From Apostichopus japonicus (taxonomy: Eukaryota > Echinodermata > Holothuroidea > Aspidochirotida > Stichopodidae), in NCBI RefSeq assembly GCF_037975245.1, contig NC_092569.1, positions 901,001-965,000 on the forward strand: a stretch of 64,000 nt of DNA, read 5' to 3'. This document shows, piece by piece, positions 1-64,000 of the stretch (positions within the stretch are counted from its first letter, which is position 1; each line of letters starts with the position of its first letter). The notes below the pieces were generated by a model, which had not been told where the DNA came from, made no database searches, and saw only the letters and a program-made list of their open reading frames with translations. A program made the position numbers and the translations under genes.

Positions 1-480
1 GGCTAGAGCATGACAACATTATAACAAATTGTTATCAATAGTCATTATTTATGTAAAATCTAATATAGGATAAGTAGTCGAAAGAAATTGTTAATTCTTT
101 GTCATTTATTAGTAATTCCATGTATCGTTAATAACCACGTGACCCACAACACTAAACCAATCGATACAGCGTTATGCAACATTATTCGGCCTATCCGAAT
201 CCAAGTAACTTTCTCCAGGAGTTCGCGTGTTATTTTTGTTTCTTGTGATGGAACTTTCTTTATTTCCATGTTACTCAACAATGGCAAAAAAAGTAACCGA
301 AAAATGTTATGTACGTCGAGTTGTTTACAACGAGGTGCCATTGGGTACCGTACATCATTTGTTTCTGGTAAATTACAGAAGTCTGTATCTAGGAAGATTC
401 TATAAAAAAAAAGATCAAAGGATGTAATGGTTGATTTACGTTTCTTATATAAAGTACTTTTTAAAACCTAAACGTAATTT
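1..480. other. Overlapping short ORFs, unassigned
   Basis: Two plus-strand (88-405, 227-427) and one minus-strand (102-341) ORF overlap in a patch somewhat poorer in stops than its surroundings. None resembles a known family, and no splice pair was convincing. Confidence 0.2.
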
Positions 481-741
481 GTTAATTGATGAATAATCAT
501 ACAGATGTTAATTTATGAATAATCATACAGATGTTAATTTATGAATAATCATAGAGATGATAATTTATGAATAATCATACCGATGTTAATTCATGAATAA
601 TCATACCGATGTTAATTTATGAATAATCATAGAGATGATAATTTATGAATAATCATACCGATGTTAATTTATGAATAATCATACCGATGTTAATTTATGA
701 ATAATCATACCGATGTTAATTTATGAATAATCATACAGATG
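481..741. repeat. 26-bp minisatellite, about 10 copies
   Basis: Unit ATGAATAATCATACNGATGT plus TAATTT, repeated head to tail with small changes (ACAG, ACCG, AGAG variants). Confidence 0.9.
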
Positions 742-1685
742 TGAAACCATAAAATGGGAAAGCATCGAAGCGATTTGATGACTAATAATTAAGTACATAT
801 TTTAGTTCAGTCTTAACTCTTATTCTCTGATAATATATGCGAAATAAGGTAATATTATTGGTAAAACTTCATCATGGGCATAATTTATTGAATAATCGAA
901 TTAAAATTCGTTTACATAAAACAAATGGCATAATACGGAAACAGAAATGAACATATAAGTTGAATAAGTGTTTACCTTAGAGTGTATCTCAATATAGGAT
1001 ATTTCATAATTTAATCCACAGCTTTATGTGATTTGAGTATCGCAGAAATATGAACTATATAAACGAAATCACGACATACTAACACATTTTCTTTAAAAGA
1101 ACTTTCCATGCAAAAACAACAATACATATTCAACAGAACAGAGAGAAATCATACTATCAAAGTAAAAACAGTAGAAAAATAAACAAGCTTATTTAATATT
1201 CGTCTTGAAATCGAAAAGACTTCACTTAAATTATTTACTGACACGTGTGACACATGAAGTCTTTACACATCTGATAAGAATCTATACTTAGATTTATCAT
1301 GTATAGAATTTAACATGCAACTAAATGGTAACAAGCGTCAGATACAATTTCCCTGTAGGGCCAGTTAATATAAAAGCTTTAATAATGTGTAATATAAAAT
1401 TTAAGTTTCTGTTAATTGCTACGGATTTTTAATTACCATTGATTTATAAAAACGTGAATGGATTAAAAACAACAAATCGTTTATATTGTAAGTTAAGAAT
1501 AAAATTAAGTAGATATTTTTATTTATTTATTTGGTTCTGCAGGACACGGACACGGATCTGTATATGTTGACAAAGCAAAAACAAAACATGAGAAAAGAGA
1601 ACATTTATAAATAGCAAGTATACGACTCGAATGCAAACTTCGTTTCAGGCTTACTTCAAAGTGCATCCTTTTGTTACATGTTATG
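742..1685. other. Non-coding AT-rich stretch
   Basis: No ORF, splice pair or repeat of note was found. Confidence 0.6.
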
Positions 1686-2750
1686 AACTCATGAATCAAG
1701 CTATACAACCAGAATACCTTAAACAACAGCTACCTAAGGGGATATGACAGAGGTTGGTTATGTAATAGGGCTTTTCTCTCTTTATCATTTGCAATGATAA
1801 ATAAATGATAAATAGAATCAGCCTCTCTTACTAGTCTAATGAATCAAGCTACAGCCGGTATACCTTAAGCAACAGCTACCTAAGGGGATATGACATAGGT
1901 TGGTTATGTAACAAGGCTTTTCTCTTTTTACCATTTGCAATGATAAATAAATGATAAATAGAATCAGCCTCTCTTACTAGTCTCATGAATCAAGCTACAA
2001 CCAGTATACCTTAAACAACAGCTACCTAAGGGGATATGACATAGGTTGGTTATGTAACAAGGCTTTTCTCTTTTTCATTTGCAATGATAAATAAATGATA
2101 AATAGAATCAGCCTCTCTTACTAGTCTAATGAATCAAGCTACAGCCGGTATACCTTAAGCAACAGCTACCTAAGGGGATATGACATAGGTTGGTTATGTA
2201 ACAAGGCTTTTCTCTTTTTACCATTTGCAATGATAAATAAATGATAAATAGAATCAGCCTCTCTCACTAGTCTCATGAATCAAGCTACAGCCAGTGTACC
2301 TTAAACAACAGCTACCTAAGGGGATATGACATAGGTTGGTTATGTAACAAGGCTTTTCTCTTTTTCATTTGCAATGATAAATAAATGATAAATAGAATCA
2401 GCCTCTCTTACTAGTCTAATGAATCAAGCTACAACCAGTATACCTTAAGCAACAGCTACCTAAGGGGATATGACATAGGTTGGTTATGTAACAAGGCTTT
2501 TCTCTTTTTCATTTGCAATGATAAATAAATGATAAATAGAATCAGCCTCTCTCACTAGTCTCATGAATCAAGCTACAGCCAGTGTACCTTAAGCAACAGC
2601 TACCTAAGGGGATATGACATAGGTTGGTTATGTAACAAGGCTTTTCTCTTTTTCATTTGCAATGATAAATAAATGATAAATAGAATCAGCCTCTCTCACT
2701 AGTCTCATGTATCAAGCTACAGCCCGTTTACCTTAAACAACAGCTAACCA
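1686..2750. repeat. 144-146-bp satellite-like tandem array, about 7 copies
   Basis: The motif CAGCTACCTAAGGGGATATG recurs at 1727, 1873, 2019, 2163, 2309, 2453 and 2597, with a decayed copy at 2741. Two alternating variants (ACAGCCGG and ACAACCAG types, CTTAAGC and CTTAAAC) are visible. Confidence 0.93.
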
Positions 2751-3530
2751 CTTTAATTCTATCATTCAAAATCCCACTTGATGCACCATGCGTCACCGCT
2801 GACACCAATCAATGACTGTCCATCCCTGTATATAGGCCTAACTGTAACCTCTTCAGCAAACTTATGCCACAATCTAAACGTTAGTAAGTAGACGCTTCAC
2901 TTAAATTTGTCTTAAAAGGCCTTTTTTCATGCAAGAACATTTGATTCCATTACTAGATATAACAAAGTAACATTATCTGTCTTAACAATCAGATTCCTTA
3001 AACAGTTCATGCGATGCAAACCTTGAAGTTACGTCACTAATACATCGTCACACGTTCACTTCGAAGTGACATCGAAAACGACCTCCTTGGTAAATTTCGT
3101 CAATAAGAGCTTGACCATCCTTTAACATTCGAAAGATTACTCCTTCATTCGTTGGAAATTATTATGATGCAAGCTTGAAAACTAATATTAAAATGACAAC
3201 AAGTGATAGACAAAACCCAAAGAAGCATATAACTACCGTCCACTTTTTGCGTCGGCTCACTCTCTGAAACGACAAAATAGAATAAAAATAGGAGTCGATG
3301 AAATCATAGAAAACTACGAAATTGGTATTAACCATTCACTATTAAGCAGCTGTAACGAGATGTCCCTCCTTTCATAAATTAGAAGTACCTTTTTCTAATA
3401 AAGAAATATTATATAAAAAGTGAAACCCCGCCCCCTCAAGAGTGAGTCAAATTCTACCGCTTCTGCAGTGCACACATATATGCATTAGTGATGTCATTTG
3501 CTGCTTAAGATGTTCATGGGAGTTTCTTAC
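2751..3530. other. No supported feature
   Basis: No recognisable coding or repeat structure. Confidence 0.5.
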
Positions 3531-3592
3531 CGATAAATCAATGGCCTCTTCCTCGTCTCCTAAACTCGGTGCTCGTCGTTTCTTTGAATGAG
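3531..3592 (-). CDS. Gene D candidate exon
   Basis: 62 nt after acceptor TTTCATTTCTTAG and before donor GTAAGA. Codes for HSKKRRAPSLGDEEEAIDLS: basic, then acidic, with a possible phosphosite context KKRRAPS. The 7.7-kb gap to the previous candidate makes the link uncertain. Confidence 0.42.
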
Positions 3593-6500
3593 CTAAGAAA
3601 TGAAAGTAACAAATAGCGCTGGTTATATTGTAAAACATCTGAGGCTCATCAACTAAAGTGACTGGACTAGTTACTCTAGCACGCAGACCAATACCTCAGT
3701 TCTTCCGATGTAACTCGATGGCAACATGAGACTCGTGTGGCCTCATGTTGCTAATGTTGCTAATGTACCACCAAACAGTCAAAGATAAATAATTTCAAAT
3801 GTCATCCAAGCGTGCTGTTGTTCTTATGAAAAACGTGTTTGATGGATGTATAGTATTAGAATTTATAAAACAATGGATTACAATTTACATTTGAGCCTAC
3901 ATCGGAGAGTGACGTCATCATCAATTTGACCTGATATGAATATTCAAATGATGTAGCATATTTTAAAGGTGAATATCTTTAGCGTACATGCCACTATTTT
4001 TACTTGGATTATGACATATCATAATCATGACTAACATTTTGCCCAAATTCACCCATTAAGTAACGAGTAACTGGCTTCTAGTCTTTCTAGACTCAGTTAT
4101 TCAGGACAATTGTGTAAATAATACATTAATGCGACGAAGACACGGTCTATATATTGTTAACTACTAAACTCATTTATATTATCTCAGATTCTAGTAGTAG
4201 CTAAAGCTGTATGGATATATCTATTGTTAATGACTAAACATGTTTATATTATCTCTGATACTAGTATTAGCTAAAGCTGTATGGAGTCTTTGTCTCCTTC
4301 TCAGAAAACTGCTGACGTCATTGAGCCATAAAATTGAGAAGTAAACAATATCAATATGTCAAGTATGATTATTCCTATAACACACTGCGTACCAAGGTTT
4401 TGCGGTGATTGACTGGAAGACATCAACAACATACAGAGAGAAGTCCATGAATAATAGAAAGGTACATGACCGACAAATTATAACGCCGAGTGAAAATATG
4501 TAATCTCATATGTTATGCCGAAGATGCGTAAATTGAGTATGATAGATGTTACACACTGGGACCCCCTGTCAAGCTCATTAGGTGAGATTAGAATTGCAAA
4601 GAAATGGAATTTCAGTCAATTTTGTGGGTAAGTTACAATAGTATCGGTTATATCAATACGACATTGTCACGTACGTGCTCAGCATACTTTGCCGGTCACA
4701 AACCCATATTAAAACCGTCTGTGTTTATTAATGTTGGACTCTTCGTATTCAAATTTCATTTTGTTTTCATGTTCGATCATTTTAATGGGTCAATATCACA
4801 TTAATATGAATAATTTAACCGATAGGTTTTAAAGGAGGATCGTTTCACCAAATGATAAACATTTACACCTTAAGAACTTTCGTTAAACTGATATGTAGGA
4901 TCTTCAAATTGTTGACATAAAACCGTGGCGCTCATGTAATCCCCCGATGAGTATAGCACTTAACGAGAACTCATCGTGTGCGAGTCTGATAGAATACTAA
5001 ACATCTTAATTGTTGGGATGTATCATTTACGCGAAACCCTTTTCAAGTATAATGATACTGTCATACCAAAGTTAAATTTTCTCTTTGGTCACAAGGTCCT
5101 AGTTTATATACTTTTTCAGATTCGGACTTGACGAGAGAGGGATCAGAAGTGATTTATGGGACCCGGAGAAAGTTATGAGATGAAAAATAATGTATAATTA
5201 TTTTCATAATAACAATTAAGACATGAAAAAGTATGCCCGTTGACATAATGGTTCTGCGAACCGTCTCGACTCCCGAAACGCCTAGAAAGCCAGAATAATG
5301 TATTCCAAACTCGATGAAAATTCCCTGTTTGGCATTCTAAAACTCATGACAACAATTTCCAACATGTTATGATAATAGTGTGACACGACTGACGAGTGTT
5401 TAATGAATAGATTTGGTTACTTAAGCATTGCAGAAACCTGTAGTTAACGAGTGCGTACGTACGTGCTTGAATGTCGCTAACTATAGTAACTTTCACCCAA
5501 CGTATCTCCAACTTGTCTATGCTTTTCGGATGTTTTTCTATACACAAAGTAGTGAGACTATAGTCTGTAATTTATCACTGCTAAAATGTCTCGTTCGCAA
5601 TGTTCCTAATGTACACCAGAAATATTTATGTAGAGACGTAAATAATTCATTTGTTAGTGTAATCAAAACGTTAAGAGACCGAAATGTAGAGCGGTACCAT
5701 GCTCCAAGCTTATATCATTCTTTTAACTTTAAGTTATGACTGCGAAATATACGTGTACAGTATACCTATGACACTGTTACCACATAGGATAATTTGCAAA
5801 TACGACCTACACAAATTGATATTAACAGAGTTATATATAGATTCACTGTAGCGCATAACATCTGACAATGAAGCCATCAATCTCGAGTCATAATGTATGG
5901 CACATGAGGATTTATAGTCAATAAATAATACTCGTGGGCGAGAGCTTACGATACGTTTCTGAAGATGCGAGAATTTTTCCACTTTTAGAACCTTTTTGAG
6001 ACATAATCATTTAAATTTTGACCGTTTGAACTATTGAGCTTTAAATCACCTTATTCTCGTTATTTTATTTTATGAAATAAGAAAAACACTTATGGAAGAT
6101 ATCGTTCTTTATTAAATACTTTATATGTGTTGGCTTTCCAAAATCTAACCTTTCACGCAATCATATAGCCTATATCTTTCACCATCTTCTGTGTGCAAAT
6201 AAGGTTTCGAAGATATTTCTCCCCCCTTCGACAATGCAATTCACTTTCCCCGCAAATGATAAGCTGAATCTAACACAATTAGCGGATGAGAAAATTAGGT
6301 TAACATTGATTATGCGGAATCTTGTGAGGCCATTAAAATTATTGTAGGTGACGCATCACTCAGTTTCTTTGCGAGAAGAAAGTAAAATCACACGAAGTGA
6401 AAACTAAATGCCTGGGAAATTATTTGCTGCTTTCATTGTATACAGAACCGAATTATCTTATTTCGAATTATATTCTGTATAAAGTCTATATCAACAACCT

Positions 6501-9500
6501 TGGTTTCCTCTTTATTTGGTATTAAGCCTTGGTTTATTCTTTTTATTTTTTATCATTATTTATTTCATTTGAAGCTATGCAGGGAATGAAAAGTATCATG
6601 AACACGTGCTATATAAACATGGTTTTTGTATAATTAAAAAATGTTCAAGAAGCATATTAAAATATGTTTTTTTAATTTTTAATTACAACATGGGAAATAT
6701 TCCGGCTTTATTGTATAGCACGTGATCACCCTCATTATCATTGATATACCAATGCTTGTCTTTAAGTTTCAGTCGTTCCATTTATTCCCTTCTTGTTTTG
6801 TCTTCTTCTTTTTGGGTTTTTTTTGTTTGTTTTTTTTTTGCTTACGAGTATTCATTATTTTAGATACGTCATTTGTTTTACTTTTAATGGACTTAAGAGC
6901 ATTTATATGTATGAGGATATTTGCCCCACTACCTTCTACTTTAGGTGACAATCGCCATTTTGTTTTGAAATATAATACAAATGCATAGTGATAAGAAATA
7001 TGAAGAACTACGATGGAAAATTTCAAAATGTTATTCTGCCGATCGAAATGCTAGTTTCGTTACTTGCGTTGCTGTTGAGAAATAAAATACTAAAATCTAG
7101 AAAATGGGGACAAACTGATTATTTAACTGTTCAATAATTCAGTCTACCGCATTATTGAATACTCTTTGACTACATGCTTTCATGACTATCGTATCTCTTA
7201 TTTGAATAATTAAAAGTCCACTCATTTTCCGAGACAAAATTCACACCTTTATCACGTACGCTTAAAGCCATGCATGGCAAGCGACGAGTCCTTCAACACC
7301 AACCCATCTACGTACAGATCTACATATCTCTTAATTGCTGATATCAAATACTCCGAAGGCAATATTTATACATAAAGAAAGAAGGAGATTTCGTTTCTTG
7401 ATCAAAAACTGTAGAAAACCAATCTGTTATAAACTCTTAAATATTTACATGTCCGCCGGCGAGGCAGTAACCCATACGTTATGAGGTCAAATTTGATATG
7501 GCAACTGTATTTAGTGTAAAGGATAAAAAGAATCTACCCTTTGGCAAAGATGATTTTGTCCAGGCTAAAAAACCAAATCGTTCTTCTATTGTTTAACATG
7601 AATAATTTACACTATATACCGTCTACATGGTTTTATTATGTGATTAGAGGTAATAATTTAAAGACAGTGTCTTACTCGTCATTATGCAGTTATCAACGCG
7701 TGTTACTCATACTGTATAGTGTATACTGAGTAAAACCTAAGGCAATGCGTGTACGTTTGAATGAAAGTGTATGTGTAATTCGCACGGTATCGATTGATTG
7801 TATAGGCCGTACATGTTACCGTAGCAACTCATAACGATACGCTGCAACACGGAGCAGGATTTCTTGTATATGAATTGGCTTCTTTAAGGGAAGGTGTGTA
7901 TATATATGGTGTTGGCTTCTTTAAGGATAGGTGTGTTTATATATGGTGTTGGCTAACGGTTGATTCGGGAAATTTCAGAGAAACTTCAACGATCCAATTC
8001 AGACTTGAATATTGTTCTCAGACGTGGTGGTGGGGAGGGCTGGTGGTGGTGGGGGGGGGGGGTAATGCAGAAAAGTACAGCCTGTACCCGTAAATGGACA
8101 ATGAACGATGATCAAAGAATAATGATCAATGAACCATGAATCGTGAACCATGAACCATGAACTATGAACCATTAACCATCAACAATGAACCATCAGCAAT
8201 GAACAATCAGCAATGAACTATCAGCAATGAACAATCAAATCCTTACACGGGTAAATACATTTTCTGTAAGAACTTGACCGTATAAACTGTTTCTTGTTTT
8301 GCTTAAGGCGATTGGTAGAGCAGCAGTGATTTCTGAAACTTCAGAGGATATTCTGGCACAGAGACAGTCTATACAGCTTCATAAAGAATCCTCGTATCGA
8401 CTGGGCGAATAGTCTGGCACAGAGACAATCTATACAGACCCACACAGTTTCCTAGTATCGATTATGGGTATAGTCTGGCACAGAGAATATCTAGACAGCC
8501 CAATACAGTTTCCTAGTATCGATTAGGGGTATAGTCTGGCACAGAGACAATCTAGACAGCCCAATACAGTTTCCTAGTATAGACTAGGCGTGTAGTCTGG
8601 CACAGAGACTATACAGCTATACAGCCCCATACATTTTCCTTGTTTCAATGGTGCGTTTGGTATAAAGATTTTTAAAGTTAGTTGACGACATGATAATTAA
8701 TTATGAGCAGATAAGGAATGTTCCCCTAACAGCATACTTATACAAAGAGTGCTAAATAAATTCAACTGTGTGGCAAAGTCCAGACGAATCTGATTTTTCC
8801 TTAATCAATGTAAGCATTGAAAGAATAAATTCACTCGTGAAACTTCCTTATCTGCCGGGCTAATTATTAATAGCGACGATTCTTTCATTGGTGTAATTGA
8901 GAAAATTACAGGAACATTATACAACAAGCATGTATTGTTTTATTCTGTTGTTGTTCGTGTTGTTACTGGTGGTGTTGTTTGTTTTGTGTTTGTGGTTTTT
9001 TCTTTGTTTGTTTTTTCTTTCTTATCGTCCTCTTCTCTTCTTCTGCATGTTTCTTCTTCAATGTTTAAGACAAAGAATAATTAACATTAAACATTGCTCT
9101 GTTTCGAGAAAAACCAAAAGACAAAACCGAAAAATAACGCTTATTTATACAAACTCTATGACCTAGATAACAGATGAATTATTATGTTTCAGGTTTCAAC
9201 ATTCTGCAATGGCGGCGGGAGAACGTCTCCTTGAATGACGTGGAGAGAAGATGGTTTTGTTTTGTGTGATTTGACGAACGTAAATCAGTGCTAATCTTCT
9301 TAGTACATAGGGACTGAAGAGTCGCCTTGTGTATGTATAATGCATGACTGCCTCTCACAAATTGGTTCAAAGCCACCAGCAAATTAATTCCGACAAGAAG
9401 GCAAGGCGCCGTGTTGAACATTACTTATGTCTGTGAGACGTGTATATACAGTGTACTAACACACACGGAAACGATTTTAATAAATTAAGTAACAGCTTAT

Positions 9501-12500
9501 GTTCCGCAGAGGAAACAATATTATTTTGATGTTTGTTACATAGTTTTCTGTAGATCACGTTTCGTGTATTAAATTTCAAGTGACTGCAGTCAACATTTAG
9601 ATTTTCATATTTCAAGAGATGTAAATACATACACACACATTATATATATATAGATATATATATATATATATATATATATACATGTGCGTATATATATGTG
9701 TGTGTGTATATATATATATATAATATATATATATGTGTGTATATGTATTTACATCTCTTAACATTACAGTCAATGTATTTCTCTTTGGGTATTTTATTCT
9801 TGTAAGAAAGCAAACCACGAAATGGTTATCTCAAAATATTTGAATAGTTCAAAATATATAAATTATACATAAATTTACAAAACTTAAACCAGACAGGTAA
9901 TAAAGAGAGCATCACGTATTCCCTTCAGCTATTCATTTAACTTTTAATCGCAAACCAAACCCTCTTACAATTCTGCATAGCTCCCCCCCCCCCCCCTTCA
10001 TCCTTTGTTTGTTGTAAGGCAAACCATAGATCACATTTTATGATTTTTTATATGGCGAATATATTTTTTTTTTTATTTATTAATCTTTTGGTTTCTTTTT
10101 GCTTTTGCCCAAAGAAACCATTCATCTATTATGTCCCCTCTGTCAACCTGGATTCTTAATGTTATTTTTTTTTGTGCAGTGCAAACTGCACGATTATATA
10201 GCGATCTAATGCTCGAAGGTAAATAAACTAAATCAACCTGAAAAAAATTAATTATCTCTCAGATCATATCAAACAAATTAAGTTCGCTTCAACTGTCGCG
10301 AGCTTACTGATCATTCAGGAGCGGCATCTTTAAAGCTGCCGTTCTCAAGGCATCCATGTTGTTCTGTATTATATCCCTCTACTTTTGAACCACTTAGTAA
10401 TAATTATGCTAGTTAAGCTGAAATTAACAATTCACCAATAGGTTAAAAATTCGCTCTAGCAGCTGTATTTGGACAATCGGTTTCATTCAAAGAATATTCC
10501 CCGGAATAAGATTAGACTGTGAAGATCGCAATGATAGTCTGGAACGCTTCACAGCTTAGTTTAAACTAATTTATTATGTTTTGTCCGTATTTTATGACAT
10601 TGCAAAGCCTGAAAACAAGAAGAATTATTTGTGCAGGGTCGAAACTGAATTGTGTCACCATTCGCCTAGTTTTAACATCTGCTATATTATAGGCTATGAA
10701 TCATATCCCTTATGATAAAGCAGACTTTACAGAAACATCATCAGCACGGTTATGTATACTTATACTATCATATCACATTAACTATTGGGAAGCAGCTTCA
10801 GAAAAACTGGGCGGCACATTAGTCCATATGGGTGCACCCCACCCCCCCCCCCCCCGCCACATACACGCCATCATTCTCCCTTACCACAACCCAGCTGCAA
10901 ACTAGGGTCAACTTTACAAATCTATAACATTAGGGCTGAAATATATTTAGATATAATTTTCATAAAATGTCCCATTTCAGCATTTCTTCATGACTGAATA
11001 TTTCGTTGAGCTTATCTCACTATTAACATGAAAACATAAAGTTCAAATGGGGAATGGACGTGTGGTCTTAATTGTATGGCAAAAGTATGATCATATTACT
11101 GATAATAACATGCACGTTTCTACATTATTTTGAAGTGAGTTGAGACTAGTTAAGCCCACGAGCAACATCACTTCTAAATGAGAACTAGTATCAGATAGTA
11201 TCGAAACTTCCTTTGATAACAGATAACAACGCGACTAACTGTATTAATAGCTTCAAACATATAAACAAAGGTAGAAGAAGAATTTAAGTATAAACTTACA
11301 TTGGTCCTTAGAATGATGTTGAAAGTCACATTTCATCTGGAACGGGAAGCAAAATATAAATTTGGTTTGATTTATATAGATAAAAATTCTTAGTAGATTA
11401 AAACCAATGGAATAGATCAAAACAGTTTGTGTTCTTTCTGGAAGTGTATTTAAAAATATATATATATAAACACACTTCCTGACTTCAATTTTTAGCTGAC
11501 CTGATTCCATGAGTAAAAGTCAACTTAATTCGTTTAGGCTCTTTTCAGCCACTTCGTACATAGTCACAACTTAAACGTAACAATACAACATAAAAACAAC
11601 GGTAACGATAAGAGTGTTATATTTGCATAGTTCTCTACCTTTCTTGTTCTCTAAGCTGATTGTAAAGGGAATAAAGAATCAAAATAAGAAATAAACCTAC
11701 GTCTTTATTCCGTTTGTCTTCTTCATCTCGTAGCGCTAGTTCATTCTGTCTCTGTAGGTCATCAAGGGATACACTTAAAGGATACCTGTCAAAGTATAGA
11801 CAAATAGAGACAATTAGTAGAAACCAAAAAAGAAAAAGATTGAAAAAGAAACGAGGAAAGATGAGGTATCATTCTTATTTCTCCTTGTTTTTATATTCTG
11901 CCAGGGGAGACGACATATTCGACTCAAGATAAAAAAGAAAAACCAAGGAAGAAGATAATTTCACTCCCGACAACCAAAGGAGGCATGAAGTGACTTGAGA
12001 ATGAAATGAAAATAAACAGTTCTATATACCTCCCGGGGTTTTTGTTTAGATTTTCATCCAGCCTTCTCATTAGCAGGAGGAAGCGTAAGAGAATGATGAG
12101 TTTATTTTGTTATAAAACTATGTAAGAGGAGGAGGAGGAGGAGAGAGTAAAAGACGGAGATACAGGGAACGAAAAAGAGAGTTATCTTCATTAGCGGGAA
12201 ACGAATGGAAGAAAATAAGTTGTCAATAAGTGGATTCTGATCTGATCGCTTGCCCAGGTCAAAGACCTCTTCTAAATATGTACTCTCCATACGGCTAAAT
12301 CACCCAGTCATGCTATATGCGTATAGCTCTGTTCTGTATCATTTCACCATATGTTTCATAATCAAAATGACAAAAAAAATGAAGAACAGAAAGAAAACTC
12401 CAAGCCGAGATGTTCGACTATCCTGATACAAAATTAAAATGAAAGAATTATTGGTGCGATTTTTTTTGGGGGGGGGGGGTGGTTTGTAATATTACTCGTT

Positions 12501-15500
12501 CTCCCATCCATACGCCTTAATATGAATGTTCACGGATCTTGGTATATAGATATATACACTTCTAAAACAATGAATTTCTGTTTCAGGGAGTATTTTAGTG
12601 TTGGTTTGCGAGGTAATAGGCGAGATCTATAGACCTATCATATTTTGATCTTGGTCTATGAATCTAAATTTCATCTTCATATCCGTTGGGAATCAAACTT
12701 TTCATCCTCAAAATAAACTAAAAAATCATAAAAGAAGGGATGGAATGAAAATGAAAGTGCTGTGCAGTAATATTCAATATATTTATAAGTAAACGTTTTG
12801 GTATACTCTATTGAATTATATATAAAAAAAACGATAGTTGAATAAAAGTTATTTCTCGTTCAAATATGGTGGACGTAAAGAATAAAGTAAAATAAAAAAT
12901 GTTTATTCGTGTATCGGCTTAAAGAATGCAGCTAGCAATCACGATTAATATTATGCCTCAAGTAAAATTATTCATCATATAAGCAAACTTTTCATTGTTT
13001 ACATATAGCCCTTCCCATTTTGGAAGGCTTTTTGGTGAAGATTTTAATTAAATATCAAATTTTCAGCCATTAAAACTGAATGAAGGTGTTGCTAGAAATT
13101 AAAATACCAAATAAACCTTCTCAAGTTGAAATCCAGAGCATAATTTACATTTTTTATCACGTAAATGATCCTATTCTATTCCATTTTATAGATAATTAAA
13201 TAGAAATCGCATCAGTTTCGGTTAATTAACGGAAGAATTGAAATGCTAAATGCATACATTTGCCTTGTAAGGAATTATCAAATTCTACCCCTAGTGTTGA
13301 TATAAGAAAGTTTACGGCACTTTTCAAGACATTTCGTCGCTCTTGACGATAAACAGCCTACTTTACAGACTGATCTTATTCTCAAGTCCCTTCCCTCCAT
13401 GATAACCTGAGTATTCTAATTCTATTTTACCGTTTGTCATACATGGCGGCCTCTTAGCTTCTGTCAGTAATAATATATTGGCAATGACTTATTGGGCAAA
13501 GTATACCCTTTTAAGTTAGATACACGAGGCTTAGATAGTTACTAGGATAAGAGGCCTATGTACATCTTCATAAGATGTATTTCCCTATCTGATGGCATGT
13601 TTCTTTTATCACTTCTGACGTCCATATCCGTACGAATCTTACAGTGTTTAGTTTACACTTCAAAAAACACCGATATCTATTTAGGTGTGCTATATATATA
13701 CGGAGCTTTTAGAGGGTCATTCAAAAGGCGTACAGGCTAATAGCTACGGTACCTTCGTTGTCAAATTGTGAACTTGATTAGATGAAGGAAGAAATAATAT
13801 CTATGCTGTTCAAGCCAATTTCATGAAAACCTCCTTCATTTCTGCAAGAATATTTCCTTGCACGAGGTCCCTTTTGTTTATGAACAATTTAGTTGCTGAT
13901 GGTGGCTACCGTGTAACCCAGCATCCATCCCAATGACACTTCAGGAAAGACACCAGGTTTAGTGGTTGTAAGAGAAGCGTGGTTGACAGTTGACATCAAT
14001 ACATACATGTGCCAAATCATAGCAGAACACTTTTCTATACTATACCATTTTTGTGAATGCGCTTTTGTCAATATTTGTAATTGTCTACGTACAACACAGT
14101 GTCACCAATATGTCCTAGTCGTCCGATCGAGCGGGACGTTGTCCTAGATACTGTTCAACTCAATGCTTGGGGCGGGGGGGGGGGGGCAAAGAGCAGTCTA
14201 CCCCAATGGATTATTACATCGTAGGTGTATCAACAACTCCATGTTTTAATTTGTATGTATCGAAGATCTTACTGGTAACTCTTCAACTCTACCTTTAGGA
14301 TGATTGTAATCGGTACGATCATTGTTGAGCTATGCTCGGAACTGTAGAGGATTCCAATCAGTGCTGATTCCATAATCCATATTGTCCAGTTCAATTATGG
14401 TATATAGAATATAGAATCCGTCCTATACAGTGGAAGGGAGAGCCCAATAACCCCCTACCCCCTTTAACCCTAGAGTGTCAAGTGGAATATAGATATATTG
14501 TGTAGTAATATGCTACATGATAAATACTCCGCCTTCCTGTTTGGGTAACTATATTACTTGTCCTTAGTATTTAGCTAATTTGAACACGATTTGAAAGTCT
14601 GCGACAATCTTCTTTCATGGCTACGTGACATTGTCCAAGCAGGGAGTTGTTTGAACCTACGGCATCGCCTCCTTGCCGTGATATGTAGAGTGATTTAGAG
14701 CATGTTTTACGTCACAGAGATACAGTATAAGGGGGCATATAGTCATGACAAATGGTTATTAAATGATTGCTACTTCACATTAAACATTAAATAAAAAACA
14801 TACGTACATTAAGAGACCTGAATACGTAATGTTCTTATAACATGAGTAAGACGAAACAGTGGTATATTTATTATTGCTGAATGATGTTGCGAGAGCATTA
14901 TTATGATTGACGACAATAACGAATGACTTTTGAACCATAATACACCTCCACGAGACACATATTTCAATGAGGAATAATATACAGTACCAGCAATGCTATA
15001 ATCCAATAGCCATTGCACATGGCTTACATCGAAACTAAAGATCACATCTGCACATTTTTGATATTCATGCCTTGTACGTTTGATATTGTCTTGTTGTGAT
15101 GTTTTCTGTCACAAGACAAGATGATTATTTATATTTAATCTTTCACCAGTCGTCTGATGTAAGACAGAGTTGAAGCATTCAGATTTTATTGCTGTAATGT
15201 ATCATCTGGGGATACATAGTTTTATAGTTGAAATAAGTAATTCTTAATGTAAATGATATCATATATCGTATTTGAAGTATGTCATTTGACATTAAATCAG
15301 TATAACTAATTACCTAATCTATAGATAAGGCAAATAACATGAATGTAGATACCTTTGATTTGATGTTCACAGTTGTGATAAGTATTTCATTGTTATGTCA
15401 CGTTAATGTTAAGACATGTAGGGAATAGCTATTAAATCACACAATGTATAGAATGATGAAACACATTTTAACATAGGACAGATTGGGGTGTTTAGGGTCG

Positions 15501-17762
15501 GTTTCGAAGGCCGGTGGAGGTTCAAGGTCAAATTGGCAAAACTGTGCTAAAAATTTTTTCGCGAACTCCTCCTACACTGTGACTCCTTTGACACGCAATA
15601 GAACTCATGAAGAAGTAATACATATTTATTTCTTCAGAGTAATACTTGCATGGTTTTGAAATCTCGAGAAATTTGGGAAATTTTACAACAAACTACCATC
15701 ACTTTGTATCAATTTTCGACACTTTATGAAGAGATATCAAATCTTCAGCCTATTGTTGTCTTGTACAAGTCGGATTATAATTGTTAGTGTAACATTCACT
15801 GGAAACAATCATATTGGAGTTTACTAATGTAATTTTTCATATGAAACTTGACCAACTGCTAAGTTAGTATCCTTAAACACAGTAAGAGCAACACGCTATG
15901 TTCTCATTTCCTAATTTGCTGCCATAAATAGCATATGTTATAATCCTACCGCATAAAGCTAATCGGAAAGTCATCTTGAGACTACGAAAAAATGGCAAAG
16001 CATATGAACTGTGGTTTACTTCAAATTTACATGTGTTTAGGACTTCGCCGGAGCTGTGTCTCTCGTTTGACGTCAAGAGAGCGTCACGACCATCTGTTTA
16101 CGGTGATGATGGCTCGTATGAACCCAAACGCAGGTCGTATACTGGGATATATCACAAGTTTTATTGCTAATGTAGCTGTATTTTGAAGTAGAGTTCTACT
16201 GTGGACTTCTCAGCTTAAGAATTAACAATTTGACATTAACGTTAGTGAGGGTTCAATCGCTGGTCATTGTGACAGTACACAAAGATTTTTATGTTAACTT
16301 ATCAACAGCTGCACAACACGATAATAAAGTTTAGAAGCTCCTCATAATGATTACCATAAATCGAGATGACAAATTCTCAGATACCAACAAATTGATAATT
16401 ACAACAGCTGTCCAAGAGATTTTTTTTTTTTGCTTGGTTTTTCTTTCTCCTACATGTTTACATTCGTGGATAACTTTCATAATTACGGTGCGATATGATA
16501 GCAATCTATTATAATTTATCGTTGTAATAATGGTTTCTCCGTCTCATTTTACTTGCAAGTCGATGATTACCATTAACATTTAGAATACCATAGCGAAATC
16601 AGTGTTAACAGAGATTTATCGTTATCATCTTGCTTCAGTACTTAGATATCTTATAAACTGCACTGTATAACCGGTAGGATAATGTTTACTATAGCATGTA
16701 CATAGACTTAATGGATACATTTGCAAACTACACGCTAAGTATGAGTTTGGCAACTGTAAATGACCGCATGCAATATAAACTACACGAATGAATAAACAAA
16801 CGCCGGCAATCTAGTTTGTTCGTAGTTTCTTTCACTGTAAGCCTATATAATACCACCACACTATAGCAACGGAGTACGTGAACTGTAGAATGTCTCCAAG
16901 TATCTCACTAAATTAACAGTGACAAAGATGATCTTTTGAAAGGCATGCGTAATATAACTAAATACACGACTAATGCAGGCTATTGCGAACCTCTTCATAT
17001 ATATATAACAAAGTGCAATAAACCCCTATGTTGAAAACAACCGTTTATGTTTATTTTTGATAAAGTTTCTAATGTTTTCTATATTAAATAAAACATTTAT
17101 AACAATTCAGGCCGTTTTTTTTTTTTTTTAAATTGTCAAAATTTATTTCAGATAATGAATTTAAAAAATTCAAGTTTTCCTGTAGTAAATTATTTTAACG
17201 AATGTTCTGATATGACGAAAATGTTACGGTTTAATCAAATTAATTAATTACTCACTTACTAATCTTTACTTTAGTAGACAAATGCCGGAGGGTGTCATGA
17301 TTTGATTAATTGAGATTTCACTTTGTGTATACTACTCACAAGCTTTGATATATTTCTTGTTGAATTGATACAGCGCGCAATAGAGTCGAAGTTTGTTGTT
17401 CTCGACCATTTAGAGAAAGATAAGATTTCTTAAAATATAATGAGTTACTTTTGTCCACCGACATTTCACCAGAACAGAAACTACATAAAATATTGGCAAA
17501 ACAAACTTTAGAGGTTTTGCAGAATGAAACAGTATTACAACATTAGGCATGTGACCATATATACAAGTAGTATGAATTGGATTTTTTCTTTCATTCAAAT
17601 TAAATTAATTAAGATTGGTTTCTTACCTCTCTATCTTTTTGTCGGAATCCTGTAGAAAGTAGAAATATGAAGATATGAACAGTTTTGAATTTGATGAGTA
17701 AATCATGAATAATAAACTGACGGACAAAGTAAAGATTTATGTTTGAAAAATAGTACATGAAT

Positions 17763-17844
<82 letters not shown>

Positions 17845-18782
17845 TTAATATAGATATAAATATAATATATAATATATAAATATAATATATTTATATAAGT
17901 ATATATATATATCTATATATATCTATCTATCTATCTATATATATATATATATATATATATATTGACTTTCCTAATTAAAACATTGGCTGTCTGTATGTTA
18001 ATTTCAACATGTTCAAGATTGATTAACTACTCGAACAAGTACACGTACATGATATTAAGATGTAGATGAAGCGAGACAAATTTATTTTGACATTTGTTCA
18101 ATCTGTCTTGAGGCTGAAAAATCTCTTCACGCACTTTTTGTCTTCGGTGCTTTGATCTTTCATCTGCAACCTTCAGAACTATGAGATGGAGTAAGGTCTT
18201 GTCCTCGGCTCTGACATATAAAATCACGCTCTCCTTATCTCAATTCTCACAAGACGAATTCTTATTTTATCCTGTCTTTAGGGGATACATGACATTTGTA
18301 TACTGACTCTTTACACGTCAATGTTTCCGAGTGGATGAACATTTAAAAATATTTTCACATCTGCAGATATATCTTCTATATATTGAAAGACACATACAAG
18401 ATGTTCCTATACGTACGTAGTCTTGTGTTGTAGCAATATATTTAACTAATCCTCTGATGTAGTCCGGTGTTTTTGGAGTACCACAAAATGAATAAAAACA
18501 TTTCGAGCGATTCGTATATAGTTCTATTTTGTGAACATCTCTTACCTGTGATTATATTTGGTCAATTGACTGTAGAGACTTTTTACGTCTCACGAAGTCA
18601 TGAAAAATATGAAATGAAAGGTTTTATAGAAGACGGTCATAGCTCTTATAATTGTACTTTCCAGGGTAGTAGAAATAATGTAAAGGAACATATCTTACAT
18701 GAGACCCAGGATTATGTTGACCTTCATGGCGGCGATGCTTTCCACCTCCGCAATTGGCCGTTTTGGCATTATTGCTCTTCTT
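3531..18782 (-). CDS. Gene D: unrecognised gene fragment, six candidate exons
   Basis: Six short minus-strand segments have plausible acceptors and donors and join in one frame: 18699-18782, 17627-17649, 12030-12062, 11701-11785, 11300-11336, 3531-3592. In the four middle segments the alternative frames contain stops. The joint product is hydrophilic and charged: KKSNNAKTANCGGGKHRRHE, GQHNPGSH, DSDKKIER, LDENLNKNPGR, YPLSVSLDDLQRQNELAL, RDEEDKRNKD, MKCDFQHHSKDQ, then HSKKRRAPSLGDEEEAIDLS. No family is recognised. It could be a disordered cytoplasmic region of a larger protein whose other exons lie outside or were missed. Introns of up to about 7.7 kb are implied. Transcript evidence is lacking, and grouping all six into one gene is inference. 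Confidence 0.4.
3721..3751. repeat. Perfect 10-bp inverted repeat (hairpin)
   Basis: GCAACATGAG and CTCATGTTGC separated by an 11-nt loop. Confidence 0.6.
4150..4285. repeat. Two-copy tandem duplication, about 70 bp
   Basis: ATTGTTAA...CTAAAGCTGTATGGA occurs twice in succession with about 15% differences. Confidence 0.75.
4286..8098. other. Non-coding, unassigned
   Basis: Only chance-size ORFs (up to 103 codons at 5428-5739). Poly-T and poly-G tracts at 6820-6840 and 8050-8061. Confidence 0.5.
8099..8246. repeat. Degenerate ATGAACC/ATCAGCA tandem repeat
   Basis: Runs of ATGAACCATGAACCATGAAC, then CAATGAACAATCAG units of about 7-15 bp. Confidence 0.75.
8346..8640. repeat. 60-62-bp tandem repeat, five copies
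   Basis: TCTGGCACAGAGAC recurs at about 8352, 8414, 8474, 8535 and 8596, followed each time by a CTATACAG...TTTCCTAGTAT segment. Confidence 0.85.
9614..9759. repeat. AT/CA microsatellite bracketed by a perfect 18-bp inverted repeat
   Basis: AAGAGATGTAAATACATA (9614-9631) and its exact reverse complement (9742-9759) flank TA/CA/TG repeats that are themselves nearly self-complementary. Confidence 0.9.
9760..11299. other. Non-coding with C-tracts and a near-palindrome
   Basis: Poly-C at 9983-9996 and 10842-10855. A near-perfect 20-bp palindrome, CGGCATCTTTAAAGCTGCCG, lies at 10323-10342. No supported gene outside the gene D candidates. Confidence 0.5.
11300..11336 (-). CDS. Gene D candidate exon
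   Basis: 37 nt between acceptor TTCCCGTTCCAG and donor GTAAGT. Codes for MKCDFQHHSKDQ and ends in phase 1, which matches the 2-base start of the exon at 3592. Confidence 0.35.
11701..11785 (-). CDS. Gene D candidate exon
   Basis: 85 nt after a pyrimidine-rich acceptor (TATACTTTGACAG) and before donor GTAGGT. Codes for YPLSVSLDDLQRQNELALRD and then EEDKRNKD, a likely helical, charged stretch. Only one frame is open. Confidence 0.45.
12030..12062 (-). CDS. Gene D candidate exon with tandem acceptor
   Basis: 33 nt coding LDENLNKNPG with donor GTATAT. The acceptor end reads GAGAAG, so two acceptors 3 nt apart (exon start 12062 or 12065) would add or omit one Arg without changing frame. Confidence 0.35.
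12066..17626. other. Non-coding stretch (intron if gene D is real)
   Basis: No convincing exon. Includes poly-G tracts (12470-12479, 14168-14186) and, at 15480-15620, a minus-strand repeat fragment sharing a GGAGGAGTT-GCGA core with the element near 33.2 kb. Confidence 0.45.
17627..17649 (-). CDS. Gene D candidate microexon
   Basis: 23 nt between strong signals (acceptor TTCTACTTTCTACAG, donor GTAAGA). Codes for DSDKKIER, phase 0 to 2. The other frames fail here or in the next exon. Confidence 0.38.
17766..17962. repeat. AT microsatellite with TATC interruptions
   Basis: About 70 bp of pure (TA)n, then AATATAATATAA and TATCTATCTA variants. Confidence 0.95.
18699..18782 (-). CDS. Gene D candidate exon
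   Basis: 84 nt between acceptor TTTTATGTTACAG and donor GTAAGA. Codes for KKSNNAKTANCGGGKHRRHE and then GQHNPGSH. Two of the three frames are open, so the frame is set only by the join to the next exon. Confidence 0.38.
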
Positions 18783-18819
18783 CTGTAACATAAAATTGAC
18801 GCATAAATATAATATTTTA

Positions 18820-18833
18820 TATCTATATCATAT

Positions 18834-18866
<33 letters not shown>

Positions 18867-18970
18867 ATATATAAATATTATATTATATATATATAGTTAT
18901 ATATATATATACAGTTATATATGCATATATAGTTATATATGCATATATATATATGTATATATAGTTATTT
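18820..18970. repeat. AT-rich microsatellite
   Basis: TA/ATT repeats with GTTATATATG units. Confidence 0.9.
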
Positions 18971-19419
18971 ATTCATACCATTAGTTCTTAATGTGGACCG
19001 TTCTTCGATCAATCAGGTTATTATGTACTTTGTGTCAACATTCAACCTACACACACACGCATACACACAATCTTCGCGTAGCAATGAGGCAATTAATTTA
19101 TCACACTAAGTCATAAGATACATAATATGTGCAACAATGTGGATAGCTTTGGGATATAAAAACCTTTCACATTGGCGGAGGGAGAGGGACATTGGATTTA
19201 TACAATACATTTATTGTGTTTTGGTTAGATTTCGAGTTGTATAACAAACCTATAAACTTGGGAGAACGTATCAGTAGCAGAGAAAACTGGCGTAGAACTT
19301 TCAGTCTTCATGCACCGTTTGGGAATAGCAGCAAATGCAACCGCATGAGAAGTACATATGCGAAAATCTCGCAAGCTTTACAGTAAACCCTACATGGATA
19401 GAACATTTTATCTTAAGTG

Positions 19420-19720
19420 TTACACTAATTAATGACAATACTTTTATTGTGTAAACGAAATTTTATTAAATACTGCCGCCAAGATTTTCATATTTCAAGA
19501 TTTTATATTTAGATTAACACTAATTAATGACAATACTGTAATTGTTTAAACAAAACTACATTCCTATCTTATATTCTATAAAAAAAAAAACGAATTCGCT
19601 GGTAAGATTTACTGCGCCAGCAGTTGGATGAGTGGCTTCAGTATATGTCGCATGACGTCATTCTCCCTACTTCAATTTCTTTGTATAAAACCAACTCGTT
19701 GGTAAGATTTACTGCTAAAA
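19420..19720. repeat. Two short diverged direct repeats
   Basis: ACACTAATTAATGACAATAC occurs at about 19422 and 19517. GGTAAGATTTACTGC occurs at about 19601 and 19700. Confidence 0.6.
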
Positions 19721-20733
19721 TTAAAGGGATATAAGCTAGAAGTTGTCTGCATCGTTAGGTCAAAGCCACGTCATAGAATATACTGTTTAGCCAAGTGATT
19801 CCTTTTTTTCAAATGTAATGATATTTTGTCAATGGATCTGCAGGGGTAACCACAGAGGGAATGTCTTCATCATGGCAATTTATCTGAAAATGTTCATCTT
19901 TGTTTCCTTTCAAATATTTCAAACAATTATACACAGAGAAAATTTATAAGTTCTTTCAAGAAGTTGTAGTTTGATACTCTAAATACAGGGTTCTTTGAAA
20001 GTGTATAGAAAACATTCAAACTGTATCAATATTTCAACGATAAATTCATGTAAAGTATAGCATTTGTAGAACGTCTAACACAGTGTCATGACATACCATC
20101 CCCTATAATCCACTATGAATTATGATTCCATAATTATGTCATAAAACGTAAACTATCTGCTTTAAGATCACTGCTATGGATTATCGTAGTTCCCTTCTCC
20201 CGGATTCAACTTCGAAGCAATTGAATAATCTAAACATTATTTAATTCCCTGACTCATAAATTCATGAATTTTTCATGAGACTGTAATTATCTTTGTCGAA
20301 ATTGATAAACAACGGCGAAATTAAATCACTTTTCTTATACACAATATAAATGAGATACTGAAATGGTATTCATCCGAGACAGACCGGTTAGAAACACTTT
20401 CGCTCAGTCTTTGGAAATGTCGGCAATGTAAACAGTGGCTGCTATTTTCGAATTAGGGCATTTATGCAATGGTATCTTATGAAAGTACAGACGGTACATG
20501 ATTTATCCTCAATGTTTAACGTATGGTCCATTTAAAACCATCTTACATTACACGAGGGACTTAGATGAAACAATTTGTGGCCTCTTGTGTCACACTTTGT
20601 CCGTGCGTATGTCAGTCTCTCCACGGAAATACCTAACGGTGCTGGGTTTGTTATGCGGTATAGTGATACAGCCGTAGCGGGTGGTGGAAATAGTATATAA
20701 TTCACACTTACAAAGTATTGCAACGATGTCGCT

Positions 20734-20839
<106 letters not shown>

Positions 20840-21203
20840 CGTCAAAAAGGGTGCAAAATGCTGTCAATCTGCCTTTCCGAATTGGACAATAACCCTTCTA
20901 CATAGAGTTATATTGTTAATCAGAGTAAGCAATAGAAACATTAGTTGAGATATTTTTTTAGACTAACTTAAGCGGCTTTAGATGGTGATATGTATGTTGA
21001 AATTGACGTAATTTCACATTATGGCAATAACGCAGTGAAAATAATACTGTCATTTATTATCAGTGAATTACCGTAGTGTATCTATATAGAGGGAGGCCTA
21101 ACGTTATGAATACACAGCATGCTATACTGTAACCGTGTTTGTTGATGTTCCTTAATAAGTTTACTCAAAGAAATAAAAATATTGTCATCAAACCTGTTAA
21201 TCA

Positions 21204-21368
21204 AAAATGTTAATAAGACATCAATAACCTAACTCGTAGCACATAGACTATATGGTACGTACGTGCAGTATGAACCATACACATAAAATGTTAATAAGAC
21301 ATCAATAACCTAACTCGTGGCACAATAGTCTATATGGTACGTACGTTCAGTATGAACCATACACATAA
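21204..21368. repeat. Two-copy tandem duplication, about 81 bp
   Basis: AATGTTAATAAGACATCAAT and the following GGTACGTACGTNCAGTATGA occur twice with few differences. Confidence 0.85.
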
Positions 21369-21519
21369 AATGCCAGGTTTACCGGAACAACTCTTTCAAC
21401 AAAAAAAGACAATTTAAGTTTTACGAAAAAAGTACTTTCCAAGTCATGCACGACAAATACAGCGTTTTGCTCGTTATAACGGTTGAATGTCTTGAGTAAT
21501 CTGACACCTGCTAAGTCTG

Positions 21520-21525
21520 TTTATT
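21520..21525 (-). promoter_or_regulatory. Polyadenylation signal downstream of the 21565-21672 exon candidate
   Basis: AATAAA on the minus strand, 40 nt past the TAA. Confidence 0.35.
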
Positions 21526-21564
21526 TTGTTGCTTGAACTTTTCTCTCATCCATCAATCTTAAAA

Positions 21565-21672
21565 TTAATTTTCCAGGCATTCTCTTGGATAATTTAACAC
21601 GGCCTTGAATTTTTCTATAGTCTCTTTGGCCTCCGTCAGACTCATCTTCGGGCATATGATTATACGTACAGC
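21565..21672 (-). CDS. Candidate terminal exon of an unrecognised gene
   Basis: 36 codons from acceptor AATATATTTATAG to TAA: AVRIIICPKMSLTEAKETIE and then KFKAVLNYPRECLEN. An AATAAA signal follows 40 nt after the stop (plus 21520-21525). Base and codon composition stands out from the AT-rich surroundings. The frame joins without a break to the candidate exon at 23427-23474. Family not recognised. Confidence 0.4.
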   Translation of the reverse strand, partial: AVRIIICPKMSLTEAKETIEKFKAVLNYPRECLEN

Positions 21673-22039
21673 CTATAAATATATTTACATGCAATGTTTA
21701 GAATAAATTCACGTGATAAATGTGGCAATGAATGAAGGTATCCCTGCATAGATATATCGGTCTACTTTGTATTCTAACCATCATTATTATTATTATTATA
21801 CTATAATTATTTATTTTAATTTTTATGATAATTATTCATATTATTTATTTTTTTTTTTATTTTTTATAATTGTTATTATTATTGGCATGTAATTGGGTGT
21901 TTGTTCTTAGAGTGAATGGTTCTAAGGATGAAGGTTGTATATTATGGCAGAAGTACACTTTGTAGAGAAATCATGGGATATGAAAATTGAAAGGAAGATC
22001 AAGACTATATGCAGTCGTTTATATATGTGTGTATGTGTG

Positions 22040-22447
22040 CGTATGTGTGGAGTATTTTACATTCAGACTGAGTATTCCGGTGATTTTTGTTTTGTAATTG
22101 TTCAAATCTACGTACCAAAACCTTATCAATACCCCTTTACAACAGAATCCTTCTGAGGACATGGTGATTAATTTCAAATGACTTCTGAGGACTTGCAATT
22201 CATTTGTTCAAGTCCTCTGTCAGAATAAAGAAACAAGTACCCGTATACACACACACACAAACGGGTGTGTTTTATATTCAGACTGAGGACCCCAATGTTC
22301 TTTGCATTGTTCCAATCCACATACTCTTACCTTAACAATAGAAATCTGCTGAGGACATGGTGATTCTTGTCAATTGACGTCTGAGGACTTGGAATTTTGT
22401 TTAAGTCCTCAGTCAGAAGAAAGAGTACAAACTGTGACACACACATA
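22040..22447. repeat. Two-copy element with CTGAGGAC motifs and hairpins
   Basis: Two diverged copies about 220 bp apart, each with ATTCAGACTGAG, CTGAGGACATGGTGATT, a hairpin CTGAGGACTT...AAGTCCTCNG (perfect in the second: 22381-22390 with 22403-22412) and a trailing CA microsatellite. It resembles a short non-autonomous element. Class unknown. Confidence 0.6.
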
Positions 22448-23426
22448 CACAATCTTGTTACACATGAACAATTCCTTTATCTACTTTTGAAATATTAATA
22501 AATTGCTCTTTTGCTGTACATGTAAAGTAGGCTACCATTGTCTGGTAAAATCTGCAAGTGACTTTGCGATAGGTGGATAAGGAGGGGGGGGGGGTGGTGG
22601 AGGGGGTTGAAACTTTAAGATGCTTTAACAAGTTTTCTTTAAACCAACATTTAACAACTTATAGATGACAATCATCTCGATGAAAGTTTCTAAACCATGA
22701 AGACCTTATAATTTATTTCTAATTAGAATTGTTATACTAACGGCAACACTGTAAAGATCTGTCAAGCTACATCCGCCTGTACAAGGCGTCTCCATTGGGA
22801 GGTTATACAGTACATTGTTATTAGACACAGTCAATGATTAAGTGGCTGTACTTTCTCAAGCAGTATATGTCGGATGGGTTTGAGAAAACAATGACACATT
22901 TATTACTCTAGCGGTTACACCTCTTCACCATATCGCTTTAACTATTTCACATTTTGTAAAACCCTTAAACTGCAGTTTCATTTAAAGTGTACATTTCCTA
23001 CTGTTTTGTTTTTTCTGTCATGTTTTTACTTGTTTTTGTTACTTGTATGCGTTTTACATTGAAAATAACAAACACATAGGTTGCAATAGTAGCATATTAA
23101 AAACGAGTTTCTTTAAGTAGATTCTCTATACGAGAGCCTGGATGGTGCATTTCTATTGGTTTAGTTTTTAGTGATTTACTTCTTTTTTTATGGTTTCTTT
23201 CATGTTTAATGTATATTGTTATGTATATATATAAAGTAGTAAACATTAAAATGTACTTGTTTTTTAATTTGTTGTTTTTATTACTAATGTTTATCCCCCT
23301 CGTTCGTAAATATGTTGACGTTAGTTGTCGATTGAGTGTAACTGGGATATGTAACCTTTTCTTATTTCTTGAAATTAATCGTTTTACTTTAAAAACCAAT
23401 AAGAATAATTTAAAACAAAAGCTTAC

Positions 23427-23474
23427 CTTTGCCTTCACTTTACGCATTCCATCATACAAGTGTAACGGTAACAT
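23427..23474 (-). CDS. Candidate first coding exon, possibly of the same gene as 21565-21672
   Basis: ATG at 23474 in a good context (AGACCATGT), 16 codons MLPLHLYDGMRKVKAK, donor GTAAGC. If joined directly to 21565-21672 it would give a 51-aa protein. Further exons between are possible. A 143-aa plus-strand ORF overlaps this site but looks like an AT-rich chance frame. Confidence 0.3.
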
Positions 23475-26400
23475 GGTCTTTCTTCTATGTTTGGATGTTA
23501 TTTATCTTTACAAAATATTTAATTTCTATTCCACACTTCCAATATTGTTGCTTATTCCGAATTATACTGATGTGGTTCTCACACAGCCATTTAAAGTTTT
23601 CAATTCAGTTCCTCTGGACGTTAACAAACGTATACTATAAAAGCGTAGTATACTTGTTCAAAAATCCACATTTTCGAGCAAATATTTTATCACATTCTCC
23701 AAACAAAATCACACGTATTTATCTAACCACCGTTAATCCAATAAAATCCAGCCCAGTGTTCATCCAATCCTGATGTCAATTTTATGCATGTTGCTAAATA
23801 TATTTCTCTTCTAGAAATTAGCAACTTTTACTCACGCAAAGATTTCTTGATTTCATCTTTGGGAGATGTATGTACTCAGACCGTACAATGAGAGACATGA
23901 AAGTGACATGCATTCAATTTGTAACATGTTCCGTGTGTGCCTGAACTTTAAAAACGAATGCACACAGTATATATATAAATTGAAAGCTAATACCGTGCCT
24001 AGGAGTCACAATGACCCAGATAAGCCTACAGATTTATTCCACGCGTCACCTTAGTTGTTCCTCACTTTTTCTCCCAGGAGACAAATCTTTCATGCTATAA
24101 ATGAAACAGATATTCCTTAAATATTCTCTCTTGTGCTTCAATTTCGTGGATGTGATCCCTGTTTACAAATCCTTGAACTCGCTTCCAATTTGATAACATG
24201 CTCAAGAAGACACAACCATTGATTATTAAGCGGAGTCACGGCTTGATAAAAATACGGCCTTATACATCCACGTACGATGAATAATTCTGTTTTCTATATG
24301 CAAGACTAGATTAGACTATTAAGTCCACTATGCAAACATTGTTTGTAAATTCAACTGCAAGGCAAATATTGAGCATATAAACTTCAGAGTGAGCAAGAGA
24401 GATTGAGAGAAAGCAAACTGTAACGAAACCATTAGTAATTCCGTTGTCATTTAGACGCATGTACAGGCGACCTGCTCTATGGCATACATTAAGGTACCTC
24501 GTATCAGCAGCCAGCAAGCACCACGCCGTTGAAAACCCGTGCAGGCAAGGATGCGAACAAACACTGCACACCGGTTAATTAAGTATCCTGCATGTCCACG
24601 TTTTTAAGATCTCCACACACGAGCAATCTCTTGAGAATTTACTGGAGGTAAAAAACAGAAGGGGATAAAAAAAAAATCTAGAAGAGATTTGTGAGGAGCA
24701 AGAGGCAGTGAATTGTAATTATGATAAGAGCTCCTCGCCTGATTATGGCCTGCTGACATAGAAGCATATTGCTGCTGTACGGGTAGGCGGGTGAAGAACG
24801 TTTACCGTCATTTTGAAGCTGCTCATGTCAACACTGGAAGCTTTAAAATGTGTCAGACTCGGAGCGTCGCGCGTTCGATGGTCAGTCAATTCATAAATCT
24901 TGTCAAGTGTGTGAGTGAAAGAAACTGATTAATTATCGAGATGAAATGTATATTGATGACATCGAGAAAACTGCAGTATAAATGTATAAGTAATTACAGT
25001 TCAAGGTGAAGTGGGGAGGGGGTGGGATTTGATTAATTAATCATTATGATTATTAGGTAGGCGACGGAGCCATAATTAACCTCGAAATGAATGTATATTG
25101 TATTAATCTCTACATTTTTCTTTCGAATCGGAGCAGGGTAACCCTCTTTGTTCATCACTGAACAGTCCAGGAATGACATTATGTTTTCCAAGAATGGGAA
25201 GGGGTTTCTTTTGGGCGGGGGACAGGAGGGTTAAATGTTTTAAAATAAGATATTTTGGACAAGGCCATCGTTATGTATTACTAATGCCCAGTGGCGTTCA
25301 GAGTCAGAGCAGGCCCGGGACTGCAAGTACTCCTATTGGAATATCTCATTTTTCCTTTAGTATATCATGAAAATATGAATACATACAAAAATATAAAATA
25401 TATGAATATATATAAAATATGGTATAGTCTGTAGTGCCCCCCCCCCCCCACACACACACCGCACCCCTAGTCCCTAATCTCTGGTCACTCCTTCAATTGC
25501 ACATCGCTTCTTCCAGAGTTCATTGTTCTTTCTCGCTCAACAATTGACACACTGTATGATACACTGCCATTTATATCATGTAAGAGCAGGGAGTTTCCAT
25601 AACAACTCCCTGGTAAGAGTAAGCTAGGAGTCTCCGTACACCTATTTGTTCCCCCTTGGCGTGGCTACACCTATTTGTTCCTCATTGGCGTGACTAGACA
25701 TATGTATTAATGTATCATCAGCACGTATGGAGTTGTCTGTGAAAGTGCTTGGTCTCATTCGTCAGGTGTAAGTGTGGCCTCGTATACGTGTGTGCTGGCA
25801 GCACATTAATACATATTTGATTACGTATGCACTTTTAGATCTGTGCAGTCGCCATGTGTTCCCTCTGTACAATTGAACCCTTCTCTCGCTGATTGAATAA
25901 AGATCCGCGAAAGTGATATTTTCAAGTTATTAGAAAATGTATATGTCAGGCTTACTCAAAGAAACCATGCAAGTTTTACTAATCAAAATTAAATACTGTA
26001 TCAATTTCTTAATTATCGATGTAAATATAAGCACCGACAACACTTCGCAGAGGACCATTTTGGTTTTAATGGACCTTGAATTTTACCTTTTATAGAAGAG
26101 CAGATGTACCTTAAATTTCTCGACAGGACCGACCGCAACCTTCCCACCCCAGGGAGGGGTGGGGGATGGGGAGTTGACCCATTGTCCATTTCGTCACGTT
26201 ACCAAGAAGCATAGGTTTACCCATCTCATGCAGAATACAGAAACAGTGCACATGCGCATAAACAAGAACAAATCATGCTCAAAACCGACAGGAGCATTTC
26301 TATATTCCGCGCACTCGGGCAGCATTTTCATAGCTGGGATAACCAGCACTTTAAGTAATGGGTTCGGTTGATTTATTGCCACTTGAGAATTAAAACATGG

Positions 26401-29000
26401 AAGTATTTACAACGGACGTATACTGACGTTGAACATACGATCTAAGCTTTCCCGCATCTTCGCGAAAGTAAACTAGAATTCCATTAGTAAGGATGTGGAT
26501 ACTTGATGCCGAAAGGACGAACGGAAAATGGTGCTGATAGAAATGTTTGTGCCATCGCGTAATTATCCGTAACATCAGATAAAAAGGTGTTCGTGTACCT
26601 ATATTATTGTACACTAAAAGGGATCGAAATTATGCAAATATATTACTGATTACAAACACAAAATTCTTACTCGTTTATTTTCAATAACAGTATCAACACA
26701 TAGTTCAAAAGGTATTATGATAAACAATTATGTATTTTTTGCTCGATAATTCAAGCAATCAAATTACCAAAAAATTTAAAAAACAAATATTGATAACGTT
26801 CATTTGCAAGCGTTATCACACGGCAGGCTAAATCGTTAACCGCAAAAGCATCAGTAGACATAGAATGATAATATTATTTTAGATTTTTCACATTTTGAAA
26901 GATCGATGCAGCTTCCGTATATGCACGCATGTATTGGCATCCGTACATAATTTTTGTCAAGAAACGAAGTGATTTCCATTTCTCAGTGAAGGAGGCGATT
27001 CCACCATTATAGATTCATCTTTGCTTCCGTATCAGAGGAGCAAAAATCTACCGTGAGAAATCTCAAGTAATGTCAGATCCAAGTGAACTATTTTCAAATA
27101 TTTTATAACGATCATATTGTAAATGGAGAAATAACGTGTGTTACTCTGACAACCCTGAAGATACGAAAACATACTTAAGACTCTGCATATGATATTTACG
27201 TTTCCTGTAAATAAATTGATTACTTTACCATTTTGATTAATTCCGGTGTTTAGTGAGAAGATGTGATATTTAAAAGGTAATTGAAGGGCTATTTGATCAA
27301 ATAAGGTCCTTGTGATTGACAGTGTATCACTCTAATAGCCGTAATTCCCAAAAGAATTGATTTTATGCTACTTTTAATTTATTTCAACTGGATAGTATTA
27401 TCCTTAGTCCTACCACACAAAGTTGTTCACTCATCTTATTGTTTTAATTCAACAGCCTTTGAAACCGCAATGACGGGCTAACGCTTGTTCTGAACAAAGA
27501 AAACCATGAATTGGAAAGGAGGAAAGGGTTTAGTTCTGCCGAGAGAGAGGTTATCAAAACATAATGTTAGTGTTCCGTAGGTCTGGAGTGCAAGTTCATG
27601 CTGTTATATATAACGTCGGTTTTTTCATTTAAAGCATTCCGGTTTTCAAGATAGTAGGGGTCAAATATCTGAAATGCTCCTTAAAAGATAATTTGATGAT
27701 GACTTGGACTCCTCGGTGCATACCTAACTGTTAATTTCAATCCTTTGTTTTATCAATTTTAATATTAACTAATCAAAACGTATTCCTTTAACTTAACATG
27801 AACAATGAGCACCCGTGGATGACAAGTTGACAAATTTGTTATGCATAGTAAACAATTTATTTGTCGAATTGAGCAAATGATAAATGTGTTACACGGGGCA
27901 GTCCAGCCACTGTGGTAGCAGTGTTTTATAATGGCCTACAATTTATCAAAGTCAATCAAGTCACTCTGTCAACAGAAACGAATGTATGATTGCATCAAAC
28001 ATTAGAGCTGTTTCATCACTATGAGAGATTGTAAGAATTGTATTCGTTTTTATTACAGTAGTTGTCATTTTCAAATTATTTAAGTGATCCCAGCTCCTTC
28101 GCCGCGAAATTCTAGCCTAACCCGTACCCCGACCTCCCCCCCCCCTCTTCCCCTACCCGACCCCTAAAAGTTTCTGTAGTGTGTTACCGTTTACGTTTTT
28201 ACGTTTAAAAGCAGAAGTTTTAGACCTTAGCAATATATTGTAGTTTGAATAATTAACATAAGTTTAACATTCACAGTAAATAACAAACGTCGAAAATAAA
28301 CTCTCGAGTCGAAGCCATCCTGGCTACCACTGATAGTGTGATCGATTCATAGCCAATGGCGTTAATAACAATTGTGTGAGTTACATTCATGTCAAAACGT
28401 TACATATGCGAACGACAAACTAGCTCAAAAATTTACATCTTTTGTACATTCGTTTACGTAAATGTCAAGATGTGTACGCAGAATAACGCTGTTTTACGTC
28501 ATCCAAAGTCATTAGCAGAAATATATTGTTGGTTTGTTGCATTAAAGTCATTTGTACTCACAAAAGTCTTAATTCAACCCGTTTCATATATATAAATGTT
28601 AATGTAGACAGCTTTATAGCCTAACACACTTTCACAGGACACGTTATTATGCCTATCCTAAAACGAGTTGGTAACGAGTCTGGGCAAAAGCTGTTTGTGA
28701 CATTAAGTGATTAAATACGTCCCTTGCACATTTTGCTTATTTAACAAAACATCTCACATGTTTGTGTAATTAGCAACACATCATAATTTATAGTAACTAT
28801 AAAAAGTGCCTTGGCGAGGAAAGTTTCAAAATCCCGGATGGAATCTTTTCGTGACTATAACGTTCGTTAAGTGAAATGATATAGAAATTCTTTTAATTAT
28901 TAACTTTTTACTTTATGTAATACTGTAGACAGATATTGTATATTGAAAAAGTTAGATAAGCTATATGGAGGTGAAATGGAAATAAAATATAACGAAATTA
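23475..29000. other. Non-coding, unassigned
   Basis: Only chance-size ORFs and isolated splice-like sites. Poly-C/G tracts at 25438-25449 and 28137-28145. Confidence 0.45.
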
Positions 29001-29317
29001 CAAGAAATAGTTGATAGACAAGATCACTCTTTTTGCTGTGAGTTATCAAGATTTTAGGAAAGCAGCTGACTTTACAGATTTCTCCGCTTTCCGGCATCTG
29101 TCCTCTTTATACACAGACATTTCAAGGATACATTTCTTGCATGTTCAAGCTTTGACATTGTATATATGATGAAACGAGAGATTACCACACAATCATTAGA
29201 ATTTTTAATTCCAGTTTGAAGAATGAACGCGCGAGCCGTTCATGACAGGTGATAATTTCTCTTATCTTCATCAGTTGTTTCTTACATGTCATCCTCTTTT
29301 TATCTCTTTCTCTTTTC

Positions 29318-29356
29318 ATCTCTCTTTCCAACTCTCTCTCTCTCTATCTCTCTCTT
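29318..29356. repeat. CT microsatellite
   Basis: CTCTCTCTCT tract with interruptions. Confidence 0.85.
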
Positions 29357-30000
29357 TGAATTGCCCCCTTCAACTGGTACGTTAAAAGTAATGTTAAAGG
29401 GATATAGATCTATTCCACATGAACCGTTCGAAAAATTGTCTTTAAAAACTAACAGTTTTCATTATTGCCTTTCGAGTACTGTCGTCAGAGGAGACGAAAA
29501 GTAATTTTTAGTTGGACTTTAAGGCTTAGAGTGGCAGCGGAGATTTTTGTTTATATTTGAAATAGAGAAATAATCAAGAGTGAAAAAGAACTCAACGCAA
29601 AGTAGATTCTATGCCTGTGCTTTACAAAGGTAGCCATATTTAGATCAAGTATTCAGTACTTTCCTAAGTAACTTTCTGTTTTTCTTGTTGCAAATGTTTT
29701 GCAAGTATTTTAAAAATTAGAAAGAACATAAATTTCGTATATTAATCACTATGAATTGAAATATATTCCTTTGCAATTAAAAATCAATCGATGTTAGAGC
29801 GACCAATCATTATTAGGACTCTGGTGTCTTCTTAAGTATTTTCTTCTTTTTTTAATATATTTTATGCGGTACGTTAGCAGGAGATTGACTATATAGTAAG
29901 GATGAGAAACTAAAGTAGATTTGAAAAAGGAACCTTTCTTTCTTATTTTATTTATGTTTCATTTCTTTAATACTTTTCTCGAAAGATATCACCGTGATAT

Positions 30001-30174
30001 ATGTCGCTAAACACAAGCATTGCGGTCTACGGAGGTTGTATATTATATAGTTGCTATCAATCAACCAGAGACAGAACTGCCTATATTCCCAGCAAAAGGA
30101 AGGAGACCTCGATCCGCCTGCTTTTCGAATATAACGCCTCTCAACTGGCGCCAGACGTTGAGCAAGTACTGTAG
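30001..30174 (+). other. Small ORF, 57 codons, unrecognised
   Basis: ATG to TAG, beginning MSLNTSIAVYGG and containing SKRKETSIRLLFEYNASQLA then PDVEQVL. Its composition is more protein-like than that of most ORFs here, and a second frame over the same DNA is also open. It could be a small gene, a last exon or chance. Confidence 0.2.
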
Positions 30175-31021
30175 CCTACAGCTTGCCATTATTCACATAA
30201 GATACCATGGGAAAATATCATATTGAAGTTTAAAATGAGATATACGTCATTTTACACCCAGAGCGGTTTCTGCTTGATGGAACAGTGTGCAGTTTGAAAT
30301 GGTGCTGTAAGTCCCTCCGGGCAATGAGTTTCTTGAGCAAAACTATTCATTTCACGGATCATTCGTCTTGAATTGGGACATCATACATCTTGTATGTTAA
30401 CAGATAATATGCCTCGAAATATGTTATATAGATGCAATGCATACATATACCTTTCATGCGCATCAATACACACCGTAAAATGATCGTCATCCACGCTAGA
30501 AAATAGTGCTCATTTTGAAGAAAAGTATAAGTGTAAAGTTTCTCTCTCTCCTATCTTCGTTGTTCGTTTCTATTCCTTCTTCTTTTTTTCAACTTCTTCT
30601 TCTTCTTATTTTTAATTTTCTTTGCCGATTAGTAACGTCAAGAACAAACATATAAACAATAATAGAAGTAAAATAATCACCTACTTAACATACATTCTAC
30701 CACGTAAGATATAGCAATACTACTACTTGCTATACTGCTACTATACTAATATAGATGCATTAACTGATCACATTTTCCAATACTGATATCTGATATCACT
30801 ATACAACATCAAAACCTTGTCAATGAAGCCCCTCTTTAATGCAATGCAGTTTTCACGTACGGTACCAGAGGCAAATTCTTCTGATTGATCTTATGGAAAT
30901 TGTACATAACAATTAGTAAGTCCATGTTTTGATGTATCCTCAAGAGCAAAGTATCGTGTGTTAGATATGTGAGTTCGATCCAACGAGATCTCATCTCCTC
31001 CAGTTTGTAAATACTTATACT

Positions 31022-31093
31022 TACTGAATATATACATGTATATATACATGTATATATACATGTATATGTATATACATGTGTATATATATACAT

Positions 31094-31143
<50 letters not shown>

Positions 31144-31417
31144 ACATATATATACATCTCTATCTCTATATATCTATATATCTATATCTCTATATCTCTA
31201 TATCTCTATATCTCTATATCTCTAAATCTCTAAATCTCTATATCTCTATATCTCTATATCTCTATATCTCTATATCTCTATATCTCTATATCTCTATATA
31301 TCTATATCTCTATATCTCTATATCTCTATATATCTATATATCTATATCTCTATATCTCTATATATCTATATCTATATCATGTATATCTATATCTATATCA
31401 TGTATATATATATATAT

Positions 31418-31502
<85 letters not shown>
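31022..31502. repeat. Compound microsatellite, about 480 bp
   Basis: Successive blocks of TATACATG, pure TA, CTATATCT (most of 31155-31370), TATATC and pure TA. Confidence 0.97.
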
Positions 31503-31508
<6 letters not shown>

Positions 31509-32711
31509 TCTATCAACGTGATGCCAACACATCCACTCATGTATGAAGTTTTATTATTTATTCTATTCCATTTCATCATTGGTTACATTAATCACATATT
31601 TCATATCTATCCACGATGAAGCAAGCCTCGGCCTACGGCAAATCATCTTCTTGGAGTAATGCTGTCTGTCATTACTAATGGTGCATATATAAAAACCGTA
31701 AGTACTTTGATATTCCTCGCACATATATCTATTCAATCATTCTTTTGTATCAGTTTACTATCCAAACGAATTGTTCTTCGATAAGGATCTTTCCCACAGA
31801 TACAGAGAAGGTTTATATATTACATATTAATAGTCCATCTTACTTATATAGCGATAATCACTTTGAAATATTGTTACGCTGCGCCAAACTTTAGGATCGA
31901 GTAACAGCAAAAAAACTACATCATGGAGACTAGATGGGGCTTAAGTAATACTTTAAAGTTATAGACACATATTCAGCTTCTTTAACTTTTGAGGCAGACT
32001 GTTATACAGAAAATTAAAAGAAGTGAAAAGTTCGATGACAATGAAAGATGAAAATGGGTGTATTTGGTGTGGACCTTTGAAATTGACACGTGATTTAAAA
32101 GGACGCCAATGCACACTGCGAAAGATTGTAATAACATTAGTTCTTGATATGATGGTATGTGAAGCTAACCTTGTCACCCGCTATTGCGTACAAAATAGAC
32201 AGCTTATATTATGTTTCATTTCAACATATATACAGAATAAAGTATAAACCCTAGGCTCTAAGTCCATATGTAACACGTTATTTTTATTTTTATTTACACC
32301 AGGGAACAGTCACAAAGCCAGGCTGAAAATTGCATCATTTTACTATAGCCTACCAGACTTCTTACAGCTACAACTAATGGACTATTGGTTTTCGAAAAGC
32401 TAACAAGCGACTCTTTCGTAAAAACTGGTAATGACCTCTAAACACACCCACCCTGGCCTTCGGTATTCCTCGTCATCCCAGCTTTATCCCGAAATGAGAT
32501 TGATATAATTAAAGTTATAATGAAAGAATTGTTTTAAGCATATTCAATTAACACAGGATATAACAGAATATATTAAAAGAAAAAAAATCAGTTACAATTA
32601 CCTATGAAGTCAGTCACATAAGAAGCGTATCGTCATTATTACTTTTTCTTTGAAAGTGGATTTACAGAAGCAATATTAATGTGGCATGTCCCAGTTCAAT
32701 GGAGGAGAAAT

Positions 32712-32755
32712 AACTTACATTGGCAATGATGCATATGTCATTATGGCATATTACA
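32712..32755 (-). other. Weak exon candidate
   Basis: A minus-strand stretch coding HVVICHNDICIIAN ends at a strong donor (GTAAGT) and follows a pyrimidine run ending GCGAAG. The acceptor is some distance from the pyrimidines, and no partner exon was found. Confidence 0.18.
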
Positions 32756-32999
32756 ACGTGCACTTCGCAAATGTTATGAAAAAGAAAGAAAACATACGCG
32801 CCCTCCCTCCCTCCCCGTCCCAACCCCCCCCCCCTCCCGCATCCTCTTACGAATCTTTCGTTCACCTTGAACATCCAAACGGAAGAGAATGCTTCCTACA
32901 AGAGATAGCAAGAGGGCAATCCATGGAGTTGCAAATCTCATCTCCTCCATGACGGAAGTGATTTACATTGACCTATGACCTAGACCCGTAACACCACAT

Positions 33000-33500
33000 T
33001 AGTACTATGTTACAATTTTCCCTATTATTCTCTACATATGTTGTGGTTTAATGACCTTTACCATCATGTTGGCAAGCAGAAAATGACTAAAACCAATTTT
33101 GGAAGTATTTAACTTTTGACCTATTACATTATCAATCACGCAGGCACGAGTTTACATGGTCACGCACCTACCCACCAACGTGACCGGCGTTGTAGGAGGA
33201 GTTTGCGACACTTTTTCGTAAAAATTGTCGTATCATTTTCTACATTTCATGTTGTTTAATGCCTTTCTCTTACATATTGACAAACTGTAAAAAGGCTCAA
33301 AACCATTTTTTAGGTTTCTTGATATTTTATCTACGACGTCATCAATCACGCAGGCACGAGTTTACATTGTCAGGCACCTACCCTACAAGTTTGAACTTGA
33401 TCGGATTAACAGCCTATGAGGAGTTCGCGACATACTTTTTGCTCTCACACACACGCACTCCCGCACACACACACGCACTCACACACATCCTCACATTTCG
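33000..33500 (+). mobile_element. Repeat element with about 206-bp internal duplication and CA tail
   Basis: ATCAATCACGCAGGCACGAG occurs at about 33140 and 33346, each followed by a GCACCTACCC...GAGGAGTT-GCGACA segment and ended by a CA/CG microsatellite (33445-33490). Class not determined. The structure resembles non-autonomous Helentron/HINE-type elements. Confidence 0.5.
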
Positions 33501-34316
33501 TATGTGGGGAGAGGTACAATATTTCATCTCCCTATACATCATATTTAGGGAAATGATATAAATAACTACTTGTATGTTCATATGGAAGATCACAACCTCG
33601 TCCCCTGGGAGAAAAAGTAAGTACCCCGTTCAGTCGTTACATATCGCTCACTGTCACAAGCAGAGCTTTTAAGTAAACATTATGTCTTTCAATGTATCCA
33701 GTGTCTCAATGCGATTCACAGGTCGATAGGATCCTTCCTTGTGAACCCGACCTTTATATTCACAGTTTCGTTGTCACTACGGATAACTAACATTTCATCT
33801 CAGTGAGATAAAAGCTTTCTTTTATATCAATAACCATGAAATACCTCTGTAATATACCGTTGCTGAACGCAACATTCTTATTTACAAGCCTACGACAGAC
33901 GATAAACAAAAGTGTCAGCATCTTTCATATTTAATACAAAAACTTGTCGACATTTTCAATTCAAAAGCTTGTGCTTAAATGCAATGGAAATGATTTTTCA
34001 GGATCAGACCGAAATCTGTACAAAGGTATACGTTATCACGGGTCGGTGTTATAAGTCGGAGGACGCAAATGACGAAGGGAGTACAGGATTTGAAGTGTAG
34101 TGAAATTTATTCACCGGTATGTACAGCAGACACATAATACAAAAACCAAACACCCTGAAAATAAAAAAAAGTGTAAAATACTTTTCTGGCAAATCTCGTA
34201 TCGAAACAATAACATAATTAAATTGAGGCAACGAAATACTACACGATATATACATATACTGAAGCGTACGTGATGAGGAAGCCTCAACACTTAAGTTTAA
34301 AAGAAGTGGAACTTAC

Positions 34317-34369
34317 GGGATAATAATCTGGCGTTGATCCGGTTTTGCCTGGGTACCTTAACGTAGACC
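34317..34369 (-). CDS. Candidate isolated exon
   Basis: 53 nt between acceptor CACGTTCTCATCAG and donor GTAAGT. Codes for STLRYPGKTGSTPDYYP, a Pro/Gly/Tyr-rich stretch, phase 1 to 0. No partner exon was found nearby. Part of it borders a degenerate repeat tract, so it may be chance. Confidence 0.3.
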
Positions 34370-34374
34370 CTGAT

Positions 34375-34612
34375 GAGAACGTGGCTGACATACACGGAGT
34401 AGCCCAGTTACATATTAACTGCTGGGAGCACGAAGTATCCCAGTTACAATACGATTTGGGAACACGAAGTAACCAAATTACAGCATAAGTCGGGAACACG
34501 GACTGGCCCACTTTGAACCAGTATGCGTTACTAAGTATAAGGAACATGGAGTAACCCATTCGAAACTTTACACACTAACCAGTTGGGAACACGGATTAAC
34601 CCTTATAGTCTC
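34375..34612. repeat. Degenerate 40-50-bp tandem repeat
   Basis: GGGAACACG-AGTAACCCAGTTAC-like units recur about five times with many changes. Confidence 0.6.
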
Positions 34613-34619
34613 CTCCCTG

Positions 34620-36470
34620 AGTATATACTATTACTAACTAGGAGAAAAAACCATCCCGCGCTACAGGCAGCCTGCTAACACAATACCCGGCATAGCTCAA
34701 AATTACGTAATACAACATGCAGATGATAAACAATTGATACAAATACCTTACATATGCACTAGCCTTGTGGAAATACCTTTAACGTGAACAAAGAATGTAA
34801 ATTTCTCACAGGGTGGTCTTTAAACAAAAGGAAATATCTAAAACGGGACCGACCTGTGACATACGTAAAATCACGTGATGTGATCAAAAACTCTTACAAA
34901 CCGGACAATATTCGTTCAATTTGTAACACAGTTAATATAATCAGTATTTCATTAATCCTGAATAATCAGCTAAACGGTTGCCATAGAAACCGTTTGGCCT
35001 GCCACACTTATACGTGGTCAAATTGCAGCACGGACAAGTATATTTTTATGGTGTTATGCACACGTTTTATAGGGCTGCACGGCTCCCACGTATAGTATGC
35101 GACGTGTATGAAATGAATGTATTTAATCGAAGTTATTTAAGTATTCATTACAAGTGACGGCGTCTACTTCATTCGTCATATGAATCACGGGCATGCGCAA
35201 CAGTAACAGATTGCTCATCAATAAATGCAATTATAAGCGTACAATAACTATTTTAATTTAATAAATTGTCGAAAATGTATCCAAATGTGAAATGCCATCT
35301 TTGTATTCGGAATATGTTCCTTTGGGTGTACACATAGCATGATGTTTACTAAGGTTACATGAGTCGAGGTGAGTATAGCTATCTTAGGTACTTAGCTTCT
35401 GATTAAGTGGATGTCATTGTGATTCAAGTAAAACTACTGCAGTTAATTACTGACCGCTCTAGGGAACAATAAAACCACTACGTATTTTACTCCTTACCCT
35501 TCAACTCAACTTCTACCCAACCCAATATAGACGTTTTGAGTATCGTGTTTATAGTTCTGTAATATATTTGAATATTTACATATAAACATAATAGCAAAGG
35601 ATGAAGAACGACATCTGACTTCAGAATCAAACTGCTCTGGAACACCAAATAAGATGGGAAAATTAAGAAATCCCTCGTACGCACGTCGCATGGAGCAAAG
35701 TAGATGGCGCAGTTATGAAACACATCACTCGTGCATTTGAGTACATGTATAGCGCCAATTTTGGACAACCAGCCTATTACTAGCAATTTAATATTCAGCA
35801 AATTTGGAACAATTAACAACGAGCCTTTATATAACGAGTTTATTTCTATCTTCACTACATAAAAGATCAGCAAATGAATATTTCTTTACATACATTTAAT
35901 TATTAATACTTCACTTAATAATTATATATGATTATTGAAATATATTAGTATTTTTCTTTACTAATTTATCATTTTCTCGAAAGATAATTATAAATGATTA
36001 ACTTACAGTGACAAATTAAACATAAATTATGGGTTAATTGTAACGACGATGCTCTTAAATGAACTTTGCAGGGGATTACAAAGACGAGCATTTCCTGTAG
36101 TCAATAAAAACTATACACACATATATATCTATAAGAAGCATAACAAGATAAGAGTACAATGCAATAACATAACACTACACTTTCAACAAAATACAAACAT
36201 ATAAATGTACATACATACATATGAGCAGCCTTAGGAGGCCAAATAAATGAAGGCATAACTGAGTACATACGGTTGTAATGTCGCATATAGTTAATTCCCC
36301 ATCATTGGTATTAACTCAATATTATGTGCAAGTATAACAATGCAAAGAATATTAAAGGGATATATAACATAGAAAGTATGTAGTAGAAAGTAAGTATGGT
36401 AGCGTCACAAAGTCTTATATGTAGCCATATAGTTTATGTGATTAAATATGAAATTGAATGTAGCAAGTAA
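34620..36470. other. Non-coding, unassigned
   Basis: A 128-codon minus-strand ORF (35487-35873) is open but resembles no family and has no good splice sites. Confidence 0.4.
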
Positions 36471-36473
36471 TAT

Positions 36474-36920
36474 ATGGTCAGAGTGACAGACCTGCAGGAG
36501 CCGTGCAAGGCACCGCTCCTGCAGGTAAATTGGAACTTCATTTTTCTTTTTTGGGATGATGGAAAACAGACAATTGAGCATTTCAAAGTAACAAATGAGG
36601 TTGAAGTCAAGCAGTACAAAAATTTGGAAGCCTTAAGAGAGAAAGGAGCTACTTAGGAAATTAATGAGAGGTTGCCCCAGACCTGGCAAACCCACCCTGC
36701 CGGGATGTACCCTTAAAGCTAAGAAAAAATAAAGAAATAAAAGAGTAAAAATAAAAAATAGTTCCCGGTGACTGGACTGTTCCCCAGAGGAGGACAATTT
36801 CAATGGGGTTTACTCACGCCCTCTAGCCACCGGGTTCCTAAACAAGGGACCTCTCCCTCTGCCAGGGCTGAAGCCTCCTCCCAGTTTTAAAAGTCTAAGG
36901 TATCTAGGGAACTTTTAACA
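36474..36920 (+). mobile_element. Unclassified GC-richer insert with hairpin and ORF end
   Basis: Starts near a long hairpin (12-bp arms 36490-36501 and 36515-36526, with a further 4-bp GTGC/GCAC stem in the loop). It continues with a plus-strand ORF to 36656 (NWNFIFLFWDDGKQTIEHFK then VTNEVEVKQYKN) and 260 bp of GC-richer DNA. It differs in composition from its surroundings, so it looks like a degraded mobile element. The family is unknown. Confidence 0.35.
36490..36526. repeat. 12-bp perfect inverted repeat, hairpin
   Basis: ACCTGCAGGAGC and GCTCCTGCAGGT flank CGTGCAAGGCACC, whose GTGC and GCAC can also pair, leaving a 3-nt loop. Confidence 0.85.
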
Positions 36921-37015
36921 TTATTTTTAGCGTAGATTTTATGGACTAAGTATTTAATTAAGAGGTCGTGGATTAGGGAATCAAGAGGGAGGGTGTTTTT
37001 TACTGTAGCAAGTAG

Positions 37016-37021
37016 TTTATT
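37016..37021 (-). promoter_or_regulatory. Polyadenylation signal of gene C
   Basis: AATAAA on the minus strand (TTTATT on the plus strand), about 67 nt after the TAG of gene C. Confidence 0.5.
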
Positions 37022-37087
37022 CTGTCCTAAATTATGACGGAATCAACAAATATAAAAGTACAAAATTCCGTAAAGACAATTCACATG

Positions 37088-37186
37088 CTAATTAAATAGG
37101 AAATACAGAACTATTGCACCAACAAGCACTATAATAAACAACATACAGATTATTACTGCACAGCATTTCTTCCGCCGGGCAGCATT
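37088..37186 (-). CDS. Gene C exon 4 (membrane anchor and stop)
   Basis: Acceptor TTGGTTACAG, then NAARRKKCCAVIICMLFIIV, LVGAIVLYFLFN and TAG. RRKK before the helix and the short end match gene A exon 10 better than gene B does. Confidence 0.88.
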   Translation of the reverse strand, partial: NAARRKKCCAVIICMLFIIVLVGAIVLYFLFN

Positions 37187-38740
37187 CTGTAACCAAAGAT
37201 AAAAATAAAACAAATTATAGAAATGGAAGTAATTGTAAATGTTATTCTGTTTTAATTGATAATTCAACATAATTCCAACCGTTTGACATTAGTGTCATTG
37301 AAAAAGGAGATCAATTTACTTCCTGGATCAAGATTCATAAGAAGTAATACGATGCCCCAGTCTGACACAGGTTTTTGATTGGACGGGGACAGAACAGGGG
37401 GAGAAACTCCATCCCCCACCCCACCTCTACCCCAGGGTCCTGTTGTAGAAATAGTTGCTAGAAACTATCATGCTGTCACGTTTGCGTTTTCCTCGTAAAC
37501 TGAGATCCCCTGTCCTATAAGTACAATTACCTGATATAACCTCAGAGAGGTTGACATGCAAATGAAGTTGGCATGTAAAATCTAGATAGAGACCGTTCCA
37601 GTCTGAAGAAAAGATGTTTAGACTTGCCTTATGCCTAACAGCTTCACTGAGATGATCGTTTGCCTGCCCTACGTCACTACATGCATTTTCTACGCTGGCT
37701 TCAATATTATCTAATAACACAATCAAATGAATGAGGATATCGGTTTGAGAAATACTTATATGTGAACAAAGCTCATGAATAAACAAAGGTCACACAGGTT
37801 GGAATTATCAGATTTTACAGATAAGATTATAGGTACCATTTTAACTGCATCTACAAATCAAAAACCAGAAATTGATCAAATTGATTAAATTTATGAAATT
37901 TATCCATCTTTTCCGCGCATTAGCAATCATTCAAACTTCACTGGAAACATATCCGTGTTATTCCTATATTTGTGTAGTTTCCATTTCATAACATTAATGT
38001 GTAATCTAAAAGAAGTCTTACCAATTCCGCTGCTCTGGTTTCGGATTAATTCAGCTAAACCTATGGATATTGTATTCACATCTTCTAGATTTGACTGTTG
38101 ATAATATAAAAAAGCAAAATAATTGTGCTCTTCGTCATAATTTTGCATATATTTCATAGAGATATAGCCAACATTACACCATATGGTGAAGGTTTCTGTG
38201 ACCGTATGTTGGCAGGCTACCACACCTTATGTGGTAAATGCTATATTCTGCGTGTTTGAATGCATGTATAGCGGTACATATTAGCAGTAAACATTGAATG
38301 TCTACATGAATTAACCCTTCCACTGCATGCATCAGGCTCTTGTACACGATAGCTGTGTATAGACCACTTTCTGCGAGTCGCGTGAAACATACCTGTTTTA
38401 GCCCTCTATACCAAACAAGATAGCTGCATGGACTACTCCATACTTCTAAATATCTATGTAAATCAATCCATATAAGAGCCTGTATTTAATAGCTCCATGT
38501 TTGAATATTAACAGCAAAACTTACCCTGAGTTTATTAAGTTGACACTCTTGTTCAATTAAAATTTCCACCTCTTCTTCCTGCTGTTTCAAAGTTTGCTCC
38601 ATTACGTTTCTAGTCCTCCGGTTCCCTACTACCAATGACTCTCTGTCGGAGGGCAAGGACCTTTCAAAAGGTGGGTTCAATAATTCGCAAAAGCATAGTA
38701 CAACAACATCAACAACAAACGAAATCCTTCTCGTTGTCAT
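37088..38740 (-). CDS. Gene C: second diverged Qa-SNARE paralogue (3' cassette; N-terminus uncertain)
   Basis: Four minus-strand exons carry a SNARE motif and anchor: up to 38740 (or 38642) through 38525, 38022-38094, 37628-37710, 37088-37186. Seen: EVEILIEQECQLNKLR; SNLEDVNTISIGLAELIRNQ with the zero-layer Q; DNIEASVENACSDVGQAN; NAARRKKCC, a membrane helix and FN plus TAG. The 73- and 83-nt exons and all phases equal those of genes A and B. Translation could start at an ATG at 38740 (156 aa). The first exon could instead begin at acceptor CCCTCCGACAG (38642), which gives phase 2 as in gene A exon 7 and would imply upstream exons. An AATAAA signal lies about 67 nt after the stop (37016-37021). 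The third intron has a GC donor, as in gene B. Inferred role: Q-SNARE with endosomal ancestry. Confidence 0.78.
37628..37710 (-). CDS. Gene C exon 3, with GC splice donor
   Basis: 83 nt, acceptor TGTGTTATTAG. Codes for NIEASVENACSDVGQANDHL and then SEAVRHK. Ends AAG before GCAAGT, a consensus GC-type donor. No GT at this site keeps the frame. Confidence 0.85.
38022..38094 (-). CDS. Gene C exon 2 (zero layer)
   Basis: 73 nt, acceptor ATTATCAACAG, donor GTAAGA, phase 0 to 1. Codes for SNLEDVNTISIGLAELIRNQ and then SSGI. It is diverged from gene A but has the same register, including DVN and the Q. Confidence 0.85.
38525..38642 (-). CDS. Gene C SNARE cassette exon 1 (start uncertain)
   Basis: If begun at the acceptor ending at 38643, it has 118 nt (phase 2 to 0) and codes for ESLVVGNRRTRNVMEQTLKQ then QEEEVEILIEQECQLNKLR. 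Donor GTAAGT. The frame stays open upstream to an ATG at 38740 (MTTRRISFVVDV), so an unspliced start is the alternative. It aligns with VERENQLKKLE of gene A. Confidence 0.7.
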
Positions 38741-38829
38741 ACCTTACTACAAGAGAAAGCTTCTCGTTGCAATAAGTGAAAGCCTAACAGGTGTAATTAC
38801 TTCATTATTGACTTTTACTTGATCAAAGC

Positions 38830-38868
<39 letters not shown>

Positions 38869-38932
38869 TATATATATATGCATATATATATATATTTATA
38901 TATATATATATATATATATTTATGTGTGTGTG
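38830..38932. repeat. AT microsatellite
   Basis: TA repeats with ATGCATATAT and TTATGTGTG interruptions. Confidence 0.95.
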
Positions 38933-39260
38933 AGTGTGCACCTGTCTGCAAAGCTCAACAGCCATACAGCTAACATATATAAGGAGGTAACAATGTACTA
39001 ACGTATTCATATATAAATATATTAATATCTTTATCAGGTATACAATTTCATTCCTATCGTCCTAATGTTTGTTTAAAGTTACGAAGGAGAGTAAAGTTCA
39101 TGCTCTGCTGGGACAAAGGCCATGTTGCTTATCAACTAAGCTACAAGTCATTACCCTCACAATGTCGATTCTTACAACGTAGTGAGTGAATTACAGTATG
39201 TGTTATACGAAAATTACGAAAAGACCCATCCTCATTAAAACTTGATAGTTGACAAGTCTG

Positions 39261-39990
39261 TTACAATAAGCTACTCAGTTGAAAAATATTTGCAGACGTT
39301 GCATAATCTGACAGATCAATCTTTCCAATATTGACAGAAGAACAAGATTCTGACATTTTATAAATTTCTTTGGGAAGGTTATAAACTGATATGACGATAT
39401 GATCATGGAGGGCTAGTGTACCTTTAGCAGTGCTAACAATGTTATCGGTATATCGCGGCTCACTTGCCGATACTACAACTTGACATAGGAGCATTGGAAG
39501 GTCATTCCGTGTATTGCAGAATTCAGATAGTTCTTTCAACAGAGCCTTCTTAAAGAAATCTGTTACTTCCAAATTTTAACTGTGTTATAATTAAATCTGT
39601 TCCAGTTGGAGATTTAAAACAAAACATTGGGGTATAAACCAGAAGAAAAAAAACCAGAACAATAAAAACAAACTAGAGGCACTGTTTTTAGCTTTATTAT
39701 ATATAGTTCTTTCATAATTTAATAAAGAAACAACACCAAAACAACAACATAAACAACAACAAAAACAACAACAAAAACGGCAAATGTTTTTACAACAACT
39801 GGATTCAATGCAGTTGGTTAGCATTATAGGGTTTAGTGACATCTGTAAGATCTGAATAGATAACAAACTTCAGCACAAGGCTTATGCAATTGCTCGTGCA
39901 GCTTTGTAAGTCGCTTAATTCACTTCTTATCCTCGGTTTAGATTTAGAATCATCCGCACTGACTCCACATTCACTAGAAAGTCCGATCAT
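39261..39990 (-). other. Possible diverged Habc-coding exons of gene C
   Basis: Two minus-strand open stretches lie 5' of the gene C cassette. One (39805-39990) has ATG and contains SELSDLQSCTSNCISLV, which lines up with the first Habc helix (compare SSIIQTCSGNIQRI in STX12). The other (39261-39572, no ATG) contains KELSEFCNTRND and RYTDNIVSTAKGTL, faintly like gene A exons 3 and 4 (IERLTRMLGTQED, HYTNQLAKDTNKML). Splice sites at the expected places are poor, so these may be chance ORFs or decayed exons. Confidence 0.25.
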
Positions 39991-40672
39991 GGCAACTCGT
40001 GATCAAGTTCAAGAAGTCTTTACAGCCATTTTCGAAGTATTTTCCTTCACCGTAAAATGTAACGTTCATTATCAATGTCTACACAAATTATTTTTCAATA
40101 AATGTTTTTAGATCGATACAGATCATCTGTAAGATATAATACATTCGTGTTTGAAAATTCACATATTTCTCAATAACTTCTTTCATTACATTTTGATTTA
40201 AATATTTTCTATTTCTATATATTTATTAGTGAATTGGCTCTATGTAATTATAACAAATAAATCTATTAACTATATTATATTTGTGTATTGATATAAATCT
40301 GTATATGGGCGGCAGTCTAATAAACTTTTTTATATATTTAATAATTTTAATGTCCTGAATTCATTATATTTCTATACATCTCAAAGAGAAAAGGCAAGAT
40401 TTCTCAATAACATGGTCACTCTTGAAAGACCGCTGCGCATGTGCAACTTGTTCCTATAAGAAAAGCTTGTGTCCAAATGCGAGATCGAGATGCGGTCTCA
40501 TGAGTCACAAATTATTTCGAGTCGGTTAGCATCATGATTGATCTCCTAGAGTAAGGCAAATATGTTACCTAAACAGACCTATAGTATTGTTCGATACATG
40601 TGACAAACGCCTACAGTGGAATTACGACCTTTCTTAATGGTTTCGAACCTCTGGACATACAATCATTCAATT

Positions 40673-40737
40673 GTCCATGGCCTACTTGGTTAGCGGGAGG
40701 CCGGGTTCGAATCCCGGTGGAGGCTGGAGGTTTTTTT
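40673..40737 (+). pseudogene. tRNA-like remnant or SINE head lacking the anticodon arm
   Basis: A perfect T-arm CCGGGTTCGAATCCCGG (40703-40719) contains a pol III B box. An A-box-like TGGCCTACTTGG lies only about 25 nt upstream, so the anticodon region is missing. A T7 run, a possible pol III terminator, follows at 40731-40737. The acceptor stem does not pair. Not a functional tRNA. Confidence 0.55.
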
Positions 40738-41365
40738 CACTGTTATGGATTTGTCAACTCATTATAAAATTTCATAGATAGATATATAGATATAGGCATA
40801 GAAATGTTAAAATATTTGCTTTAAAATCTACTTGATGTATATATTCATTAATGGAAAGAAATTGCATATTATGTTTCTTCAACTTATAAACTTTACGTTT
40901 TTGCAGTGGACTATATATAATGATACAAAATTGCTTCATTCGCTGTCATGGTCTCAGAGGTTCCAATACACTTTTCACCATTCTTAATATACATATTTTG
41001 GACTCTTCTTGCGTTGTGTCTATAATTTTGTGACAATCTTTTTTAATACAAAATTTCATATTGATATGAAATAAGTATGAATGCCACCACTGAAGTTTGT
41101 TACCAAGAAGTGATGCTGGTCTTTGCTTAACGTTATAGTCCCTTTCATAATGTTCAAATTGTAGCAGCCGAAAACCAACAATAACAAACGTTCTGATGTA
41201 AGACCAAAATGAAAAATGTTCCTTTTTCGCCCGTTCCCAAAAATTATATAACAAAATATTTTACATGACTTGTAGTCCGTTTCTGGCTTCAAAACGTGTA
41301 TCGAGTATGAAGTCACACACAAAATGTAAGATGGCGTACGGGGAAGGTTGATAACAACAAGTTAT

Positions 41366-41467
41366 TTATGGTCTTAAAACAAAATATAAAGTAAGTGCTA
41401 AACCAAGCAAAAGTAAAATAAGCAAAAGGCAAAACCACAATCGACATTTCTTCCATTTCACCTTTTT
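41366..41467 (-). CDS. Gene B exon 4 (membrane anchor and stop)
   Basis: Acceptor CTTTTTTTACAG, then KKVKWKKCRL, a hydrophobic run rich in Leu, LYFVLRP and TAA at 41366-41368. Same layout as gene A exon 10: basic patch, one membrane helix, two or three terminal residues. Confidence 0.85.
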   Translation of the reverse strand, partial: KKVKWKKCRLWFCLLLILLLLGLALTLYFVLRP

Positions 41468-44400
41468 CTGTAAAAAAAGAAAACAAAAAGAAATATAAAA
41501 AGTGAAATTAATACAGACTCAGACAAAGCAAAAGAAGAAGAAACATTTTTTTCCTTCCTTTGGCAGTATCACCATCCTTATATAAAACCAAAAACAATTT
41601 GAAAGCATCTTTGTCGTGCTCGAGATCTCAGCACTGTTATAATTTACCATTTCACGGAACACGTATGGTGCCAGTCAATATCTAATTTGCATATAAGGCT
41701 CAAGGGAGACATTTTTTCATATTTTATAACGTTATCATGCAGATTGCAACCATATGATTGCAAAATTTCTTCTAGAAAATAATATGCAGAGCGTTCGTAT
41801 GCGAAATAATATATTATAAATTGTGTTTTCTTTACATACCGTACGTGACAGTTAAATAATATTCCAAACAAATCGAGCTATACATCAACATGTTTAATCC
41901 AAAATTCTGTTTCGATTGAACAAAAACCCTTTATCGTTATTTCTCAGGATAACCAGTGTTAATTATCATTATAATCACGAAAATAATGTGCTAGCACTGA
42001 ACAGGGAGTATATGAAGAACAATGCGGTCTCAATAAGGAAGGTTCTATACCGGCTTATGTCATGGCTCGGATGGGGTGTGTAACTGCCCAATGTTTAACA
42101 CAAGTTTCACAGTCTGCTCGTTTATCATGAGATAAAAACACCTCTTTCGATCTGTCGGAAAGTCTACTAAGCTTTTGTACTCTTAGTAGAACTAACAAGA
42201 AGTATACACACCAAAAAATCACTAAAATAAATTACAAGAGAAAGCGTTTAACTCTTAACATGAGGATGACTGTGGATAGAATTAACTATATATGTTGTAA
42301 GACGGATAAAATACCCTGCTATCAGTTATATTTCTATATACGATTGTTAAGTTTTAAGAAATGACCATTTTAAACATCCGAGGCTCATACTTTAAAGGGG
42401 CTGAAATGCTGAGTCTAACACAGATATACCATTAGGTCATTTCCTTAAATACGACACAGAACTCCAAACATAAGGCATTTATGGCCTTAAATATTCGTCG
42501 GCGTCTCGTTTCGATTCGTTTATTTGTTTTCCACACCACATGGCATACATAATACAGAGTCTAAATATACAAGGAATGCATATACAAACATGGCGTGAAC
42601 TTGGAAGTAAACTCAACAACTCTTGTGGGCATGTCGAGAGCTTACTTCCCCGAAAAATACAAACACAAGCAGAATAACGACAAATGTACTTTAGTTATTT
42701 AGAGTAAAAGCACCGATTACGAGAACACATCAATAAGGTAACAATTCCCATGTCCCACTTTTGCCACCCCACCTCCTCACCACCCCCTCCCCAAATGACG
42801 CTTAATGGATCAAACTAGAGATTTTATAACGTTTTAAACTAAACTAAAGCAAAAAGTAGGAAGAACTATAGAAACACTGCTATGCTCTACAACCTTTCTT
42901 TAGTTTATTGATCAAGACATGTCAGGAAATAAAAGTGTTTAAATTCATCTTTTAATAATGGAATTAAACAAAGGTAGGTGGTATACTTGCTTTATACTTT
43001 ACAGTTTTGTTGACGTACTCCGATGCTGCATAAACGGCATATTTTGTTTCACGAACGTCAGCTTCAATGTTGTCTGAAATTTAAAGATGAAAAACAAAGC
43101 AAGAAACAAAAGGGAAGTTATCAACATAAGTACAAACAAGGGCGTAGGAACCGGGGGGGCTGGGGGCGCCAGCCCCCAGTGAATGTGGAGGGGCGGAAGT
43201 ATCATTCCGCCCCCCCCCCCCCCGCTTCGCAAGTCAGAAAACCCCTTTTTCATTTCCAAATGAGAAAAAAATCTCATTTGGAGCACCAAATTGCATCTAA
43301 GGCCAGGTGAAAATACAAAATTAAGTTTACAAAATGGAGTGGGTGTTGCTATATTGTGTGCTATATTGCACCAAATTGCATCTGAGGCCACCTGGAAATG
43401 CAAAAAATTCCAAAGGGGAGGGGGACACCCCTCCCCTTAGACCCCTCCCCCAGGCCGGCCATCAGTCTTCAGCCCCCCACTCAAAAGTACCTTCCTACGC
43501 CACTGATTACAAAACAGAGACTTAGACAGCCTTTGTAATATCTGAGCGTATACGACACCCTGGCCAACTGTGAGTGTGACGTCATAATGTTGCATACATG
43601 GATTTCCAGCTTTAGTGTCAAACATCCAATTAGTTGAAAAAAACATACCAAAATGAGCTAAAACTGTAAATAATCAATTCTTGTGTAGTTTCTTCCTATG
43701 TCCAAGTAGCTGCTTAGCGTAGTAAAATAGCTGCCTTCTAGGCAGATGTTGTTTTCAAGACCGATTTGAGGAGGGGATGTTGAGGGGGTTGGGGTGGGTG
43801 GGGGTCGGGTAGAGGGTCAACATTAAAGAGTACTGAGTACCAAAGTTGTTACCTATGTGGTGTCCCTGTTCTTCTACCAAACGGGAAACGTGTAAAGTGA
43901 TTTCATGCACGTCTTTTACAGATGACTGTAAAATGAAACAGAACGATTGTAAGGAAAGTGAGGCCAAAAGTATCATCGATGGATAGTAATAAAGGTAAGT
44001 GAATACTACCTTGATTAGTGAATTGTATCATTAACAGTTTCAGAAACAAAGATTTGTCACTAAATGATAGTTAGTATACATGTTAAATGTATGTTGCCAA
44101 AATAGTGAAAAAGACTTCAACTGTGTCTTAAATTGTAGGGCCAGTTTAGTATATCTAGCAATATATTGTCAAAAATGCTTTCTAATTTTCGAGAAAATAA
44201 ATTGTTGTAACTAAAAATGCCCAAAAAATGTTTGAATTATACATATCGCATTTTCTATATATTGATTGGGACCCTTGTTCACCTCCATTCCAACCCTCCC
44301 AAAATAAGTATATAAATAATAATAAAACACATATAAAATTTGTATTTTACCACGTTTGCATTCATAAACATAGCTTATATATGAATCAAGGCAGTAAGAA

Positions 44401-44517
44401 ACTCTTTTGTCTTAACAAACTTACTTCAATGTGATCTAGTTGTTCTTTTTGTTGGAGTAATACTTCATAATCTTTCTCACGTTTCACCTTTCCATGTTTC
44501 TGCAATTGTTGTGTCAT
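41366..44517 (-). CDS. Gene B: short Qa-SNARE paralogue, SNARE motif plus membrane anchor only
   Basis: Four minus-strand exons (44425-44517, 43853-43925, 42991-43073, 41366-41467) join into 351 nt, or 116 aa. Seen: MTQQLQKHGKVKREKD and a glutamine-rich helix start; SSVKDVHEITLHVSRLVEEQ with zero-layer Q51; DNIEADVRETKYAVYAASEY; then KKVKWKK, a Leu-rich membrane segment (about 91-114) and RP plus TAA. Exons 2 and 3 are 73 and 83 nt with the same phases as gene A exons 8 and 9, so this is a diverged copy of the gene A 3' cassette. No Habc is visible. The ATG has a good context (AAGAATGA) and an in-frame TGA lies 9 nt upstream, so it can start translation. An AG directly before the exon would also fit splicing from an upstream phase-2 exon. 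The third intron has a GC donor. Function inferred: a membrane-anchored Q-SNARE. It could also be an alternative 3' cassette of gene A. Confidence 0.78.
42991..43073 (-). CDS. Gene B exon 3, with GC splice donor
   Basis: 83 nt, acceptor AATTTCAG. Codes for NIEADVRETKYAVYAASEY and then VNKTVKYK. The frame joins the next exon only if the exon ends at AAA before GCAAGT, so the intron is GC-AG. A GT donor at the nearby AGTATAC would shift the frame of the anchor exon. Confidence 0.82.
43137..43505. mobile_element. hAT-like MITE in an intron of gene B
   Basis: A 369-bp element whose ends carry inverted GGCGTAGGAA (left CAAGGGCGTAGGAAC; right TTCCTACGCCACTG). It is flanked by near-identical 8-bp direct repeats AGTACAAA (43129-43136) and ATTACAAA (43506-43513). 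Eight-bp duplications and CA...TG ends fit the hAT superfamily. The interior is GC-rich with two copies of ACCAAATTGCATCTNAGGCC and no ORF. Confidence 0.7.
43853..43925 (-). CDS. Gene B exon 2 (zero layer)
   Basis: 73 nt, acceptor ATTTTACAG, donor GTAACA, phase 0 to 1. Codes for SSVKDVHEITLHVSRLVEEQ and then GHHI. It is equivalent to gene A exon 8, with the glutamine kept. Confidence 0.85.
44425..44517 (-). CDS. Gene B exon 1 (SNARE cassette exon 1)
   Basis: ATG to donor GTAAGT, 31 codons, ending EVLLQQKEQLDHIE. It aligns with gene A exon 7 (ALVERENQLKKLE). Starts either at the ATG or one base upstream at an AG acceptor (phase 2). Confidence 0.72.
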
Positions 44518-45130
44518 TCTTGCTCAGCTGTCCACTGTATATAAATTGAAACGTCTCCTTATCATATTTGTCACAGTTTCAGGATTTCCAGAGGCAAATA
44601 TAACTTTAAATGAATCATTAAAATCAAAACAAATGTGCGATATATTGCTAACTCATTGCACGTAAACAACTACCCTCCACATGACCAATAATGTAACAGC
44701 AGCGGCCATTTTGTTTAAGTTATATATTCGCACTGCACAGTGAGTTACAAAGGGAACATTACACTAAGCTACAATAGTCAGTGCTGTTTATTAATGTACA
44801 ACGTTATATATATATACATAAAGGCCAAAGGTTGATGTTCATTGTACCAATCTTATCACAATGCAGTTCAACATACAGTGCTTGAAGTTTCCAACCCATT
44901 TAATCTACCCATGTGTCAGTCATTATTTTGTTGTTTGAATCTCGTTAAAAGTACATTCACTTATGAATCACTTGATAACTACAGCATTACCCGCCCGAGT
45001 CTAATATGCAAATTGGGATGAATAAAACAGAGGGTATGTGACGTATCGCTCATAGATCCCTTACTTGTAAATTTAGTTCACTTTTATTTCGTTATAGCAA
45101 TTTTGTGATTATGGTGTAGTATACAAACAA
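44518..45130. other. 5' region of gene B, no other feature
   Basis: If the ATG at 44517 is used, this would hold its promoter. No clear TATA box or initiator was identified. Confidence 0.3.
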
Positions 45131-45199
45131 AGGTTCAGTGATCTTGTTCTTGCTGTCGGTCAAGGTCATTATACAGTCTCAGAATAGGTATAAAACTTG

Positions 45200-45850
45200 G
45201 CCATAGTCTGCTTATTAGTCTAGGTATGGTCTAAACCTACATGTAGATAGGTCGAGGTTTATGTTTAGATTTAGGTCGTAGGTGTTGGTTGTGGTCTAGG
45301 TTTAGTTCCAGCTCTAGCTCTATACTTATATCGATATCTCTCTCTCTCTCTCTTTCTATATATATATATATATATACGGTGTATTTATATATTTATATAT
45401 AGAGAGAGTGAGAAGTGGAGAGAGGTGGAGAGGTCTAGATTTAGCTCTAGGTCTTTATTTAGACAAATATAGATCTTAAATATAGATCTAGACCTATATC
45501 TAGATACATATTTAGGTCCATAGATTTAGTTCCATATTGTATTGGTCGTCGTCTAAGTCTTGTTGTATGTCTACGTCTTTATCTAGATAAACATAGCCTT
45601 CTACATATAGATCTTAATGTAGATTTATATCTAGATAAAGATACACAATAGATGTAGGTCCATATGAAAGTCTTGGTCGTGATCTAAGCCTTGGGGTAGG
45701 TCTATGCCTTGGTGTAGGTCTGGGTCTTTATCTATATAAATACAGATCTATATATATTTATCTATGTCTAGATTAAGATACATATATATTTATGGTCATA
45801 TGTATGTCTTGAGAGTGGTCCATGCCTTGGTGTAGGTCGTGGCCGTGATC
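45200..45850. repeat. Degenerate GGTCTAGATTTAGGTC-type repeat region with microsatellite
   Basis: Short words TAGGTC, TAGATCTA and ATCTAGATA recur through 600 bp. A CT/TA microsatellite lies at 45338-45376. Confidence 0.6.
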
Positions 45851-45889
45851 AGACGTTCATTATGGACCAACTATTATAACAGTATTTCC

Positions 45890-46360
45890 AAATATAGCAT
45901 GCAATAGTTATATAGCATACAATAGTTATATAGCATACAATAGTAATATAGCATACAATAGTAATATAGCATACAATAGTAATATAGCATACAATAGTAA
46001 TATAGCATACAATAGTTATATAGCATACAATAGTAATATAGCATCCAATAGTAATATAGCATACAATAATAATATAGCATACAATAGTTATATAGCATAC
46101 AATAGTAGTATAGCGTACCATATTAATATAGCATACAATAGTAATATAGCATACAATAGTTATATAGCATACAATAGTAGTATAGCATACAATAGTTATA
46201 TAGCATACAATAGTAATATAGCATCCAATAGTAATATAGCATACAATAATAATATAGCATACAATAGTTATATAGCATACAATAGTAGTATAGCGTACCA
46301 TATTAATATAGCATACAATAGTAATATAGCATACAATAATAATATAGCATACAATAGTCT
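45890..46360. repeat. 18-bp minisatellite with 180-bp higher-order repeat
   Basis: About 26 copies of ATAGCATACAATAGTAAT. The two lines starting 46021 and 46201 carry the same series of variants for about 125 bp, so a ten-unit (180 bp) block was duplicated. The 150-codon minus ORF over it is a by-product of the multiple-of-three period. Confidence 0.93.
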
Positions 46361-46528
46361 ACCAAATGCTTTTCACCGTCTTTATACTTTATTATACGTG
46401 ATTACGTCACTTAAGGTTTATCTACACACCCTCACTAGTTCAAAGAAAGGTTAATATCTAAATATGTTGTACCTAATCATTCTACATGATAAAAAACAGT
46501 ACTTATACATCTTTAATATAACGCTTAC

Positions 46529-46604
46529 CTTAAATATTTTCTTCTTCCACGCACCATAAACATAAATCCAGTTTCGATTAGTTATATATGATTTAAATAA
46601 TCCA
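46529..46604 (-). CDS. Candidate isolated exon
   Basis: 76 nt between acceptor TCATGCACCCAG and donor GTAAGC. Codes for GLFKSYITNRNWIYVYGAWK and then KKIFK, phase 2 to 0. It lies 5' of gene B but does not resemble a Habc exon. Unrecognised. Confidence 0.25.
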
Positions 46605-48237
46605 CTGGGTGCATGATTTAACAACATTGAGTTCGTAAAAATGTTATACACATAACTCGTTTCTATACATATATAAATATCTGTATGCCTTCTGTATCCC
46701 TCTATGTAGTCAGAGCGACTATTCCAGTAACTCGAAAACCTCATACGTTGACATAACACAGAGTAGCAAACAGTTTGTTTTCACGGAACCCTGATTCAGC
46801 GGTGTTTATGTTTCTTTGCTGCGACAGCTGACTTCCTTATATTGCAGCAAGTATACTACAGTGTTACCTTCATATATTAAACTGAATCACTCAACCCTTT
46901 CGTATCTTCAAACAAAAATCAACTTTGGTTTTATTTTTGTTTGAAGATACTAGCTATTAACCTGTAGTAATTGTTAATGCTACGTCACTTAGTTTATGTG
47001 TTGCCGCAACAATAGTTTTATTGTTCACATTTGATCTTTTGTCATATTCTGCCAGGTAAATATTATTGAATCTTAGCAACTGAATACTTAGCAAACTTTA
47101 TCTTTACATAATATAAGGGGAAAAGATAAAAAATTAATCTTCATTGTATTATTTCTTTTATGAAGTTGAGATTTGTCATCGGTCATTATTTGTTTTCTCT
47201 ATACTTTTTATCTTCTACGGTTCAGAGCCCACTGATCTCGATTTAATCTTAAAGTTATTGTAATTTTCCTGATCTTCAATCAGTGATTGTTATCTCTGAG
47301 TAATTAAAAACCTCCTGTGTCTCTTTTACACTACTTCACACTTCATTGGTCAAGAATAGTATTTTCTTTTCTCTTTTTCTTTTCTTTTTTGAAGGTTAAA
47401 AGTTTCATAGACACAATGCTGTGTCCATATAAACACCACTGAATACTATGGTTGTGGATAGGGCAATTTAAAATAAGACGGAATACAATAGCTACAAAAT
47501 AATCAACACTGCATGATGCTCCTTGAAATCTGTGAGATTTGCCACGTCGCCCAATACAAGTCAATTCAAAACTGCAACAACTTATACAGTGAGACTGTCA
47601 AAAACCAGGGAGCTGCCATTTCAAACGACAAAACCTTCACTTATACAGACAGGAGGAGTGAAATAGGAAGGTGTCGACAGAGGTGTCGGACTGCCGGGGT
47701 AGATGGTAACCGGAGGGGTGCAGAGGGGTGCAGAGGGAAACAGTCAAATACACACCCACAAGAGATGGGTATTTGAGTGTACAACGTGCAAGATGAATAC
47801 CAATTTATTCAGTAAAAAGAACAAAAATTAATAAATCACCCTTGAAAAAGAAAACAATAAAACGCTTTAGTTTATAGTCTCGCGCAAAACGTCCACAATA
47901 TTACACCCTCTATGTGCTTATTAAGATGGCTTTGAATTCTTTAATAAATATGTATATACCTACATGCTTCTTAAATCAAATTAGCTGGGCCGGGAAAGAT
48001 GAACCTCGAGGACCACCGTAGGGAAAGGTTGTTGACAAATTACACATAAATATCATACGATATGTTCACAGTGTGAGGCGCTCATTTAGGCTTTATGAAA
48101 ATTCTTAATTATTTTTTTAAGACGGTCAGATAAAATCATAGTTCGAAACAAAGAGCCAGACAGGATCAAAGTTTCACTATAACAATGTGTAGATTAGGCC
48201 TTAGGACCATAGGATACTCATGCCTAAGGCCTTAAAT

Positions 48238-48332
48238 GTCCACGTACCCAATTATTGCATGAATGTGGTGGGCTCAATTTTTTCGCGGGCCGAATGAAAC
48301 ATTCGTGGGCCGCATATGGAGAGCCCCTGCTA
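48238..48332 (-). mobile_element. Possible hAT/Charlie-like element end
   Basis: On the minus strand the sequence begins CAGGGGCTCTCCATATGCGG and continues with CATTCGGCCCGCG, resembling CAGGGG...CGGCCC termini of hAT elements. The partner end was not found. Confidence 0.35.
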
Positions 48333-49785
48333 GTATATGACACAAGGTAATGACCTCTGTCACGAATATGTATGATACACTTAAAATAATGTGAATGTAA
48401 TGGATCAGTATGTATGAATATACAACTCATTGGATAATGAAACATGTTGTAACTTGGAATACTATAGGTATAAGCATGCTAATTGATGTAGTTGAGCTGG
48501 GACGAATGCGATGGGCTAAGCTAATGGAGGGGTGGGCCATTCGCAAATTACACTGGTGTAACATGCATGCCAAGAAGAGCCAAGAACGAAAAAGTTTTGA
48601 CAAATAGACAGGTTGTAACTTTATGGTGTGGTGTCTTATTGAGTTTGATTTATTTAATAATTTCAACTTTAAATGATCAATATATAACATACATCGCAGA
48701 AGCATTTTACATTTGTTTCTTTCTTTTTCTTACAACAATTTATTGTCCTTAATTAGACAAAAGGAAATAGAAAAGGTAATACCTCTATTAAAAAATACTT
48801 AACGCCAAAAACACCAATCCTCTATGAAACAGAGAGCTGTGCCTAAATGGTATAGCGCCCTCAGTGGAAACATGAATCGCCTTTGCTCCACTTCATGTCT
48901 CCTCTTCAAGCGGTGAAAAAATTTACAATTTAAAAAAACAAAAACAAAACAAAAACAGCTGACATAATTTAGAATGTTTCTTTTAAATGTTGCTATAGAA
49001 TCTGAATCATGTTATAGTGTTCTATTTCACCAGGTTATTTCCATATATATTGATTACATACAACATTTAGGTTTGATGACCATTTGTTAAGATTGTTCAC
49101 ATTTAAAAAATGTTGGACAGATATGACAGATATTAGTTTTCTTAAATCACAACCTAAAATAACCTCAACTTTATTTGTTGACAAACAGTAAACCAGAAGA
49201 ATATTTCACGAAACGGATTCTGTGGAATGTAAAGTGCATAAGTTCACTGACCTCCTTGAACCGCCGATTGTTATTCTAATCGAAACTGCGGCAAAAAAGG
49301 GCCCCTACATATTTACTTCAAAGTTTGCACTGAAATGAAGTGTTGTTATAGTACAAAGATCATGTGGATTTCAAGCTGACATCACGCCGCACACGTGATG
49401 CAATAAACCCATCACTATAAATATGGAAGGTATATACTTTTTCTTCTTTTTTTTGGATACTGCGATATTCGTAGACAAATTATAAATTTTCAATATTTCA
49501 ATTGCATCACCGTAATTACATTGCTACGAAAATTAGTCAATATTTATTCTTGATTTTCGTTAAATAACCCCCCCCCCCCCCCCTTCCTCCTCTATAAAAA
49601 CAACACCTGATGCATTAATCGGTACGATTGCCTGACGTTATGCATGGTTGACCCCCCAAAAAAAATCAGTTCAACTTTACCCTAAACCATGAGCTCGACA
49701 AGCATGAGTTGGCTTATGACGTCATAACATTCAACACGTTTAGACATCAACCCTGTGTGATAGTCACTGTGCATATAATACATGT

Positions 49786-50127
49786 ATGCGTTCCAAGCCT
49801 TTGAATATTCACGTTAACCTTCCAAAGGTTCTGAAAACGAAACTATTTCCACCCCCGAATCAAGCTGAACAACTTATCTTATTTTGGATAATTTTTTTTT
49901 CTGGGTTAATACCAATTTATTTACAACAAAAAAAGTTTAACAATTTGACAACAAATGTAATGATTTTCTTGATTGTAGCGTCTAGCAGTGGATATTTTCT
50001 TCTTTACACTGTGGTCATATGTAATTTAATGTTATTACTATACGTAAATATGTCCTATACATGTAGTGGTTATACTGAACTTACTCCTATATGGCTCATG
50101 ACAAATCACAAGGATAAACAGAGGTAA
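49786..50127 (+). other. Hydrophobic ORF, 113 codons, probably chance
   Basis: ATG-started plus-strand ORF with two hydrophobic stretches (LILFWIIFFSGLIPIYL; YFLLYTVVICNLMLLLYV). The base composition (T-rich) explains the hydrophobicity. No family was recognised, and it lies between gene A and gene B. Confidence 0.15.
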
Positions 50128-50345
50128 GGTCTGCCTGATGATGTCATAATGGCTTCACAAGGCTAAGAATAATACCTTGGCAACCGTGGCTCAGTTCAAA
50201 ATCTAAGATACAAATCTTAATTTTGTAAGGCTCTTAAAAACCAAACATGAAAATATATATAGATGTTAGGTCTGGCTGAATGTACCATGGGGGCTTAGAA
50301 AGCTACCGATGTTACCATGGCAACCTTGGCCTTGTTCATGTGGCC
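50128..50345. repeat. Diverged two-copy repeat
   Basis: AGGTCTGCCTGATG...CCTTGGCAACCGTGGC and AGGTCTGGCTGAATG...CATGGCAACCTTGGCC are related copies about 140 bp apart. Confidence 0.55.
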
Positions 50346-51371
50346 TTTGACCATATCTTTGAACTCTACCGACAAACCGAAGAATCCATTTTACAGTCAG
50401 ACATTTTCATTGCGTCACACGAAAGTATTACACAATGAAGCATTTGTACACTGAAACGTTCCTTTACAAAACAGTGTTCATGAACATAGCAAATTGCACA
50501 TGTGACATGTAAACAGGACCAATGGTACATGTATCACACATATATGAATACAAATTTGTTCAAATATAAAAGAATAAATGATATATAGCAAATGTTTTGT
50601 TCTATTGTTGCACCGTGAAGTCCAACAACAGCAAGTGATGTAAAAGTTGTGATACAACTTAACATACAAAATTTTCCATTGATTCGTAACAATACAAGTA
50701 TTCAGAAAATGTCAAAGAATTATCAATAAATAAGTCTTACATCATTTTTCTGAGAATGTGACAGAAAACAAAAATGGACTAGAATTTTTCATAAATAGTT
50801 CCACATCAAGATACAACTGGTTAACAAAAAAATTGTCTTTCTATTTCTGAAATTATTCAAATCGAAGTTCCTTAGATTGCATTTTTTGACCATAGAATCT
50901 TCAAGACATTTTAGCATATGCCAATACTACCTATAACGTATCTTTACGTTCATAAACATCAAAGCCACACTTCTCAACCAGTTTTTTCAACAATGCAACT
51001 CAGTCTTTAATATACCATTATATAACAAAAACGTCATCGTTTATACTGGGAAGTCACCTACTGCAGTAGATTGCACTTATAAAGGATTACCTTGGCAGAA
51101 ACCCTATTACCAATATCCTAACGTAAATATGAGTATGCTGTTCAATTTTAAATGCTGGAATTCCCAACTGGGGAACTGGATAGGAATATAACATAACACA
51201 GGAAGTAAGACCATATACAACTGCATATTGAGTTTCAAAAGAAAAATTGAATGAAAAAAAAATAGATATGTACCTCTCCAGGAAATAGCACAGCTACTAT
51301 GGGAGAACGTGATTATTGGATATCAAGGATCAGGACTGTACCACAACCCACGAGACCCCCCCCCCCCCACC

Positions 51372-51490
51372 TCTCAGAATCAATGCTTAGACTGCATGAA
51401 AGCTAGCTTGGGCTAAAGAGCTGATGCTAAATAAAATAACTTAATCAATCTCAATTTTGAAAGCTCCCAATCCTAAATTTTCAGACATCT
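51372..51490. repeat. Dispersed repeat copy 1
   Basis: AGAATCAATGC, GCATGAAAGCTAG, TAACTTAAT and GAAAGCTCC occur in the same order as at 62920-63010. Confidence 0.65.
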
Positions 51491-51808
51491 GGAAAAGTCC
51501 AAGGACCCATCAAAACTTCTTGCCCCCAAACTGATAGTTTGGAGACCATCCCATTAGAGTACGATACCCTATCTCAACAACCCATACTCTAAAGTCCTTA
51601 ACCCTTGTAACTATATAACAAGAAAGACCCTCTTGCACAAGCCATTATACACATTTTCACAAATTTGCCAGATAAGTTTTAGGAAAACATTTCCACCTAA
51701 AAAGCATGATACTGAGAGTGCTAAAGTTTGATCTCTATTTTCACACTCCCTTTCAAACTCAATATGCAGCTTTATGTCTGTTGGCAAAATGAGAGTTAAG
51801 AGTGACTA

Positions 51809-51904
51809 CTAGTTTCTCAAAACCAAATACAGAATTAGAGCGACAATAAGCAAGGTAATGAGAATACATATAATAAGCATGAACTTCTTCCTTCTGGCCT
51901 TTTT
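51809..51904 (-). CDS. STX12: Gene A exon 10 (membrane anchor and stop)
   Basis: Codes for KKARRKK, a hydrophobic helix FMLIICILITLLIVALILYL with VL, then RN and TAG at 51809-51811. This is a tail anchor facing the lumen with a two-residue end. Acceptor TTTTTTCAG. No AATAAA was found close downstream. Confidence 0.95.
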   Translation of the reverse strand, partial: KKARRKKFMLIICILITLLIVALILYLVLRN

Positions 51905-54900
51905 CTGAAAAATAAAAAGGAGGGGAAATGTGAGAAAATGTGAGGAAAGTGAAATAGAAGGCATATTTTGGAATAACTTGATGATTTATAATGTCATTTT
52001 TCGATGAAGTGCATGATTAAATTTGGCAGAACAATGTCATATATCAAACACATTAATGTTCATCATTCTAGACTTTCAAACTCACAGGTTTTAAACTTGC
52101 TCACTGACAATGAGCATAATGATCATTTTTTTGCCACAATGTCACAACTCTTTACAAGTTCGGGGGGGGGGGGGGGGGGGGGCTGAATTGTAAAAACTGA
52201 CTTAAAGTACAGATACAACAATATAAGTACAGGTACAATGGTATGAGTAGGGGTACAACGGTATCAGTAGGGGTACAACGTTTTGAGTACATGTACAATT
52301 AGAGTTTCCCTTGGTAGGAGTACAAGTGTGAGTACAAGGCTCTGAGAGTAAGTATGAGCAGTCTTGCACTAGTATCTACTTATACATTTCAAAAATAACC
52401 CAAGTACAAGTATGAGTAGAAATCCATGTGAGTACAAGTGAGAACAAGTGCAGGTACTGTGCTAGCATTCGAGTACAACTACAGACTACACTACAAGTCT
52501 AAAGTATACTTCATCGAGAAACAAAACATTTTTTAAAGAAAAGTATCATGTGCTATTAACCAGGAGCCATAAAGTATGTATGAGAAGCTTTCAAAGGTTA
52601 GCCAAAAAAACAGAAATGATTTTGGTAGCGTTGTTCAGGATAACTACCCACTAAATTTCAACTTTGTGAGCGAGAATAAATACTTCTCAAAGAATTTCTA
52701 GTGTGGTAGAGTGGTTGCAGTGGACAACATCAACTAAATCTCTCACAGAGCATTCCTACACATACATTTTATAATGAGACTGAACCTCAAAACAATACAA
52801 AATCTCTTTTATGTTCACTATGCTCATTAACCTGTCTGTATTCTGTGTGTGTATTTGTCCCTTCTGTGACTGTAACTTGTCATTCAGCTTCTGAGAAAGA
52901 TCCTGCTAGGATCGAAATGTCAGGCCCTCTTACTTTTACACAAAATTGAACCTGCTAAATTCCATCACTTTCATCACCTATCAGAAATTGTTCAAAGGTT
53001 GTCATCGTTCTCCGGGATGAGCAGGGCAACCCTTCCACTACATATCAAATTCATCAGACAATGTGTCATCTTTCATTTTATAATTCTCATTTATATGATT
53101 GTTTTTAGGAACGTAAGCAAGCCAGCAGCTTTAAGATATTAATGTCACGGATCTGGATTTAAATTCTTACCTGGTATTCTCTGGCTTTCACGAGTTGAGT
53201 GTTCGCCGATTCTACATGGACCTCAGCTGACTCAACATTTGCTTCTATGCTATCTATAACCAGCAGCAAAAATATCAAAATATAAAGGAAAAAATTTAGA
53301 ATTCCGTCTTTATTATTCATATACTTAATAAATGAATAACATTGATGTATTGTCTTAACAATAACCCCTCTTTGCTGATTTGCTCTTTATCATATCAAAA
53401 AGCCTTACTTGTCATGAAATATGGAAATTTTTGATCTTCAAGTTACCAAAAGAAAAAAAAACAAATTTGACATACAAAAAAAAGAAAAATATTGAGAGTT
53501 ACACATACCAATCATTTCTCCCTGCTCATGGACCATCGATGCAACATCTTTAAATATCTGATTCACATCTAAAATATCAGACTGTTGAGGACATAAAACA
53601 AAAAGAAAAGCATTAGCTAAGAGAACCAATAGAATTGAACTTATTTAATTATTCATTTGGCTGGAATACCAGCTTCTGGTGGGCTAAATCTACCTAGTTT
53701 AGGTGGGCCAAGTCAACCAGGACTTGGTAAGTCAGTTAAATAGGCCCTGGTGGGTCAAATCATTCATATACCACTCTAGCAGACCAACCATAAAAATTCA
53801 TGGTTAGCCAAATTTGCAAGATCATTTTGGATCAAAATCTACCTGCTGTAGTTTTGCTTGGTCAAGTCAACTAGGAATTGGTAATTCAGTCAAACAGTCG
53901 CAGATGGGTCAAATCACCAGGGGACATACTCTTCAAAGCCTCGGTGAGCCACACCTTCCGGGCCATGGCAGGCTAACATTACTTACACTGGTGGGCCAAA
54001 TCTACTGGTACTGGTGGCCCAGATTTAACAATTCAGAGAGTCGAGAGGCCACTAATGGCTTCTTTCACAGCCTCATGAGAAAAGTACTCACTAATATTAA
54101 CTGCTAACCACAAGCAGCAATGCTGAAACTAGGTTTACTGTGGAACTATTCACACTTCATCCTTGACTGTTTGGAACTTTTTTTTCTTTGATCACCCTTA
54201 GTAACACAAATGGTCAAATACAAAAAGAAAATATACATTCACATACCTACAAGCAAGTATAAATACACTAACAGGCATTGCCTTGTAGCCTCTGTATAAC
54301 ACAATTTCTAAACCACTAATGTAAGTGACTGTAATCTTACATTTATAATTAGTAACATGGCTGGAACATTATTACATATTGCATCATAGTTACAGAGCTA
54401 TTTTGCACTAAAGGCATCACAATCGTTACACTGGGGAATATTCTCAAACGTCAGTTCATTTTAATAGAAACACCAGAGCCACTTAAAATTGAACAAAAGC
54501 AATGACCCTTTGAGGCTTCTATACTTTTCCTGCTTTGAATATTTCATAAAATATCGAAAACTGAAGGTATTTGTAGCTTTAACGTCATCTTCCATGTTAC
54601 CAGAGTTACTTACTTCTAACTTTTTTAGTTGGTTTTCCCTTTCTACCAAGGCATCCATGTCCTCTACTTGGACCTGTGCCTGAGCAGTGCTGAGGAGGAG
54701 GAGGAAATATTCCATGATTTAATGAACTTGATGAGATTACAATCATAATATGATGTCAGAGATGATTTTAAACCTTTTTTTGGTCGACAAATTTTAGCAT
54801 GATGCACATTGGCATTTCTTAATTTTCATTGATATTTTCTAATGCACTGCTCTTTTCGTAGTGATTTTGGAATCTTCTTGTAATTGCATCCTATTCCTCC

Positions 54901-57900
54901 TCTATTTCCCTTCTTCCTCCCGCTCCCCATCCCTCGCTGCCCCTCCCTTCCCCCCCCCCCCCTCATGGAATCACTAATTCACCACAGGTCGTCCCTGATA
55001 TTGGAATTCAGTCTGTTTCTTATTTACAAAAACCTTAACACCGTATAAGTACCACACTTTAGCAGAGTTACCTGGCTTAGCTTACTGAGAATATAAGAAT
55101 GGGAGCTGACTTGAGTGAACTTGAGAAGCCTGGAATATGATTACTGCTGGCAATAATCTACTTTAAAGTTCATCTCAGTATATTCCTACTCTCACCTATC
55201 ATAACCACCCAATGACTACGTCTCCTGACTTGAGTAACCTGAGTGACCCTGAGAAGCCTGGAATATGATTACAGCAGGCAATAATCTACTTAACAGTTCA
55301 TCGCAGTATATTCCTACTCTTACCTATCATAACCACCCGAAAACGGATCCTAACCTGAGTAAACCTGGGAAGCCTGGATTATGATTACAGCAGGCAATAA
55401 TCTACTTAACAGTTCATCGCAGTATATTCCTACTCTTACCTATCATAACCACCCGAAAACGGATCCTAACCTGAGTAAACCTGGGAAGCCTGGATTATGA
55501 TTACAGCAGGTAATAATCTACTTAACAGTTCATCGCAGTATATTCCTACTCTTACCTATCATAACCACCCGAAAACGGATCCTAACCTGAGTAAACCTGG
55601 GAAGCCTGGATTATGATTACAGCAGGCAATAATCTACTTTAAAGTTCATCTCAGTATATTCCTACTCTTACCTATCATAACCACCCGAAAACGGATCCTG
55701 ACCTGAGGGATCATCTTCATATGGATTCTAAAATGAAACATTAAAATTACGATTTATTTTTAATTTATGTAAACACTTATATTGAAATTGAAAAAACTAA
55801 ATAAATTAATGGAAGTTCATATATGATATCTCTTTCACTTTACAATAATAGATCAAGGTTTGCTTGCTCATTTCATCACCTCAAATCATTTATCTAGAAA
55901 GAAATTAGGAAAAAGCAAAAATGAAACTCCCAACTATTTCAAGTATATATCTATTATTATCTTTTATATCCTCTATAACATCAATGAACCTTAATGAGTG
56001 ACATCACTGTTAATATGTAATATGTTGATTGCATGTCTCCTCTCTAATTACATTTGTCCTTTTGTACCTGGCTGGAAACTTAACAAGAAAAAAAAGAATG
56101 AAAACATTTCATGGTTCCTTGCTGCTGTTCATTAGTTCCATTCATAGGGAAATTTCTAACAAAGCCCTAATACAACAACAGTAATTTATGCTCACAAACT
56201 TTTGTTGCCAAAGTAATGCTAAGCCCTGATATCAATTGCAACACACATCAGTGTGTGAAGACTATCTACCATTATCATCATACCAAGTTTGACGAAATTC
56301 CGACTAGTAATAGTAGCCAAGTAATTGCAATTTGGAGTATTTCACGTTTGACCCCATGATCTCATTAATATTCATGAAATGAGCACCAACATCAACAGGG
56401 ATAATCTACTTACTATGGGCCACCCACTCACCAAGTATGGTAATGATTGGTCATTCCCTCGTTGAGTTATTGTGCATACAAACTTTTCATAACGAAATAA
56501 TGCTAGCCCCCCCCCCCCCCCTTAAAAACATGCATGATATCAATTGCAACATACATCAGTGTGTGGAGACTATCTACCAATATCATCATACCAAGTTTGA
56601 CGAAATTCCAATAAATAGTAGCTAAGTTATTGCAACTTGGGAGTTTTTCACGTTTGACCTGTGACCTCATTAATATTATTTAACTTTGAACTCGTATAAC
56701 TTCGCACACGAAGGTCACATTGGGGTCAACCTATTGACATTTATGATCAGAAGGCACCTTGGACATCTGAAAATAGCATCGAAACTGTAAAAATCCCCAA
56801 AACACGAAACGGTCACCAGAGGTCAAATTGAGGTCAAGGGTCACCCAGATGCGGGTTGACAAATGGATTACATTGAAGCAACTCCCAACCTTAACGGACA
56901 GTTCGTTCTCAAGTTATCACAAAAATACTAGTTTTTTATCATTAATTGACCTTTGGTGACCTCGGATCACATGACCGTTAAGTTTGAAAATATTCCCCTA
57001 TACCATTTGCAACTTGTCCCAAAATATCAACCATGTCACACCTTGGAACTGAGAGTTATTGCATTCAATGTCTGAATATTAACTTTGACCTCGTATAACT
57101 CCGCACACAAAGGTCACACGGGGGTCAACCCATTGACATTTATGATCAGAAGGTACCTTTGACATCTGAAAATAGCATCGAAACTGTAAAAATCCCCAAA
57201 ACATGAAAAGGTCACCAGAGGTCAAATTGAGGTCAAGGGTCACCCAGATGTGGGTCGACAATTGGATTAAATTGAAGCAACTCCCAACCCTAACGGACAA
57301 TTCGTTCTCAAGTTATCGTAAAAATACTAGTTTTTTATCATTAATTGACCTTTGGTGACCTCGGATCACATGACCGTTAAGTTTGAAAATATTCCCCTAT
57401 ACCATTTGCAACTTGTCCCAAAATATCAACCGTGTCACACCTTGGAACTGGGAATTATTGCACTAAATGTCTGAAATTTTACTTTGACCTCATAAAACTT
57501 CACACACAAAGGTCACCTGGGGTAAACCTATTGACATTTTTGATTGGTGAGACGTGAATATAGCATCAAAACTGTAAGAATTCAAACATTTTTTTCTTTG
57601 CCCATTTTCTCACCGAAAATACTAGTTTTTTAACATTAATTGACCTTTGATGACCTCGGATCACATGACCGTTAAGTTTGAAAATATTCCTCTATACCAT
57701 TTGCAACTTGTCCCAAAATATCAACCTTGTTACACCTTGGCCCTGGGAGTTATTGCATTAAATGTCTGAAAATTAACTTTGACCTTGTATAACTTTACAC
57801 ACAAAGGTCACCCGGGTGTCAACCCATTGACATTTTTGATCGGAAGGTACCTTTGATATCCAAATCTAGCATCAAAACCAAACATTTTCTTTTTCGCCCG

Positions 57901-58576
57901 TTTTCTCCCAAACTAAGCACATTTTTTCTAATGTGACCTTTGACCTTTTGACCTTGGTTGCAAATGTAGTTTGATCTGCTGATTCCAAAAATCAACACGA
58001 TAAGTCTGTACAGCCATCCTAACTCTGACCGAAAACTTTGACCCCATATAAGTTCGCACACAAAGGTCACACGGGGGTCAACCTATCCATATTTATGATC
58101 GGAAGGTACCTTTGACATCTGAAAATAGCATCGAAACTGTAAAAATCCCCAAAACATGAAAAGGTCACCAAAGGTCAAATTGAGGTCAAGGGTCACCCAG
58201 ATGTGGGTCGACAATTGGATTACACTGAAGCAACTCCCAACCCTAACGGACAATTCGTTCTCAAGTTATCGCAAAAATACTAGTTTTTTAACATTAATTG
58301 ACCTTTGGTGACCTCAGATCACATGACCGTTAAGTTTCAAAATATTGCCCTAACCAGTTCACAACTTGTCCCAAAATATCAAACTTGTCGCACATTGGCA
58401 CTGGGAGTTATTGCAGTTTTAGTATTTTGGGTTTTTGGACCATAACTGACCTTTGGTGACCTTTGTGGGCACCAAAAACAATAGGGTTCATCTACTCACT
58501 ATGGGCCACCCACCCACCAAGTTTGATCATGATCAGTCAATCCCTTGTTGAGTTATCGTGCATACAAGCTTAAGCG

Positions 58577-58612
<36 letters not shown>

Positions 58613-61600
58613 CAACCTGAATACATAGGTTCCTTTGCTTTCAGCAAGGAACCAAAAACCTAGTCTCAACCATTCTACTCTGTTAATACTTTCCTGACAT
58701 GGCATAACAAAAAACAGCAATCTTCTTGATCTGTCGTATAGTGCAGACCACTAACAAGTTTCACTGACAGATTGATAATCTAACTACTGTAGGATTGAAT
58801 TTGTGAGTAATTAAGGAATGGAATACTACAAGAGGTGTAATTAAGGAATGGAATACTACAAGAGGTGTAATTAAGGAATGGAATACTACAAGAGGTGTAA
58901 TTAAGGAATGGAATACTACAAGAGGTGTAATTAAGGAATGGAATACTACAAGAGGTGTAATTAAGGAATGGAATACTACAAGAGGTGTAATTAAGGAATG
59001 GAATACTACAAGAGGTGTAATTAAGGAATGGAATACTACAAGAGGTGTAATTAAGGAATGGAATACTACAAGAGGTGTAACTCAGGGAAGACTCACCACT
59101 GAATCTGAGGTTCCTCTAGCCCTCTCTACGCACTCTCTCTCCACCTTAGCTGCATCCCTCTGCACCCTTTGGAATTGGTTAAGGGAGTCGCTGAAGTCAT
59201 TTGTGAGACGGTCTTTCTGCATCCTTTGTTGCCTCTGAGAGAACGAGGGTTAAACATGTTAAACCAAATTGCAAAAATGTAGGTTTTTTCGATGATGTAA
59301 TTTAGCTACAGCTAACCCTGGTTCATAAATTCACAAAAACCATTCCCTTTTCTCTGTGTCTAACAGATAATAACCGGTGCTGTGGCCCCAGTGGATTAAG
59401 GCGGTGGCATTTGAAGCAATGAGGCTAAGCAATCAGGACTTTTGGTCCTCGGCCAGTTCATAGTAAGGTGGGTTTTTCATCCAAGAGCAATCTACGGTTT
59501 TCCCATCTGAAATGACTTTCTAAATTGAAGAGATTCCAAATTTGATTTAAAATGTTGAATTTAAAACATTAACACCTGATTATTTGATATTTTATTATTA
59601 GAAAATGCGATTTGTCTTATCTTTGTCATCTTACAACTTATGGATGCTTGTCAGTAAACTTCCATATGTCATTGAATAGGAATAGTTTCAACAATTTGGG
59701 GCATACTCTGCATAAACTGATATGATCTTAGCCTCATTAACCCACTTCCACATTACTTAAATAAGGTCAAATTTGTCCAATATCAAGAAAGATACACAAA
59801 ACGTGTACTTATTGAATGCATCCATTGCTCATTGATAATCTCCAACAGCAAATCAAATTCAATTTCACATCCATGCAGATATTCCTTAAAGAAGTATATT
59901 TATTGTTTGGCTAATGAGGACCACACCCAACAGTTAAAACCTGGAATACTTAGAGGGCATTTTGACCTTCGTAAAAGTCAAATACAGGTTTTAATGAGCA
60001 CAGACCAACTAGGTCCGCTAGAACAGAAGAACATCTTAATTATGCTTACCGAGTCGGACTGATTTGTAGAAGGTGGAATGGCAGTAAGGTCTTTTAACAT
60101 CTTATTAGTATCTTTGGCCAGTTGATTCGTGTAGTGCTGTTTTTCATCTCTGCAAAACAAAGAAATCAACATTCACTTAATAAATCTTAAAGCTGCATGC
60201 AGATTATTATCTCAACTCCAGGAATGACAATGGTACAATGTTTACAATGTTTAACACCATTGGTACAATGTTTAACACCATTGACTTTGTTAAACAAGAT
60301 ACATAATGTAAGCTCCTTTAAAGCAGTACTCACAGTATCATTGACCTTCATCATAGGGAGCCTCAACACAACTGACAGTATCAAATAAAGTATCAAATAA
60401 ATTCTAAGCTCCTTTAAACACTTGAATGTATACACATCAGTCCATAAATCTGCATAACTTATCACAGAATAATTGTTTCCTATGTTAACTTAGCAAAATC
60501 GTATCCAATTTTGACATACATTTACACATGTAAAATAGATTGAATGATTAAAAGAGTATTATCCATCCTGTAGTCTCTATTACTATACTGGCACCAGGGC
60601 TTCTTTGTCAGTGGGTCATACAAGGTATCACATCACATTAAAGGCTATCAGTAATGGGCCCAAAAGTTAGCCATGTGACGGTTTTCAAAAGTACTTTCAT
60701 TGAGATTCTGCACCATTCACTTAATTCACAAACATTTATGAATGTTAAGTCAGACAATTTTCTTTCTCACTGTGAAATACAAGTTATGATAGTGGTCACA
60801 AAAAACCTTGTTGATGGTTGACCATGAGTGACCATTACTTGTTTTCTAGCATATTTTTGGGCATTGCTGATGACTTTTAAGTGCTATGTCTGTTGTTACA
60901 AAACAAGGATTGAGTTAAGGATGGATAGGGGCATAGCATTTTCAAAGCTTTGAAAGGGCACCAGGACAATTTCTCTAAAGTGAGAAAAAGGCACGCACAG
61001 AAATGATGAAAAACATGAGCATATTTTTTTTTCACTTATGACCTAGCATATTCTCAGATTTCTGATCAACAAGTCAAAGTTTAATGATCGAGATAATTAG
61101 GAGGGCACCTACGGCAACGTTACTAAAAGGGGCATAGCAGTGGTTGCCGTCAGCAACAGGTGACTTTTAACGGCAGTGGGGCCAGTAGCAGGGGTACTGT
61201 CAGTGGGGCCAGTAGCAGGGGTACTGTCAGTGGGGCCAGTAGCAGGGGTACTGTCAGTGGGGCAGTGTGGCCAGTAGTGTGGGCACTGTGCCACTGTCAC
61301 TGCCATCAGATAAATTGAGCCTTGTTATCAACTACTCACAGTTTGGCTCTGCATTGTTTTGTGTCCTCCTGTGTTCCCAGCATCCTGGTGAGTCTTTCAA
61401 TATCCTTGACTGAGAGGAAACAAAAAAATTGCAAAACTTTTCTGAAACAAATACATTTACTCCATTACATTTGTACTGTATTCTGTACCACATACTGTCA
61501 AAACCCAAATGTTGTCAACTTAAAACTCCTAGCTACTGTAGATACATGATAACATTCAACAAAGCAATTTTGAAATGTTAAGTGGCTTAATTACCAGCAT

Positions 61601-63267
61601 TTGACATAGGCACTTTCACTTCCATGGCATATTTAACATCAAAGGCTTAACTTTGCACTGCATTGGACTTGTTGTAAAAATTGTGGTCAATAACAAGTAA
61701 AGTATTAACTGCATCAATTCAAGGGACGAATCCAGTCCCTTGATTCAACAGTGACTGGAGCAGTGTTTTCTGATAGGAATGATAAAGGTAAGGTTAAGTA
61801 TTAACGGCATAACTTCAAGGGATGACGTATCCAGTCCCTTGATTTCAACAGTGACGGAGGTGACTGGAGTACAGTAGTTTTTTCTGATAGGAATGATTGA
61901 GCCAGGAAAATGGCTGGTGCTGACTCAACTTGACCAAGTTGACCTTAACTGTAAGTGACAGATTACAACCTTGTGTCACAGCATTTCTACAGAACCAACA
62001 TGTACTTCTTTACTTAACCAACATGGCAATTTGGTGAAAAGTTGACTTTGTAAAACTGTAGTGGAATGAAACACAAAAAATCAATTACAAAACACTTAAC
62101 ATGAACATGTATGGACTCACCATTTTTGGAAATCTTTTGAATGTTGGATCCAATACTTGCAGCCAATCGGTTGAAGTCTTGTGCACTGCCCTTCCCTGTA
62201 AGGTAATCTAAAGGATTAAAAGTTGTTCGGGACGATAAGGCCATCTGCAAGCACATCATGCAAACACAGCGTAAATCACAATTAAAGACATTTGCAGAAC
62301 ACAGATATGTGTTCCTCAGTACGAATGCAGGGTTCACTTTTAAGATAGTGTGCAAGTCATGATTTGATGAACTAAACGATCTTTTTTATAAAAGATTGTT
62401 CTGCTGTTCACATGTATGTAAGTTTTTGTTGAATGCTGATTTCAAAGATCAGAAGATAATGGATAACAGAAATGCCTAACCAGTGACTGCATTTTGAAAA
62501 ATGTTTGGTCATGAAATCATCCACTTGTACATTACTACTGTTTACTAAAGACATCATTTTTTGATAATAAATGTTTTCCTACTCTATCTTCCATCTTTGA
62601 AGGAGTGCAAAGAGTTTCACATGCAGGAAAGGTATGCATCCTATCCAGATACAATATGACTAGTACTATGTAAGCAACAAATCTTGGAGTTTGACCATCA
62701 TGGATGCACAAAAATGAAAAATACTAAACTACTGTACAATACTACTTTTGTGGACAAAGACAGCAAAAGTGCAACAAGATTGGTTAATAGGAGAGATGGA
62801 TGCAGATAGGAAGGGAGCATGCACATATCAAACATTAATTTGTTTCTTCTCTTTAATCTCTTTAATCTCTGTAATTCTCTATTTGCCTGATAAGATGAAT
62901 ACAATCCACCAGACCCTTAGAATCAATGCCCAACATGCATGAAAGCTAGTTTCGAATATGGGCTTGACGTTAAAAAGATAACTTAATGGAAATTTGCTGG
63001 AAAGCTCCAATAAGTGTACATAAATTTTCCAATGTTTTGCCAAAATTCCTGCCATCCACCAAAACGTTTTAGGGTAGAGTCCCACAGCTTGTGATATGTA
63101 AATATTTTAAGACCTCTTCCATGTACATTATAGTATTGTACTCTGAAGATATTTAGTGTACTGTACCAGAAAAAAAATTTATCCGACTACTTACCCGATG
63201 AATATGATGTAAAACTTCCTCTACCCTGGTTAAAATCACCACCAAAATCCCCCGTTCCAGAAGTCAT
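51809..63267 (-). CDS. STX12: Gene A: syntaxin-12/7-like Qa-SNARE, complete, ten exons
   Basis: Ten minus-strand exons join into 840 nt (279 aa plus stop): 63195-63267, 62121-62195, 61340-61409, 60050-60149, 59097-59234, 55672-55727, 54614-54689, 53509-53581, 53171-53253, 51809-51904. All junctions are GT-AG and in phase. Seen: a Gly/Ser-rich start (1-25), Habc helices (about 28-150) with SNIQKI, HYTNQLAKDTNK and RQQRMQKDRL, a linker with an acidic NPYEDD stretch, a SNARE motif (about 185-245) with ILDVNQIFKD, zero-layer Q216 and DSIEANVE, a basic KKARRKK, then one membrane segment (256-277) ending RN. Length matches vertebrate STX12/STX7 (about 260-276 aa), and several blocks are closer to STX12 as I recall it. 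Family role: Qa t-SNARE of early/late endosomes driving homotypic and endosome-lysosome fusion. The start ATG is the first in frame. Diverged copies of its last four exons lie downstream. Confidence 0.95.
52160..52480. repeat. G-tract plus degenerate GTACAA minisatellite
   Basis: A run of about 21 G (52162-52182), then AGTAGGGGTACAACGGTATC-like units fading into AGTACAAGT repeats. Within intron 9 of gene A...51809 side is excluded; the tract lies between exons 10 and 9. Confidence 0.8.
53171..53253 (-). CDS. STX12: Gene A exon 9 (SNARE C-terminal half)
   Basis: 83 nt coding DSIEANVESAEVHVESANTQ and then LVKAREYQ, almost the family consensus. Acceptor TTATAG, donor GTAAGA, ends in phase 0. 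Confidence 0.96.
53509..53581 (-). CDS. STX12: Gene A exon 8 (SNARE N-terminal half, zero layer)
   Basis: 73 nt coding SDILDVNQIFKDVASMVHEQ and then GEMI. The glutamine before GEM is the ionic zero-layer residue that defines Q-SNAREs. Donor GTATGT, ends in phase 1. Paralogous exons of the same length and phase are at 43853-43925 and 38022-38094. Confidence 0.96.
53650..54060. repeat. Degenerate TGGTGGGCCAAATC repeat in intron 7 of gene A
   Basis: GGTGGGCTAAATCTACC, GGTGGGCCAAGTCAACC, GGTGGGTCAAATCA and GGTGGGCCAAATCTAC recur irregularly. Confidence 0.6.
54614..54689 (-). CDS. STX12: Gene A exon 7 (SNARE cassette exon 1)
   Basis: Codes for TAQAQVQVEDMDALVEREN and then QLKKLE, the entry into the SNARE helix (compare 'LIHERESSIRQLE' in STX7). 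Acceptor CTCCTCCTCCTCAG, donor GTAAGT, phase 2 to phase 0. Confidence 0.93.
55080..55690. repeat. 116-bp tandem repeat carrying a copy of an exon end and splice donor
   Basis: CCTATCATAA recurs at 55195, 55323, 55439, 55555 and 55671. The last three intervals are exactly 116 bp and the first is 128 bp. The unit includes the 3' part of gene A exon 6 with its GTAAGAG donor. The copy at 55671 is the real exon. Confidence 0.95.
55672..55727 (-). CDS. STX12: Gene A exon 6 (linker)
   Basis: A short exon coding NPYEDDPSGQDPFSGGYDR, the flexible linker between Habc and the SNARE motif. Acceptor TTCATTTTAG, donor GTAAGA, ends in phase 2. Its 3' half and donor have been copied into the adjacent 116-bp tandem repeat. 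Confidence 0.85.
56112..58663. mobile_element. Non-autonomous Helentron-like (HINE) candidate in intron 5 of gene A
   Basis: TGGTTCCTTGCTG (56112-56124) is the exact inverse of CAGCAAGGAACCA (58642-58654). The right copy is the 3' arm of a hairpin (GGTTCCTTTGC, loop, GCAAGGAACC, 58629-58653), followed by CTAGT at 58659. Inside are a two-copy repeat of about 306 bp (56228, 56534), about five diverged copies of a roughly 400-bp unit with GACCTTTGGTGACCTC and ACAAAGGTCAC motifs, and a (CA)n run (58577-58610). No long ORF. Sub-terminal inverted repeat, internal tandem repeats, microsatellite and 3' hairpin fit HINE elements. A MITE is the alternative. Confidence 0.6.
58807..59080. repeat. 30-bp minisatellite, about 9 copies, next to exon 5 of gene A
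   Basis: TAATTAAGGAATGGAATACT plus ACAAGAGGTG repeats with period exactly 30 and almost no differences. It ends 16 bp from the exon 5 donor. Confidence 0.97.
59097..59234 (-). CDS. STX12: Gene A exon 5 (Habc helix c)
   Basis: A 46-codon exon beginning RQQRMQKDRLTNDFSDSLNQ and continuing FQRVQRDAAKVERECVERAR, the third Habc helix (compare RQQRLQKERL in STX12). Acceptor CTCTCAG. Donor GTGAGT lies only about 16 bp from a 30-bp minisatellite. Confidence 0.95.
59376..59485 (+). mobile_element. tRNA-Ser-derived SINE fragment in intron 4 of gene A
   Basis: GTGGCCCCAGTGGATTAAGG with CGGTGGCATTTGAA resembles the 5' half of a tRNA-Ser (A box TGGCCNAGTGG). A degraded B box, ACTTTTGGTCCTCG, follows about 45 nt later, then GTGGGTTTTTC. 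Confidence 0.55.
60050..60149 (-). CDS. STX12: Gene A exon 4 (Habc helix b)
   Basis: Codes for DEKQHYTNQLAKDTNKMLKD and then LTAIPPSTNQSDS. The block YTNQLAKxT is diagnostic of the syntaxin-7/12 group. Acceptor TTTTGCAG, donor GTAAGC, ends in phase 0. Confidence 0.95.
60228..60290. repeat. Short tandem repeat in intron 3 of gene A
   Basis: GGTACAATGTTTAACACCAT and shorter ACAATGTTT units in succession. Confidence 0.7.
61174..61270. repeat. 27-bp minisatellite, three exact copies plus decayed ones
   Basis: CAGTGGGGCCAGTAGCAGGG plus GTACTGT at 61174, 61201 and 61228, then degenerate copies. The Thr/Pro-rich minus ORF here is intronic. Confidence 0.95.
61340..61409 (-). CDS. STX12: Gene A exon 3 (Habc)
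   Basis: Codes for VKDIERLTRMLGTQEDTKQ followed by CRAKL, matching the conserved 'QLGT..D...' region of STX7/12. Acceptor TTTCCTCTCAG, donor GTGAGT. Starts in phase 1 and ends in phase 2. Confidence 0.92.
61700..61900. repeat. Two-copy duplication of about 95-100 bp in intron 2 of gene A
   Basis: GTATTAACNGCAT...TCAAGGGA...CCAGTCCCTTGAT...TTTTCTGATAGGAATGAT occurs twice. The first copy has a CAAGGGAC/GTCCCTTG hairpin. Confidence 0.85.
62121..62195 (-). CDS. STX12: Gene A exon 2 (Habc helix a)
   Basis: Codes for GKGSAQDFNRLAAS followed by IGSNIQKISKN, the conserved first Habc helix. The acceptor chosen (CTTACAG) keeps phase 1. A second acceptor (TTGCAG) lies 53 nt upstream, followed at once by an in-frame ATG (62248). 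An alternative first exon starting MALSSRTTFNPLDY is therefore conceivable. Donor GTGAGT. Confidence 0.88.
62920..63010. repeat. Dispersed repeat copy 2
   Basis: AGAATCAATGCCCAACATGC, ATGAAAGCTAG, ATAACTTAAT and GAAAGCTCC match the copy near 51.4 kb. Confidence 0.65.
63195..63267 (-). CDS. STX12: Gene A exon 1 (start codon, N-terminal segment)
   Basis: Starts with ATG at 63267 and codes for a Gly/Ser/Phe-rich stretch (MTSGTGDFGGDFNQ and onward), as is usual before Habc in this family. Ends in phase 1 at donor GTAAGT (63194-63189). The ATG is preceded by CCAAT. A non-coding upstream exon is possible because an acceptor-like TTTTATCAG lies just upstream. Confidence 0.9.
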
Positions 63268-64000
63268 ATTGGATTATGCTCGGCTCCACAATTGTACTGA
63301 TAAAATCTAAACGTTGCTATTAGCTGAACCTGTGATAGTTCTAAGGAATAATGAGTTGTGGCCGAGGCCCTGGCAAGGCGGCAATAATTGTTTTGTTGAG
63401 TTCTGTAAAGAGATTTAAAATAAAATGGTGAGGGTGTCACTTCAGAGTAATTTGATTCATATTCTGATCTCCCTATTTTCATCATGATCCATACCAATTA
63501 ATTAGTTTCAACATTTTACTTACTACATTACCTATATGTGAAAGAAGTTAAGTTAGATGTAAAGCAGGAAAGCAAAGCTTTCACCTAAATAGGCCTAATG
63601 TACTTCAATAGTTTCACCATGTAACGATCAATACGTAACGAGTACTGTACAGTCACAGCCTATTACCTAGCATTGACAATATGGTAATTATTAGTACTAC
63701 TAGGGATATCACTGAGCTATTTTGAAAACTCTCAGTACCATATACATCACAGTGCATTTTGGATGTGTCTCTTATCAATGGTCTAGCCTCTATTAGCTGG
63801 ATGGATTTTGTGAAATGACATTAACTTTGTCAGACAAATTCCTTAATTCCCTGGACTCATTTACAATCAGAAAATGTTGATTGGTTGATTGGAAATTTGA
63901 ATTGTTTCTAATTTTTTAATCAGTGTCATTGTAATCACAATCACTTTCTACCCCATTTCCTGAGACTCTTTTCAGGAAGTTAGCATAACTACATGTTGGT
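63268..64000. other. Upstream region of gene A
   Basis: Expected to hold the 5' UTR and promoter. No CpG-rich patch or clear TATA box is visible, and no other gene was seen. Confidence 0.35.

Follow-up and report, generated by a model that had tools for sequence, protein, structure and literature searches.

Two short cassettes, B and C, lie head to tail behind a full-length STX12/7-type syntaxin gene (gene A) on the minus strand of the window, the 64-kb stretch of DNA analyzed here, which is free of gaps (0 N) (Table 1). Our preferred reading, to which we assign a probability of roughly 0.55, is that B and C are two separate functional genes, generated by partial tandem duplication, that encode short Qa-SNAREs without an Habc domain. 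The initial annotation had described three Qa-SNARE cassettes on one strand, and all three were recovered at the same places and in the same order.

Table 1. Positions of gene A, cassettes B and C and their exons in the window.
Feature	Position	Strand	Remarks
Gene A, STX12/7-type syntaxin	51809..63267	-	261 aa in 9 placed exons, with splice sites and a single open frame
A1	63195-63267	-	
A2	62121-62207	-	start picked to preserve frame
A3	61340-61409	-	
A4	60050-60149	-	
A5	59097-59234	-	
A6	54614-54679	-	
A7, zero-layer exon	53509-53581	-	73 nt; A7 and A8 together 53171..53581
A8	53171-53253	-	83 nt, GT donor
A9, last exon of gene A	51809-51904	-	transmembrane exon
Cassette B	41366..44517	-	protein of 116 aa
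B6, first coding exon, from its ATG	44425..44517	-	in-frame TGA 9 nt upstream of ATG
B7, zero-layer exon	43853..43925	-	73 nt
B8	42991..43073	-	83 nt, GC donor (gcaagt)
B9	41366..41467	-	basic juxtamembrane stretch, transmembrane segment, stop
Cassette C	37088..38602	-	protein of 110 aa
C6, first coding exon, from its ATG	38525..38602	-	
C7, zero-layer exon	38022..38094	-	73 nt
C8	37628..37710	-	83 nt, GC donor (gcaagt)
C9	37088..37186	-	basic juxtamembrane stretch, transmembrane segment, stop

Gene A carries the Habc domain of an STX7/12-type syntaxin (Pfam Syntaxin_2, E 1.6e-34) and a SNARE motif (E 2e-19). Among solved structures its closest relatives are STX12, STX13 and STX7, the best matches being STX12 for the Habc domain (E 2.4e-27) and STX13 for the SNARE motif (E 1.7e-23), which supports its earlier designation as a complete syntaxin-12/7; the placed set may lack a linker exon between A5 and A6. 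With its Habc domain, Qa SNARE motif and C-terminal anchor, gene A resembles metazoan STX7 and STX12(13) (Qa.III.b). B and C share with these proteins the motif, the anchor and a characteristic pair of 73- and 83-nt exons, but differ from them in having no detected Habc domain or linker and a polar residue at layer -3.

The four-exon frames of B and C are open, with AG acceptors and GT or GC donors at every intron. As previously annotated, exons 7 and 8 have the same lengths and matching phases in A, B and C. B6 and C6 end in GTAAGT donors and encode a coil resembling that of A6, preceded in both cassettes by an ATG. The proteins exceed the cut-off of the Pfam SNARE profile PF05739 (26.8 bits), scoring 69.8 bits for A, 33.5 for B (E 4.1e-8) and 59.4 for C (E 3.5e-16), and B and C match solved syntaxins with best E-values of 2.4e-9 and 1.3e-9. 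The zero-layer glutamine is present in all three, within a core that reads SIEA in A but NIEA in both cassettes, in agreement with the initial annotation. The heptad positions follow the Qa-SNARE pattern, being mostly hydrophobic or small; layer -3 is F in A, T in B and S in C, B also has T at layers +4 and +8, and residues identical to A occupy 10/16 layers in B and 12/16 in C, compared with 10/38 and 11/38 positions elsewhere. The last exons encode KKARRKK (A), KKVKWKK (B) and NAARRKK (C), each upstream of a hydrophobic stretch and the stop codon; by eye, we read this end as a membrane anchor.

The 73/83 exon pair predates the cluster. Besides A, B and C, another full-length STX7/12-type gene on the same chromosome (C9:3.54 Mb), a paralog, carries it, whereas two genes that look STX1-like and STX16-like split near the zero layer instead (names and exon ends judged by eye). 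The pair is therefore ancestral to the subfamily, and equal lengths alone are no proof of tandem duplication: the equality noted in the initial annotation holds, but its value as a marker of copying does not. Likewise, the cassettes described as copies of the last four exons are real, without this implying that they are spliced to gene A.

No Habc exon was found in the window outside gene A, whose exons A2–A5 scored 30–69 bits against 7.4 for the next match and 7.5 for reversed open reading frames; for B and C, neither Pfam nor the window profile search found the domain. In simulations, this search picked up at least one of four Habc exons in 80% of cases when identity was 35%, in 57% at 30% identity and in 30% at 25%. 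At B6, no phase-0 acceptor scored above -8.2, whereas the 18 reference acceptors all score -1.5 or more, and the best acceptor-like site would place the exon start at 44534. At C6, the best such site gives a start at 38642 in phase 2, and an internal phase-0 acceptor (exon start 38578) scored 0.5, comparable to the two poorest real acceptors (-1.5 and -1.0). Neither best site ranks above the 95th percentile among all AGs, and 14 and 20 AGs were examined, so both sites may have arisen by chance. The C6 frame is open upstream to 38743 and holds an additional ATG 46 codons earlier.

These data bear on the possibility, which we regard as doubtful, that B and C are complete syntaxins that have diverged strongly and whose Habc exons were missed in the spacers, 7.3 kb before B and 2.8 kb before C. 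The limited sensitivity of the search to diverged exons would allow for it, as would the length of the A–B spacer (7,291 nt) and the open C6 frame with its phase-2 acceptor-like site. It is countered by the lack of any match above noise in either spacer, the TGA just before the ATG of B6, the short B–C spacer (2,763 nt) and the phase-0 acceptor of full-length genes, which is unrecognizable at B6 and at best weak at C6. A start of translation at the ATG of each cassette is supported, though not firmly. The earlier description of B and C as 3′ cassettes stands insofar as they are partial copies; with an ATG of their own, and a TGA before that of B6, they look more like short genes than bare cassettes.

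An unlikely arrangement is that of one gene with three alternative 3′ ends, in which the Habc and linker exons of A would be spliced to the SNARE and transmembrane cassette of A, B or C. The three cassettes share strand and order, and a phase-0 junction precedes each 73-nt exon, so that A6 could be joined in frame to B7 or C7. GC donors are often regulated, and B8 and C8 have one. A precedent exists in mammalian STX3, for which PMC11476516 describes isoforms STX3A and STX3B with common exons 1–8 and different exons 9–10, that is, alternative exons for the C-terminal SNARE half and the transmembrane segment in a single locus. In contrast to STX3 as described there, B and C each hold a whole SNARE motif and their own ATG, and their splice sites do not favor a shared 5′ half. 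Such splicing would skip B6 and C6, which nonetheless keep an A6-like coil and GTAAGT donors; the best acceptor-like sites before these exons do not match the phase of A5, and A5 joined to B6 at the best acceptor runs into a stop. Gene A, moreover, has its own last exon and lies 7.3 kb from B6.

B and C are heavily diverged from A and yet constrained. Second codon positions are conserved (51/74 for A–B, 47/74 for A–C and 51/74 for B–C; about 24–27 expected by chance), whereas third positions are near chance (23/74, 24/74 and 31/74; 20–21 expected), a difference with p-values of 7e-6 to 0.0016; first positions, at 29/74 in A–B and B–C, are no more than slightly above the chance level of 21–22. 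Synonymous sites are saturated, which makes dN/dS unusable (synonymous distances of 2.2 to 15, or failure of the method). We also simulated neutral evolution from A (5000 runs per distance), scoring a stop-free frame and three intact introns and leaving indels uncounted. Such frames survived in 11% of runs at 0.1 substitutions per site; the share dropped to 0.5% at 0.25 and 0.04% at 0.5, and to 0/5000 at both 0.75 and 1.0.

In a tree of nine sequences from a short alignment, B and C were sisters (ultrafast bootstrap 97%, FastTree 0.98), a pairing that could be helped by long-branch attraction; the two also have the GC donor of exon 8 in common. In the same tree, A grouped with (B,C) at 60%, and this group of three with STX7/13 at 77%. 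The B and C branches are long, at about 0.8–1.0 substitutions per site beyond a stem of about 0.6; that of A measures 0.05–0.11. The relationship of the three is supported but not firm: B and C appear to be sisters that arose through an initial partial duplication and then another duplication. At the DNA level, gene A and the B/C region share one 73-nt stretch of 74% similarity (E 2.4e-5), the other listed matches having E-values of at least 0.043; with so little similarity, the introns give no date for the duplication. The view of B and C as heavily diverged old duplicates is borne out, in that they are old partial copies evolving much faster than A with most SNARE layers kept. Among the open-access literature matches listed, we found no description of a tandem expansion of an STX12/7-type syntaxin, consistent with the annotator's remark that none was known.

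It appears quite improbable that an old tandem duplication left B and C as pseudogene fragments now in decay. The long branches would fit, as would the loss of hydrophobic layer -3 in both and the threonines at +4 and +8 of B; but neither frame is broken and the six introns are all intact at distances where neutral survival is essentially nil, and there is conservation at the core layers and at second codon positions. A recent loss of function would escape these measures and may have occurred. It is very unlikely that the locus combines proteins sharing one Habc domain with three swappable ends (A6 to A7, B7 or C7) and SNARE-only forms from the ATGs of B6 and C6, an arrangement by which splicing would let the animal change the fusion code of a single syntaxin.

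If B and C are short Habc-less genes, they would have been produced by an old tandem duplication that covered only the 3′ half of the STX12/7 gene, and by a second tandem duplication after it. Their products would be tail-anchored Qa-SNAREs of about 110–116 residues, predicted to begin with a short coil, continue through the SNARE motif and a basic stretch and end in a transmembrane helix, with neither Habc head nor linker. They would presumably be transcribed from promoters of their own and most likely reside in endosomal or lysosomal membranes, taking the Qa place in Q-SNARE bundles. The Habc head and linker normally regulate a syntaxin; lacking them, B and C should be free of autoinhibition and of head-dependent contacts with tethers or SM proteins. 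The replacement of F at layer -3 would be expected to weaken zippering in the membrane-distal half. Together, these two features would make a competitive role like that of an inhibitory SNARE (i-SNARE), or a specialized role alongside A, likelier than full replacement of A.

As described in PMC3627133, an i-SNARE is a SNARE that occupies a place in the bundle and renders it non-fusogenic, the mammalian/yeast examples named being syntaxin 6/Tlg1, GS15/Sft1 and rBet1/Bet1. A putative inhibitory role for B or C would be analogous in its mode of action; unlike B and C, the examples given there are not Habc-less Qa copies. Qa.III.b syntaxins have duplicated independently in several lineages, giving yeast Pep12/Vam3 and animal Syx7, Syx13, Syx17 and Syx20, according to PMC2639358; the cases described there concern duplicated syntaxins, whereas here only the 3′ part was copied, in tandem. 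Headless Qa-SNARE genes beside a normal STX12/7 would, if real, offer a natural test of what the Habc head is for and of whether an animal employs short Qa-SNAREs as competitors in endosomal or lysosomal fusion. They would also show partial tandem duplication creating a new short gene through an internal ATG. Confined to sea cucumbers, they would be a lineage-specific curiosity; present across echinoderms, a missed syntaxin subtype.

Searches for further copies covered the window, its flanks and the genome. Together, the two strands of the window hold 138 AG-flanked open exons of exactly 73 nt and 116 of exactly 83 nt, all of which entered an exon scan. Scores were 73 for A, 54 for B and 45 for C (next best 3.5) at 73 nt, and 67, 55 and 59 (next best -3.0) at 83 nt, the references including B and C so that their rank follows by construction; no fourth copy with exons of these exact lengths appeared. 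A profile built without B and C performed far more weakly: exon C9 scored 16.0 bits, C8 13.5, B9 12.0, B8 9.2, B7 8.8 and C7 3.7, against 6.4 for the best reversed-frame noise; B6 and C6 were not among the matches listed. A transmembrane-type exon at about 3162–3263 (minus strand) scored 14.8 bits with the cassette profile and 11.3 without B and C, above B8 and B7. We rejected it as a fourth cassette: its neighbors at about 11.8–3.2 kb, read by eye and with guessed joins, can be connected in phase to give a tail-anchored protein, in whose sequence we saw no SNARE motif and Pfam found nothing above cut-off. A profile scan of 30 kb of flanks gave a single match of at most 5.7 bits. tRNA and Rfam scans of the window returned 0 and 0, and the spacing of poly(A) hexamers was uninformative.

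When the whole genome was searched with the three proteins, A had 12 matches, B 5 and C 4, none of them a further member of the cluster. Nine of the 12 for A were its own exons and the rest fell at C9:3.54 Mb, C15:8.57 Mb (presumably the STX1-like gene) and C3:13.44 Mb (presumably STX16-like, both named by eye); B and C were not returned, so such searches miss relatives this distant. B and C matched their own exons and one locus that is not a SNARE, C1:1.69 Mb, the only outside match of B (E 0.027, one stop), being dismissed on reading. The genome-wide Pfam SNARE search yielded five matches, which did not include B: A, C, the C15 and C3 genes, and a locus at C8:21.7 Mb that we take to be STX5-like.

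The simplest account of cassettes B and C, two partial copies downstream of gene A (a complete STX12/7-type syntaxin), would be that they encode two short tail-anchored Qa-SNAREs derived from a partial STX12/7 duplication. We re-placed their exons, numbered after their gene A counterparts, by splice sites and open frame, and the positions assigned to both cassettes by the initial annotation proved correct. The spliced frames are open over 116 (B) and 110 (C) aa. AG acceptors are present at all introns of A, B and C, and donors are GT except for the GC common to B8 and C8, in contrast to the GT donor of A8. The Habc part of gene A (the N-terminal regulatory head of syntaxins) matches solved STX12 (E = 2.4e-27), its SNARE part matches solved STX13 and STX7, and Pfam returns Syntaxin_2 and SNARE; in this model, A2 was given a start that preserves the reading frame, and the model may lack a linker exon. 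Nine perfect head-to-tail 30-bp units (58807-59080) start about 16 nt past the 5' splice site of gene A exon 5, and the large intron between exons 5 and 6 contains 2.2 copies of a tandem 399-bp repeat (56680-57544).

Coordinates of the syntaxin features; positions are those of the window (C9:901001-965000) unless a chromosome is named.
Feature	Position	Strand	Remarks
Gene A	63,267 to 51,809	minus	9 placed exons, 261 aa; splice sites, open frame
B6	44,425-44,517	minus	
B7	43,853-43,925	minus	73 nt
B8	42,991-43,073	minus	83 nt, GC donor
B9	41,366-41,467	minus	
C6	38,525-38,602	minus	
C7	38,022-38,094	minus	73 nt
C8	37,628-37,710	minus	83 nt, GC donor
C9	37,088-37,186	minus	
Second full-length STX7/12-type endosomal syntaxin (L023/L024)	chromosome C9:3.536-3.556 Mb		2.6 Mb from gene A, same chromosome

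Both cassettes scored above the cut-off of the Pfam SNARE model and matched syntaxins of solved structure (best E 2.4e-9 for B and 1.3e-9 for C). When B and C were left out of the profile, noise from reversed ORFs reached 6.4 bits at best, a level exceeded by five of the eight exons (C9, C8, B9, B8 and B7) but not by C7 (3.7 bits); B6 and C6 were not among the matches listed. Scanning AG-flanked open exons on both strands for the 73-nt zero-layer exon and the following 83-nt exon gave scores for A, B and C of 44.5-73.2 (next best 3.5 among 138) and 54.6-67.2 (next best -3.0 among 116), respectively. Since the scan references took in B and C, these figures speak to the absence of a fourth copy rather than to the presence of B and C: no further cassette with exons of these two exact lengths was found in the window. 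An exon at 3.2 kb was rejected as a SNARE despite scoring 11.3 bits with the B/C-free profile, as it has no recognisable SNARE motif. Exons at about 3162-3263 and 11.3-11.8 kb (minus) seem joinable in phase; the product would be a tail-anchored protein ending in RRKK plus a hydrophobic stretch, from what seems to be a separate gene of no assigned family.

Amino-acid identity over 74 aligned codons is 32% for A-B, 39% for A-C and 31% for B-C. Third codon positions are identical near the chance level of 20-21 (23, 24 and 31 of 74, in the same order), and the saturated synonymous distances leave dN/dS without a usable value. Second positions agree at 51, 47 and 51 of 74, with 24-27 expected (Fisher p 7e-6, 3e-4 and 0.0016). 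The expected count takes no account of the coiled-coil pattern common to these proteins, which could contribute part of this signal. First positions (29, 40 and 29 of 74; 21-23 expected) rise clearly in A-C only. Identity to A reaches 10/16 in B and 12/16 in C at the core layers, and 10/38 and 11/38 in the remainder. At 0.1 substitutions per site, 11% of simulated neutral copies retained the frame and three introns; the share fell to 0.04% at 0.5 and to 0/5000 at 0.75 and above. A recent loss of function in B or C is possible.

The host is most likely A. japonicus or a very close relative: AjNotch-R, a 23-nt A. japonicus qPCR primer (PMC13164408), has one exact match in the genome (671,581,487 bases, 35 contigs), and its backward control has 0. 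A search of this genome placed the second full-length gene at 3.54 Mb; it has a SNARE match, and its manually joined pieces match Syntaxin_2. This gene also has the 73/83 exon pair, so the pair is old within the subfamily; genes on chromosomes C15 and C3, which we take by eye to be STX1-like and STX16-like, instead have the motif broken near the zero layer. A tree built on nine short sequences made B and C sisters (97% ultrafast bootstrap, FastTree 0.98). A joined them at 60% (FastTree 0.66), and this group joined STX7/13 at 77%; the 3.54-Mb gene fell outside. The layer -3 F is lost in both copies (T in B, S in C), and a common B/C ancestor would agree with this loss and the shared GC donor; the pairing may also be due to long-branch attraction.

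An ATG precedes the coil in both B6 and C6. In B6, an in-frame TGA lies 9 nt upstream of it; in C6, the frame is open upstream to 38,743, with a further ATG 46 codons upstream. A position matrix was built from 18 acceptors of the 3.54-Mb gene and of A, B and C, whose leave-one-out scores ran from -1.5 to 14.7. It gave one fair acceptor near each exon, with exon starts at 44,534 (B, score 5.2) and 38,642 (C, score 5.0, phase 2; A5 ends in phase 0). Either may be chance, since 14 (B) and 20 (C) AGs were examined and both sites lie no higher than the 95th percentile of AGs overall. The 44,534 acceptor, which puts the TGA before the ATG, would fit a 5' UTR intron in B. Phase-0 acceptors score -8.2 or less at B6, and the best open one at C6 (38,578) scores 0.5, comparable with the weakest genuine acceptors, so that direct A5-B6 splicing is disfavoured and A5-C6 splicing is possible. 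Joining A6 to either B7 or C7 would preserve the frame. STX3A and 3B share exons 1-8 and then differ in their 3' exons (PMC11476516). No Habc exon was seen in the window outside gene A, with simulated detection of 80%, 57% and 30% at 35%, 30% and 25% identity; diverged Habc exons of B and C could have been missed.

Partial duplication could have proceeded as follows: the 3' half of STX12/7 would have been copied in tandem, this half would have taken up an internal ATG as its start, and the short copy would have been duplicated again to give B and C. Free of Habc control, both would likely fill the Qa position of endosomal bundles, perhaps acting as weak or competing partners. Duplicated endosomal syntaxins are known, including Syx7, Syx13, Syx17 and Syx20, and Pep12/Vam3 (PMC2639358). 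Among the matches listed in the open-access literature, neither a tandem STX12/7 expansion, which the initial annotation also did not know of, nor a natural Habc-less Qa-SNARE gene is described. The main text of a preprint that treats extended gene families in a different sea cucumber mentions syntaxin or SNARE 0 times (PMC13228809). Among A. japonicus genes whose expression shows a linear relation to hydrostatic pressure, PMC6974979 lists STX12, in a section that leaves separate copies unmentioned.

The A-B spacer contains 26 copies of an 18-bp unit (45891-46358, 90% matches) with open frames on both strands, and a 104-aa open frame without a Pfam match lies between B and C (39261-39575, minus). 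A 144-bp tandem repeat of about seven copies (94% matches), resolvable as a 290-bp unit too, occupies 1688-2746.
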